A stretch of DNA of 64,000 bases from Struthio camelus (taxonomy: Eukaryota > Chordata > Aves > Struthioniformes > Struthionidae): the NCBI RefSeq assembly GCF_040807025.1, contig NC_090982.1, positions 89,866,963 to 89,930,962 of the forward strand, given 5' to 3'. Position numbers and translations under genes: made by a program. The number at the start of each line of letters is the position of its first letter. Position 1 is the first letter of the stretch. Positions 1 to 64,000 of this stretch are shown here, in pieces. The notes under the pieces are model-generated. The model saw only the letters and a program-made list of their open reading frames with translations. It was not told the DNA's origin and made no database searches.

Positions 1-3000
1 CCAGAAATCGGTACTGCAGCCCGAAAAATCGGTACTGCAGGCGAAGCGGGGCGCATGCGCACTGGGTTTCGGCGTGGCTCGTTGGTGCCCTCGGCTGGCC
101 AGAAATCGGTACTGCAGGCGAAGCGGGGCGCATGCGCAGTGGTTTCGGCGTGGCTCGTTGGTGCCCTCGGCTGGCCAGAAATCGGTACTGCAGGCGAAGC
201 GGGGCGCAGGCGCAGTGGTTTCGGCGTGGCTCGTTGGTGCCCTCGGCTGGCCAGAAATCGGTACTGCAGGCGAAGCGGGGCGCAGGCGCACTGGGTTTCG
301 GCGTGGCTCGTTGGTGCCCTCGGCTGGCCAGAAATCGGTACTGCAGGCGAAGCGGGGCGCATGCGCACTGGGTTTCGGCGTGGCTCGTGGGTGCCCTCGG
401 CTGGCCAGAAATCGGTACTGCAGCCCGAAAAAACGGTCCTGCAGGCGAAGCGGGGCGCATGCGCACTGGGTTTCGGCGTGGGTCGTTGGTGCCCTCGGCT
501 GGCCAGAAATCGGTACTGCAGGCGAAGCGGGGCGCATGCGCAGTGGTTTCGGCGTGGCTCGTTGGTGCCCTCGGCTGGCCAGAAATCGGTACTGCAGGCG
601 AAGCGGGGCGCAGGCGCAGTGGTTTCGGCGTGGCTCGTTGGTGCCCTCGGCTGGCCAGAAATCGGTACTGCAGGCGAAGCGGGGCGCAGGCGCACTGGGT
701 TTCGGCGTGGCTCGTTGGTGCCCTCGGCTGGCCAGAAATCGGTACTGCAGGCGAAGCGGGGCGCATGCGCACTGGGTTTCGGCGTGGCTCGTGGGGGCCC
801 TCGGCTGGCCAGAAATCGGTACTGCAGCCCGAAAAAACGGTCCTGCAGGCGAAGCGGGGCGCATGCGCACTGGGTTTCGGCGTGGGTCGTTGGTGCCCTC
901 GGCTGGCCAGAAATCGGTACTGCAGGCGAAGCGGGGCGCATGCGCAGTGGTTTCGGCGTGGCTCGTTGGTGCCCTCGGCTGGCCAGAAATCGGTACTGCA
1001 GGCGAAGCGGGGCGCAGGCGCAGTGGTTTCGGCGTGGCTCGTTGGTGCCCTCGGCTGGCCAGAAATCGGTACTGCAGCGCGAAAAATCCGTACTGCAGGC
1101 GAAGCGGGGCGCATGCGCACTGGGTTTCGGTGTGGCTCGTGGGTGCCCTCGGCTGGCCAGAAATCGGTACTGCAGGCGAAGCGGGGCGCAGGCGCAGTGG
1201 TTTCGGCGTGGCTCGTTGGTGCCCTCGGCTGGCCAAAAATCGGTACTGCAGGCGAAGCGGGGTGCATGCGCAGTGGTTTCGGCGTGGCTCGTTGGTGCCC
1301 TCGGCTGGCCAGAAATCGGTACTGCAGGCGAAGCGGGGCGCAGGCGCAGTGGTTTCGGCGTGGCTCGTTGGTGCCCTCGGCTGGCCAGAAATCGGTACTG
1401 CAGGCGAAGCGGGGCGCAGGCGCAGTGGTTTCGGCGTGGCTCGTTGGTGCCCTCGGCTGGCCAGAAATCGGTACTGCAGGCGAAGCGGGGCGCAGGCGCA
1501 GTGGTTTCGGCGTGGCTCGTTGGTGCCCTCGGCTGGCCAGAAATCGGTACTGCAGGCGAAGCGGGGCGCATGCGCAGTAGTTTCGGCGTGGCTCGTGGGT
1601 GCCCTCGGCTGGCCAGAAATCGGTACTGCAGCCCGAAAAATCGGTACTGCAGGCGAAGCGGGGCGCATGCGCACTGGGTTTCGGCGTGGCTCGTTGGTGC
1701 CCTCGGCTGGCCAGAAATCGGTACTGCAGCCCGAAAAATCGGTACTGCAGGCGAAGCGGGGCGCATGCGCACTGGGTTTCGGCGTGGCTCGTGGGTGCCC
1801 TCGGCTGGCCAGAAATCGGTACTGCAGGCGAAGCGGGGCGCATGCGCAGTGGTTTCGGCGTGGCTCGTTGGTGCCCTCGGCTGGCCAGAAATTGGTACTG
1901 CAGGCGAAGCGGGGCGCAGGCGCAGTGGTTTCGGCGTGGCTCGTTGGTGCCCTCGGCTGGCCAGAAATCGGTACTGCAGGCGAAGCGGGGCGCATGCGCA
2001 CTGGGTTTCGGCGTGACTCGTGGGTGCCCTCGGCTGGCCAGAAATCGGTACTGCAGGCGAAGCGGGGCGCATGCGCACTGGGTTTCGGCGTGGCTCGTTG
2101 GTGCCCTCGGCTGGCCAGAAATCGGTACTGCAGGCGAAGCGGGGCGCAGGCGCAGTGGTTTCGGCGTGGCTCGTTGGTGCCCTCGGCTGGCCAGAAATCG
2201 GTACTGCAGGCGAAGCGGGGCGCAGGCGCAGTGGTTTCGGCGTGACTCGTGGGTGCCCTCGGCTGGCCAGAAATCGGTACTGCAGGCGAAGCGGGGCGCA
2301 TGCGCAGTGGTTTCGGCGTGGCTCGTGGGTGCCCTCGGCTGGCCAGAAATCGGTACTGCAGGCGAAGCGGGGCGCAGGCGCACTGGGTTTCGGCGTGGCT
2401 CGTTGGTGCCCTCGGCTGGCCAGAAATCGGTACTGCAGGCGAAGCGGGGCGCATGCGCACTGGGTTTCGGCGTGGCTCGTGGGTGCCCTCGGCTGGCCAG
2501 AAATCGGTACTGCAGCCCGAAAAAACGGTCCTGCAGGCGAAGCGGGGCGCATGCGCACTGGGTTTCGGCGTGGCTCGTTGGTGCCCTCGGCTGGCCAGAA
2601 ATCGGTACTGCAGGCGAAGCGGGGCGCATGCGCAGTGGTTTCGGCGTGGCTCGTTGGTGCCCTCGGCTGGCCAGAAATCGGTACTGCAGGCGAAGCGGGG
2701 CGCAGGCGCAGTGGTTTCGGCGTGGCTCGTTGGTGCCCTCGGCTGGCCAGAAATCGGTACTGCAGGCGAAGCGGGGCGCATGCGCACTGGGTTTCGGCGT
2801 GGCTCGTTGGTGCCCTCGGCTGGCCAGAAATCGGTACTGCAGGCGAAGCGGGGCGCATGCGCACTGGGTTTCGGCGTGGCTCGTGGGTGCCCTCGGCTGG
2901 CCAGAAATCGGTACTGCAGCACGAAAAATCGGTACTGCAGGCGAAGCGGGGCGCATGCGCACTGGGTTTCGGCGTGGCTCGTTGGTGCCCTCGGCTGGCC

Positions 3001-6000
3001 AGAAATCGGTACTGCAGGCGAAGCGGGGCGCAGGCGCAGTGGTTTCGGCGTGGCTCGTTGGTGCCCTCGGCTGGCCAGAAATCGGTACTGCAGGCGAAGC
3101 GGGGCGCAGGCGCACTGGGTTTCGGCGTGGCTCGTTGGTGCCCTCGGCTGGCCAGAAATCGGTACTGCAGGCGAAGCGGGGCGCAGGCGCAGTGGTTTCG
3201 GCGTGGCTCGTTGGTGCCCTCGGCTGGCCAGAAATCGGTACTGCAGGCGAAGCGGGGCGCAGGCGCACTGGGTTTCGGCGTGGCTCGTGGGTGCCCTCGG
3301 CTGGCCAGAAATCGGTACTGCAGCCCGAAAAAACGGTCCTGCAGGCGAAGCGGGGCGCATGCGCACTGGGTTTCGGCGTGGCTCGTTGGTGCCCTCGGCT
3401 GGCCAGAAATCGGTACTGCAGCGCGAAAAATCGGTACTGCAGGCGAAGCGGGGCGCAGGCGCAGTGGTTTCGGCGTGGCTCGTGGGTGCCCTCGGCTGGC
3501 CAGAAATCGGTACTGCAGGCGAAGCGGGGCGCATGCGCAGTGGTTTCGGCGTGGCTCGTTGGTGCCCTCGGCTGGCCAGAAATCGGTCCTGCAGCGCGAA
3601 AAATCGGTACTGCAGGCGAAGCGGGGCGCATGCGCACTGGGTTTCGGCGTGACTCGTGGGTGCCCTCGGCTGGCCAGAAATCGGTACTACAGCCCGAAAA
3701 ATCGGTACTGCAGGCGAAGCGGGGCGCAGGCGCAGTGGTTTCGGCGTGGCTCGTTGGTGCCCTCGGCTGGCCAGAAATCGGTCCTGCAGCGCGAAAAATC
3801 CGTACTGCAGGCGAAGCGGGGCGCATGCGCACTGGGTTTCGGTGTGGCTCGTTGGTGCCCTCGGCTGGCGAGAAATCGGTACTGCAGGCGAAGCGGGGCG
3901 CATGCGCAGTGGTTTCGGCGTGGCTCGTTGGTGCCCTCGGCTGGCCAAAAATCGGTACTGCAGGCGAAGCGGGGTGCATGCGCAGTGGTTTCGGCGTGGC
4001 TCGTTGGTGCCCTCGGCTGGCCAGAAATCGGTACTGCAGGCGAAGCGGGGCGCAGGCGCAGTGGTTTCGGCGTGGCTCGTTGGTGCCCTCGGCTGGCGAG
4101 AAATCGGTACTGCAGGCGAAGCGGGGCGCAGGCGCAGTGGTTTCGGCGTGGCTCGTTGGTGCCCTCGGCTGGCCAGAAATCGGTACTGCAGGCGAAGCGG
4201 GGCGCATGCGCACTGGGTTTCGGCGTGACTCGTGGGTGCCCTCGGCTGGCCAGAAATCGGTACTGCAGCCCGAAAAATCGGTACTGCAGGCGAAGCGGGG
4301 CGCATGCGCACTGGGTTTCGGCGTGGCTCGTTGGTGCCCTCGGCTGGCCAGAAATCGGTACTGCAGCCCGAAAAATCGGTACTGCAGGCGAAGCGGGGCG
4401 CATGCGCACTGGGTTTCGGCGTGGCTCGTGGGTGCCCTCGGCTGGCCAGAAATCGGTACTGCAGGCGAAGCGGGGCGCATGCGCAGTGGTTTCGGCGTGG
4501 CTCGTTGGTGCCCTCGGCTGGCCAGAAATCGGTACTGCAGGCGAAGCGGGGCGCAGGCGCAGTGGTTTCGGCGTGGCTCGTTGGTGCCCTCGGCTGGCCA
4601 GAAATCGGTACTGCAGGCGAAGCGGGGCGCAGGCGCACTGGGTTTCGGCGTGGCTCGTTGGTGCCCTCGGCTGGCCAGAAATCGGTACTGCAGGCGAAGC
4701 GGGGCGCATGCGCACTGGGTTTCGGCGTGGCTCGTGGGTGCCCTCGGCTGGCCAGAAATCGGTACTGCAGCCCGAAAAAACGGTCCTGCAGGCGAAGCGG
4801 GGCGCATGCGCACTGGGTTTCGGCGTGGCTCGTTGGTGCCCTCGGCTGGCCAGAAATCGGTACTGCAGGCGAAGCGGGGCGCATGCGCACTGGGTTTCGG
4901 CGTGGCTCGTTGGTGCCCTCGGCTGGCCAGAAATCGGTACTGCAGGCGAAGCGGGGCGCAGGCGCAGTGGTTTCGGCGTGGCTCGTGGGTGCCCTCGGCT
5001 GGCCAGAAATCGGTACTGCAGGCGAAGCGGGGCGCATGCGCACTGGGTTTCGGCGTGGCTCGTTGGTGCCCTCGGCTGGCCAGAAATCGGTACTGCAGCG
5101 CGAAAAATCGGTACTGCAGGCGAAGCGGGGCGCATGCGCAGTGGTTTCGGCGTGGCTCGTGGGTGCCCTCGGCTGGCCAGAAATCGGTACTGCAGGCGAA
5201 GCGGGGCGCATGCGCAGTGGTTTCGGCGTGGCTCGTTGGTGCCCTCGGCTGGCCAGAAATCGGTACTGCAGCGCGAAAAATCGGTACTGCAGGCGAAGCG
5301 GGGCGCATGCGCACTGGGTTTCGGCGTGGCTCGTGGGGGCCCTCGGCTGGCCAGAAATCGGTACTACAGCCCGAAAAATCGGTACTGCAGGCGAAGCGGG
5401 GCGCAGGCGCAGTGGTTTCGGCGTGGCTCGTTGGTGCCCTCGGCTGGCCAGAAATCGGTACTGCAGCGCGAAAAATCCGTACTGCAGGCGAAGCGGGGCG
5501 CATGCGCACTGGGTTTCGGTGTGGCTCGTTGGTGCCCTAGGCTGGCGAAAAATCAGTACTGCAGGCGAAGCGGGGCGCATGCGCAGTGGTTTCGGCGTGG
5601 CTCGTTGGTGCCCTCGGCTGGCCAAAAATCGGTACTGCAGGCGAAGCGGGGTGCATGCGCAGTGGTTTCGGCGTGGCTCGTTGGTGCCCTCGGCTGGCCA
5701 GAAATCGGTACTGCAGGCGAAGCGGGGCGCAGGCGCAGTGGTTTCGGCGTGGCTCGTTGGTGCCCTCGGCTGGCCAGAAATCGGTACTGCAGGCGAAGCG
5801 GGGCGCATGCGCACTGGGTTTCGGCGTGGCTCGTTGGTGCCCTCGGCTGGCCAGAAATCGGTACTGCAGGCGAAGCGGGGCGCATGCGCAGTGGTTTCGG
5901 CGTGGCTCGTGGGTGCCCTCGGCTGGCCAGAAATCGGTACTGCAGGCGAAGCGGGGCGCAGGCGCAGTGGTTTCGGCGTGGCTCGTTGGTGCCCTCGGCT

Positions 6001-9000
6001 GGCCAGAAATCGGTACTGCAGGCGAAGCGGGGCGCATGCGCAGTGGTTTCGGCGTGGCTCGTGGGTGCCCTCGGCTAGCCAGAAATCGGTACTGCAGGCG
6101 AAGCGGGGCGCAGGCGCAGTGGTTTCGGCGTGGCTCGTTGGTGCCCTCGGCTGGCCAGAAATCGGTACTGCAGGCGAAGCGGGGCGCATGCGCAGTGGTT
6201 TCGGCGTGGCTCGTTGGTGCCCTCGGCTGGCCAGAAATCGGTACTGCAGGCGAAGCGGGGCGCAGGCGCAGTGGTTTCGGCGTGGCTCGTTGGTGCCCTC
6301 GGCTGGCCAGAAATCGGTCCTGCAGGCGAAGCGGGGCGCATGCGCAGTGGTTTCGGCGTGGCTCGTTGGTGCCCTCGGCTGGCCAGAAATCGGTACTGCA
6401 GGCGAAGCGGGGCGCAGGCGCAGTGGTTTCGGCGTGGCTCGTTGGTGCCCTCGGCTGGCCAGAAATCGGTACTGCAGGCGAAGCGGGGCGCAGGCGCAGT
6501 GGTTTCGGCGTGGCTCGTTGGTGCCCTCGGCTGGCCAGAAATCGGTACTGCAGGCGAAGCGGGGCGCAGGCGCAGTGGTTTCGGCGTGGCTCGTTGGTGC
6601 CCTCGGCTGGCCAGAAATCGGTACTGCAGGCGAAGCGGGGCGCAGGCGCAGTGGTTTCGGCGTGGCTCGTTGGTGCCCTCGGCTGGCCAGAAATCGGTAC
6701 TGCAGGCGAAGCGGGGCGCAGGCGCAGTGGTTTCGGCGTGGCTCGTTGGTGCCCTCGGCTGGCCAGAAATCGGTACTGCAGGCGAAGCGGGGCGCAGGCG
6801 CAGTGGTTTCGGCGTGGCTCGTTGGTGCCCTCGGCTGGCGAAAAATCGGTACTGCAGGCGAAGCGGGGCGCATGCGCACTGGGTTTCGGCGTGGCTCGTT
6901 GGTGCCCTCGGCTGGCCAGAAATCGGTACTGCAGGCGAAGCGGGGCGCATGCGCAGTGGTTTCGGCGTGGCTCGTGGGTGCCCTCGGCTGGCCAGAAATC
7001 GGTACTGCAGGCGAAGCGGGGCGCAGGCGCAGTGGTTTCGGCGTGGCTCGTTGGTGCCCTCGGCTGGCCAGAAATCGGTACTGCAGCGCGAAAAATCGGT
7101 CCTGCAGGCGAAGCGGGGCGCATGCGCAGTGGTTTCGGCGTGGCTCGTTGGTGCCCTCGGCTAGCCAGAAATCGGTACTGCAGGCGAAGCGGGGCGCAGG
7201 CGCAGTGGTTTCGGCGTGGCTCGTTGGTGCCCTCGGCTGGCCAGAAATCGGTACTGCAGGCGAAGCGGGGCGCATGCGCAGTGGTTTCGGCGTGGCTCGT
7301 TGGTGCCCTCGGCTGGCCAGAAATCGGTACTGCAGGCGAAGCGGGGCGCAGGCGCAGTGGTTTCGGCGTGGCTCGTTGGTGCCCTCGGCTGGCCAGAAAT
7401 CGGTCCTGCAGGCGAAGCGGGGCGCATGCGCAGTGGTTTCGGCGTGGCTCGTTGGTGCCCTCGGCTGGCCAGAAATCGGTACTGCAGGCGAAGCGGGGCG
7501 CATGCGCAGTGGTTTCGGCGTGGCTCGTTGGTGCCCTCGGCTGGCCAGAAATCGGTACTGCAGGCGAAGCGGGGCGCAGGCGCAGTGGTTTCGGCGTGGC
7601 TCGTTGGTGCCCTCGGCTGGCCAGAAATCGGTACTGCAGGCGAAGCGGGGCGCAGGCGCAGTGGTTTCGGCGTGGCTCGTGGGTGCCCTCGGCTGGCCAG
7701 AAATCGGTACTGCAGGCGAAGCGGGGCGCAGGCGCAGTGGTTTCGGCGTGGCTCGTTGGTGCCCTCGGCTGGCGAAAAATCGGTACTGCAGGCGAAGCGG
7801 GGCGCATGCGCACTGGGTTTCGGCGTGGCTCGTTGGTGCCCTCGGCTGGCCAGAAATCGGTACTGCAGGCGAAGCGGGGCGCATGCGCAGTGGTTTCGGC
7901 GTGGCTCGTGGGTGCCCTCGGCTGGCCAGAAATCGGTACTGCAGGCGAAGCGGGGCGCAGGCGCACTGGGTTTCGGCGTGGCTCGTTGGTGCCCTCGGCT
8001 GGCCAGAAATCGGTACTGCAGCGCGAAAAATCGGTCCTGCAGGCGAAGCGGGGCGCATGCGCAGTGGTTTCGGCGTGGCTCGTTGGTGCCCTCGGCTAGC
8101 CAGAAATCGGTACTGCAGGCGAAGCGGGGCGCAGGCGCAGTGGTTTCGGCGTGGCTCGTTGGTGCCCTCGGCTGGCCAGAAATCGGTACTGCAGGCGAAG
8201 CGGGGCGCATGCGCAGTGGTTTCGGCGTGGCTCGTTGGTGCCCTCGGCTGGCCAGAAATCGGTACTGCAGGCGAAGCGGGGCGCAGGCGCAGTGGTTTCG
8301 GCGTGGCTCGTTGGTGCCCTCGGCTGGCCAGAAATCGGTCCTGCAGGCGAAGCGGGGCGCATGCGCAGTGGTTTCGGCGTGGCTCGTGGGGGCCCTCGGC
8401 TGGCCAGAAATCGGTACTGCAGGCGAAGCGGGGCGCATGCGCAGTGGTTTCGGCGTGGCTCGTTGGTGCCCTCGGCTGGCCAAAAATCGGTACTGCAGGC
8501 GAAGCGGGGCGCAGGCGCAGTGGTTTCGGCGTGGCTCGTTGGTGCCCTCGGCTGGCCAGAAATCGGTACTGCAGGCGAAGCGGGGCGCAGGCGCAGTGGT
8601 TTCGGCGTGGCTCGTTGGTGCCCTCGGCTGGCCAGAAATCGGTACTGCAGGCGAAGCGGGGCGCAGGCGCAGTGGTTTCGGCGTGGCTCGTTGGTGCCCT
8701 CGGCTGGCCAGAAATCGGTACTGCAGGCGAAGCGGGGCGCAGGCGCAGTGGTTTCGGCGTGGCTCGTTGGTGCCCTCGGCTGGCGAAAAATCGGTACTGC
8801 AGGCGAAGCGGGGCGCATGCGCACTGGGTTTCGGCGTGGCTCGTTGGTGCCCTCGGCTGGCCAGAAATCGGTACTGCAGGCGAAGCGGGGCGCATGCGCA
8901 GTGGTTTCGGCGTGGCTCGTGGGTGCCCTCGGCTGGCCAGAAATCGGTACTGCAGGCGAAGCGGGGCGCAGGCGCACTGGGTTTCGGCGTGGCTCGTTGG

Positions 9001-10078
9001 TGCCCTCGGCTGGCCAGAAATCGGTACTGCAGCGCGAAAAATCGGTCCTGCAGGCGAAGCGGGGCGCATGCGCAGTGGTTTCGGCGTGGCTCGTTGGTGC
9101 CCTCGGCTAGCCAGAAATCGGTACTGCAGGCGAAGCGGGGCGCAGGCGCAGTGGTTTCGGCGTGGCTCGTTGGTGCCCTCGGCTGGCCAGAAATCGGTAC
9201 TGCAGGCGAAGCGGGGCGCATGCGCAGTGGTTTCGGCGTGGCTCGTTGGTGCCCTCGGCTGGCCAGAAATCGGTACTGCAGGCGAAGCGGGGCGCAGGCG
9301 CAGTGGTTTCGGCGTGGCTCGTTGGTGCCCTCGGCTGGCCAGAAATCGGTCCTGCAGGCGAAGCGGGGCGCAGGCGCAGTGGTTTCGGCGTGGCTCGTTG
9401 GTGCCCTCGGCTGGCCAGAAATCGGTACTGCAGGCGAAGCGGGGCGCAGGCGCAGTGGTTTCGGCGTGGCTCGTTGGTGCCCTCGGCTGGCCAGAAATCG
9501 GTACTGCAGGCGAAGCGGGGCGCATGCGCAGTGGTTTCGGCGTGGCTCGTTGGTGCCCTCGGCTAGCCAGAAATCGGTACTGCAGGCGAAGCGGGGCGCA
9601 GGCGCAGTGGTTTCGGCGTGGCTCGTTGGTGCCCTCGGCTGGCCAGAAATCGGTACTGCAGGCGAAGCGGGGCGCAGGCGCAGTGGTTTCGGCGTGGCTC
9701 GTTGGTGCCCTCGGCTGGCCAGAAATCGGTCCTGCAGGCGAAGCGGGGCGCATGCGCAGTGGTTTCGGCGTGGCTCGTGGGGGCCCTCGGCTGGCCAGAA
9801 ATCGGTACTGCAGGCGAAGCGGGGCGCATGCGCAGTGGTTTCGGCGTGGCTCGTTGGTGCCCTCGGCTGGCCAAAAATCGGTACTGCAGGCGAAGCGGGG
9901 CGCAGGCGCAGTGGTTTCGGCGTGGCTCGTTGGTGCCCTCGGCTGGCCAGAAATCGGTCCTGCAGGCGAAGCGGGGCGCAGGCGCAGTGGTTTCGGCGTG
10001 GCTCGTTGGTGCCCTCGGCTGGCCAGAAATCGGTACTGCAGGCGAAGCGGGGCGCAGGCGCAGTGGTTTCGGCGTGGC
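1..10078. repeat. 76-bp NRF1-motif satellite, array A
   Basis: Head-to-tail tandem array that begins before the window and holds about 125-130 units. The commonest unit is 76 bp, about 67% GC with nine CpGs. In order it carries CTGCAG, GCGAAGCGGGGCGC, ATGCGCAGTGG, TTTCGGCGTGGCTCG, TTGGTGCCCTCGGC and TGGCCAGAAATCGGTA. Variants are CAGTGG versus CACTGGG (77 bp), CATGCG versus CAGGCG, CGTTGG versus CGTGGG, GCCAGAAAT versus GCGAGAAAT, GCGAAAAAT or GCCAAAAAT, and a 21-bp insertion beginning CAGCCCGAAAAATCGG or CAGCGCGAAAAATCGG. Every unit has a PstI site and nearly every unit the TGGCCA site. The common unit contains no stop triplet on either strand, which explains the open frames of up to about 2,000 codons. 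Each unit includes an RCGCANGCGY match, the known NRF1 consensus. The array ends at the junction GGCGTGGC/GAAGCGGGG. Confidence 0.97.
6076..10078. repeat. Higher-order repeat part of array A
   Basis: The rare variant GGCTAGCCAG, whose TAG stop ends the plus-strand frames, recurs at 6076, 7162, 8097, 9108 and 9564. After each occurrence the same order of unit variants follows: mostly CAGGCG, CATGCG, CAGGCG, then a unit with ATCGGTCCTG. Spacings are 1086, 935, 1011 and 456 bp. These equal 14, 12, 13 and 6 units of 76 bp plus, in the first three, one 21-bp insertion and one or two 77-bp units. This is what unequal exchange of multi-unit blocks leaves behind, and it marks this end of the array as more recently homogenised than 1-6 kb. 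Confidence 0.8.
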
Positions 10079-10264
10079 GAAGCGGGGCGCAGGTGCACTT
10101 GCTCGTCGGCGCTCGTTCGTGCCCTCGGCTGGCGAAAAGTGGGTACTGCAGGCGAAGCGGGGCGCATGCGCGGTGCTCGAGAGCCGGGCCCCCCGCGCTC
10201 CCGCGCCCCGTTCGCGATCGGCGCATGCGCGGAGGGCGGCGCATGCGCGGCGGCGGGCAGCAGC
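10079..10264 (+). promoter_or_regulatory. CpG-island promoter with terminal satellite unit
   Basis: The satellite passes straight into a CpG island. The last, diverged unit (about 10079-10165) reads GAAGCGGGGCGCAGGTGCAC, then a changed middle, then GGCTGGCGAAAAGTGGGTAC. NRF1-type cores GCGCATGCGC follow at 10162-10171, 10221-10230 and 10239-10248, just upstream of an ATG at 10265. NRF1 sites close to start sites are typical of CpG-island promoters of widely expressed genes (established knowledge). That this one is active is inferred. An almost identical copy lies at 30405-30590. It suggests the satellite grew from, or was captured by, a promoter-proximal NRF1 site. Confidence 0.6.
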
Positions 10265-10354
10265 ATGGCGGCGCGCGGGGACGGAGTTTTCGCTGGGGCG
10301 GCGGCGGGTGCGGGCCGAGGCCGCCCGGAGTCGGAGATCTGGGGGCCCCGGTGA
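10265..10354 (+). CDS. Possible first coding exon or short uORF (29 codons)
   Basis: ATG in the context CAGCAGCATGGCGG opens a 29-codon Ala/Gly/Arg-rich frame starting MAARGDGVFAG and ending at TGA 10352-10354. A splice donor could lie at 10351 (CCCCG/GTGAGG), leaving phase 2, or at 10356 (GTGAGC, past the stop). The ATGGCGGC start inside an NRF1-rich CpG island is typical of first exons. However, I could not join this frame to any downstream exon-like block without a stop, so it may be a short upstream frame or not translated. Product not recognised. The copy at 30591-30680 has the same reading. Confidence 0.28.
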   Translation: MAARGDGVFAGAAAGAGRGRPESEIWGPR

Positions 10355-10760
10355 GGTGAGCGCGTCCCCTCGGGCGGCCGCGGGCGTCGGGCGGTTTCTG
10401 CCCGCGGGGGCCGTCGCTGCGTGGAGGCGGAGGTGCGGGGCGAGATTTGGGGAGGGGGCTCGTGCCTGGCGCCGCGCCGCGCCGGCAGCGCGGCCCAGGG
10501 TCTGCCGGGAGCGCGGGTTTGACCGTCCGTTTGCCGTGTGTCGCCCTCAGGGCCCCGGTTCCTCCCTGGCGCGGCCGGGGCGGGCGCTCGCCCCTGCGGA
10601 GGCGGCCGGGAGGAGCGGCGAGGCTGGCGGGCCCCGGAGCGGCGCTGGGCGGACGGCTCCCGTCGCGGCAGGCCTGCCCGAGGGTGCTGGTAAGTCGCAA
10701 GGAAGCTTAAAGCTACCGGACCAAACCGACTTAAGGTCACTTTGAGCCAGGTGCAGTTAG
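10351..10760 (+). other. CpG island body with candidate splice donors
   Basis: Very GC- and CpG-rich sequence after the ATG. A possible acceptor lies at 10550 (TGTCGCCCTCAG) and a strong-looking donor at 10690 (GTGCTG/GTAAGT). The CpG density drops after about 10700. It is best read as the 5' exon and start of intron of a CpG-island gene. The frame through 10689 that would join the open block at 14128 (phase 1) has no ATG inside the island, so a noncoding first exon is more likely. Repeated at 30677-31086. Confidence 0.45.
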
Positions 10761-13048
10761 CGCAGCGCCGAGAACGTTTACTTGAGAGTTGTAGCTAGGG
10801 AAACGAGAAGGTGGACAGGGGAAAAATACGCCCAGGCGCCCTGAGGCCTCCCCCAGTCGCAGGCACAGACTGTGGGCCCCAGCCAACCCGGGTACCAACT
10901 GACTGTAACCCCTGCTGAGCCTCGCTGAGCCCCGCGCCCTCCTGCACAGCTGCCCCACAGCTGTGGGGTTCCCCAGTCCAGTGTGTGTCGATGGGTCCTC
11001 CGTTGCCTCTTACATCTCCCCAGGCACGCGTATGCTGCACAGGAGTGTGGGTGTCTCCAGCAGTGGCACAGCAGCCTGATGCCTCTTGTCTGGAAGGTGG
11101 GGTCCTTCACAGCTCTTCTGGGCTCTTGGTGAGTTCCCTGCTGCCTCTTCTGGCATTCTGTACAAGCTCGTAGATCCTTCCTCCTCTTCCAGTGGCTTCT
11201 CCTGCAAAGCTGACAGCCACATGCAGCACTGCTGTGCACTCAGTACGCATCTGGGGTGGCACCCCTGCCGTTGAGGGCCCTGCAGATTCCCACCCTTCCT
11301 GCTTCCAGCTCCCCCAAAAGCCAAGAAACCACCCACAGATCCTGTCCTAACACCCCTACAGACCCCAAAATGCCTCCAAACCCTGCCACAACATTGTCAC
11401 TGACTCCAGACTTTCCCCCTCCAAGCCCCATACAGTCCTAAAACCACTCCTAGACCCTGTCCCCACAGCAGCGAGGTGTCCTAATTAGAGGGTGTGATCT
11501 GTGTCCCCCTTGACTCAGTCCTGCTTTGGAGAAAAGAGAATTTGCAGCACTTCTTGGTGAAGAATGTTGGCAGGTGGGTGCACAGATGACAAACCGATTT
11601 TTCTCTCTCTTTTTCTGAGCCACCTCTCGGGACCCTCTGTGCCTGCAAGAGGACTTTCTAAATGCGGCTGGTCTAGGATAATTGTGCTCTGTGCAATGCT
11701 TAAGGAGAACATTAACATACAATTGCAGGCTAAGGAATAACCTAAACAAATAAAAGGCTCAGGAAAAGCCTAAGGGAACGCTGAAGGGCTATGGGAAGCC
11801 CCCAACCATACTGTAGAAAAAAGTGTGGGTCTTAGGCACGTCCTCAGAGAAGGAGAGATGTGTTACTCCAATCCATGGGACAATGGGTGCTATTAATTAC
11901 CACCTGTAATTACCAAAAGTTCTGTAAAAGCAGAAGGGGCTAGAGATGATGCATAGCAGATTATGGACTATACGTAAAGTTGAAACAAACAACAACCCCC
12001 TCTTAAAATAGAAACAGGTTAGTCCTAGGCAGTAGATGAATGTAGCTTTGAGTAATGTGAAGAGCAGGGGTTATGTCAATCACCCTGAAAGCCCTGGAGA
12101 AGTGGTGCAAAAAATCTATACCCTTGTGGCCTCATCAGTCTTTTGGGTTTGTTTGGCAGGGTAGTCCACTGAAGGAGAACGTTTTGAAGAGAAGCAGCTA
12201 GACCTAGTGATCCAGTTGTTCACCTTTGGTCATTGCCTCTAAGGCAAGCATCCACGTATAGGAGGAATAATCTAGGAGATGTATCAAAAAGGTAACAGGT
12301 TTGAAACAGAGGCAGGCAAATTAAGTGCTGTCATTCTTCCATGTAGTTAAAGACTGAGAGAATTGTTGGTTAAGCATGTGTATACAAGGGTTTGAGAAAG
12401 GATATTGAATGGTACAATAACACTGAACCAGACTAAGGTTTCATGGAAGATGGCATAGGTGTGTATTAGGTGATGTGCCTGCCTGTCTAATAACCTAGCC
12501 CTAGTTGCTGTATGTTTTGTTACCAAACTGTTTACCTGTAACGTATGATGCCGAGTGCTGTTATAACTGCTGTCTCCATCTCCCCAAAAGGGAAACCCCA
12601 TTCCTCCTGTTGAGGAAGGATCCCTAGGAATAGTGATCAGGATAACAGATCACCAACATATAACAGAAGGTCTGCACGTGTTACAAAAAGTATGCTGCAT
12701 ACATATTTCTTTGCATGTGACTTTATGTATCTATGAAGCATCATATTTTAAGAGCTACAAGACAGCAACTTATTATCATAGGGGAATGATAGTCAAGTGA
12801 CCAGAGTTCCCGAAGAGGAAGTGAGAGTGAGAGAGAAGTATCTGAATTGTAAAATTAAGAGGTGAATTTCAGGAAGGCTCAATTGGTGCAACCCCAGGTT
12901 CCTGATATGGCAATGGTATTTGGGGAAACAGGAATATAGTAGCTAGAAAAAAGGTTAAAGCCTTATGAAATTAAGACTCTTTCTTGTCAGTTCCAACTTT
13001 AGGGCAATTTTAGGAGGATTTAATTTCCTCCGGCAGTGTTAATATAAC
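10761..13048. other. No gene seen; unique-looking duplicated sequence
   Basis: AT-richer sequence with no convincing coding frame. An acceptor-like site lies at 12,160 (GGGTTTGTTTGGCAG) and an AAATAAAAGG string near 11,750. Frames here are short and unrelated to any protein I recognise. Part may be decayed retroviral sequence belonging to the pol remnant that follows. The copy is at 31087-33374. Confidence 0.5.
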
Positions 13049-13561
13049 TTGCGTGGTATCGGCAGACCACGGTGGGAATTACGGGAAAGGAGTCAGGAAT
13101 GGAGCTGGAACAAGGAACATGATGCTGCTTTCACTCAACTGAAAGAAGCGGCTGTAAAATCTCCTGCCCTCAAATTCCCAGGACAAGGCAAGCCTTTTTC
13201 AGTAAGGATTCCCACATCTACTGATTCCATGGGAGCAGCGCTGCTGCAAAAGAGCAGTAGAGGGAAAGTGGGTGCCAGTGGCATCATCCTTACATCCCCT
13301 TTGAGGCCCGAACAGAAACTCTCTGGCTGTGAGAAAGACTGTTTAGAAGCAATCTGGGCTGTAACTGTCTTTGAGACTTTTACCTTTTATCAGCCCAGAT
13401 GCAGCCCAATCTGCTCAATTCCCTCTAAACTAGCTCATGTCAGGGAAATAAATAGGCAGCAGAGTATCCTCTGTCTAAGTGGGACAGTGGGCACTGATCT
13501 TAACAAGGGGGGAGTTACAGTGCAAGTGTACCAAGAAGCGGATCATCTTCTGTGCATCTGA
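13049..13561 (+). pseudogene. Endogenous retrovirus pol remnant (RT/RNase H junction)
   Basis: The frame contains, in order, AFTQLKEA, SPALKFPG, KPFSVRIP, GAALLQKSSRGK and EKDCLEAIWAV. This order matches the end of reverse transcriptase and start of RNase H in retroviral Pol of the gammaretrovirus-like kind (F..LK, PAL..P, PF, GA.L.Q, CEK..LA..WA). Only about 100 residues are recognisable; no reverse transcriptase active-site motif, gag, env or intact terminal repeat was seen nearby. The frame before residue ~18 and after ~115 does not match. It is a decayed fragment, presumably without function. The copy at 33375-33887 differs by a few bases, so insertion predates the duplication. Confidence 0.75.
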
Positions 13562-14127
13562 ATTGAATGAGGGGTAGAGCGTGGTTGTGCCAAAAATGTG
13601 GACACAGAAGGCTTCTGAAAGATTAAGCTCTAGGAGCTACTTAGTCTAACTTCCCTTTCACAGCAACCCAAGTGTCTTCATGGCTTCCAAAAGGGGAGTT
13701 GGGGGAAGCGGTATTTGTGGCTTGCCTGTGCTCGTTTGCTTTGCTTGTGTGTATATTAGATCTGCTTTTGTGCATATAAACGGGTTTGTCTTATGATTTT
13801 CTGCAGAGCTCTGATTTTTTTTTTTTTTTTGCTTTGCTTTATACTTTCGGAGGATGATGGATTTTACCGTGCCTCCATCAACAAGCGCTGGCTGACAAAG
13901 TTATAACGTCCCAGCGGAGACTCTTAGGCAAGACGGAGGAGTTCAGACACGCAGCCTGCCAGAAGAACGTCACCTGGGAGGGGTTGCTAGCCTTGAGCTA
14001 TAGGCGCTGATGCATATGGCTCATTCTGGCAGACACGGAGGGGTTTTCTTTGGTGGCAGAAATTGTAGCTTGACTGTACACCCTATAGCGGCAGTATTTT
14101 TGTGTTTATAAATTGTGTTAATCTTAG
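13562..14127. other. No gene seen; T-run and flank
   Basis: Non-coding-looking sequence with a T homopolymer of about 16 at 13,815-13,830 (shorter in the copy at 34,140, which changes the copy offset from 20,326 to 20,324). It ends in the acceptor-like stretch TTGTGTTAATCTTAG at 14,113-14,127. Confidence 0.6.
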
Positions 14128-14162
14128 GTATTCAGAACATCGGGGATCGACTACATGCTGCC

Positions 14163-16650
14163 ATGAAGAACTACAGGCTACCGCGCTCAGACCTTTGTAA
14201 GTTACAGCGTGTCAAGAGCGGCCAGGAGAATCCAAATGCCAGTGGAAAGATTCTCTGCGTGGTCCTGCTGAAGAACTTCGGCTGTAGGAAGGTTGGCTGC
14301 ATCCTCACTGGACTTGTGAGTAATAAGCCACAATTCATGGACCAGCCAAGGAGAGAGGGGAATAGTGGGCCCGTGGGTGCACCCTCGCTCTTGCAGACAC
14401 AGACACTCTGGAGGTATAGGGATACAGGCAAGCAGGCCCACAAGTGGCCTCCACGTGCCTTTCGGTGTGGCTGCGGGTCCTCCACACAGCAGTGCCCAAG
14501 TGGACTTTGGGCCCAGCGGTACACAGAGAGCTCTGCAGCTCAGCAGGTGAGTGGAACTGGAGCGTGTTGAGGGCTGTTCCGGGCTGTCTGGATCCATCTG
14601 GTTCCATTCGCTGTCCCTCTGTCCAGCGCTCCATCTTTTTCTTTCTTTCCCCGTAGCTCTGTCCGATACCCCGTCCCTTTGTTTAGCTACTCAGTGCCCT
14701 GCCCAGTTCCCCATCCCTCTGGTACTCTTTGCATCCCTCTGTCAATATCTTCCTCCCTCCGACTGGCTCCCTATCGCTCTATCCAGCTCTCCATCATCCT
14801 TTTCCCCTCTCTGTCCCACTACCTGCCCGCTGTTCCTCTGTCCAGCTCCCCATCCCTCTGCTGCTCTTGTCTGTCTCTTTGTACCTTTCCAGCCTTCTCT
14901 CCCCCTCTCCAGCCTTCTCTTTCTATTTCTGTCCCTCTGTTCAGCTCCCCATCCATCTATTTGTCTCCCTATCCCTCTTTTCCCCTGCTCTATCTCATCT
15001 CTCTGTCTGACTTCCCCTCCCTCTTTTTTTTCTCTCCACCTTTCTGGTTGGCTCTTCGTCCTTCTCACTCTCTTCCCATTGCTCTGACTGGCTCCCTTTC
15101 CCTCTCTTCCAGTCCCCGTTCCTCTGTCTGGTTCTCCACCCTTCTCTTTTGCTTCCCGTCCCTCTGTCTGCTTCCCCTTCCCTCCTTTCCTCTCTTTATT
15201 CTTCTGTCCACTTCTACATCCCTCTTTTTCTCTCTTCTGCTCCCTGGTCCTCTCTTCAGCCCTCCACCTGTCTGGCCCTCTGTCCTCTTTTTCTCTTCCT
15301 TTGTCCAGGGCCCTGACCCTGGGGCTAGGTCTCTATCCTTCTCTTTCTTTTTCCATCTGTCAGCCAAGCTCTCTATCCCTCTTTCCTTCTGTTCTGCTCC
15401 CTGTCCCTCTGTCCAGCTGAAGGTTCATCATTCCTTTGTGTTTTGTCTGGTGTGGAAGGTGTCAAGAGGCAATTGGTGCTCGGCAGAGACGATCAGTAGC
15501 AACCAGAGGGTCCCATCAATCTGCCTGGTTCAGGTCATGTCAGATACCCCTGCAGTGACTCTGTGCAGAGGCATGGGGCTGCGGATGTGCAGTGGGGGAG
15601 CACTAATGGGCCAAAGATGCTGTGGGGGGATGTGGTAGACATTAGCATGTGGTAGAGATTAGCAGAGGCTCTGAGTATTCGGGTGTTAGGACAGGTGCAG
15701 GTAGGGCAGGGTGTGCTAGGGCAGTCTGGAGCTGCTGTTGTCCGTCTTACACGTCAGCGCAGTCTGCAGTTACTGTGTCTTGTCTGCCTGTGCGCAGACA
15801 GGGCTGCTGCGCGGTGCAGTTGGAGTCGTGATTGTGTCGCTGGCATTGAGCCCTGTTTTCTGACTTTATGCAAACTGTTGTCTTCCCTACATCAGCCTTA
15901 CTCTGCTCCTCTTCCAGGAGCCTGTGCTCAGCTCTGCTTTCCAACACGCTGTCACGTCACAGGGATTTCCAGCACGGTCTGTCTAACTTGGGCCACATGC
16001 TAGGCAGCCTGAACGAGTGAAGCAAAATCCTTCTTCTGTCATTGTCCAGGCCAGAGTCAGTTTCCCATCAGCTCAGTCTCCAGAGTTTGGAGTTTTTGGA
16101 GGCCTTAGTTTTTATCCTGCCTTGGCTGGACAGTGCTTTCTGAGAGTGTCCGTCAGCGGCACAGTTTCCCTGAGGAGGACCATCTACCGAAGGCTGGAGG
16201 TGGCCGAGTGCCTGAGCGAGCCTGACTGTATGTGAGGGCTGCCGTGACATCCTTGCGATAAAACGGAGCCTGAGAGAGTGACTGGAGCAGTGTAGAGGGT
16301 CAGTCATAATTGTGGGAACAGTTACGGGCCTTGGACAAGGGAGTAGTTCTAGGAGGGCTGCGCAGTTGCCTGGCCTCTCAGTAACTGTTCTGGCTTCTTT
16401 GCAGGTGCTGAAGCATAGTCTGGCAGTCGAAGGAGCGGTGTCACAGCTGGGAGCTCTGCGGAGATCTGTGGTTGGCCATGAAGGTCGAGCTCTGACTTGC
16501 AGCGTGGACGCAGCTAAGTCTTGGGGCTGCACTGTGTGTGTGCAGGGCTGGGAGGTGGAAGGTGGTTGTCCCCTAGGTGGTTGCTGGAGTCACTGGCTGT
16601 GGATGTTTGCCCATGGAGCTGAGGGGACCAAAAATATTAATTGTCTGTAA
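14163..16650 (+). CDS. Putative spliced ORF of 182 codons, product unknown (copy 1)
   Basis: Model inferred from splice-like signals. Block A is 14128-14315 (acceptor ATCTTAG, donor CTT/GTGAGT). Block B is 14397-14546 (acceptor CTCGCTCTTGCAG, donor CAGCAG/GTGAGT). Block C is 16405-16650 (acceptor TTCTGGCTTCTTTGCAG, stop TAA). Starting at ATG 14163 (context GCTGCCATGA), the blocks give 51, 50 and 81 codons, all joining in phase 0. An AATAAA follows at 17657. The 81-bp gap between A and B is also open in frame, so A and B could be one exon, and only the B-C join is an independent phase match. The protein is Cys-, Arg- and Gln-containing with no domain I recognise. Block A has a paralogue at 19.15 kb. 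It could equally be a noncoding transcript. Confidence 0.27.
14575..15420 (+). repeat. Pyrimidine-rich degenerate minisatellite
   Basis: Plus strand is strongly C/T-biased and built of degenerate units like CTCCCTGTCCCTCTGTCCAG, CTCCCCATCCCTCTG and CTGACTGGCTCCC, with a repeat length of roughly 25-30 bp. It begins directly after the donor at 14547 and would be intronic in the spliced model. The Ser/Leu/Pro-rich open frame across it is only a result of the missing purines. Near-identical copy at 34899-35744; diverged copy at about 20190-20680. Confidence 0.8.
15421..16404. other. No separate gene seen; intron-like sequence
   Basis: Mixed-composition sequence between the pyrimidine-rich repeat and the acceptor at 16,404. 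It contains short frames without recognisable domains and no strong exon pair. The last 25 bases (CTCAGTAACTGTTCTGGCTT and TTTGCAG) form a good 3' splice site. Confidence 0.5.
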
Positions 16651-17656
16651 TGGAGTTGAATAAGCGCTTGCAATGTTTCAGGTAGGTTCAGTGGAAGTGC
16701 AGCTTACTGCAGTCCTGTGGAGCGATTCTTGCATGTGCTCACATTTGAATGGTGGCTAAGACCAAGCTTATAAACAGCAACTGTAACGTGATTCTGATGC
16801 ATATCTTCCTGTTCTGCTGTACTTCTAAATGAAGGGGAAACTTCTTAAGCTGTGGGCAAAACTTGCAAGCTCATGTGTACTTTGGTGTGTCTTGCTTAAA
16901 GCTGAGGGTTTGGAGTTTTTCACTTGAGGTTTATTGTTTAGTTTGTTGTTGAGGGTCTGTCACTCAGGGGCTATGGTTTATTACTTTATTTTGTGGGGCT
17001 GTCTTTATCAGTCAGGGTTTACAGTTTGCTGACTTAGCGATCAGGGCGCAGGATTTAAAATCCAACCTCATCCGTAAATTTTAAAGCAACCACTTGGGTT
17101 CCAAGATTTGCAATTTGTCACATAGGGTTCAGGGCTTACGCCTTACTGATAAATGACAAGGGCTGAATCCTTAGATAATAAACTGTAAGCCCCGAAGCCT
17201 AAGCAGCAGGGTGCAAACCCTTCTCTGGGGTTCCTAACCTTCCCCTGTTCCCAGCGTTCAGCTTTGTGCACTGACCTGAGGTCTGGATTTGATAAGGCGC
17301 AGGCCCATCGCACTGAGAGTGGTGATGTGACAGGTGAGGTGAGAGCTGTGAAAGTGTCTTGCAGGGCTCTAGTCTGGGGTAGGGCAGTAGTGCAGACAGG
17401 CAGGATCAGAGATCAAAGATCTTCTCACCTGTCAGAGCTGAATCCTATCCCTGAAGGAAAAAGTAGAGGGGATAGGCTGTCAGCTACTCAGACGCCTGCC
17501 GCGTCAAGGGCAGCAGCAGGAGCTGACCCTTCCCCAAAGGACCGACGAACGCTGGTGCGGAGATGACTCTTCAGGTGTCACAGGGTAAGGGGAAGCATGC
17601 TGGCACTGAGCTCCATGGCAAACTCCCTCCCAGGTGTTGCTTCTGCGCAGTAAAAC
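16651..17656. other. Possible 3' UTR / nothing coding seen
   Basis: Follows the stop at 16,648-16,650. It includes AT-rich stretches with repeated GTTTA- and AGGGTT-like words at 16,920-17,150 and a short frame at 17,264-17,566 with no recognisable product. A candidate transcript end lies at 17,657. Confidence 0.4.
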
Positions 17657-17662
17657 AATAAA
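17657..17662 (+). terminator. Polyadenylation signal AATAAA
   Basis: AATAAA is followed within about 40 bases by GTGTCTGTGGTTCC, a GT-rich downstream element. It is present in both copies (37984-37989), and the flank TGCTTTACTCTTTGCACTCG resembles an R/U5-type end. It could therefore be either the 3' end of the putative gene or part of a decayed retroviral terminal repeat. Confidence 0.45.
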
Positions 17663-17879
17663 CAGTTGCTTTACTCTTTGCACTCGTGTCTGTGGTTCCT
17701 GCCGTCGCTTTGCCTGAAGATGATGCCCAGGGGAGGAGGTTACACATTGTGTCTGGGATTGGGAGCTGGTCCCCACATCCTTTGTTCTTGGGGGTCCCTG
17801 CGGTTCCCAGGGACCCCAGTGCTGTTCACAGGGCTCGGGGTAACTTCCCTTGCATTGCCTCGACCCTTGGGGCTCTTGG

Positions 17880-18560
17880 TGGAGTTTCCCATTATCCTGG
17901 GGGCAGCCAGGGCTCCGCAGGGCAGTGTGAGGGCCCCAGACTGCTCCCAGATTTGCTTTCAGCACTCTGCAACGTCTCTCATGTGTCGGTGGCGGGGGCC
18001 TGTGCGCCTGGGGCTGGGAGACACTTTCCCTGGGGACAGGGGGAGCCTGCAGGCACCGTCCCGTCAGCCGCGCTGAGCCCTGTGACATGTCCTGCTGCCC
18101 CTTCGGTGTGCACTGAGACCCTGCACTCGTACTTTGCTTTGCCCCACAGCCCTGCGTTTGCCCTCCGACGCCCTCAGGACCCCTCCGTTCACGTTCTGAG
18201 GTGCCCCCGAGCCCTCTGTGTGCCCCGGGGCCCAGTGCTGGTTTTGCAGCACGCCACAAAGTTCTCTGCTGAGCTTTCTCCCCTGCCCAGGAGCTGTCCG
18301 GGTGCCTTCTGGCGCCTCCGGGCCCCGCAGAGTCCCTCCGTCTGCGCTGTCGTCGCCCGGTAACTTCCTTTTTTCCACTGTTCCTTTACGGCGGGGCTGG
18401 GAGTGGTGTCGGGAGGGCGGAGGGGTCCCAGGGGAGCCCTGCGGAGGGTCGCGGCGGTGCCGGGGATCGCGGGGCCGGGGGGCTCCGGGCTCCACGGCGG
18501 CTGCCGGGGACGGGACGGGATCGCCGCTGGGTCCAACCTCACGGAGCGCTGCTGCCCGCG
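17880..18560. repeat. Diverged part of the duplication; degenerate CCC-rich repeat and CpG-rich end
   Basis: Related to 38205-38740 but with many differences. It includes units such as GCCCTCAGGACCCCTCCGTT and GTGCCCCCGAGCCCTCTGTG, the same degenerate family that fills 38.2-50.4 kb. From about 18,380 it becomes a small CpG island (GGGACGGGATCGCCGCTGGG) ahead of the 61-bp minisatellite. No gene is recognised. Confidence 0.6.
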
Positions 18561-18940
18561 GCATCCTGGGAGATGTAGTCTTCCGGCGCCGGGCGGCCAT
18601 GCTGGTTTGGGAGTGCGGCATGCCGGGAGCAGTAGTCTTCCGGCACCGGGCTGCCGGGCGGCCAGGCTGTCTGCGGGGCGCGGCATGCCGGGAGCAGTAG
18701 TCTTCCGGCGCCGGGCTTCCGGGCGGCCATTTTAGTCTGCAGAGCATTCTGGGAGATGTATTCTTCCGGTACCGAGCTTCCGGGCGGCCATGTTGTTTTG
18801 GGGGCGCGGCATGCCGGGAGCAGTAGTCTTCCGGCGCCGGGCTGCCGGGCGGCCATTTTCATCTGCGGAGCATTCTGGGAGATGTAGTGTCCCAGCACCG
18901 AGCTTCCGGGCGGCCATTTTAATCTGTTAGGCATGCCGGG
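18561..18940 (-). repeat. 61-bp minisatellite of ZNF143/ETS/YY1-like motifs, locus 1
   Basis: About six units of roughly 61 bp. Read on the minus strand, each holds an ACTACNNCTCCC-plus-ATGC element, two CCGGAAG-type ETS cores, and a CAACATGGCCGC- or AAAATGGCCGC-type YY1 element. Three units (near 18561-18580, 18744-18760 and 18870-18888) have ...ACATCTCCCAGNATGC; two of them read ACTACATCTCCC, a full match to the known ZNF143/Staf promoter motif ACTAYRNNNCCCR. The others have ACTACTGCTCCCGGCATGC, one base off. It sits at the edge of a CpG island, so a promoter role is plausible. A second locus is at 39,740-40,300. Confidence 0.8.
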
Positions 18941-19125
18941 AGGCGTTGGCTTCCCTTGCTGGGTTTCTGGGAGATCATGTTGTGCCTGTCGAGGTGGCAG
19001 GAGGTGCAGCTGTCAACAGGGTTCCCACCCGCTGGCCACGTCGTGCTCTGTGGCAGCCAGGAGCTGCCGTTCCAGGTGCCTGTGCCTCCTCAGCACTGCA
19101 GCAGTGGGCCAGTGTGTCTGTTCCT
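18941..19125. repeat. Flank homologous to 40,305-40,495
   Basis: Shares CTCGAGGTGGCAGGAGGTGC-like and TGCTGGCCACGT-like blocks with 40,310-40,495 (with CGAGGTGGCAGGAGGTGCAG exact). This extends the ancient duplication beyond the minisatellite. It contains a CAGGAGCTG variant where the other copy has a ZNF143-like GGAGCTGTAGTTCC. No coding evidence. Confidence 0.7.
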
Positions 19126-19330
19126 TACTTGTCATGTCATGGGGGAAGGACTATATGCTGCCGTGAAGAACTACGGGCTGCTGCCCTCAGACCTCTGTCA
19201 GTTATCGCGTGTCAGGAGCGGCCAGGAGAATCCAAATGCCAGCGGAAAGGTTCTCTGCCCGGTCCCGAAGAGGAGCCTTCGGCCGTAGGAAGGTTGGCAG
19301 CGTCCTTACCGTGACCCGTGAGCCACGCTT
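19126..19330 (+). pseudogene. Diverged paralogue of exon-like block A
   Basis: Aligns with 14,147-14,330. The frame conserved between them reads AAVKNYGLLPSDLCQLSR, then RSGQENPNASGKVLC, against AAMKNYRLPRSDLCKLQR and KSGQENPNASGKILC at 14.16 kb. The changes are mostly conservative (M/V, K/R, I/V, K/Q). The acceptor seen at 14,127 is not present here, and the frame stops at 19,286-19,288, so this copy is probably not a functional exon. The matching block B paralogue begins near 20,010. Confidence 0.5.
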
Positions 19331-19653
19331 CGTGGACCAGCAAAGGAGAGGGGGGAGTAGCGCCTGGTAGCCCAGTCGCTATGGCATCGCTGGCGCTAGC
19401 AGGCCCGCGAGGTCTGTGTGAAGCCTCACCTGCCTGTCTGGAGCTTTATTTTGGTCTGTTTACCCGGAGTAACCGGCGAGGCCTAAAATGAGAATTTAGG
19501 ATGGCTAGATGGGTTACCTGTGACCCGACCTGTCCTCGCCTTGCTTTGCTGCCTAGCAGCAAGCAATAACGGGAACTTGGGACCCCAGAATAAAAACTGT
19601 TGCAGTGCTTAAGGGAGGACCTGCGTTTGCCCAGGTTAGGGAACCGTAATGAA

Positions 19654-19690
19654 AGCTTGGGGGGGGGGGGAGCGGGAGGGGGGAGAGGAA
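19654..19690 (+). other. G-run, possible quadruplex
   Basis: A run of about twelve G followed by GCGGGAGGGGGGAGAGG gives four or more G-tracts within 37 bases, sufficient for a G-quadruplex. It lies 60 bases upstream of the exon-like block at 19,742, where it would be intronic. Confidence 0.55.
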
Positions 19691-19741
19691 GCTCCAAAAC
19701 AGGAACCTCCCGGTGACCTTGGTGGTTTGATTCATTTGCAG

Positions 19742-19825
19742 AATAGTGTTCCGAGGGCCAGCAACCTGAGGAGGAGCCGCTCGACCCGTTTTGTTGATTT
19801 CGGTGATGCTGTTTTAAGGAAGCAC
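19742..19825 (+). CDS. Candidate 84-nt internal coding exon, gene unknown
   Basis: A clean acceptor (TTTGATTCATTTGCAG) and donor (AAGCAC/GTAAGT) bound an 84-nt block. It is 28 whole codons with no stop in the frame NSVPRASNLRRSRSTR, then FVDFGDAVLRKH. The basic, Ser/Arg-rich start followed by an acidic-hydrophobic piece looks more protein-like than anything else in the 19-23 kb stretch. The surrounding 19,330-19,990 sequence is absent from the paralogous interval at 14.3 kb, so this is an insertion relative to that copy. I found no partner exon in the window and do not recognise the protein. It may be an exon of a larger gene or a chance match. Confidence 0.3.
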
Positions 19826-19989
19826 GTAAGTACAGAAGAGCTCTGGGAGGGTTTTCAAACAAGACGGGGAAGAGCGTGGGAAAGCTAGGTGCCGTGAGTA
19901 CGGAAGTTGTTAAGGGCTGAGAGAATTTGGGGGGTTAAGCGTGCGCACGTGACGGTCTGAAAGGGGCTGATGCACAAGCAGTAGTAAAA

Positions 19990-20690
19990 GGGCGTGACGG
20001 AGTGCAAGGTTCCTCCCCGGTGTGGGCCCGTGCGTGCGCCCTCGCTCTCGCGGACGCAGGCGCTCTGGAGGCGCAGGGATTCGGGCAAGCAGGCCCACAG
20101 GCGGACTTGGGGAAAACGGTGTGCAGAGCGCTCGGCGGGTGAGCGGGGCTGGAGTGGGTCGAGGGCTGTCCCGGGCGGGCTGCCTGGGTCCATCCGGTTC
20201 TGCTCCCTGTCCCTCTGTCCAGCTCTCCATCTTTCTCTTTCTTTCCCCATAGCTCTGTCCGGTGCCCCATCCCTTTGTTTAACTACTCGTTGCTCTGCCC
20301 AGCTCCCCATCCCTCTTGTACTCTTCCCGTCCCTCTGTCAATACCTGCTTCCCTCTGTCTGCTTCTCCATCCCTCTGACTGGCTCCCTATCGCTCTGTCC
20401 AGCTCTTCGTCGTCCTCTTTCTCTCCCGATCCCACTACCTGCCTGCTGTCCCTCTGCCTGGCTCCCCATCCCTCCACCACCCCCCCCAACTGCTCTGTCT
20501 ATCTGCCTCTTCGTACCTCTCTTTGCCCCTTCAGCCCTCCATCCACCTCTCCAGTCTTCTCTGTTTCCATCCCTCTGTTCAGCTCCTCATCCATCTATTT
20601 GCCGCCTCCTTATCCCTCTTTTCCCCTGTACCATCCCATCTCTCTGTCCGACTTCCCCTCTCTCTTTTGGGGGGTTTAGTACCTGTTTTA
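19990..20690 (+). repeat. Diverged copy of the 14.36-15.0 kb segment
   Basis: GGGCCCGTGCGTGCGCCCTC, ACTCTGGAGG-like and AAGCAGGCCCACA blocks match block B at 14,360-14,460. The donor CGGCGG/GTGAGC at about 20,139 is kept, but the upstream CTTGCAG acceptor has become CTCGCGGAC. The pyrimidine-rich minisatellite follows at about 20,190-20,680. A third, still weaker copy of the GTGCCCTCGCTC...CTGGAGG block occurs at 22,880-22,990. Confidence 0.7.
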
Positions 20691-20699
20691 GCAGACAAT

Positions 20700-22100
20700 C
20701 GCGTGTCCCTTTAGGCCCCAGGAAGCAGAAAGTTCTGACCTGACAGCAAAGTATTTGGTCTTTTTAACGCTCTTGCGGCTGAAGGTGACTCCTAATGAAA
20801 AGCAATGAGAATTCTGAGGATTCACTGGAAACGTAAAAGACAGTATCTGCCCTTTTTAAAAGGCTGTGTGCTTCCGCTAATAATACCTGTAGTAATCAAG
20901 CCACTAGATTTTTCTGACAATAAGAGCCTTTAAGCTGCGATCGCTACTCGAAAAGTCCAGATATTTTAGAAACTGAACGAGCCTTCTGAGCTTGCTGACT
21001 GCAGTACCTCGAAAGATGATCAGAGTGCTGATGTTTTCATGCTTTAGTGTGGTAGAGATGCTCTGTGCAAACATCCCTTGTGTTTAATCTTCAAAACTGC
21101 GCAGACTGTCACGGAGCTCTCTTTTGACTATCTACTTTGCGTAACAAACAGAAAGGCAGGAGGTTGACAGTGCTAAATGAGTAAGGTCATTGCTTGTTTA
21201 GGGGTTGCAAATTTTATGGAATTTTGTCCTTTTAAATCTCATCTAGAATATGCTTGCAAAAAATCCCTGGGAAGAAAACAAGGAGTATAAGCAGCTTTTG
21301 AATATTATTAGCAATACTTACACGTTCTGGATGGGTTCTTAGGGTCCCCCATGGTCTTCTGCCCTCCCCATTACCCCCAAATTTACCCATTTTGCAGTGT
21401 TTTGGCACTTATTTTGCTCTTTCTTGTCCCGAAGCAGGTCAGGGTTTGGTGTGGACAGAGGGGGGAAGGAGCCAGCTGTGGGTAAATGGGCCCTGGATGG
21501 CATCGCGGGGACACGGCGAATCCTGGCACAGCCCATCTTCAGCACGGGGAGAGGCCGGAGTGCTGCCGTGATGAGTGCTGAGAAAGGTACCTCTCTTTGG
21601 ATTATGTGCACCCCAGAGCCCACCTTCTGGCCTTTCATTCTCCCCCGATCCCTCCTGTCAAGTATTTGTGCTCTGCGGATGCCTGAGTTTGGCTTTTTGT
21701 GACTTGTAGGTTCCTCCGCTGAGGTTCTTTTTGCCCCTGAGGTCCTCCCTTTCACCATCTTGTCCCCACAGAACCCTGAATTGTTTCTTCTCCCTCGCCC
21801 AGCCCACAACATCCCTTCCTTTTCCTTTTCTTTTTTGCTGCCCCTCGATCCTTCCTTTTGCAATTTTGCACCACCAGTTCACTCTGTTAAGCTCTTCTCT
21901 CTTTTGGGCTTTTTGCACCCCCCACCCCCCACCCCCTTTGTAAAGCTTTTTTTGTGCCGCTTACAAGCTTCTGGCTTTTTTTCCCCTGAGAAGCCTTCCT
22001 TCTGGCTTTGTGTGTCAGCACCCTCCCCTTTTTGAATAAAGCAGAGATTAAAGGCAAACTCGGTATCTCTTTATGCAGCTGCAACCCTTTGGAGGGGAAG
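20700..22100. other. No gene seen; AATAAA at 22,035
   Basis: AT-balanced, mostly unique sequence to about 21,700, then a C/T-rich run to 22,030. AATAAA at 22,035-22,040 is followed by a GTATCTCTTT stretch and could be a polyadenylation signal of a plus-strand transcript or a relic of a mobile element. No coding frame with a recognisable product. Confidence 0.45.
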
Positions 22101-23600
22101 CAAATACGTTATTGTGGTTTGTAGTATTTCTGGGCTAACTCTGGGGAAATCCTCATCACAGTTTGGATTTTTTGTTGTTGTTTCTATAAGTTCGTTGCTT
22201 TGAAAGTTTGAAACTAGTATTCGTTTGGCTTACTGCCTTACTGTCATAACTGAGCGTAAAGCAGAGATTGTGTTGCCATTGCATATGACCTCCCTCATAT
22301 GGTGCTTGCGTTCATATACGTGTGTTCTCCCCAGGAGTACTCTTGCCTTTTCCTTTCCTTTAGTAAACAAACGCCTTTCTGAGCCAATACCGAGCAACAC
22401 GGTGGATGTGCTTCTAGCGCTAACGTCGCGTCGCAGGAGGCAGCTGAGAGCAGTCGATAAGCCGGTGCTCTAGACATGCAAAGGCAGGAAGAAGCGGACT
22501 AGCTATTGAGCTTCCCTCGAGAGCAGAGGAAGAGGAGAAGAAACCCAGGGGGCGGTCATACGCCCGCTGACGATTCCGGAGGCTTTGCCTTGCAATGCGT
22601 TTCTCCTGGTAGGCGGCAGCACTCATTGCCCGTGGCGGGTAAGGGCCGGAACCACCTTGCGCTGAGGGCTCAGCAGAACCAGAGAGGCGAGGGTGTCCCT
22701 GGGGTGGCTGCGGGTGCCTGGATTTCTCCGGCCCACCTCAAGGCATGCGTTGCGGGGAGAAAAGGGTGCGGGCTTTCAGGGGCCTGGCAGTGCTCTGCTC
22801 CGTGCGGGCACAGGGCAGGGTCTGCCCTGAACACATGTTTGCCTCTCCCTGTCTTTGTTTTAATTCCTGCCTTTAGGGCTGAGGTTCCTCCCCAGAGCAG
22901 ACTTGTACGTGTGCCCTCGCTCGTGTAGATGCAGATGGCCTGGAGGTGTGGGGAGGCAGGCTGTCCCGCGAGAAGGACTTTTGCGCGGCGTCCCGGGGAG
23001 GATAGCTGTGATGTACCTCGTGCACCCAAGGGTGTTGGTAAGCGACAAGATAACAAGTGGCTGTTTCCTGGTCACTCCCCTCACTAGAGAAAAATCGATT
23101 TACAGATTGGCTTTCACATGGAGAGAGAAACAGTACACCTTTCCTCAGGTCTGGTTGGGGTTTCACAGTGTGCCTGCACTAACACGTGGTCGTTGTCAGA
23201 GACGGTTTAGACGGGTTGCCTGCAGAGAGGTAGGAAAGGCATTACCTTTCGTGGACAGTGCTGTGGTGGGCAGAGCTACGGACGAAGAGGTGTGAGAGCG
23301 AGGTGCCTGAGCCTTAAAACTGACTGGAAGGGACAGGATTCAAGGCCGGTTGGTGCACAGCACACAGCGCAACGCCAGGCTCATTATAAAGGTACTGTAA
23401 TTGGGGAAACGGCCCGCTGACAGAAGAAGAAAGGTTAAAGCTCTGTGTGAAATAAAGGGTCCTTCCCATCAGTGCTGAGGAAGAGGGTCGCGTTTCTTAG
23501 AGCAGCATATCCGTCGTTTTTCTGGTAGCAGCAGAGCACCGCAGTGGGAGGTTCTGGAAGAGTCAGGAGCAGAACTGGCAGGAGGCTCTTTTCCCTGTCC
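22101..23600. other. No gene seen; degenerate paralogous sequence
   Basis: Contains the weak third copy of block B (22,880-22,990) and short splice-like strings (for example GTCAG before 23,200 and GTAGG at about 23,230). Nothing adds up to a supported exon pair or known protein. Confidence 0.45.
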
Positions 23601-23941
23601 GGATGGAAAAACGGCTGTAAGCACGCTTGCCAGAAACCGAGGAGGCCGAGGACGAGGCCCGGCTGGGGCCCTTGCCTTGGGCCCTGACTGCGGGCACCCG
23701 GCGCGCCCTGCCACCCGAGGCCTGCTCGCCCCAGGCGCGACTGCCACCGCCACCACCCCTCGGCGCTGCTGCGCCCCGGTGCTGCACCGCCGCCGAGACA
23801 CGGGGTGCTCGTGAGGTCCCCGCCACCGTCTCCTCCTGCAGGACACAGGTGCCCGGGGGGAGGGTACGAAAGGGTCGGGGCGGCCCGACCGGAGGGTGCG
23901 GGGAGCGGCGGCGGCCGCTGCCGGCCTAGGCCAGCGGGGTC
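23600..23941. promoter_or_regulatory. CpG island left of array B
   Basis: GC-rich, CpG-dense sequence (CCCGGCGCGCCCTGCCACCC, GCGGCGGCGGCCGCTGCCGG) immediately before the first NRF1 core of the decayed satellite edge. It may be a promoter in its own right, in either direction. No start codon or exon was supported. Confidence 0.5.
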
Positions 23942-24309
23942 GCGCATGCGCACTGGATCAGACCGGCTCGCGGCTGCGGCAAGCGGAGTGGCGCATGCGC
24001 ATTGGGGGGGCGACCCGCTTACTCCCTGCTGCCCTCAAGTGACTACGAACCGGTACTGCAGGCAGGGGATTAACGCATGCGCACTGCTCCAGATGTGCTC
24101 CATGCTGCCCTCGGGTGATGCCACCCCAATAGTGCAGCCAGCCGACGAACGCATGCGTCCTGGACGCATCGGTTCCTTGGTGCCCCTCGAGCGATGAAAG
24201 CCTGCCAGCCAACCAGCCGCCTCGCGCATGCGCGCCGCCCCGACACTGCTCCCTGCGGCCCTCAGCTACGAACAGCGTAGTACTGCAGGCAGCCGCAGCG
24301 CGCAGGCGC
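23942..24309. repeat. Decayed left edge of array B with conserved NRF1 cores
   Basis: Cores fitting RCGCANGCGY lie at 23942 (GCGCATGCGC), 23991 (same), 24073 (ACGCATGCGC), 24149 (ACGCATGCGT), 24224 (GCGCATGCGC) and 24300 (GCGCAGGCGC). Steps are 49, 82, 76, 75 and 76 bp. Between the cores only fragments of the 76-bp unit remain (CGGTACTGCAGGC, TGCCCTCG, GGTGCCC), so the unit is recognisable mainly by its period. These are the oldest satellite units in the window. Confidence 0.85.
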
Positions 24310-27300
24310 ACTTGCTCGGCGTGGCTCGCTGGTGCCCTCGGCTGGCCAGAAATCGGTACTGCAGCCCGAAAAATCAGTACTGCAGCCGAAGCGGGGCGCA
24401 TGCGCAGTGGTTTCGGCGTGACCCGTGGGTGCCCTCGGCTGGCCAGAAATCGGTACTGCAGGCGAAGCGGGGCGCAGGCGCAGTGGTTTCGGCGTGGCTC
24501 GTTGGTGCCCTCGGCTGGCGAGAAATCGGTACTGCAGGCGAAGCGGGGCGCATGCGCAGTGGTTTCGGCGTGGCTCGTTGGTGCCCTCGGCTAGCCAGAA
24601 ATCGGTACTGCAGGCGAAGCGGGGCGCATGCGCACTGGGTTTCGGCGTGGCTCGTGGGTGCCCTCGGCTGGCCAGAAATCGGTACTGCAGGCGAAGCGGG
24701 GCGCAGGCGCACTGGGTTTCGGCGTGGCTCGTTGGTGCCCTCGGCTGGCCAGAAATCGGTACTGCAGGCGAAGCGGGGCGCAGGCGCAGTGGTTTCGGCG
24801 TGGCTCGTTGGTGCCCTCGGCTGGCGAGAAATCGGTACTGCAGGCGAAGCGGGGCGCAGGCGCAGTGGTTTCGGCGTGGCTCGTTGGTGCCCTCGGCTGG
24901 CCAGAAATCGGTACTGCAGGCGAAGCGGGGCGCATGCGCAGTGGTTTCGGCGTGGCTCGTTGGTGCCCTCGGCTGGCCAGAAATCGGTACTGCAGGCGAA
25001 GCGGGGCGCAGGCGCAGTGGTTTCGGCGTGACCCGTGGGTGCCCTCGGCTGGCCAGAAATCGGTACTGCAGGCGAAGCGGGGCGCAGGCGCAGTGGTTTC
25101 GGCGTGGCTCGTTGGTGCCCTCGGCTGGCCAGAAATCGGTACTGCAGGCGAAGCGGGGCGCATGCGCAGTGGTTTCGGCGTGGCTCGTTGGTGCCCTCGG
25201 CTGGCCAGAAATCGGTACTGCAGGCGAAGCGGGGCGCATGCGCAGTGGTTTCGGCGTGGCTCGTTGGTGCCCTCGGCTGGCCAGAAATCGGTACTGCAGG
25301 CGAAGCGGGGCGCAGGCGCAGTGGTTTCGGCGTGACTCGTGGGTGCCCTCGGCTGGCCAGAAATCGGTACTGCAGGCGAAGCGGGGCGCAGGCGCACTGG
25401 GTTTCGGCGTGGCTCGTTGGTGCCCTCGGCTGGCCAGAAATCGGTACTGCAGGCGAAGCGGGGCGCAGGCGCAGTGGTTTCGGCGTGGCTCGTGGGTGCC
25501 CTCGGCTGGCCAGAAATCGGTACTGCAGGCGAAGCGGGGCGCAGGCGCAGTGGTTTCGGCGTGGCTCGTGGGTGCCCTCGGCTGGCCAGAAATCGGTACT
25601 GCAGGCGAAGCGGGGCGCATGCGCAGTGGTTTCGGCGTGGCTCGTTGGTGCCCTCGGCTGGCCAGAAATCGGTACTGCAGCCCGAAATATCGGTACTGCA
25701 GGCGAAGCGGGGCGCATGCGCAGTGGTTTCGGCGTGGCTCGTTGGTGCCCTCGGCTGGCCAGAAATCGGTACTGCAGCCCGAAAAATCAGTACTGCAGGC
25801 GAAGCGGGGCGCATGCGCAGTGGTTTCGGCGTGGCTCGTTGGTGCCCTCGGCTGGCCAGAAATCGGTACTGCAGGCGAAGCGGGGCGCAGGCGCAGTGGT
25901 TTCGGCGTGGCTCGTTGGTGCCCTCGGCTGGCCAGAAATCGGTACTGCAGGCGAAGCGGGGCGCAGGCGCAGTGGTTTCGGCGTGGCTCGTTGGTGCCCT
26001 CGGCTGGCGAGAAATCGGTACTGCAGGCGAAGCGGGGCGCATGCGCAGTGGTTTCGGCGTGGCTCGTTGGTGCCCTCGGCTGGCCAGAAATCGGTACTGC
26101 AGGCGAAGCGGGGCGCAGGCGCAGTGGTTTCGGCGTGGCTCGTGGGTGCCCTCGGCTGGCCAGAAATCGGTACTGCAGGCGAAGCGAGGCGCATGCGCAG
26201 TGGTTTCGGCGTGACTCGTGGGTGCCCTCGGCTGGCCAGAAATCGGTACTGCAGGCGAAGCGGGGCGCATGCGCAGTGGTTTCGGCGTGGCTCGTTGGTG
26301 CCCTCGGCTGGCCAGAAATCGGTACTGCAGGCGAAGCGGGGCGCATGCGCAGTGGTTTCGGCGTGGCTCGTTGGTGCCCTCGGCTGGCGAAAAATCGGTA
26401 CTGCAGGCGAAGCGGGGTGCATGCGCAGTGGTTTCGGCGTGGCTCATTGGTGCCCTCGGCTGGCCAGAAATCGGTACTGCAGGCGAAGCGGGGCGCATGC
26501 GCAGTGGTTTCGGCGTGGCTCGTTGGTGCCCTCGGCTGGCCAGAAATCGGTACTGCAGCCCGAAAATTCGGTACTGCAGGCGAAGCGGGGCGCAGGCGCA
26601 GTGGTTTCGGCGTGGCTCGTTGGTGCCCTCGGCTGGCGAAAAATCGGTACTGCAGGCGAAGCGGGGCGCATGCGCAGTGGTTTCGGCGTGGCTCGTTGGT
26701 GCCCTCGGCTGGCCAGAAATCGGTACTGCAGGCGAAGCGGGGCGCATGCGCAGTGGTTTCGGCGTGGGTCGTTGGTGCCCTCGGCTGGCCAGAAATCGGT
26801 ACTGCAGGCGAAGCGGGGCGCATGCGCAGTGGTTTCGGCGTGGCTCGTGGGTGCCCTCGGCTGGCCAGAAATCGGTACTGCAGCCCGAAAAATCGGTACT
26901 GCAGCCGAAGCGGGGCGCAGGCGCAGTGGTTTCGGCGTGGCTCGTTGGTGCCCTCGGCTGGCCAGAAATCGGTACTGCAGGCGAAGCGGGGCGCATGCGC
27001 AGTGGTTTCGGCGTGGCTCGTTGGTGCCCTCGGCTGGCGAAAAATCGGTCCTGCAGGCGAAGCGGGGCGCATGCGCAGTGGTTTCGGCGTGGCTCGTTGG
27101 TGCCCTCGGCTGGCCAGAAATCGGTACTGCAGCGCGAAAAATCGGTCCTGCAGGCGAAGCGGGGCGCAGGCGCAGTGGTTTCGGCGTGGCTCGTTGGTGC
27201 CCTCGGCTGGCCAGAAATCGGTACTGCAGGCGAAGCGGGGCGCAGGCGCAGTGGTTTCGGCGTGGCTCATTGGTGCCCTCGGCTGGCCAGAAATCGGTAC

Positions 27301-30300
27301 TGCAGGCGAAGGGGGGCGCATGCGCAGTGGTTTCGGCGTGACTCGTTGGTGCCCTCGGCTGGCCAGAAATCGGTACTGCAGGCGAAGCGGGGCGCATGCG
27401 CACTGGGTTTCGGCGTGGCTCGTTGGTGCCCTCGGCTGGCGAAAAATCGGTACTGCAGGCGAAGCGGGGCGCATGCGCAGTGGTTTCGGCGTGGCTCGTT
27501 GGTGCCCTCGGCTGGCGAGAAATCGGTACTGCAGGCGAAGCGGGGCGCAGGCGCAGTGGTTTCGGCGTGGCTCGTTGGTGCCCTCGGCTGGCCAGAAATC
27601 GGTACTGCATTCGAAGCGGGGCGCATGCGCAGTGGTTTCGGCGTGGCTCGTTGGTGCCCTCGGCTGGCCAGAAATCGGTACTGCAGCGCGAAAAATCGGT
27701 ACTGCAGGCGAAGCGGGGCGCATGCGCAGTAGTTTCGGCGTGGCTCGTTGGTGCCCTCGGCTGGCGAAAAATCGGTACTGCAGGCGAAGCGGGGCGCATG
27801 CGCACTGGGTTTCGGCGTGGCTCGTTGGTGCCCTCGGCTGGCGAAAAATCGGTACTGCAGCCGAAGCGGGGCGCATGCGCAGTGGTTTCGGCGTGGCTCG
27901 TTGGTGCCCTCGGCTGGCCAGAAATCGGTACTGCAGGCGAAGCGGGGCGCATGCGCAGTGGTTTCGGCGTGACTCGTGGGTGCCCTCGGCTGGCCAGAAA
28001 TCGGTACTGCAGGCGAAGCGGGGCGCAGGCGCAGTGGTTTCGGCGTGGCTCGTTGGTGCCCTCGGCTGGCCAGAAATCGGTACTGCAGCGCGAAAAATCG
28101 GTCCTGCAGGCGAAGCGGGGCGCAGGCGCAGTGGTTTCGGCGTGGCTCGTTGGTGCCCTCGGCTGGCCAGAAATTGGTACTGCAGGCGAAGCGGGGCGCA
28201 TGCGCAGTGGTTTCGGCGTGGCTCGTTGGTGCCCTCGGCTGGCCAGAAATCGGTACTGCAGGCGAAGGGGGGCGCATGCGCAGTGGTTTCGGCGTGGCTC
28301 GTTGGTGCCCTCGGCTGGCCAGAAATCGGTACTGCAGGCGAAGCGGGGCGCATGCGTACTGGGTTTCGGCGTGGCTCGTTGGTGCCCTCGGCTGGCGAAA
28401 AATCGGTACTGCAGGCGAAGCGGGGCGCATGCGCAGTGGTTTCGGCGTGGCTCGTTGGTGCCCTCGGCTGGCCAGAAATCGGTACTGCAGGCGAAGCGGG
28501 GCGCAGGCGCAGTGGTTTCGGCGTGGCTCGTTGGTGCCCTCGGCTGGCCAGAAATCGGTACTGCAGGCGAAGCGGGGCGCATGCGCACTGGGTTTCGGCG
28601 TGGCTCGTGGGTGCCCTCGGCTGGCCAGAAATCGGTACTGCAGCCCGAAAAAACGGTCCTGCAGGCGAAGCGGGGCGCATGCGCACTGGGTTTCGGCGTG
28701 GCTCGTTGGTGCCCTCGGCTGGCCAGAAATCGGTACTGCAGGCGAAGCGGGGCGCAGGCGCAGTGGTTTCGGCGTGGCTCGTTGGTGCCCTCGGCTGGCC
28801 AGAAATCGGTACTGCAGGCGAAGCGGGGCGCATGCGCACTGGGTTTCGGCGTGGCTCGTTGGTGCCCTCGGCTGGCCAGAAATCGGTACTGCAGCGCGAA
28901 AAATCGGTACTGCAGGCGAAGCGGGGCGCAGGCGCAGTGGTTTCGGCGTGGCTCGTGGGTGCCCTCGGCTGGCCAGAAATCGGTACTGCAGGCGAAGCGG
29001 GGCGCAGGCGCAGTGGTTTCGGCGTGGCTCGTTGGTGCCCTCGGCTGGCCAGAAATCGGTACTGCAGCGCGAAAAATCGGTACTGCAGGCGAAGCGGGGC
29101 GCAGGCGCAGTGGTTTCGGCGTGGCTCGTTGGTGCCCTCGGCTGGCCAGAAATCGGTACTGCAGCCCGAAAATTCGGTGCTGCAGGCGAAGCGGGGCGCA
29201 TGCGCAGTGGTTTCGGCGTGGCTCGTTGGTGCCCTCGGCTAGCCAGAAATCGGTACTGCAGGCGAAGCGGGGCGCATGCGCAGTGGTTTCGGCGTGGCTC
29301 GTTGGTGCCCTCGGCTGGCGAGAAATCGGTACTGCAGGCGAAGCGGGGCGCAGGCGCAGTGGTTTCGGCGTGGCTCGTTGGTGCCCTCGGCTGGCCAGAA
29401 ATCGGTACTGCAGGCGAAGCGGGGCGCAGGCGCAGTGGTTTCGGCGTGGCTCGTGGGTGCCCTCGGCTGGCCAGAAATCGGTACTGCAGGCGAAGCGGGG
29501 CGCATGCGCAGTGGTTTCGGCGTGGCTCGTTGGTGCCCTCGGCTGGCCAGAAATCGGTACTGCAGCGCGAAAAATCGGTACTGCAGGCGAAGCGGGGCGC
29601 ATGCGCAGTAGTTTCGGCGTGGCTCGTTGGTGCCCTCGGCTGGCGAAAAATCGGTACTGCAGGCGAAGCGGGGCGCATGCGCAGTGGTTTCGGCGTGGCT
29701 CGTTGGTGCCCTCGGCTGGCCAAAAATCGGTACTGCAGGCGAAGCGGGGCGCAGGCGCAGTGGTTTCGGCGTGGCTCGTTGGTGCCCTCGGCTGGCCAGA
29801 AATCGGTACTGCAGGCGAAGCGGGGCGCAGGCGCAGTGGTTTCGGCGTGGCTCGTTGGTGCCCTCGGCTGGCCAGAAATCGGTACTGCAGGCGAAGCGGG
29901 GCGCAGGCGCAGTGGTTTCGGCGTGGCTCGTTGGTGCCCTCGGCTGGCCAGAAATCGGTACTGCAGGCGAAGCGGGGCGCATGCGCAGTGGTTTCGGCGT
30001 GGCTCGTTGGTGCCCTCGGCTGGCCAGAAATCGGTACTGCAGCGCGAAAAATCGGTACTGCAGGCGAAGCGGGGCGCATGCGCAGTAGTTTCGGCGTGGC
30101 TCGTTGGTGCCCTCGGCTGGCGAAAAATCGGTACTGCAGGCGAAGCGGGGCGCATGCGCAGTGGTTTCGGCGTGGCTCGTTGGTGCCCTCGGCTGGCCAA
30201 AAATCGGTACTGCAGGCGAAGCGGGGCGCAGGCGCAGTGGTTTCGGCGTGGCTCGTTGGTGCCCTCGGCTGGCCAGAAATCGGTACTGCAGGCGAAGCGG

Positions 30301-30404
30301 GGCGCAGGCGCAGTGGTTTCGGCGTGGCTCGTTGGTGCCCTCGGCTGGCCAGAAATCGGTACTGCAGGCGAAGCGGGGCGCAGGCGCAGTGGTTTCGGCG
30401 TGGC
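24310..30404. repeat. 76-bp NRF1-motif satellite, array B
   Basis: About 75-80 units of the same satellite as array A, in the same orientation, with the same set of variants including the 21-bp insertion (for example 24,360-24,380 and 28,640). GCGAAAAAT and GCGAGAAAT units are more frequent here than in A, and single changes such as GAAGGGGGGCGC (27,310; 28,265) mark local sub-blocks. It ends with the same GGCGTGGC/GAAGCGGGG junction as array A. The long open frames are again by-products of a unit with no stop triplets. Confidence 0.97.
29460..30404. repeat. 477-bp higher-order repeat at the end of array B
   Basis: The variant CGCAGTAGTTTCGG occurs at about 29,604 and 30,081, exactly 477 bp apart, and the units around both are in the same order (insertion unit, GCGAAAAAT unit, GCCAAAAAT unit, then GCCAGAAAT units). 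477 equals six 76-bp units plus one 21-bp insertion. Two nearly identical blocks side by side point to a recent unequal exchange next to the promoter. Confidence 0.85.
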
Positions 30405-30590
30405 GAAGCGGGGCGCAGGTGCACTTGCTCGTCGGCGCTCGTTCGTGCCCTCGGCTGGCGAAAAGTGGGTACTGCAGGCGAAGCGGGGCGCATGCGCGGT
30501 GCTCGAGAGCCGGGCCCCCCGCGCTCCCGCGCCCCGTTCGCGATCGGCGCATGCGCGGAGGGCGGCGCATGCGCGGCGGCGGGCAGCAGC
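30405..30590 (+). promoter_or_regulatory. CpG-island promoter with terminal satellite unit, copy 2
   Basis: Same sequence as 10,079-10,264. It has a diverged last unit, then GCGCATGCGC cores at about 30,488, 30,547 and 30,565, then the ATG at 30,591. Identity with copy 1 is essentially complete, so the promoter, not only the satellite, has been duplicated or homogenised. Confidence 0.6.
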
Positions 30591-30680
30591 ATGGCGGCGC
30601 GCGGGGACGGAGTTTTCGCTGGGGCGGCGGCGGGTGCGGGCCGAGGCCGCCCGGAGTCGGAGATCTGGGGGCCCCGGTGA
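30591..30680 (+). CDS. Possible first coding exon or short uORF, copy 2
   Basis: 29-codon Ala/Gly/Arg-rich frame beginning MAARGDGVFAG, identical to 10,265-10,354, with the candidate donor CCCCG/GTGAGG inside its end. Not joinable in frame to the downstream blocks; see copy 1. Product not recognised. Confidence 0.28.
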   Translation: MAARGDGVFAGAAAGAGRGRPESEIWGPR

Positions 30681-31086
30681 GGTGAGCGCGTCCCCTCGGG
30701 CGGCCGCGGGCGTCGGGCGGTTTCTGCCCGCGGGGGCCGTCGCTGCGTGGAGGCGGAGGTGCGGGGCGAGATTTGGGGAGGGGGCTCGTGCCTGGCGCCG
30801 CGCCGCGCCGGCAGCGCGGCCCAGGGTCTGCCGGGAGCGCGGGTTTGACCGTCCGTTTGCCGTGTGTCGCCCTCAGGGCCCCGGTTCCTCCCTGGCGCGG
30901 CCGGGGCGGGCGCTCGCCCCTGCGGAGGCGGCCGGGAGGAGCGGCGAGGCTGGCGGGCCCCGGAGCGGCGCTGGGCGGACGGCTCCCGTCGCGGCAGGCC
31001 TGCCCGAGGGTGCTGGTAAGTCGCAAGGAAGCTTAAAGCTACCGGACCAAACCGACTTAAGGTCACTTTGAGCCAGGTGCAGTTAG

Positions 31087-33374
31087 CGCAGCGCCGAGAA
31101 CGTTTACTTGAGAGTTGTAGCTAGGGAAACGAGAAGGTGGACAGGGGAAAAATACGCCCAGGCGCCCTGAGGCCTCCCCCAGTCGCAGGCACAGACTGTG
31201 GGCCCCAGCCAACCCGGGTACCAACTGACTGTAACCCCTGCTGAGCCTCGCTGAGCCCCGCGCCCTCCTGCACAGCTGCCCCACAGCTGTGGGGTTCCCC
31301 AGTCCAGTGTGTGTCGATGGGTCCTCCGTTGCCTCTTACATCTCCCCAGGCACGCGTATGCTGCACAGGAGTGTGGGTGTCTCCAGCAGTGGCACAGCAG
31401 CCTGATGCCTCTTGTCTGGAAGGTGGGGTCCTTCACAGCTCTTCTGGGCTCTTGGTGAGTTCCCTGCTGCCTCTTCTGGCATTCTGTACAAGCTCGTAGA
31501 TCCTTCCTCCTCTTCCAGTGGCTTCTCCTGCAAAGCTGACAGCCACATGCAGCACTGCTGTGCACTCAGTACGCATCTGGGGTGGCACCCCTGCCGTTGA
31601 GGGCCCTGCAGATTCCCACCCTTCCTGCTTCCAGCTCCCCCAAAAGCCAAGAAACCACCCACAGATCCTGTCCTAACACCCCTACAGACCCCAAAATGCC
31701 TCCAAACCCTGCCACAACATTGTCACTGACTCCAGACTTTCCCCCTCCAAGCCCCATACAGTCCTAAAACCACTCCTAGACCCTGTCCCCACAGCAGCGA
31801 GGTGTCCTAATTAGAGGGTGTGATCTGTGTCCCCCTTGACTCAGTCCTGCTTTGGAGAAAAGAGAATTTGCAGCACTTCTTGGTGAAGAATGTTGGCAGG
31901 TGGGTGCACAGATGACAAACCGATTTTTCTCTCTCTTTTTCTGAGCCACCTCTCGGGACCCTCTGTGCCTGCAAGAGGACTTTCTAAATGCGGCTGGTCT
32001 AGGATAATTGTGCTCTGTGCAATGCTTAAGGAGAACATTAACATACAATTGCAGGCTAAGGAATAACCTAAACAAATAAAAGGCTCAGGAAAAGCCTAAG
32101 GGAACGCTGAAGGGCTATGGGAAGCCCCCAACCATACTGTAGAAAAAAGTGTGGGTCTTAGGCACGTCCTCAGAGAAGGAGAGATGTGTTACTCCAATCC
32201 ATGGGACAATGGGTGCTATTAATTACCACCTGTAATTACCAAAAGTTCTGTAAAAGCAGAAGGGGCTAGAGATGATGCATAGCAGATTATGGACTATACG
32301 TAAAGTTGAAACAAACAACAACCCCCTCTTAAAATAGAAACAGGTTAGTCCTAGGCAGTAGATGAATGTAGCTTTGAGTAATGTGAAGAGCAGGGGTTAT
32401 GTCAATCACCCTGAAAGCCCTGGAGAAGTGGTGCAAAAAATCTATACCCTTGTGGCCTCATCAGTCTTTTGGGTTTGTTTGGCAGGGTAGTCCACTGAAG
32501 GAGAACGTTTTGAAGAGAAGCAGCTAGACCTAGTGATCCAGTTGTTCACCTTTGGTCATTGCCTCTAAGGCAAGCATCCACGTATAGGAGGAATAATCTA
32601 GGAGATGTATCAAAAAGGTAACAGGTTTGAAACAGAGGCAGGCAAATTAAGTGCTGTCATTCTTCCATGTAGTTAAAGACTGAGAGAATTGTTGGTTAAG
32701 CATGTGTATACAAGGGTTTGAGAAAGGATATTGAATGGTACAATAACACTGAACCAGACTAAGGTTTCATGGAAGATGGCATAGGTGTGTATTAGGTGAT
32801 GTGCCTGCCTGTCTAATAACCTAGCCCTAGTTGCTGTATGTTTTGTTACCAAACTGTTTACCTGTAACGTATGATGCCGAGGGCTGTTATAACTGCTGTC
32901 TCCATCTCCCCAAAAGGGAAACCCCATTCCTCCTGTTGAGGAAGGATCCCTAGGAATAGTGATCAGGATAACAGATCACCAACATATAACAGAAGGTCTG
33001 CACGTGTTACAAAAAGTATGCTGCATACATATTTCTTTGCATGTGACTTTATGTATCTATGAAGCATCATATTTTAAGAGCTACAAGACAGCAACTTATT
33101 ATCATAGGGGAATGATAGTCAAGTGACCAGAGTTCCCGAAGAGGAAGTGAGAGTGAGAGAGAAGTATCTGAATTGTAAAATTAAGAGGTGAATTTCAGGA
33201 AGGCTCAATTGGTGCAACCCCAGGTTCCTGATATGGCAATGGTATTTGGGGAAACAGGAATATAGTAGCTAGAAAAAAGGTTAAAGCCTTATGAAATTAA
33301 GACTCTTTCTTGTCAGTTCCAACTTTAGGGCAATTTTAGGAGGATTTAATTTCCTCCGGCAGTGTTAATATAAC
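31087..33374. other. No gene seen; copy of 10,761-13,048
   Basis: Same noncoding-looking sequence as copy 1 with a few substitutions. No independent evidence for a gene. Confidence 0.5.
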
Positions 33375-33887
33375 TTGCGTGGTATCGGCAGACCACGGTG
33401 GGAATTACGGGAAAGGAGTCAGGAATGGAGCTGGAACAAGGAACATGATGCTGCTTTCACTCAACTGAAAGAAGCGGCTGTAAAATCTCCTGCCCTCAAA
33501 TTCCCAGGACAAGGCAAGCCTTTTTCAGTAAGGATTCCCACATCTACTGATTTCGTGGGAGCAGCGCTGCTGCAAAAGAGCAGTAGAGGGAAAGTGGGTG
33601 CCAGTGGCATCATCCTTACATCCCCTTTGAGGCCCGAACAGAAACTCTCTGGCTGTGAGAAAGACTGTTTAGAAGCAATCTGGGCTGTAACTGTCTTTGA
33701 GACTTTTACCTTTTATCAGCCCAGATGCAGCCCAATCTGCTCAATTCCCTCTAAACTAGCTCATGTCAGGGAAATAAATAGGCAGCAGAGTATCCTCTGT
33801 CTAAGTGGGACAGTGGGCACTGATCTTAACAAGGGGGGAGTTACAGTGCAAGTGTACCAAGAAGCAGATCATCTTCTGTGCATCTGA
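33375..33887 (+). pseudogene. Endogenous retrovirus pol remnant, copy 2
   Basis: Same RT/RNase H fragment as 13,049-13,561, with TDFVGAALL in place of TDSMGAALL and a few other changes. No flanking gag, protease, integrase, env or intact long terminal repeat was recognised. A decayed fragment carried along by the duplication. Confidence 0.75.
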
Positions 33888-34486
33888 ATTGAATGAGGGG
33901 TAGAGCGCGGTTGTGCCAAAAATGTGGACACAGAAGGCTTCTGAAAGATTAAGCTCTAGGAGCTACTTAGTCTAACTTCCCTTTCACAGCAACCCAAGTG
34001 TCTTCATGGCTTCCAAAAGGGGAGTTGGGGGAAGCGGTATTTGTGGCTTGCCTGTGCTCGTTTGCTTTGCTTGTGTGTATATTAGATCTGCTTTTGTGCA
34101 TATAAACGGGTTTGTCTTATGATTTTCTGCAGAGCTCTGATTTTTTTTTTTTTTGCTTTGCTTTATACTTTCGGAGGATGATGGATTTTACCGTGCCTCC
34201 ATCAACAAGCGCTGGCTGACAAAGTTATAACGTCCCAGCGGAGACTCTTAGGCAAGACGGAGGAGTTCAGACACGCAGCCTGCCAGAAGAACGTCACCTG
34301 GGAGGGGTTGCTAGCCTTGAGCTATAGGCGCTGATGCATATGGGTCATTCTGGCAGACACGGAGGGGTTTTCTTTGGTGGCAGAAATTGTAGCTTGACTG
34401 TACACCCTATAGCGGCAGTATTTTTGTGTTTATAAATTGTGTTAATCTTAGGTATTCAGAACATCGGGGATCGACTACATGCTGCC

Positions 34487-36974
34487 ATGAAGAACTACAG
34501 GCTACCGCGCTCAGACCTTTGTAAGTTACAGCGTGTCAAGAGCGGCCAGGAGAATCCAAATGCCAGTGGAAAGATTCTCTGCGTGGTCCTGCTGAAGAAC
34601 TTCGGCTGTAGGAAGGTTGGCTGCATCCTCACTGGACTTGTGAGTAATAAGCCACAATTCATGGACCAGCCAAGGAGAGAGGGGAATAGTGGGCCCGTGG
34701 GTGTACCCTCGCTCTTGCAGACACAGACACTCTGGAGGTATAGGGATACAGGCAAGCAGGCCCACAAGTGGCCTCCACGTGCCTTTCGGTGTGGCTGCGG
34801 GTCCTCCGCACAGCAGTGCCCAAGTGGACTTTGGGCCCAGCGGTACACAGAGAGCTCTGCAGCTCAGCAGGTGAGTGGAACTGGAGCGGGTTGAGGGCTG
34901 TTCCGGGCTGTCTGGATCCATCTGGTTCCATTCGCTGTCCCTCTGTCCAGCGCTCCATCTTTTTCTTTCTTTCCCCGTAGCTCTGTCCGATACCCCGTCC
35001 CTTTGTTTAGCTACTCAGTGCCCTGCCCAGTTCCCCATCCCTCTGGTACTCTTTGCATCCCTCTGTCAATATCTTCCTCCCTCCGACTGGCTCCCTATCG
35101 CTCTATCCAGCTCTCCATCATCCTTTTCCCCTCTCTGTCCCACTACCTGCCCGCTGTTCCTCTGTCCAGCTCCCCATCCCTCTGCTGCTCTTGTCTGTCT
35201 CTTTGTACCTTTCCAGCCTTCTCTCCCCCTCTCCAGCCTTCTCTTTCTATTTCTGTCCCTCTGTTCAGCTCCCCATCCATCTATTTGTCTCCCTATCCCT
35301 CTTTTCCCCTGTTCTATCTCATCTCTCTGTCTGACTTCCCCTCCCTCTTTTTTTTCTCTCCACCTTTCTGGTTGGCTCTTCGTCCTTCTCACTCTCTTCC
35401 CATTGCTCTGACTGGCTCCCTTTCCCTCTCTTCCAGTCCCCGTTCCTCTGTCTGGTTCTCCACCCTTCTCTTTTGCTTCCCGTCCCTCTGTCTTCTTCCC
35501 CTTCCCTCCTTTCCTCTCTTTATTCTTCTGTCCACTTCTACATCCCTCTTTTTCTCTCTTCTGCTCCCTGGTCCTCTCTTCAGCCCTCCACCTGTCTGGC
35601 CCTCTGTCCTCTTTTTCTCTTCCTTTGTCCAGGGCCCTGACCCTGGGGCTAGGTCTCTATCCTTCTCTTTCTTTTTCCATCTGTCAGCCAAGCTCTCTAT
35701 CCCTCTTTCCTTCTGTTCTGCTCCCTGTCCCTCTGTCCAGCTCAAGGTTCATCATTCCTTTGTGTTTTGTCTGGTGTGGAAGGTGTCAAGAGGCAATTGG
35801 TGCTCGGCAGAGACGATCAGTAGCAACCAGAGGGTCCCATCAATCTGCCTGGTTCAGGTCATGTCAGATACCCCTGCAGTGACTCTGTGCAGAGGCATGG
35901 GGCTGCGGATGTGCAGTGGGGGAGCACTAATGGGCCAAAGATGCTGTGGGGGGATGTGGTAGACATTAGCATGTGGTAGAGATTAGCAGAGGCTCTGAGT
36001 ATTCGGGTGTTAGGACAGGTGCAGGTAGGGCAGGGTGTGCTAGGGCAGTCTGGAGCTGCTGTTGTCCGTCTTACACGTCAGCGCAGTCTGCAGTTACTGT
36101 GTCTTGTCTGCCTGTGCGCAGACAGGGCTGCTGCGCGGTGCAGTTGGAGTCGTGATTGTGTCGCTGGCATTGAGCCCAGTTTTCTGACTTTATGCAAACT
36201 GTTGTCTTCCCTACATCAGCCTTACTCTGCTCCTCTTCCAGGAGCCTGTTTTCAACTCTGCTTTCCAACACGCTGTCACGTCACAGGGATTTCCAGCACG
36301 GTCTGTCTAACTTGGGCCACATGCTAGGCAGCCTGAACGAGTGAAGCAAAATCCTTCTTCTGTCATTGTCCAGGCCAGAGTCAGTTTCCCATCAGCTCAG
36401 TCTCCAGAGTTTGGAGTTTTTGGAGGCCTTAGTTTTTATCCTGCCTTGGCTGGACAGTGCTTTCTGAGAGTGTCCGTCAGCGGCACAGTTTCCCTGAGGA
36501 GGACCATCTACCGAAGGCTGGAGGTGGCCGAGTGCCTGAGCGAGCCTGACTGTATGTGAGGGCTGCCGTGACATCCTTGCGATAAAACGGAGCCTGAGAG
36601 AGTGACTGGAGCAGTGTAGAGGGTCAGTCATAATTGTGGGAACAGTTACGGGCCTTGGACAAGGGAGTAGTTCTAGGAGGGCTGCGCAGTTGCCTGGCAT
36701 CTCAGTAACTGTTCTGGCTTCTTTGCAGGTGCTGAAGCATAGTCTGGCAGTCGAAGGAGCGGTGTCACAGCTGGGAGCTCTGCGGAGATCTGTGGTTGGC
36801 CATGAAGGTCGAGCTCTGACTTGCAGCGTGGACGCAGCTAAGTCTTGGGGCTGCACTGTGTGTGTGCAGGGCTGGGAGGTGGAAGGTGGTTGTCCCCTAG
36901 GTGGTTGCTGGAGTCACTGGCTGTGGATGTTTGCCCATGGAGCTGAGGGGACCAAAAATATTAATTGTCTGTAA
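34487..36974 (+). CDS. Putative spliced ORF of 182 codons, product unknown (copy 2)
   Basis: Same model as at 14,163. Blocks are 34452-34639, 34721-34870 and 36729-36974, all splice-like sites kept, stop TAA at the end, AATAAA at 37984. Within the modelled coding blocks I saw one amino-acid change against copy 1 (GSSTQQ to GSSAQQ), while the short gap between the first two blocks also changed once. Frame and signals being intact in both copies is compatible with a gene, but the copies are too similar for that to be a strong test. No recognised domain. Confidence 0.27.
34899..35744 (+). repeat. Pyrimidine-rich degenerate minisatellite, copy 2
   Basis: Copy of 14,575-15,420 with scattered substitutions, for example CTGCTCTATC to CTGTTCTATC and TCTGCTTCCCC to TCTTCTTCCCC. 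Confidence 0.8.
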
Positions 36975-37983
36975 TGGAGTTGAATAAGCGCTTGCAATGT
37001 TTCAGGTAGGTTCAGTGGAAGTGCAGCTTACTGCAGTCCTGTGGAGCGATTCTTGCATGTGCTCACATTTGAATGGTGGCTAAGACCAAGCTTATAAACA
37101 GCAACTGTAACATGATTCTGATGCATATCTTCCTGTTCTGCTGTACTTCTAAATGAAGGGGAAACTTCTTAAGCTGTGGGCAAAACTTGCAAGCTCATGT
37201 GTACTTTGGTGTTTCTTGCTTAAAGCTGAGGGTTTGGAGTTTTTCACTTGAGGTTTATTGTTTAGTTTGTTGTTGAGGGTCTGTCACTCAGGGGCTATGC
37301 TTTATTACTTTATTTTGTGGGGTTGTCTTTATCAGTCAGGGTTTACAGTTTGCTGACTTAGCGATCAGGGCGCAGGATTTAAAATCCAACCTCATCCGTA
37401 AATTTTAAAGCAACCACTTGGGTTCCAAGATTTGCAGTTTGTCACTTAGGGTTCAGGGCTTACGCCTTACTGATAAATGACAAGGGCTGAATCCTTAGAT
37501 AATAAACTGTAAGCCCCGAAGCCTAAGCAGCAGGCTGCAAACTCTCCTTTGGGGTTCCTAACCTTCCCCTGTTCCCAGTGTTCAGCTTTGCGCACTGACC
37601 TGAGGTCTGGATTTGATAAGGCGCAGGCCCATCGCACTGAGAGTGGTGATGTGACAGGTGAGGTGAGAGCTGTGAAAGTGTCTTGCAGGGCTCTAGTCTG
37701 GGGTAGGGCAGTAGTGCAGACAGGCAGGATCAGAGATCAAAGATCTTCTCACCTGTCAGAGCTGAATCCTATCCCTGAAGGAAAAAGTAGAGGGGATAGG
37801 CTGTCAGCTACTCAGACGCCTGCCGCGTCAAGGGCAGCAGCAGGAGCTGACCCTTCCCCAAAGGACCGACGAACGCTGGTGCGGAGGTGACTCTTCAGGT
37901 GTCACAGGGTAAGGAGAAGCATGCTGGCACTGAGCTCCATGGCAGACTCTCTCCCAGGTGTTGCCTCTGTGCAGTAAAACTAT

Positions 37984-37989
37984 AATAAA
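37984..37989 (+). terminator. Polyadenylation signal AATAAA, copy 2
   Basis: AATAAACAGTTGCTTTACTC as in copy 1, preceded here by an extra TAT, with the same GT-rich downstream stretch. Confidence 0.45.
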
Positions 37990-38204
37990 CAGTTGCTTTA
38001 CTCTTTGCACTCGTGTCTGTGGTTCCTGCCATCACTTTGCCTGAAGATGATGCCCAGGGGAGGAGGTTACACATTGTGTCTGGGATTGGGAGCTGGTCCC
38101 CACATCCTTTGTTCTTGGGGGTCCCTGCGGTTCCCAGGGACCCCAGTGCTGTTCACAGGGCTCTGGGTAACTTCCCTTGCATTGCCTTGACCCTTGGGGC
38201 TCTT

Positions 38205-38990
38205 GGTGGAGATTTCCATTATCCTGGGGGCAGCCAGGGCCCCTTCAGGGCTGTGTGAAGTCCCCAGACTGCCCTCAGATTTGCTTTCAGCACTCTGCAA
38301 CGTCCCTCATGTGTCGGTGGCCTGTGTCCCTGGTGCTGGGAGACAGTTTTCCTGGGGAAAGGGGGAGCCTGCAGGCACCTTGGCGTCAGCTGCACTGAGC
38401 CCTGTGACATGCCTTGTGGCCCCTTTAGTGTGCGCAAAGGCCCTTCACTTGAATTTTGGTTTGCCCAAGAGCCCTGCATTTGCCCTTTGGTGGTCCTCAG
38501 GACACCTCAATTCACATTTTGGGTTGCTGGCAAGCCCTCTGTGTGCTTTTCCGCGTGCCCTGGGGCCCGATGTTTGTTTTGCAGCACACCGCAAAGTTCT
38601 CTGTTTATCTTTCTCCCCTGTCCCTGAGTTTTCTGGGTGCTTTTTGGTGTGCCCCAGGGTCCTGCCTTTGCCTTTTGGTGCCCCCAGAGTCACTCTGTTT
38701 TCTCTATCATCACCTGGTAACTTTTTTTTAACTTTTGTTGCACCCAGACCTCTTGATTTGTTCTCTTGTCCCCTGAATACTCCCTCTTCCTCTCTGTACC
38801 CCCCAGGGCTCTCCCTTTAGCTTCTAGCAAGCACCTCTCAGGTGCTGGGGTGCCTCTGCTGCCCTGGCAGCCCCAGCTGTCCCTGATGGGGCTGAGGGTA
38901 ATTCCCTTCCCCTGGTTCCTGAGGGCTGCAGCTGTGGGCCCTGGGGCTGGAACAAGCCCCAGGTGGGGCTGATGGCCACGGCAGGCATGC
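38205..38990. repeat. Degenerate CCC-rich repeat, diverged part of copy 2
   Basis: Related to 17,880-18,385. Words such as GAGCCCTGCATTTGCCCTTT and GTGCCCCCAGAGTCACTCTG recur with a period near 30 bp. Beyond 38,740 the sequence has no counterpart in copy 1: about 1 kb is present only here. Confidence 0.6.
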
Positions 38991-39740
38991 GCTGGGGCTG
39001 GGGCCGCAGTCGGGAGGAAGCTCGTGCAGGGGCCGGTCTGGGACAACGGAGCTGCCTCTGAGCACCGCCCGCCGGGACCGGCGCTGCGGCCGCACCGCGG
39101 AGGAGGTGAGCGGGGCCGGGGGGTGCGCGCGTCCCGGCAGACGGGAGCATCTCGGGCCAGCGGAAACTGCGCCGGGGATGGCGGTGCACCGGGGCGGTGG
39201 GGAAGAGCGGAGCACCGGGGCCACGGGGAGTGGTCAGGAAGGGGGTGCGCCGGGGCTGGGGGGGAGGTAGGAGGGGGGCCAGGGCTGTGATGGGGCGAGG
39301 AGCGGAGAGAAAAGGGGGGCGCCAGGGCGAGGGTGGAGCGAGGAAGGGGTTGCACCGGGGCTGGAGGAGGAAGGAAAAGGGGCGTCGGGGCTGCAGTGGT
39401 GCGGGGGGAGGGAGGACGGGGGTGCGTCGGGGCTGGCGGGGTTGGTTTATTGCGCGGTGGGAGGGGCGCGGGGGGTCCTGGGTCAGACCGGGACCGTGTC
39501 GGGGGGGGCGGGGGAAGGAGAGATCCCAGAGGAAGGCCTGGGAGAGTCGCAGTGGGGGCAGGGGCAGTGTCGGAGCTGACCCGGGGCCGGTCCGGCGGCG
39601 TCGGGGGAATCTCGGGCCGGGGTTGGGGATCGCGGGGCCCCTCTCCGGGCTCGGCGGCGTCCGGGTGTCAGGGGGCGGGAGGGTGGTTGGGACGGGAAGG
39701 AACTGAATCGCCCGAGGGTCAAGCTTCACAGAGCGCTGAG
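38990..39740 (+). promoter_or_regulatory. CpG island, possible promoter and first exon
   Basis: CpG-dense, G-rich plus strand (repeated GGGGCTGG, GGGGCGAGG and GGGGGTGCGC words) with a donor-like GAGGAG/GTGAGC at 39,106 after GCTGCGGCCGCACCGCGG. It stands between the degenerate repeat and the 61-bp ZNF143/ETS minisatellite, and the array's motifs point away from it on the minus strand, so a bidirectional promoter is possible. No supported ATG. Confidence 0.45.
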
Positions 39741-40300
39741 GACCGCGGCATGCCGGGAGCAGTAGTCTTCCGGCACGGGGCTTCCGGGCGGCCATGTTGT
39801 TTCGCGGGCCATGCCGGGAGCAGTAGTCTTCCGGCACGGGGCTTCCGGGCGGCCATGTTGTTTTGCGGGCCATGCCGGGAGGAGTAGTCTTCCGGCACGG
39901 GGCTTCCGGGCGGCCATGTTGTTTTGCGGGCCATGCCGGGAGGAGTAGTCTTCCGGCACGGGGCTTCCGGGCGGCCATGTTGTTTCGCCGTGCATGCCGG
40001 GAGCAGTAGTCTTCTGGCACGGGGCTTCCGGGCGGCCATGTTATTTCGCTCTGCATACTGGGAGGAGTAGTCTTCCGGCACGGGGCTTCCGGGAGGCCAT
40101 GTTGTTTCGCTCTGCCTGCCGGGAGCAGTAGTCTTCCGGCACGGGACTTCCGGGAGGCCATGTTGTTTCGCTCTGCCTGCCGGGAGTAGTAAACTTCCGG
40201 CACTGAGCTTCCGGGCGGCCATGTTGCTTCGCTCTGCATGCCGGGAGGAGTAGTCTTCCAGCAGTAGCTTTCCCGGCGGCCATTTTAATCTGCAGGGCAT
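39741..40300 (-). repeat. 61-bp minisatellite of ZNF143/ETS/YY1-like motifs, locus 2
   Basis: About nine units with exact 61-bp steps in the conserved part (starts at 39749, 39810, 39871, 39932 and onward). On the minus strand each reads CAACATGGCCGCCCGGAAG, then GTGCCGGAAGACTACT, then CCTCCCGGCATGC or GCTCCCGGCATGC. That is a YY1-like ATGGC core, two ETS cores (CCGGAAG) and a ZNF143-like ACTAC...CCC...ATGC element. Units at the right end are more diverged (GTAGTAAACTTCC at about 40,190). Locus 1 has about six units, so copy number differs between the duplicated loci. Confidence 0.85.
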
Positions 40301-40495
40301 GCTGGCAGGTGTTACCTTCCCCTGCTGGGCTTTTGGGAGACCATCTTGTGTCTCTCGAGGTGGCAGGAGGTGCAGCTGTCAGCGGGTTTCCCACCTGCTG
40401 GCCACGTTGTGTTCTGTGGCATACCAGGAGCTGTAGTTCCAGGTGTCTGTGCCTTCTCAGCCCTGCAGCATTGGCCCAGTGTCTCTGTTCCTCAC
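40301..40495. repeat. Flank homologous to 18,941-19,125
   Basis: Matches the right flank of locus 1. GGCATACCAGGAGCTGTAGT at about 40,419-40,438 is itself a further ZNF143-like element (minus-strand ACTACAGCTCC). Homology ends at about 40,495. Confidence 0.65.
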
Positions 40496-41560
40496 TGGAC
40501 ATTTGCTGCTCCCAGGAGAGTGTCCATGGGTCACCGAGGCAGTGGAATTTCCCTGTCTTTCCCTGGTACAGGGCAGGAAGTATTTTCCATCTCTGGTGTG
40601 CCCAGACAGGGTTCTCCCCAGGGCCTGGGGATGTCCCTATTGTCCCTGGGGAGGGCAGGGAGAGTGTGAGGGGCGGTGGGGGCTCCTGATAGTCATAGCT
40701 TTGTTCAGGCTTGGGGCCAGGTAGGCAGCAACAACTAGGAGGAGTGGTGGCGCTGGGAGGGAATGGTGCAAAGCTGTCCTGTTTTGCAGCACAAGGAAAT
40801 GCAACCAGCACTGTTGCTGTCCAAGGACCCTAAAAGAGCCGGAGAGACCCTGGAGCAGCCGCAGGCACCCCACAGCAGCCCCAGGGACTGTGTCACTGCC
40901 TCCCAAGGTCACTGTGTTCAGCTACCTTTAACTGGGTGGAAAGAGCCTCCAGGAGCCCTGGGCACAGCTGCAGAGAATCCCCAGTTGCCTCTACATATTT
41001 TCTTTACAAACATGGGATCTCTTGGATGCCTTGCTGCTGCTTCTGTGTTGCTCAGTGCCTAGGTGTGCTATGTTCGCATCCACCCTCTGTGCTGCCCTCT
41101 GCTCTGTTAGAGCTGTTGGCCAGATCAAAAGGGGTGTGCGGCTAAGAACTAGGCCAGGGGGTCTCAGCTGCCTGGTATAGGACAAATAGGAGGGGGAATG
41201 GGCAACAGGAGATAAAAGTACATGTGGATGAGAAACAGGTGCTTTAGAGGACTAAGATGCAGGGGCAACTGACAGGAGTAGAAGTAGCAGGGGAAAAGGG
41301 TGATGAGGAAGATGTGTTGTTAGAGGCAGTACAGCGGAGAAGAGAGGGGGGAAAAATGCTCCTATGATGAAATAAGAACTGTCCTGAAGAGATTTGCTTT
41401 TTGCCCTTCAGGTTATGACTCTGCATGACTTCCTGAGAACTGTTCTGAGCACATGGTGTTGTAGGTCAAGACTGCCTGGGCAGTGATCCTCAAGTTGTCT
41501 GCCAAGACTACACAACAGCTGACAGCTGCCTGCGGAATGAAAGCAAAGGCCTGCTTCTCA
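40496..41560. other. No gene seen
   Basis: Unique-looking sequence with short unremarkable frames on both strands. No splice pairs, promoter or known repeat recognised. Confidence 0.45.
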
Positions 41561-43142
41561 GAGGTAAGAGGCAGGGTCCAAGTGGAAGGATTATGGCAGG
41601 TGAGTTAATGTCCCAGGACCTTTAGTTTTCTGCCTCATCACCCCAGGACTCACCCGTTTGCTCCCTAGTTCCTTCAGGACCTATCCATTTGCCTTCAGGT
41701 GTGCTCCAAGACACTCCATTTGTTCTCCTGTCCCCTCAGAAGTCTTTGCTGCTTTCTAGTTCCTGCATGATTACTCTGCCATTTAGAGTCTGTGGGTCTT
41801 CTGGTAGCATCAAGACTCCTATGTTTGTTCTTTTGTCCTATTAAGTCCCCTCTCTCTTTCTTCTGGGTCCCTCAAAACCCCTCCATTTGCCATTAGTGCA
41901 TCCCAGAGCCTTTGTTTTTCCCTGTAGTCCTCTCAGGATGCCCCTGTTTGCCTTCTGAGCCCCTTAGGGCCCACCTCACTGTCTCTTAGTCCCATCAGCA
42001 GCCCTCTGATTGCCACACGCTCCCCTCAGGAACCTTTGTTTGCCTTGAGGGCACTCCAGAACCCTGGGCGCTCATGGCACCCTTTCAGTGTGCCCTGAAG
42101 CCCTCCTTTTCTATTGATTGCACCACAGAGTCCTCTCTATGCCCTATCCCTATGACCGTTCTGTGTGCCCTCTATCCCATCAGGTCCCCTTTCCTTCCAG
42201 TCCCCTCAAGACTCCTCCATCTTCCTTTCTTTTACCTCAGAGCTCTCTGTGTTCTCTAGTCTGATCAAAATCAATCCATGTGGCATGTAGCCTCAAAACT
42301 GCTGGCCTTCATTGTGTTCCAGCATTGCCTAAATGCCCTGAAATCCCACCTGAGCTCCTCCTTGGGAGTTCTGTTTCTCTCGGATCCCTTTCTGTTCTCC
42401 TTCTTTGCCTCTTAGTGCATACTATAGCCCTCCATTTCCTTGCAGCCTGCCTTATGCCTTCTCAATTATCTTCTACTCCCTTCAGAACCCCCATGTTTGT
42501 TCTTCAAAGCACCCCAGAACCCTGTGTTCTCCTGTCGCGCTCCAGGGCCGTTTGCAACCTAGTCCCATCAGAACCAGTCCTTTTCCATTTTGGGGTGCCC
42601 CAGTGCCCACTGTGTGCTGTCTCTTCCCCTCAGGACCCCGGCATCTAATCCCCACAGAAGGCCTCCTTTGGCCCTTGGGCTCCCTAACAACCCCTTCCTG
42701 AGCCCTTGATTTGAACTGGAGACATCCTTCTGTCATGCCATCCTAGAACCCAATGAATGCCCTCTAATCTTCTCAAGACTCTTCCATTTTCTAATCTAGT
42801 TACCTCAAAACTGCTCCCAAAGCCTTCACTGTGCCCTAGAGGCCTCTCTTTGATGTCTAGTCCCCCTAGGCCTGCTCCAATCCTCTCAGAAGCCCTCCAT
42901 TGTGCACCAGAGGCTCTCTTGGGTGTGTAGAGTCCTTAGGAGCCCTCTAGTACCCTCAGAACCCCTCCTGAGGCCTTTGTAGTGCCCCAGAGCCCTCTTG
43001 GGGTCCAGTAGCTCTCTTAGGACCTAATTCCTTCAGTACCCCTCTTTTGGCCTGCGTTGTGCAGGAGCCCTCTGTTAGCCTTCTAGCTCTCAGGGGACCA
43101 CTCCAGTCCCATCAGAACCCCTCCTTTTGCCTTCATTGTGCC

Positions 43143-43173
<31 letters not shown>

Positions 43174-44500
43174 CTTTCTAGCCCACTTACAACCTCCCTA
43201 GTCTACTCTAGGTGTCTCTTTTGGCCAAAATTGTGTCCCAGAGCCCTCTTTTAGCCCTCCAGATCCCTTAGGACCTCTCTTTTCCCCCTCAGGATCCTTT
43301 AGGACCTTTGTTCCCAGAGGCTTCCTTTGATCATATAACCCCCTTATGACCCTTCTAGTGAACTCGGTACCCATCTTTTGGCCTTTCCTGTGCCCCAGAG
43401 AGCTCTATTGGCCCTCTAGACCCACTAGAACCTTTCCAGTCACCCCTGAACCCCTCTAGAGGCCTTTATTATGCCACAGAGCTGTCTTTTGGCCCTCCTG
43501 ACCCCTGAGTCTTTTTTTGGCAATGTTAGACCCCTGAGAATCCCTCTAGTGCACTCTGAATGACTCTTCCAAACTTCTTTCTGCCCCAGAACAGTCAGGC
43601 CCTTTGGACCCCTTAGGACCCCTGTAGTCCCCTTGGAACTGCCCTGTAGGATTTCGTTGTACCCCAGAGTTCTGTGTTAACCCTCTGGAGCCCTTAGCAC
43701 CCCTCTAGGCTGCCCTACTCTCCACTTTGGCCTTGAATTTTGACCCACAGACCTCTGTTGGCCCTCTAGTCCCTTCAGAAACCTTCCAGAGGCATTTGTT
43801 ACTCAGAACCAGTCCTTGGATGCTTGTTGTGCTCCAGAGCTGTCTTCTGGCCCTCCAGCACCTACAGGAGCCCGTTTATCTGCTCAGAACCCCTCCTCAG
43901 GTCTTCCTTGTTCCCTAGAGTCATTTTTCAGGGACATGGAGGCCCAAGCGGTCCTCTAGTGCGCTCTAGCCTACTCTTTCAACATTCTGTCAGCCCTAAA
44001 GCTCTATCTTGGCTCCTCAGGCCCCTTAGCACCACTCCAGGGCACTCTGGACCACTCTTTGTGTCTTCCTTGCTGCCCAGAGCTGTCTGCCAGCCCTCCG
44101 CTGGCAAATAGTTCCTTTGGCTAGGAACTGTCTAGTTGCCTCTGAAGCCCTCCTGAGGTCACCCTTGTTCCCCAGGTTTTAATTTGTTGGCCATTGGGTC
44201 TCCTCAGCATCCCTCTAGTGTGTTCTGGGCTACTCTTTTGGCCTGTCTTCTTCCCCGAGGCTGTATGTTGGCCCTCGAGACCCCTTAGGCCCCCTGGAGT
44301 CAACTCACAAGCCCTCTGGAGCCCTGGGTTGGCCCTCCAGCCCCCTCAGCAGCCCTCTCTTCTGCTCTGGAGCCCCCTTTAGGCCACCTTCTTCTCACCA
44401 CAGACATCTGCTGGCCCCCATAAACCCCTTGAAGGCCCCCTCCAGTGTGCTATGGCCTACTCTTGCCTCCTCCTTTGGGCCCCAGAGGTGTCTTTTGGAC
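41560..44500. repeat. Old degenerate tandem repeat (~30 bp)
   Basis: Repeating words CCCCTCAGAACCCCTCCATT, TTTGCCTTCTAGTCCC, GTGCCCCAGAGCCCTC and TTTTGGCCCTCTAGACCCC recur at roughly 27-31 bp, often as groups of about 80 bp. Divergence between units is high and increases to the left. A T-run of more than 20 lies at about 43,150. Short open frames here come from the C/T-rich composition. Confidence 0.75.
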
Positions 44501-47500
44501 GTCCAGCCCCTTTAGCCCCCCTCTAGTCCCTTCAGAAGCCCTGGGGAGACCTTGGTTTGTCCTGGAGCCCCGCTGTGGCCCTCCGGCCCTCCTAGCAGCC
44601 ATCTAGTATACTCGGGACGACTCTTGAACCGAACGCTGTGCCCCAGAGTCCTCTTTAGGCCCTCCAGACCCCTTGGGACTGTTCTTGTTCCCCAGAGGCC
44701 GCCATGGAGGTCCTCCTTCTTCCCCAGAGTTGTCTTTTGGCTAGGCACACGCCTTGAGGGCCCCCTCTGGTGCCCTCGGGACTACTCTGGCAGGTTTCCC
44801 TGTGCCCCAGAGCTGCATCTTGGCTCCCTAGGCCCCTTCGCACTGCTCTAGAGCGCTCCGCACCACTCTCTGGCTCTTCCTTGCTAGCCAGAGCTGTCCC
44901 TTGCTCGTGCCGAGCCCTCAGGAAAGGTCTAGGTGGCCCAGACCCCCTCCAGAGGTCTTCCTTCTCCCCCAGAGTTGCCTTTTGGCTAGGCACACGCCTT
45001 GAGGGTCCCCTCTGGTGCCCTCGGCACTACTCTGGCAGGTTTCCCTGTGCCCCAGAGCTGTCTTCAGGCCCCCCACAGCTCTTAGCACTGCTCTTTCCAC
45101 CTCAGAGCCCCTGGGCAGACCTTTGGGGTGCCCCAGAGCAGTCTTTTGGCTCTCCAGACCCCTTAGGCACTGTCTAGGTGGCCCAGACCCCTCCTCAGCT
45201 CCTCCTCCTTCCCCAGAGTGGGGTTTTGGGCCATGTAAACCTTTGAGGGCCCCCTCTGGGGCCCCCGGCACTACTCTGGCAGGTTTCCCTGTGCCCCAGA
45301 GCTGGATCTTGGCTCCCTAGGCCCCTTCGTACTGCTCTAGAGTACTCCGCACCACACTCTGGCTCTTCCTTGCTAGCCAGAGCTGGCTCTTGCTCGTGCT
45401 GAGCCCTCAGGAACGGTCTAGGTGGCCCAGACCCCCTCCTGAGCTCCTCCTCCTTCCCCAGAGTCTCTTTGTGGCCATGCAGAGCCCTTAGAAGCCCTCT
45501 CGTGACTTCTGAACTACAATTGCAGTACTCGTTGTGCCCCAGAGCTGTTTTTTGGCCCCCCAGATCCCTTAGGCACTGTCTAGGTGGCCCAGATCCCCTC
45601 CTGAGCTCCTCCTCCTTCCCCAGAGTGGTCTTTTAGCTAGGCACACGCCTTGAGGGCCCCCTCTGGTGCCCTCGGGACTACTCTGGCAGGTTTCCCTGTG
45701 CCCCAGAGCTGCATCTTGGCTCCCTAGGCCCCTTTGCACTGCTCTAGAGGGCTCCGCACCACTCTCTGGCTCTTCCTTGCTAGCCAGAGCTGTCCCTTGC
45801 TCGTGCCGAGCCCTCAGGAAAGGTCTAGGTGGCCCAGACCCCCTCCAGAGGTCTTCCTTCTCCCCCAGAGTCTCCTTTTGGCTAGGCACACGCCTTGAGG
45901 GTCCCCTCTGGTGCCCTCGGCACTACTCTGGCAGGTTTCCCTGTGCCCCAGAGCTGTCTTCAGGCCCCCCACAGCTCTTAGCACTGCTCTCTCCACCTCA
46001 GAGCCCCTGGGGAGACCTTTGGGGTGCCCCAGAGCTGTCTTTTGGCTCTCCGGACCCCTTAGGCACTGTCTAGGTGGCCCAGACCCCCTCCTCAGCTCCT
46101 CCCCCTTCCCCAGAATGGGGTTTTGGGTCATGTAAACCCTTGAGGGCCCCCTCTGGTGCCCTCGGCACTACTCTGGCAGGTTTCCCTGTGCCTCAGAGCT
46201 GTGTAGGTGCCCCCCACAGCTCTTAGCACTGATCTATCCAGCTCAGAGCCCCTGGGTAGATCGCAGTACTGTTTTGGCCCTCCGGACCCCTTAGGCACTG
46301 TCTAGGTGGCCCAGACCCCCTCCTCAGCACCTCTTCCGAACCCAGACTTGTCTTTTGGTTAGGCACAAACCTTGAGGGCCCCCTCTGGTGCCCTCGGGAC
46401 CACTCTGGCAGGTTTCCCTGTGCCCCAGAGCTGTGTAGGTGCCCCCCAGAGCTCTTAGCACTGCTCTATCCACCTCAGAGCCCCTGGGGAGACCTTTGGG
46501 GTGCCCCAGAGCACTCCTCTGGCCCTCCAGACCCCTTAGGCACTGTCTAGGTGGCCCAGACCCCCTCCTAAGGTCCTCCTTCTTCCCCAGAGATGTTTTT
46601 TGGCTAGGCACACGCCTTGAGGGCCCCCTCTGGTGCCCTCGGGACTACTCTGGCAGGTTTCCCTGTGCCCCAGAGCTGTCTTCGGCCCCCCCACAGCTCT
46701 TAGCACTGCTCTATCCAGCTCAGAGCCCCTGGGGAGACCTTTGGCGTGCCCCAGAGCAGTCTTTTGGCTCTCCGGACCCCTTAGGCACTGTCTAGGTGGC
46801 CCAGACGCCGTCCTCAGCTCCTCCTCCTTCCCCAGACTTGTCTTTTGGCTAGGCACACGCCTTGAGGGCCCCCTCTGGTGCCCTCGGCACTACTCTGGCA
46901 GGTGTCCCTGTGCCCAGAGCTGGATCTTGGCTCCCTAGGCCCCTTCGCACTGCTCTAGAGCACTCTGCACCACTCTCTGGCTCTTCCTTGCTAGCCAGAG
47001 CTGGCTCTTGCTCGTGCTGAGCCCTCAGGAACGGTCTAGGTGGCCCAGACCCCCTCCTGAGCTCCTCCTCCTTCCCCAGAGTCTCTTTGTGGCCATGCAG
47101 AGCCCTTAGAAGCCCTCTCGTGACTTCTGAACTACAATTGCAGTACTCGTTGTGCCCCAGAGCTGTTTTTTGGCCCCCCAGATCCCTTAGGCACTGTCTA
47201 CGTGGCCCGGAACCCCTCCTAAGCTCCTCTTCCTTCCCCAGAGTGGTCTTTTGGCTAGGCACATGCCTTGAGGGCCCCCTCTGGTGCCCTCGGCACTACT
47301 CTGGCAGGTTTCCCTGTGCCCCAGAGCTGGATCTTGGCTCCCTAGGCCCCTTTGCACCGCTCTAGAGGGCTCCGCACCACTCTCTGGCTCTTCCTTGCTA
47401 GCCAGAGCTGTCCCTTGCTCGTGCCGAGCCCTCAGGAAAGGTCTAGGTGGCCCAGACCCCCTCCAGAGGTCTTCCTTCTCCCCCAGAGTCTCCTTTTGGC

Positions 47501-49250
47501 CTGGCACACGCCTTGAGGGTCCCCTCTGCTGCCCTCAGGACTACTCTGGCAGGTTTCCCTGTGCCCCAGAGCTGTCTTCAGGCCCCCCACAGCTCTTAGC
47601 ACTGCTCTCTCCACCTCAGAGCCCCTGGGGAGACCTTTGGGGTGCCCCAGAGCAGTCTTTTGGCTCTCCGGACCCCTTAGGCACTGTCTAGGTGGCCCAG
47701 ACGCCGTCCTCAGCTCCTCCTCCTTCCCCAGACTTGTCTTTTGGCTAGGCACACGCCTTGAGGGCCCCCTCTGGGGCCCTCGGCACTACTCTGGCAGGTG
47801 TCCCTGTGCCCAGAGCTGGATCTTGGCTCCCTAGGCCCCTTCGCAACTCTCTAGAGCACCCCGCAACACTCTTTGGCTCCTCCTTGCTAGCCAGAGCTGG
47901 CTCTTGCTCGTGCTGAGCCCTCAGGAAAGGTCTAGGTGGCCCAGACCCCCTCCTCAGCTCCTCCTCCTTCCCCAGACTTGTCTTTTGGCTAGGCACACAC
48001 CTTGAGGGCCCCCTCTGGTGCCCTCGGCACTACTCTGGCAGGTTTCCCTGTGCCCCAGAGCTGTCTTCGGCCCCCCCACAGCTCTTAGCAGTGTTCTATC
48101 CATCTCAGAGCCCCTGCGGAGACCTTTGGCGTGCCCCAGAGCTGTCTTTTGGCTCTCCGGACCCCTTAGGCACTGTCTAGGTGGCCCAGACGCCGTCCTC
48201 AGCTCCTCCTCCTTCCCCAGACTTGTCTTTTGGCTAGGCACACGCCTTGAGGGCCCCCTCTGGGGCCCTCGGCACTACTCTGGCAGGTGTCCCTGTGCCC
48301 CAGAGCTGGATCTTGGCTCCCTAGGCCCCTTCGCACTGCTCTAGAGCACTCCACAGCACTCTTTGGCTCTTCCTTGCTAGCCAGAGCTGGCTCTTGCTCG
48401 TGCTGAGCCCTCAGGAACGGTCTAGGTGGCCCAGACCCCCTCCTGAGCTCCTCCTCCTTCCCCAGGTTTCCCTGTGCCCCAGAGCTGTCTTCGGGCCCCC
48501 CACAGCTCTTAGCACTGCTCTCTCCACCTCAGAGCCCCTGGGGAGACCTTTGGGGTGCCCCAGAGCTGTCTTCGGGCCCCCCACAGCTCTTAGCAGTGCT
48601 CTATCCACCTCAGAGCCCCTGGGGAGACCACAGCACTTTTTTTGGCTCTCCGGACCCCTTAGGCACTGTCTAGGGGGCCCAGACCGCTTCCTCAGCTCTT
48701 CCTCCTTCCCTGGAGTGGGGTTTTGGGCCATGTAAACCCTTGAGGGCCCCCTCTGGGGCCCTCGGCACTACTCTGGCAGGTTTCCCTATGCCCAAGAGCT
48801 TGATTTTGGCTCCCTAGGCTCCTTGGCACCACTGTAGAGCACTCCGCACCTCTCTTTGGCTCTTCCTTGCTGCCCAGAGCTGTCTTTTGCTTGTGCTGAG
48901 CTCTCTGAAACTGTCTAGGTGGCCCAGAATCCCTACGGAGCTCCTCCTCCTTCCCCAGAGTCTCTTTGTGGCTATGGAGAGCCCTTAGAAGCCCTCTCGT
49001 GTCTTCTGAATCAGTCTTGCTGTAGTTTTTGTACCTCAGAGCGGTCTTCTGGTCCTCCAGACCCCTTTGGCACTGTCTACGTCTTCCAGAACCCCTCCGC
49101 AGGTTTCTCGTGTTCCCCAGAGGCTTTTTTGCGGTTAGGCCCACCCGTCTAGTTCCCTCCGGACTACTCTGGAAGGTTTCCCTTTTGGGGCTCCCCAGAG
49201 CTCTTAGAACTCCTGTGTTCACATCAGGAGCCCTCTGGACACCTTTGGGT
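44500..49250. repeat. Higher-order repeat of the degenerate family (896 bp and 1,618 bp)
   Basis: The same short units are organised into long, much more similar blocks. CCTTGAGGGCCCCCTCTGGT, followed by TGCCCTCGGGACTACTCTGG, recurs many times. Two blocks at about 44,770-45,180 and 45,666-46,075 match over their length at an offset of 896 bp. A third match at 47,284 is 1,618 bp further, and 45,300-45,600 matches 46,918-47,220 at the same 1,618-bp offset. Higher similarity here than in the flanks means this middle part was amplified later. Confidence 0.85.
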
Positions 49251-50470
49251 TCCCAGAGCCATGTGTTAGTTCTCTGTCCCTGTTGACAGCCCTCTGTTCT
49301 TGCCTGGCCTTTCCTCTTTTATCTTTCCCTGCAAACGTATGTTGGCTTCTTGGGCCCCTCAGTACCTTTCTAGTGTGATATGCACTCCTTTTCCAGCCTT
49401 CCTAGTGCTACAGAGCTCTGTTTTGGACTTCCAGCTCATGTAGTCCCTCCCAAAGCCCTCTGCAGGTCTTTGTTGGATCATAGAGCCCTCATTTGGCCCT
49501 GCAGCTGTCTTTGCAGCTCTGCAGTCTGTTGTGGAACCCTCTTTTGGCTGTAATTGTGCTCTAGAAGTTTTTTGTGCTTGTTGCTCTTGTATTTGGGACC
49601 TCTCTTTGTCTTTCTTTGTTCCCCAGAGCTGTCTTCTGGCCCTCTAGACCCCTCTTGAGCCATGTAGTCACTTCTGAACTCCTCTTGAGGGCTTCCTTGC
49701 ACCTCAGACTCTCTTTTTGGCCATGTAGACCCCTTAGAACCCCTGTAGTGTGCTCTGGAGTCTCTTTTTGGCTTTCCTCATTTCCCAGAGCTGTATCTTG
49801 ATCCTCTAGACTGATTTAGGACCCCTGTAATGGCCTCAAAATGTTTCTGGAGTCTTTTGTCGCAACATGGAGCTCTGTGTTGGCCCTCCAGCCCTTTCAG
49901 CAGCTCTCAATTTTTCTCCCCTCCCCCCCCGCCCACTTTTTTGGCCTTTTATCTTTCCCCCACAGACCTCTGTTGGCTGTCTAGGCTTTTTAGCACCCCT
50001 CTAGTGAACTCTGGAGTTCTCTTTCAGCTTTCCTTTTTTCCCAGAGCCATCTTTTGGCTCTGTCAATCCTTTAAGATTGTTGTAGTGTCCTCAGAACTTT
50101 TCTGAACAGTGCTCTCTGTTCATCATTTAGTGGTCTTAGCAGCCTTGTTTTCCCTTGGACCCCTTGGGGAAACTCTAGTTATTCTCTACTGGCTTTTTTT
50201 TTTTATTGTTCTCTAGTCTGCATTGGAAATGTGTAATCCAATCTGGAGTCCTCTGTAGAGCTTTGTTGTGTTGCATAGACTTCCATTGGTCCTGCAGACT
50301 TGTGAGGAGCCCCTTTATTTTATTCTGGATTATTCTTTGTTGTGCCCCAGAATGCTGCATTGGTCTTTCAGCCCTCTTAGTATCCCTCTTGTGCCCTCCG
50401 GAGCCATCCTGAGATCTCCTTGTGTCAGTTCTCCAGTTAGTGATACAGATATAGTATTCTCCTGGACAAC
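49250..50470. repeat. Degenerate right edge of the repeat family
   Basis: Units such as CCCAGAGCTGTCTTCTGGCC and CCTCTAGACCCCTCTTGAG become steadily harder to recognise to about 50,420. Together with 41.6-44.5 kb on the left, this forms the decayed shoulders of the fresher centre. Confidence 0.65.
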
Positions 50471-51009
50471 TAGTCATTCCAGCCACTGACTTTTTTTCCT
50501 CATCGTTTTAGGTACTATAGAAGACCCATTCCTCTTAGGAAGTGTTCCTATTACAGCAGAGGGCTTGTTCCCAGAGTTCATTTTGATATCCTGGTTTGCC
50601 CTTCAGGAAATGTTGCCCTGCCAGAGCAGCTGTATTCTATGCAGACCTGAACCCATTAGAGGACTATGGTATAGCATTCCCTTTGTAGGCGCTGTGGAAT
50701 GTTGTAGTTTTTTTCCTAAGTATAACCAGAACTCATTTGTAGTTTTTAATTTGAAGGCTTGTGCTAGTTAAGGTAAAAAGGAGTTTAATGACCTACCTCT
50801 TGATAATGTAGATACTATATGAAGTCTCAGTAACAAAACAGATGTTCTATTTCATAGAAGAGGTCTCTTTATCCCTTCTGTCCTCTCTGTTCTAGATGCT
50901 GAGTGGCAGAAGAATTGCTTCTGCCTAGCCCTATGTATTTATGGTTGCTGTTTGTTTGCCCCTCCCCTCCAAAGGGTTTCTGGGTAGGGAAGTGGGTGGG
51001 GCCTAGGGT
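50471..51009. other. Unique sequence upstream of a candidate promoter
   Basis: AT-balanced, non-repetitive. GCCCCTCCCC at about 50,959 resembles a GC-box and lies 50 bases before the TATA box. Nothing coding is supported. Confidence 0.4.
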
Positions 51010-51049
51010 TATATAAAGTGGGGGTCTCTCTTCCCTGAGTTCATTCTGC
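51010..51049 (+). promoter_or_regulatory. TATA box and initiator
   Basis: TATATAAAG at 51,010-51,018 is followed 33 bases later by TCATTCT (A at 51,043), which fits the initiator consensus YYANWYY. Flanks are GGGGCCTAGGGT upstream and GTGGGGGTCTCTCTTCCC between the elements. Spacing is near the usual range. It is the only such pairing noticed, and it lies directly upstream of the exon-module array, so it is the best start for that transcript. Confidence 0.5.
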
Positions 51050-51479
51050 CTTTGATCTGCTGTGGGAGTGGTAGTCTGTAATGGGCTTAGCAAATAACAG
51101 CATTTGAGGATGTACAACTATCCTGGAAGACCTATTTGTACGCTTGGAGATGCGAAGGCCATTGAACAATAGAAGAGCAATGAGGCAGCTTGAGCTGGAG
51201 CTGTGATTATGAGAGGGAAGTGTTTGTAGGAGATAGGGTTTTTTCTTGGGTAGCATCTCGGTGTGGGTTGTTTGGGCTGAAAAAGGGCTTCTGAATATCC
51301 TGTTGTATCTTTTGTTGACGGTCACTGTTGTTTTGTGGTGTTTTTGAGTTTATTGCGGAAGGGATGCAGCTTCTTCACTGGGCTCTTCTGAGATGATGAG
51401 AGTTGGGGAATTGTTTGTTGCTCTGCAGGACTGCAGAAAAGAAGAGACAGGAGGGGTTCAGGGAAAACATTTTTTCCTA

Positions 51480-52575
51480 GTTTTGTACCCTAGGTTTTTT
51501 TGCATTGGGTGCAGTTGTGGTGTGGTGAAGCCAAGCGCTGAGACAGAGGCTGAGCAGGTAAGAGGGGGAGCTGTTTGGGTCAGGGCTCTACTGTGCTGTG
51601 GGGCTGGTGCTGGGCTGCTTCTCAGTGATGTCTTTTGTTGTGCTTTTTCAGGTGCTGTGTGGGCCTTTTCTGGGGTGGCTGAGGGTGTGAGCTGCAGTAG
51701 AAAGGTGTGTCCTTTGTTGTAGGGCTGTTGGGCGTTGCCTGGCAGAATAGTAACTGTGTTGCCTTTCCTAGGTGCCGCAGGTGTCCGCCCAGCCCCAATG
51801 TTGGAGTTTGGACAGGCCGCAGGTGAGGGGAGGGACCGTGGTGTTTGGGAGGAGGGTGTTTTTGGTGAAGAGGCTGGAGGCATCTGGCGTGCAGGTGACC
51901 GCTTGTGTTGTGTTTTGGCAGGTGGGGAAGGTGAAGGTTTGTGACTGAAGGAAGAGCAGAACAGATGTGCCTGGCATCGAGGCTGGTTCTTGAGGACGGC
52001 GCAGCAGTGCCCGAGCTAAGTTGGGAGGGCCAAGGGTGTTGGCTTGTCTTGGGGTGTGTGTGTGTGCGTGTGCTGCAAGTCATTACAGTGCAGAGTCCTC
52101 CTGAGGATGAGTGCTGTGTGTGAGGCAGAGGGAGAGGGGGGTGTGCTAGGCTGGGCAGCTCCAGCCTGTATCTGTGTTGTTGTGTGCTGTGTTTGGTGTG
52201 TGTTGTAGGTGTCCTGTGTTTTGCTGAGGTGTTGATGTTGCTCTTGTCCTTTGTGCTCATGGAGCACGATGCAGACTTTGCAGGGCTAGCACGGTAGGCG
52301 TCTGCAGGTTTTTGGAGTGGCCTGAGCACTCAGTGTTATGCGAAGAGTTTGCATCTCCTCCTGTGCCGCCCGTGAAAAGGGGCGTTGTGTCGTGTCGTGC
52401 CAGATTTGCATTGTAGCATCTGTGGCTCGCCTCGGGCGGCCGCGCTTCTTCGCCTCGGGCGGCCGCGCTTCTTCGCCTCGGGCGGCCGCGCTTCTTCGCC
52501 TCGGGCGGCCGCGCTTCTTCGCCTCGGGCGGCCGCGCTTCTTCGCCTCGGGCGGCCGCGCTTCTTCGCCTCGGGC
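51480..52575 (+). repeat. Exon module 1 (partial) with 23-bp minisatellite
   Basis: Exon-like blocks are d 51,515-51,557 (shortened), e from 51,652, f 51,772-51,822 (TTTCCTAG / CAG-GTGAGG), a short block from 51,922 (GTTTTGGCAG) and one from 52,209 (GTGTTGTAG). Types a-c are absent. It ends in the 23-bp repeat. Confidence 0.6.
52426..52575 (+). repeat. 23-bp minisatellite with NotI sites
   Basis: Exact repeats of CTTCTTCGCCTCGGGCGGCC plus GCG, about 6.5 copies at 23-bp steps (52,431, 52,454 ... 52,569). Each contains GCGGCCGC. It is followed by TTTCAGGGTTTTCTTCCCTG, the flank shared with the other modules. Confidence 0.95.
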
Positions 52576-52779
52576 TCCCTTTCAGGGTTTTCTTCCCTGT
52601 GTGATCATGGTCTTGCTTCTTTCTGGCTGGCCTCTTGTCCAGTGATGGTCCTGGCTTTGCTGGCCCCTTTCCGTCACAGGCCATGGTGTTTGACTCTTTT
52701 GTGGGCTTTTCCTGAGCCTCGAAGCTGCACGGTTGTGGTCTTGTAGGGCTTTGTGCCCGGCAGGGTCTTATGTGTGAGA

Positions 52780-54560
52780 ATTGTTCTTTGTGCCTAGGGC
52801 TTTCCTTTGTGTTTGTGTCTGCTGTTTGTGTGTGCATGTTTGTTTGGGGCTGGAGGTGCCTTGCCTGTGGATTTTTAGCAATGGCAGCGTGCAGAGTGGA
52901 GCGGCACAGGTGAAGGTGTGGGAGGAAAGGGTGGGTGCTGAAGGACTTTGGTTTTGTGGGCATGCCCTCAAGGTGTGGTGTTTTCTGTGTTTTTGCAGGC
53001 ATTGTGTGAAGTGGTGGCGTAGAGAAGCTGAGTGCCGAGACGGAGGCTGAGCAGGTGTGAGGGGCAGCTTGTCATTGAGCGCTTTATTCTGTGACTGGGG
53101 GGTGTTGGGCTGGTTCTTGGTGATGTCTTCTGTTGTGCTTTTTTTCAGGTGCTGTGGGGGGGCCTTTTGCCAGAGGATTTGGGGTGAGTGGAATGGTGAG
53201 TTCTTTGTTGTAGGGCTATTGGGCGTTTCCTGGCGGAAGAGTAACTGTGTTGTGTTGCCTTTCCCAGGTGCTGCGGGTGTCCGCCCGGCCACGATGTTGG
53301 AGTTTGGACGGGGCACAGGTAAGCGGAGGGACCGTGGTGTTTGGGAGGAGGGTGTTTTTGGAGGAAGAGGCTGGTGCTGCGTGGTGTGCGGGTGACAGCT
53401 TGTGCTCTGTTTTGGCAGGTGATGAGGGTGAAGGTTTGTGACTGAAGGCAGATCAGAGAGGAGGTGCCTGGCATCGAGGTGGCTGTTGAGGATGGATGGT
53501 GACGCATGGCAGTGCCCAAGCTAAGTGGAGGGGTCAAGGGTTGGCTTGCCCTGGGGGTAGGGGTGTGTGTGTGTGTTTGCTGACCATGAGTGTATTGTTT
53601 TAGGATGATTGTTTTCGGTGAGGTCAAGGCCGTGGGGTTGTGCTTGGGGCCGGGCAGCTCCAGCCTGTGTCTGTGTTGTTGTGTGCTGTGTGTTGTGTGT
53701 TGTAGGTGTCCTGTCTTTTGCTTAGGTGTTGCTGTTGCTCTTGTCCTTTGTGTTCCTGGAGCACAAAGGATGACTTTGCAGGGCTAGCACAGTAGTCATC
53801 TGTAGGCTTTGGGACTGGCCTTAGCGCTCAGTGTTGTGCAAAGGGATTGTATCTGCTGTGCCGCCCGTGAAAAGGGGCATTGTGTCGTTGCAGATTTGCA
53901 ACATAGCTTCTTCGCCTCTTCTTCGGCGGCCGCGCTTCTTCGCCTCTTCTTCGGCGGCCGCGCTTCTTCGCCTCTTCTTCGGCGGCCGCGCTTCTTCGCC
54001 TCTTCTTCGGCGGCCGCGCTTCTTCGCCTCTTCTTCGGCGGCCGCGCTTCTTCGCCTCTTCTTCGGCGGCCGCGCTTCTTCGCCTCTTCTTCGGCGGCCG
54101 CGCTTCTTCGCCTCTTCTTCGGCGGCCGCGCTTCTTCGCCTCTTCTTCGGCGGCCGCGCTTCTTCGCCTCTTCTTCGGCGGCCGCGCTTCTTCGCCTCTT
54201 CTTCGGCGGCCGCGCTTCTTCGCCTCTTCTTCGGCGGCCGCGCTTCTTCGCCTCTTCTTCGGCGGCCGCGCTTCTTCGCCTCTTCTTCGGCGGCCGCGCT
54301 TCTTCGCCTCTTCTTCGGCGGCCGCGCTTCTTCGCCTCTTCTTCGGCGGCCGCGCTTCTTCGCCTCTTCTTCGGCGGCCGCGCTTCTTCGCCTCTTCTTC
54401 GGCGGCCGCGCTTCTTCGCCTCTTCTTCGGCGGCCGCGCTTCTTCGCCTCTTCTTCGGCGGCCGCGCTTCTTCGCCTCTTCTTCGGCGGCCGCGCTTCTT
54501 CGCCTCTTCTTCGGCGGCCGCGCTTCTTTGCCTCTTCTTCGGCGGCCGCGCTTCTTTGCC
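52780..54560 (+). repeat. Exon module 2 (a-c deleted) with 28-bp minisatellite
   Basis: Exon-like blocks are d 52,999-53,054 (56 nt; donor GTGTGA), e 53,149-53,183 (35 nt; GTGAGT) and f 53,268-53,318 (51 nt; GTAAGC). At about 52,895 the sequence jumps from the region before exon a directly to the region after exon c, so a-c were lost by a deletion. It ends in the 28-bp repeat. Confidence 0.65.
53907..54560 (+). repeat. 28-bp minisatellite with NotI sites
   Basis: About 23 nearly perfect copies of CTTCTTCGCCTCTTCTTCGG plus CGGCCGCG. Only the last copies vary (TTCTTTGCC). The Lys/Arg/Glu/Ala-rich frame on the minus strand and Ala/Ser/Phe frames on the plus strand come from the repeat and are not proteins. 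Confidence 0.97.
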
Positions 54561-54762
54561 TTTGGGGCTCCCTTTCAGGGTTTTCTTCCCTGTGTGATCA
54601 TGGCCTTGGGTTTTTCTGGCCAGCCTCTTGTGCATCCACAGTCCTGGCTTTGCCGGCCCCTTTCTGTCACAGGCCATGGCATTTGAGTCTTTCCTGGGCT
54701 TCTCCTGAGCCTGAAAGGCACAGGGTTGTGGTGTTGTAGGGCTTTGTGCCTGGCAGGGTCTT

Positions 54763-56514
54763 ATGCGTGAGAACTGTTTTTTGTGCCTAGGGCTTTCCTT
54801 TGTGTTTGTGTGTGCTGTTTGTGTGTGTGCATGTTTGTTTGGAGCTGGAGGTGCCTTGCCTGTGGGTTTTAGCGATGGCAGCGTGCAGCGTGGAGTGGTG
54901 ATGGGGAGTGGAATGGGGATAGGTCTGCCTTTGGGTGCTGCAGTTTGTATTGCTTTTGCAGATGCAGAGCAGTGTTGTGGGTACTCAAGGGAGACGGAGG
55001 AAGACCGAGACGTGCACTAAGGAGGTGAGCTTGTGAGTGCTGTTTGCAGGAGGGTGTCTTGGGCAGCGGTTCCCTGAACAATGTTTGTTTTGTGTTTGTA
55101 GGTGGGAAGCCGTGAGGCAAGTGGGTTGCTTGTGCCTAGGAGGAGCCTGGCCAGGTGAGTGTTGGTCTGCGAGATGGAGCAGAGCATAGTGTGGGGTTGT
55201 TGGTGCTGTGCCTGTTGCCCAGTGGTGTTCTGGTTTTGCAGGTGCGTGGCCGAGGTCAGTGTAGCCTCCTGTAGCCTGACAGTGGGGACAGGTGAGTGGC
55301 GCAGGTAAAGTTGTGGGAGCAAGGGGTGGGTGTGGACGGGGTGTGGTTTTGCAAACATCCCCTCAAGCTGTGGTGTTTTCTCTGGTTCTGCAGGTGTAGG
55401 ATGCAGTTGTGGCACGGAGGAGCCGAGTGCTGAGATGGAGGCAGAGGAGGTGAGAGGGGCAGCTTGTCGTTGAGAGCTTTATCATTTGGTTGGGTGGTGT
55501 CGGGCTGCCTCTCAGTAATGTCTTTTGTTGTGCTTTTTTCAGGTGCTGTGGGGGGCCTCTTCCCGGATGGCTGAGGATTTGAGGTGAGTGGCACGGTGTG
55601 CCTTTTGTAGTAGGGCTGTTGGGTGCTGCCTGGCAGAAGAGTAACTTTGTGTTGTTTTTCCCAGGTGCTGTGGGTGTCCTAGTGCTGGGCAGGATGTCTG
55701 AGTTTGGAACGGACGTGTTTCAGGTGAGCGGAGGGACCATGTTGTTTTGGAGGGGGGTGTTTTTTGGGGAAGAGGCTGGAGCTGTGTGGCATGCAGGTGA
55801 TGGTTTGTGCTCTGTTTTGGCAGGTGGTGAGGGTGAAGGTTTGTGAGTGAAGGAAGGTCAGAGAGGAGGTGCCTGGCATCGAGGGTGGCTCTTGAGGATG
55901 GACGGTGATGCACGGCAGTGCCCAAGCTAAGTGGAGGGGGTCAAGGGTGTTGGTGTGTCTTGGGCGGTGTGTGGGGGGGTGTGTGTGTATGCGTGTGCTG
56001 CCAATCAGTGTCGTGTGGAGGCCTCGTGAGGGTGGGTGCTGTGTGTGAGGTAGAGGGAGAGGTGGGTGTGGTAGTCCGGGCAGCTCCAGCCTGTGTCTGT
56101 GTTGTTGTGTGCTGTGTTCTGTGTGTGTTGTAGGTGTCCTGTGTTTTGCTCAGGTGTTGATGTTGCTCTTGTTCTTTGTGCTCATGGAGCATGGCACAGA
56201 TGTTGCATCGGTAGCATGGTAGGCATCTGGAGGCTTTTGAGTGGCCCGAGTGCTCAGCATTGTGCCAATGGATCATATCTCCTTCTGTGCTGCCTGTGAG
56301 AAGGGCTGGTGTGTTGCACTGAATTAGCATCATAGCTGTCTGTGGCTGGCCATCTTTGTGGTGATGTTTGAGCGCTTGTCGGCCGCTCTTCGCTCGTCTT
56401 CTGCGGCGGCCGCTCTTCGCTCGTCTTCTGCGGCGGCCGCTCTTCGCTCGTCTTCTGCGGCGGCCGCTCTTCGCTCGTCTTCTGCGGCGGCCGCTCTTCG
56501 CTCGTCTTCTGCGG
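54763..56514 (+). repeat. Exon module 3 (complete) with 27-bp minisatellite
   Basis: Exon-like blocks: a 54,962-55,024 (TGCTTTTGCAG / GTGAGC), b 55,102-55,154 (GTTTGTAG / GTGAGT), c 55,242-55,291 (GGTTTTGCAG / GTGAGT), d 55,394-55,449 (GGTTCTGCAG / GTGAGA), e 55,543-55,583 (GCTTTTTTCAG / GTGAGT), f 55,665-55,723 (TTTTTCCCAG / GTGAGC), then a short block from 55,824 (GTTTTGGCAG) and one from 56,134 (GTGTTGTAG). Introns are 70-100 bp in most cases, very short for a vertebrate. Confidence 0.7.
56381..56514 (+). repeat. 27-bp minisatellite
   Basis: Five copies of CTCTTCGCTCGTCTTCTGCG plus GCGGCCG. Position in the module equals that of the 23- and 28-bp arrays. Flanked on the right by TTTCAGGGTTTTCTTGCCTG. 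Confidence 0.95.
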
Positions 56515-56714
56515 CATCCTTTCAGGGTTTTCTTGCCTGCATGGTCGCAGCCTTGGGTCCTTTTGGCCAGCCTCTTGTGCTTCCGTAGTCCTGGCTTTGC
56601 TGGTCCCTTGCTGTCACAGCTTGTGGCATTTGACTCTTTCTTAGGCTTCTCCTGAGGCTGTGAGGTGCACGGTTGTGCTGTTGTAGGGCTTTGTGGCCAG
56701 CAGGGTCTTATGCA

Positions 56715-58690
56715 TGGGAATCGTTCTTTCTGCCTAGGGCTTTTCTCTGTGTTTGGGTGTGCTGTTTGTGTGTGTGCATGTTTGTTTGGAGCTGGAGGTG
56801 CCTTGCCTGTGGGTTTTAGCAATGGCAACGTGCAGAGTGGAGTGGTGATGGGGAGTGGAATGGGGATAGGTCTGCCTTTGGGTGCTGCAGTTTGTATTGC
56901 TTTTGCAGATGCAGAGCAGTGTTGTGGGTACTCAAGGGAGACGGAGGAAGACCAAGACGTGCACTAAGGAGGTGAGCTTGTGAGTGCTGTTTGCAGGAGG
57001 GTGTCTTGGGCAGCGGTTCCCTGAACAATGTTTGTTTTGTGTTTGTAGGTGGGAAGCCGTGAGGCAAGTGGGTTGCTTGTGCCTAGGAGGAGCCTGGCCA
57101 GGTGAGTGTTGGTCTGCGAGATGGAGCAGAGCATAGTGTGGGGTTGTTGGTGCTGTGCCTGTTGCCCAGTGGTGTTCTGGTTTTGCAGGTGCGTGGCCGA
57201 GGTCAGTGTAGCCTCCTGTAGCCTGACAGTGGGGACAGGTGAGTGGCGCAGGTAAAGTTGTGGGAGCAAGGGGTGGGTGTGGACGGGGTGTGGTTTTGCA
57301 AACATCCCCTCAAGCTGTGGTGTTTTCTCTGGTTCTGCAGGTGTAGGATGCAGTTGTGGCACGGAGGAGCCGAGTGCTGAGATGGAGGCAGAGGAGGTGA
57401 GAGGGGCAGCTTGTCGTTGAGAGCTTTATCATTTGGTTGGGTGGTGTCGGGCTGCCTCTCAGTAATGTCTTTTGTTGTGCTTTTTTCAGGTGCTGTGGGG
57501 GGCCTCTTCCCGGATGGCTGAGGATTTGAGGTGAGTGGCACGGTGTGCCTTTTGTAGTAGGGCTGTTGGGTGCTGCCTGGCAGAAGAGTAACTTTGTGTT
57601 GTTTTTCCCAGGTGCTGTGGGTGTCCTAGTGCTGGGCAGGATGTCTGAGTTTGGAACGGACGTGTTTCAGGTGAGCGGAGGGACCATGTTGTTTTGGAGG
57701 GGGGTGTTTTTTGGGGAAGAGGCTGGAGCTGTGTGGCATGCAGGTGATGGTTTGTGCTCTGTTTTGGCAGGTGGTGAGGGTGAAGGTTTGTGAGTGAAGG
57801 AAGGTCAGAGAGGAGGTGCCTGGCATCGAGGGTGGCTCTTGAGGATGGACGGTGATGCACGGCAGTGCCCAAGCTAAGTGGAGGGGGTCAAGGGTGTTGG
57901 TGTGTCTTGGGCGGTGTGGGGGGGGGTGTGTGTGTATGCGTGTGCTGCCAATCAGTGTCGTGTGGAGGCCTCGTGAGGGTGGGTGCTGTGTGTGAGGTAG
58001 AGGGAGAGGTGGGTGTGGTAGTCCGGGCAGCTCCAGCCTGTGTCTGTGTTGTTGTGTGCTGTGTTCTGTGTGTGTTGTAGGTGTCCTGTGTTTTGCAGAG
58101 GTCTTGATGTTGCTGTTGTCCTGTGTGATGGTGGAGCACGGTGTAAACTTTGCAGGGCTAGGGTGTTAGGCATCCGCAGGCTATTGAGTGGCCCGAGCGG
58201 TCAGCGTTGCGTCGAGGGATGGTGTCTCCTTGTGTGCCGCCCACCAAAAGGGTCGGTGTGTTGCGCTGAATTTGCATTGTAGCTGTCTGTGGCTGCTCAT
58301 CTCTGTGGCGATAGTGCTCGCCTTCCGCGGCTGTTCATCTTTGTGGCGATGCTCCTTGCCTTCCGCGGCCGTTCTTCCTTGCCTTCCGTGGCCGTTCATC
58401 TTTGTGGCGATGCTCTTCCTTGCCTTCTGTGGCCGTTCATCTTTGTGGCGATGCTCTTCCTCGCCTTCCGCGGCTGCTCTTCCTTGTATTCCGTGGCCGT
58501 TCATCTTTGTGGCGATGCTCTTCCTTGCCTTCCACGGCTCCTCTTCCTTGCATTCCATGGCTGTTCATCTTTGCGGCGATGGTCTTCCTTGTCTTCCATG
58601 GCTGCTCTTCCTTGCCTTCTGCAGCCATTCATCTTTGTGGCGATGCTCTTCCTTGCCTTCTGCGGCTGCTCTTCCTTGCCTTCATGGCAT
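56715..58690 (+). repeat. Exon module 4 (complete), near-identical to module 3
   Basis: Offset of 1,947 bp from module 3 with almost no differences from the start to about 58,095. Exon-like blocks: a 56,909-56,971, b 57,049-57,101, c 57,189-57,238, d 57,341-57,396, e 57,490-57,530, f 57,612-57,670. After 58,095 it switches to sequence shared with module 5 instead (TTTTGCAGAGGTCTTGATG). Confidence 0.7.
58285..58690 (+). repeat. Irregular minisatellite, ~41-bp and ~20-bp units
   Basis: Mixed repeats of TTCATCTTTGTGGCGATGCT with CTTCCTTGCCTTCCGTGGCC and shorter CTTCCTTGCCTTC pieces. It lies at the same module position as the NotI-type arrays, with the same right flank (TTTCAGGGTTTTCTTCCCTG). 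Confidence 0.85.
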
Positions 58691-58879
58691 GCTTTCAGGG
58701 TTTTCTTCCCTGTGTGGTCGTGGTCTTGGGTCTTTCTGGCCAGCCTCTTGTGCATTGATGGTCCTGGCTTTGCTGGCTGGTTTCTGTCACGGAGCGTGGC
58801 GTTTGACTTTCCTGGGCTTCTCCCGAGCCTCTGAGCCGCACAGTTGTGGCATTGTAGGGCTTTGTGGCCCGCAGGGTCC

Positions 58880-60930
58880 TATGCGTGAGAACTGTTCTTT
58901 CTGCCTAGGGCTTTGTTCTGTGTTTGTGTGTGCTGTGTGTGAGTGTGCCTGTTTGTTTGGGGCTGGAGGTGCGTTGCCTGTGGGTTTTACCAATGGCAGT
59001 GTGCAGCATGGAGTGGTGATGGGGAGTGGAATGGGGATAGGTCTGCCTTTGGGTGCTGCAGTTTGTGTTGCTTTTGCAGATGCAGAGCAGTGTTGTGGGT
59101 GCCTGAGGGAGACGGAGGAAGACCGAGATGTGCACTAAGGAGGTGAGATTGTGAGTGTTGTTGGCAAGAGAGTGTTCTGGGTGGCGGTTTGCTGAATGCT
59201 TTTTGTTTTGTGTTTGTAGGTGGGAAGCCATGAGGCAAGTGGGTTGCTTGTGCCTCGGAGGAGGCTGGCCAGGTGAGTGTTGGTGTGAGAGATGGAGCAG
59301 AGTGTGGAGCGGGGCTGTTGTGTTGTTGGTGCTGTGCCTGTTGCCCGGTGCTGTTCTGGTTTTGCAGGTGCGTGGCAGAGCTTGGTGTGGCCTCCTGTAG
59401 CATGGCAGTGGGGAAGGGTGAGTGGCACAGGTAAAGGTGTGGGAGCAAGGGGTGGGTGTGGACGGGCTGCGGTTTTGTGGGCATCCCCTCAAGCTGTGGT
59501 ATTGTCTCTGACTTTGCAGGTGCAGGATGCAGTTGTGGTGTGGAGAAGCTGAGCGCTGAGGCGGAGGCTGAGCAGGTAAGAGGGGGCAGCTTGTCGTTGA
59601 GAGCTTTATTCTGTGGTTGGGTGGTGTCGGGCTGCCTCTCAGTAATGTCTTTTGTTGTGCTTTTTGTCAGGTGCTGTGGGGGGTGTCTTCCCAGATGGCT
59701 GAGGATTTGAGGTGAGTGGCACGGTGTGCCCTTTGTAGTAGGGCTGTTGGGTGCTGCCTGGCAGAAGAGTGACTTTGTGTTGTTTTTCCCAGGTGCTGTG
59801 GGTGTCCTAGTGCTGGGCAGGATGTCTGAGTTTGGAAGGGACGTGTTTCAGGTGAGCCGAGGGACCGTGTTGTTTTGGAGGAGGGTGTTTTTTGGGGAAG
59901 AGGCTGGAGCTGTATGGCATGCAGGTGATGGCTTGTGTTCTGTTTTGGCAGGTGGTGAGGGCGAAGGAAGGTCAGAGAGGAGGTGCCTGGCATCGAGGCT
60001 GGCTCTTGAGGATGGACGGTGACGCACGGCAGTGCCCAAGCTAAGTGGAGGGGGCCAAGGGTGTTGGTGTGTCTTGGGCAGTGTGTGTGTGTGGGTGTGT
60101 GGGTGGGTGTGTGTGTGTGTGTGTGCTGCCAATCAGTGTCGTGTGGAGGCCTCGTGAGGGTGGGTGCTGTGTGTGAGGTAGAGGGAGAGGTGGGTGTGGT
60201 AGTCCGGGCAGCTCCAGCCTGTGTCTGTGTTGTTGTGTGCTGTGTTCTGTGTGTGTTGTAGGTGTCCTGTGTTTTGCAGAGGTCTTGATGTTGCTGTTGT
60301 CCTGTGTGATGGTGGAGCACGGTGTAAACTTTGCAGGGCTAGGGTGTTAGGCATCCGCAGGCTATTGAGTGGCCCGAGCGGTCAGCGTTGCGTCGAGGGA
60401 TGGTGTCTCCTTGTGTGCCTCCCACCAAAAGGGTCGGTGTGTTGCGCTGAATTTGCATTGTAGCTGTCTGTGGCTGCTCATCTCTGTGGCGATAGTGCTC
60501 GCCTTCCGCGGCTGTTCATCTTTGTGGCGATGCTCCTTGCCTTCCGCGGCCGTTCTTCCTTGCCTTCCGCGGCCGTTCATCTTTGTGGCGATGCTCTTCC
60601 TTGCCTTCTGTGGCTGTTCATCTTCCGCGATGCTCTTCCTCGCCTTCCGCGGTCGCTCTTCCTTGCATTCCGTGGCCGTTCATCTTTGTGGCGATGCTCT
60701 TCCTTGCCTTCCATGGCTGCTCTTCCTTGCCTTCTGCAGCCATTCATCTTTGTGGCGATGGTCTTCCTTGTCTTCCATGGCTGCTCTTCCTTGCGTTCTG
60801 CAGCCATTCATCTTTGTGGTGATGCTCTTCCTTGCCTTCCGTGGCCGTTCTTCCTTGCATTCCGTGGCCGTTCATCTTTGTGGCGATGGTCTTCCTTGCC
60901 TTCCATGGCTGCTCTTCCTTGCCTTTGTGG
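58880..60930 (+). repeat. Exon module 5 (complete)
   Basis: Exon-like blocks: a 59,080-59,142 (63), b 59,220-59,272 (53), c 59,368-59,417 (50), d 59,520-59,575 (56; donor GTAAGA), e 59,671-59,711 (41), f 59,793-59,851 (59). Sequence differs from modules 3-4 at many positions, yet all lengths and sites are kept. 58,020-58,480 recurs at 60,200-60,660 with an offset of about 2,181 bp. A (TG)n-like run sits at about 60,085-60,125. Confidence 0.7.
60470..60930 (+). repeat. Irregular minisatellite, ~41-bp and ~20-bp units, copy 2
   Basis: Same unit types as 58,285-58,690, same start (GTGGCTGCTCATCTCTGTGG) but a different order and number of units further right, so the two arrays have changed since duplication. 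Confidence 0.85.
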
Positions 60931-61610
60931 TATCCTTTCAGGGTGGTCTTCCCTGTGTGGTCGTGGTCTTGGGTCTTTCTGGCCAGCCTGTTGTGCATTG
61001 ATGGTCCTGGCTTTGCCAGCTGCTTGCCATTATGGGCTTCTCCCGTGCCTGTGAGCTGCAGGGATGTGTTGTTGTAGGGCTTTCTGGCTGAGAGTGTTTG
61101 TGCTGTGATTTTTGTTGTGTCTGTGTGTTTGTGTCTTTGTGGGTGGAGCTGGAGCTGCCTTGCCTGTGGGTGTAGTTGAGGGTGTGGGCTGTGCTAAGTA
61201 CTGTATCCATGGGACCTTGTTAGGGTTTCTGTGAGAGTGAAACTGTAAGGCAAAGCGTAGTTTTATTTTTTGTATATTTATTTATTGATGGATAGGAATG
61301 GTGTTTTTGTTGGGAGCCTGTTCACGGCAGTGCAGCGTTCCCTTTTAAATGGGTGGAAATTGGCTGTGTTAGTAGAGGTGAGGAAGGGCTGCGGTGGGAG
61401 GGCGTGGGTAATTGTGTGGTTGTTGTTTGGGTTTGGTATTGAGTGTATCCAAGTCTGTATGCATGTGTTTGGTTTGTTTTCTGATTGTACTTAGCATTTA
61501 GAGGTTTTGTTTTAATGGAAACCCCCAGGTGGTTGAAATTTTTTTTTTTCCCCCCTGACTTTTTTTCCTGTGGTGTTGTTCACTGCCTGAGGTGATTTGA
61601 TCATTGCCAA
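60931..61610. other. No exon module; intron-like sequence
   Basis: Begins with the shared post-minisatellite flank, then the partial start of a sixth module (GTGGGTGGAGCTGGAGCTGC at about 61,140), which fades out. The rest is GT-rich unique sequence with no supported exon. Confidence 0.45.
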
Positions 61611-61613
61611 TGT

Positions 61614-62490
61614 TGCTGTGCAGGTTGGGCTGGGTTTTTTTTTTAGGCAGGGTGGTATGTGGAAACGCTTGGTAATGCTGTTTCTGTGAGCGGTCCTAAA
61701 AACTGGTGCTGTTTGCCATGTAGTGCAGGGAGGCAGAGTGCCTGTGGTGGGACTGAGTGGGCAGTTGTGTGGATGTTGGGTGGTTTTTGGTATGGAATGT
61801 GTCTAACCTTGTATGCACCTTTTGTTCTTACAGGCTGTAGTTAGCAAGTAAAATTTTTTCCATTTTTATTTTTAAAAAAAAAACCCCAGCCGGGGGGTTT
61901 TTTTTTTGCTTCCCCTGGCTGGGTTTTTTTTTTCCCCGGTCCCGGTCACTCTGCGAGGCGATGATCATCGCCAATGTTGGTGCGGAGCTGTGGCTCGGGG
62001 CCGGGGTTTTGTAGGCAGGGTGGTATTTGGAAGCGCTCGGTAATGTTGTTACCGAGAGCTGTCCCAAAAAAGTGCAGGTGTTTCCTTGTAAGTGCAGGGA
62101 GGCAGAGTGCCTGTGGTGGGACTGAGTGGGCAGTTGTGTGGATGTTGGGTGGTTTTTGGTATGGAATGTGTCTAACCTTGTATGCACCTTTTGTTCTTAC
62201 AGGCTGTAGTTAGCAAGTAAAATTTTTTCCATTTTTATTTTTAAAAAAAAAAAACCCAGCTGGGGGATTTTTTTTTTGCTTCCCCTGGCTGGGTTTTTTT
62301 TTTTCCCCGGTCCCGGTCACTCTGCGAGGCGATGATCATCGCCAATGTTGGTGCGGAGCTGTGGCTCGGGGCCGGGGTTTTGTAGGCAGGGTGGTATTTG
62401 GAAGCGCTCGGTAATGTTGTTACCGAGAGCTGTCCCAAAAAAGTGCAGGTGTTTCCTTGTAAGTGCAGGGAGGCAGAGTGTATGCTGCTG
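61614..62490 (+). repeat. 370-bp tandem repeat with poly-A/poly-T hairpin
   Basis: AGGCAGAGTG occurs at 61,731, 62,100 and 62,471, steps of 369 and 371 bp. The middle units are nearly identical. Each contains an acceptor-like TTTTGTTCTTACAG (ending about 61,833 and 62,202), then a run of A, CCCCAGCCGGGG and a run of T, which can fold into a perfect hairpin, then GATGATCATCGCC, a second short palindrome. The first unit is the most diverged. Confidence 0.85.
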
Positions 62491-62646
62491 GATGGGTGTA
62501 GCATTGGTCTGATTGTAGAGAAGGTTGGTGACGAGTGTGTGCAGCTGCTGTGGATGGTGGGCTGGTATGTTATGTTGTCGGGGTGGTTTTGTTTAGTGTT
62601 TTGTAACTGACATGTCTTTCCCCCCTCCCTTTTTTTTTTTTTGCAG

Positions 62647-62835
62647 GTGCAGAAGCAGCTGTCATGTAGTGTGGAGATGAGCATGCTTATGTAGTGATGA
62701 ATGAAGCTGGAGGTGTTTCTGATGCTGTTGGAATAAGGAGATTGTTGTGTTTTTTTTTCTTTTTGGAGCAATAAAGATGATAGAGGTGGCTGTGTTTGTG
62801 TCTCCTTTCAAATAAAGAGAATGTTGTTGATTGTT
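62647..62835 (+). ncRNA. Candidate terminal exon
   Basis: A long T-run and TTGCAG acceptor end at 62,646. The block contains AATAAA at 62,770-62,775 and 62,811-62,816, the second followed by TGTTGTTGATTGTTTCTGTT, a GT/T-rich downstream element. No ORF of note. It is the best 3' end for the transcript starting at 51,043. Confidence 0.5.
62770..62816 (+). terminator. Tandem polyadenylation signals
   Basis: Two AATAAA hexamers 41 bases apart on the plus strand with a GT-rich sequence after each. This is a typical arrangement for alternative cleavage sites. Confidence 0.55.
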
Positions 62836-63295
62836 TCTGTTGTGTTATTTCCAGTACATGTTGCATGGAAGTCCTTTGCTCTTGTTCATCTTCTCCTTTC
62901 AAGTCAAAATAGGAGAGAAAATTTATCCTGGTTCTTATTTGTATGGTGGTCTTTCTATGGCCTCCTAAAAAAGAAAGAAAGAGCGGGACAAATTTTTTCT
63001 CTTATTTTGTCTCTCATTGACCTTCTTTGTTTCTTTCTCCCTCCTGCCTTGCTGTCTTCCTTTGCTTTCCCCCTCTTGCTTTGTGCTTACTTTTGCTTTC
63101 TCCCTCTGTGTTCTTTCCTGTAGTTTTTCTATTTTATCTCTACTGTGATAATGTTAGCCTTATGTTGATTATTCTATTTCTCCTTATTTCAGTATATTCC
63201 CCCTTTTTTTTTTCCTTTTCCTCTGTGGTTAGATTCCCCCCTCTGGGCTCTGTTTTTATTTTATGATTTTTGTCCACTTTAATTTTGTCTATCTC
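62836..63295. other. No gene seen; T/C-rich flank
   Basis: Unique, increasingly pyrimidine-rich plus strand leading into the 17-bp array. No splice pair or coding frame supported. Confidence 0.5.
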
Positions 63296-64000
63296 CTCTT
63301 TCCCTCTCTTTACTCTTTCCCTCTCTTTACTCTTTCCCTCTCTTTACTCTTTCCCTCTCTTTACTCTTTCCCTCTCTTTACTCTTTCCCTCTCTTTACTC
63401 TTTCCCTCTCTTTACTCTTTCCCTCTCTTTACTCTTTCCCTCTCTTTACTCTTTCCCTCTCTTTACTCTTTCCCTCTCTTTACTCTTTCCCTCTCTTTAC
63501 TCTTTCCCTCTCTTTACTCTTTCCCTCTCTTTACTCTTTCCCTCTCTTTACTCTTTCCCTCTCTTTACTCTTTCCCTCTCTTTACTCTTTCCCTCTCTTT
63601 ACTCTTTCCCTCTCTTTACTCTTTCCCTCTCTTTACTCTTTCCCTCTCTTTACTCTTTCCCTCTCTTTACTCTTTCCCTCTCTTTACTCTTTCCCTCTCT
63701 TTACTCTTTCCCTCTCTTTACTCTTTCCCTCTCTTTACTCTTTCCCTCTCTTTACTCTTTCCCTCTCTTTACTCTTTCCCTCTCTTTACTCTTTCCCTCT
63801 CTTTACTCTTTCCCTCTCTTTACTCTTTCCCTCTCTTTACTCTTTCCCTCTCTTTACTCTTTCCCTCTCTTTACTCTTTCCCTCTCTTTACTCTTTCCCT
63901 CTCTTTACTCTTTCCCTCTCTTTACTCTTTCCCTCTCTTTACTCTTTCCCTCTCTTTACTCTTTCCCTCTCTTTACTCTTTCCCTCTCTTTACTCTTTCC
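63296..64000. repeat. 17-bp polypyrimidine satellite
   Basis: Perfect or nearly perfect repeats of TCTCTTTACTCTTTCCC at 17-bp steps, about 41 copies, running past the window end. Except for one A per unit the plus strand is all pyrimidine, so the array could form triplex (H-DNA) structure. Almost no variation between units shows recent amplification. Confidence 0.97.

Follow-up and report, generated by a model that had tools for sequence, protein, structure and literature searches.

Why should a satellite carry a promoter-type binding site in nearly every repeat unit, and does such an array drive transcription or has it merely been copied? The question is raised by two arrays in the 64-kb stretch of DNA analysed here (the window), which consist of one common 76/77-bp unit in the same orientation and were called by Tandem Repeats Finder at 26-10078 and 24371-30404, the repeat being present already from base 1 of the window. 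A preliminary description placed an NRF1-type site in each ~76-bp unit, and this observation is confirmed: RCGCANGCGY, the word assigned to NRF1 in that description, is carried by 196 of the 200 full units, as judged by word match, and the other four have a common C-to-T change within the motif. At the free position of the motif, 110 units have T and 90 have G. Units were cut with a fuzzy anchor applied to 1-10180 and 23930-30520, which gave 240 pieces, namely 200 full units (76 bp in 152 and 77 bp in 48), 37 partial units of 21 bp that end before the NRF1 motif, and 3 end pieces. The spacing of the words is mostly 76/77 bp, and it is 97/98 bp where a 21-bp piece intervenes. The satellite had also been assigned the whole interval 1-30404; the two arrays occupy 1-10078 and 24371-30404, whereas 10079-23929 between them is not array. 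The 200 full units comprise 52 distinct sequences, and higher-order blocks, for instance a 21-bp piece with five units, recur in the arrays and point to recent local amplification. The features of the locus are listed in Table 1.

Table 1. Features of the locus, with positions and strand in the window (o/e, observed over expected).
Feature	Position	Strand	Description
NRF1-site satellite array, left copy	1-10078	+	76/77-bp units and 21-bp partial units; runs off the left end of the window
CpG island closing left array	10079-10750	+	Degenerate unit, then NRF1 words at 10162, 10221 and 10239; CpG o/e 1.10
Retroelement RNase H-like reading frame fragment	13043-13561	+	Between the arrays; Pfam RT_RNaseH_2, E 1.7e-13
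Second satellite	18540-18990	.	7 units of 57-65 bp; ETS (SCGGAAGY), ZNF143-like (ACTAYRNNNCCCR) and YY1-core (GCCATNTT) words
Old diverged relative of candidate exon 10551-10689	22877-23037	+	AG before, GTAAG after
Diverged edge of right array	23930-24370	+	Six NRF1-type words at 23942, 23991, 24073, 24149, 24224 and 24300
NRF1-site satellite array, right copy	24371-30404	+	75 RCGCANGCGY sites; CpG o/e 1.12
CpG island closing right array	30405-31076	+	Identical to 10079-10750; NRF1 words at 30488, 30547 and 30565
Second satellite, other locus copy	39730-40300	.	Nine 61-bp units; 9 ETS and 9 YY1-core words

The estimate of about 200 sites in 16 kb is borne out by 198 distinct positions in 16.1 kb of array (123 in 1-10078 and 75 in 24371-30404), but these go back to one unit that was copied. 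Outside the arrays, RCGCANGCGY is found six times in 23930-24370 and three times apiece in the two downstream CpG islands, a single further copy in 11001-23929 lies at 20054, and there is none in 31301-64000. With the palindromic form taken on both strands, 328 matches are counted versus a mean of 2.56 in 100 shuffles. Among 20000 dinucleotide shuffles of a single unit, 550 (2.8%) have the word, as do 122 of 20000 mononucleotide shuffles. Since the 200 copies derive from one unit with a chance of about 3%, copy number alone is weak evidence, and the comparison with shuffled units that had been put forward as a check yields modest evidence, despite the word in 196 of 200 real units. Constancy of the motif within the arrays was considered as a sign of selection and rejected, because in these young arrays the motif does not exceed many other positions of the unit in constancy; the copy number is thus by itself no evidence of selection. 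These findings suit a passive satellite, in which unequal exchange multiplied a promoter-derived 76-bp piece that held an NRF1 site by chance, giving a young array that NRF1 may bind but that is functionless itself. The units are young and homogenised, the higher-order blocks recur, the word has a chance of about 3% in a single unit, and the motif is not specially constant. We consider this explanation unlikely, although it deserves serious weight, and the observations that speak against it come from outside the young arrays.

The first of these is the diverged edge of the right array, which retains the NRF1 word intact more often than the other words that make up the unit. When all 76 ten-letter words of the unit were given equal degeneracy and counted in 23930-24345, 49 were absent, 19 occurred once and 6 twice. 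The NRF1 word alone, which is covered by two overlapping registers, occurred six times; in 2000 shuffles of the edge it has a mean of 0.16 and a maximum of 3. In an unmasked alignment of the edge, 51 of 54 motif positions match the unit, compared with 241 of 327 positions outside the motif. A first masked alignment gave 21 of 45 matching motif positions versus 236 of 345 outside, with the unit windows 5-14 and 57-66 near 88-89%, a weak result for the motif that is explained by its being placed a few bases off. In a further test, the ten-base windows were masked one after another; the place of each was predicted from the remaining alignment, and the best match was sought nearby. With a tolerance of 4 or 8 bp, the NRF1 window ranks first among the 76 and is intact in all five scored copies, whereas windows away from it are intact in at most two; without the copy nearest the array, the figures are four of four for the NRF1 window and at most one for the others. 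At zero shift, the NRF1 window drops to rank 38 of 76, and to 62 when the copy next to the array is left out, as the word is displaced by small insertions and deletions. The edge thus appears to have retained the NRF1 word and not its exact register, as expected for a binding site, a pattern that fits such a site and falls short of proof. Some of the edge sites may be those of the original promoter and not of decayed units; they are retained words either way.

The second is the CpG content. The CpG o/e is 1.09 and 1.12 in the left and right arrays (GC 0.67), 0.92 in the edge 23930-24345 and 1.10 in the island 10079-10750, and it is 0.35, 0.58, 0.28, 0.17 and 0.52 in five blocks of the flanks. 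NRF1-free minisatellites in the neighbourhood are CpG-rich too (1.41 at 52427-52575, 1.64 at 53906-54561 and 1.52 at 56380-56515), a point in favour of the passive satellite, since the CpG of the arrays may accordingly be explained by their youth alone. This does not apply to the old edge, where CpG is undecayed in spite of the divergence of the sequence. A mutational contrast goes in the same direction: in the duplicated flank 10751-18312, transitions are found at 29 of 333 CpG sites versus 41 of 3549 other G/C sites (7.8-fold), and in the array a transition variant is found at 5 of 18 CpG sites versus 6 of 33 other G/C sites (1.6-fold). The contrast between flank and array has a p value of 0.018 in what is a small test, and the flank differences used in it come mostly from 17001-18312. 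The stronger of these arguments is that CpG has not decayed in the old edge.

Ordinary NRF1-dependent CpG-island promoters carry RCGCANGCGY near the start, have undecayed CpG and contain one to few sites each. The arrays, with about 200 sites, are unlike them in number, and each array leads into a CpG island with the look of a promoter. The second and third NRF1 words of the islands (10221 and 10239, and 30547 and 30565 in the other copy) lie 18 bp apart, and the segment 10105-10299, within which a start position may be placed, has three NRF1 words versus a shuffle mean of 0.12, a number that none of 2000 shuffles reaches. An ATG follows at 10265 (context GCAGCATGGCGGC), candidate splice donors are found at 10351 and 10356 in the left island, and a candidate exon at 10551-10689 has an acceptor-like CTCAG ending at 10550 and a donor at 10690; the donor sequences are CCG/GTGAGG, GAG/GTGAGC and CTG/GTAAGT, the slash marking the predicted splice point. 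The frame opened by the ATG runs for 29 codons and meets its stop at the first donor, and the putative transcript from the island may be non-coding. No match to the G-quadruplex pattern is found in arrays and islands.

The retention of NRF1 words in the edge, the undecayed CpG and the presence at each array end of an island in which NRF1 words are joined by an ATG and candidate splice donors argue for a promoter. Hence, we hypothesize, with about an even chance of being right, that the satellite is the NRF1 box of a CpG-island promoter that has been amplified in tandem and acts as a promoter array. According to this model, the arrays would stay unmethylated in the germline, for which the CpG content is indirect evidence; NRF1, as its published sensitivity to methylation suggests, would bind many of the array sites when these are unmethylated, and its binding would help to hold the array unmethylated and open. 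The array would then serve as the proximal promoter or enhancer of a spliced transcript on the + strand, with starts predicted near 10.23 kb and 30.56 kb. Subsequently, the number of sites would have been altered by unequal exchange and local amplification, and the locus would have been duplicated at a distance of ~20.3 kb. Of the functions listed in the preliminary description, a very large promoter or enhancer, or open chromatin, is therefore partly supported, as it fits the NRF1 words of the edge, the undecayed CpG and the islands with their candidate donors. If the arrays act chiefly on chromatin, they could also be long nucleosome-poor and unmethylated elements at which meiotic breaks concentrate or which serve as boundaries, transcription being a by-product. 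The CpG-rich stretches with regular sites, 6 and at least 10 kb long, the duplication of the locus and the turnover of higher-order blocks would suit such an element, but the position of the arrays right before an island with splice donors suits a promoter better, and we judge a primary role in chromatin opening or recombination to be quite improbable.

If the promoter array is what the locus contains, satellite DNA would here be a graded promoter, in which unequal exchange shifts the number of sites, and transcription could differ between individuals and evolve fast. The locus would also suit a test of whether dense NRF1 sites alone keep long repeats unmethylated, because an array, its diverged edge, NRF1-free CpG-rich minisatellites and a CpG-poor flank all lie within one 64-kb stretch.

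The duplicated locus comprises 10079-18312 and 30405-38647, which match at 98.3% with an offset of ~20.3 kb. The alignment of the two copies has 137 differences, of which the first 7 kb holds just 23. The islands of the two copies are identical across 672 bp, and we considered whether the island had been specially conserved from copy to copy and rejected this, the first 7 kb having few differences anyway. The old diverged relative at 22877-23037 aligns with the candidate exon at a local score of 94, whereas 200 shuffles reach 52 at most, and it has both splice signals. Two segments, 14138-15027 and 19138-20668, are internal paralogs that are 75-85% alike and are followed by pyrimidine-rich repeats, as if partial duplications had repeatedly enlarged the locus.

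The nearest known design is that of human chromosome ends. The promoters of human TERRA are described as CpG-rich tandem repeats of 61, 29 and 37 bp with two putative NRF1 sites per 29-bp unit (PMC6600276, PMC12242772), so that the assertion that no satellite of this kind had been described cannot be upheld. The demethylating drug 5-aza-dC is reported to raise NRF1 binding at the TERRA repeats, and depletion of NRF1 to weaken the rise of TERRA after targeted demethylation; on the other side, and to be counted against the promoter array, the NRF1 ChIP signal at the repeats in human cells is well below that of an ordinary target promoter (PMC6600276). The arrays resemble the human promoter in having a CpG island over repeats and NRF1 sites in the repeat unit, here by word only. 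They are unlike it, in a comparison that covers unit length and word content, in their 76/77-bp unit, in their extent (6 kb for the right array, at least 10 kb for the left) and their duplication, and in leading into a CpG island with candidate splice donors. Among the matches listed by a search that reached part of the literature, no non-human NRF1-site satellite was found. The observed satellite appears to follow a design with a known human precedent, which counts in favour of the promoter logic, and the array may work like the TERRA design. It is not classed as a member of the TERRA group, because its unit is of another length and the 64-kb window shows TTAGGG or CCCTAA nowhere in runs of two or more units. 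The same two points, and islands that resemble the starts of spliced transcripts, make it improbable that the locus is subtelomeric and its arrays drive a telomeric-repeat RNA, although both designs have CpG-rich repeats whose unit contains NRF1 sites.

The titration of NRF1 away from other promoters had also been suggested. The arrays do offer about 200 sites at a single locus, but this is a small number compared with the thousands of NRF1 sites in a vertebrate genome, and the window lends no support to a sink for NRF1, which we regard as very improbable. Tandem repeats with sites for a regulatory protein can also be large, as in the DXZ4 macrosatellite, the unit of which is kilobase-scale. 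DXZ4 is described as bound by CTCF in one chromatin state (PMC3491370); the arrays are similar as a tandem repeat with putative sites for a regulatory protein, and they differ in having NRF1 words, whereas DXZ4 involves CTCF and the context of X inactivation.

The third observation that speaks against a passive origin is a second, unrelated satellite at the same locus, which is likewise made of promoter words. ETS, YY1, ZNF143-like and NRF1 words are typical of vertebrate CpG-island promoters, and the patterns that we take to be those of ETS, YY1 and ZNF143-like factors are far more frequent in the second satellite than expected. ETS words number 3 in 18540-18990 (0.05 expected) and 9 in 39730-40300 (0.09 expected), YY1 cores 4 and 9 (0.09 expected in each), where they are present in 4 of 7 and 9 of 9 units, and ZNF143-like words 2 (0.01 expected) and 0, respectively. 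The CpG o/e of the second satellite is 0.87-0.88. The locus thus holds two unrelated satellites that are both built from words typical of CpG-island promoters. In the mouse Peg3 imprinting control region, a tandem array of YY1 sites has been described (PMC4361396), which resembles the present locus as a tandem array for one factor beside promoters that is tied to the control of DNA methylation, and which is the nearest parallel to the second satellite. Unlike the Peg3 array, the second satellite pairs YY1 with ETS and ZNF143-like words, and the NRF1 array differs from it in sequence. With its unit of about 61 bp the second satellite has the length of one repeat of the human TERRA promoters, but its words are of the ETS, YY1 and ZNF143-like types. 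A more far-reaching reading, which we put forward tentatively as a possibility, is that both satellites (NRF1 on the one hand, and ETS, ZNF143-like and YY1 on the other) have expanded because selection favoured additional copies of the strongest words of CpG-island promoters, leading to kilobase-long promoters whose strength would vary with array length between individuals. If true, this would be a class of satellites that is defined by promoter function and not by centromere or telomere position.

Other sequences in the window give the surroundings of the locus. In addition to the retroelement fragment between the arrays, a similar frame is found at 33369-33884. Of the stop-to-stop frames with 80 aa or more, 260 lie mostly outside the arrays; 20 reading frames were chosen by hand for a Pfam scan, in which the retroelement fragment was the only one above the curated cut-off and no gene was recognised; the fragment has no Protein Data Bank match at E 0.01. 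Repeats of an rRNA intergenic spacer were considered and rejected, as the 64 kb contain no Rfam match at gathering scores, and the window contains no tRNA gene. A search for relatives of the unit gave no exact match in viral contigs, and one isolated match in a Microbacterium genome is taken as chance. A tandem repeat of ~245/489 bp at 44707-48974 is pyrimidine-biased and strongly depleted in CpG (o/e 0.20), and a 17-bp pyrimidine-rich repeat at 63296-64000 comprises 41.5 copies at 100% match and reaches the right end of the window. The region 52427-60930, which includes the CpG-rich minisatellites mentioned above, consists of consecutive similar stretches that each contain a different CpG-rich minisatellite (units of 23, 28 and 27 bp, and others), as if the minisatellite had been rebuilt in each stretch; three of these minisatellites have the common word GCGGCCGC (6, 23 and 4 copies) and are otherwise different.
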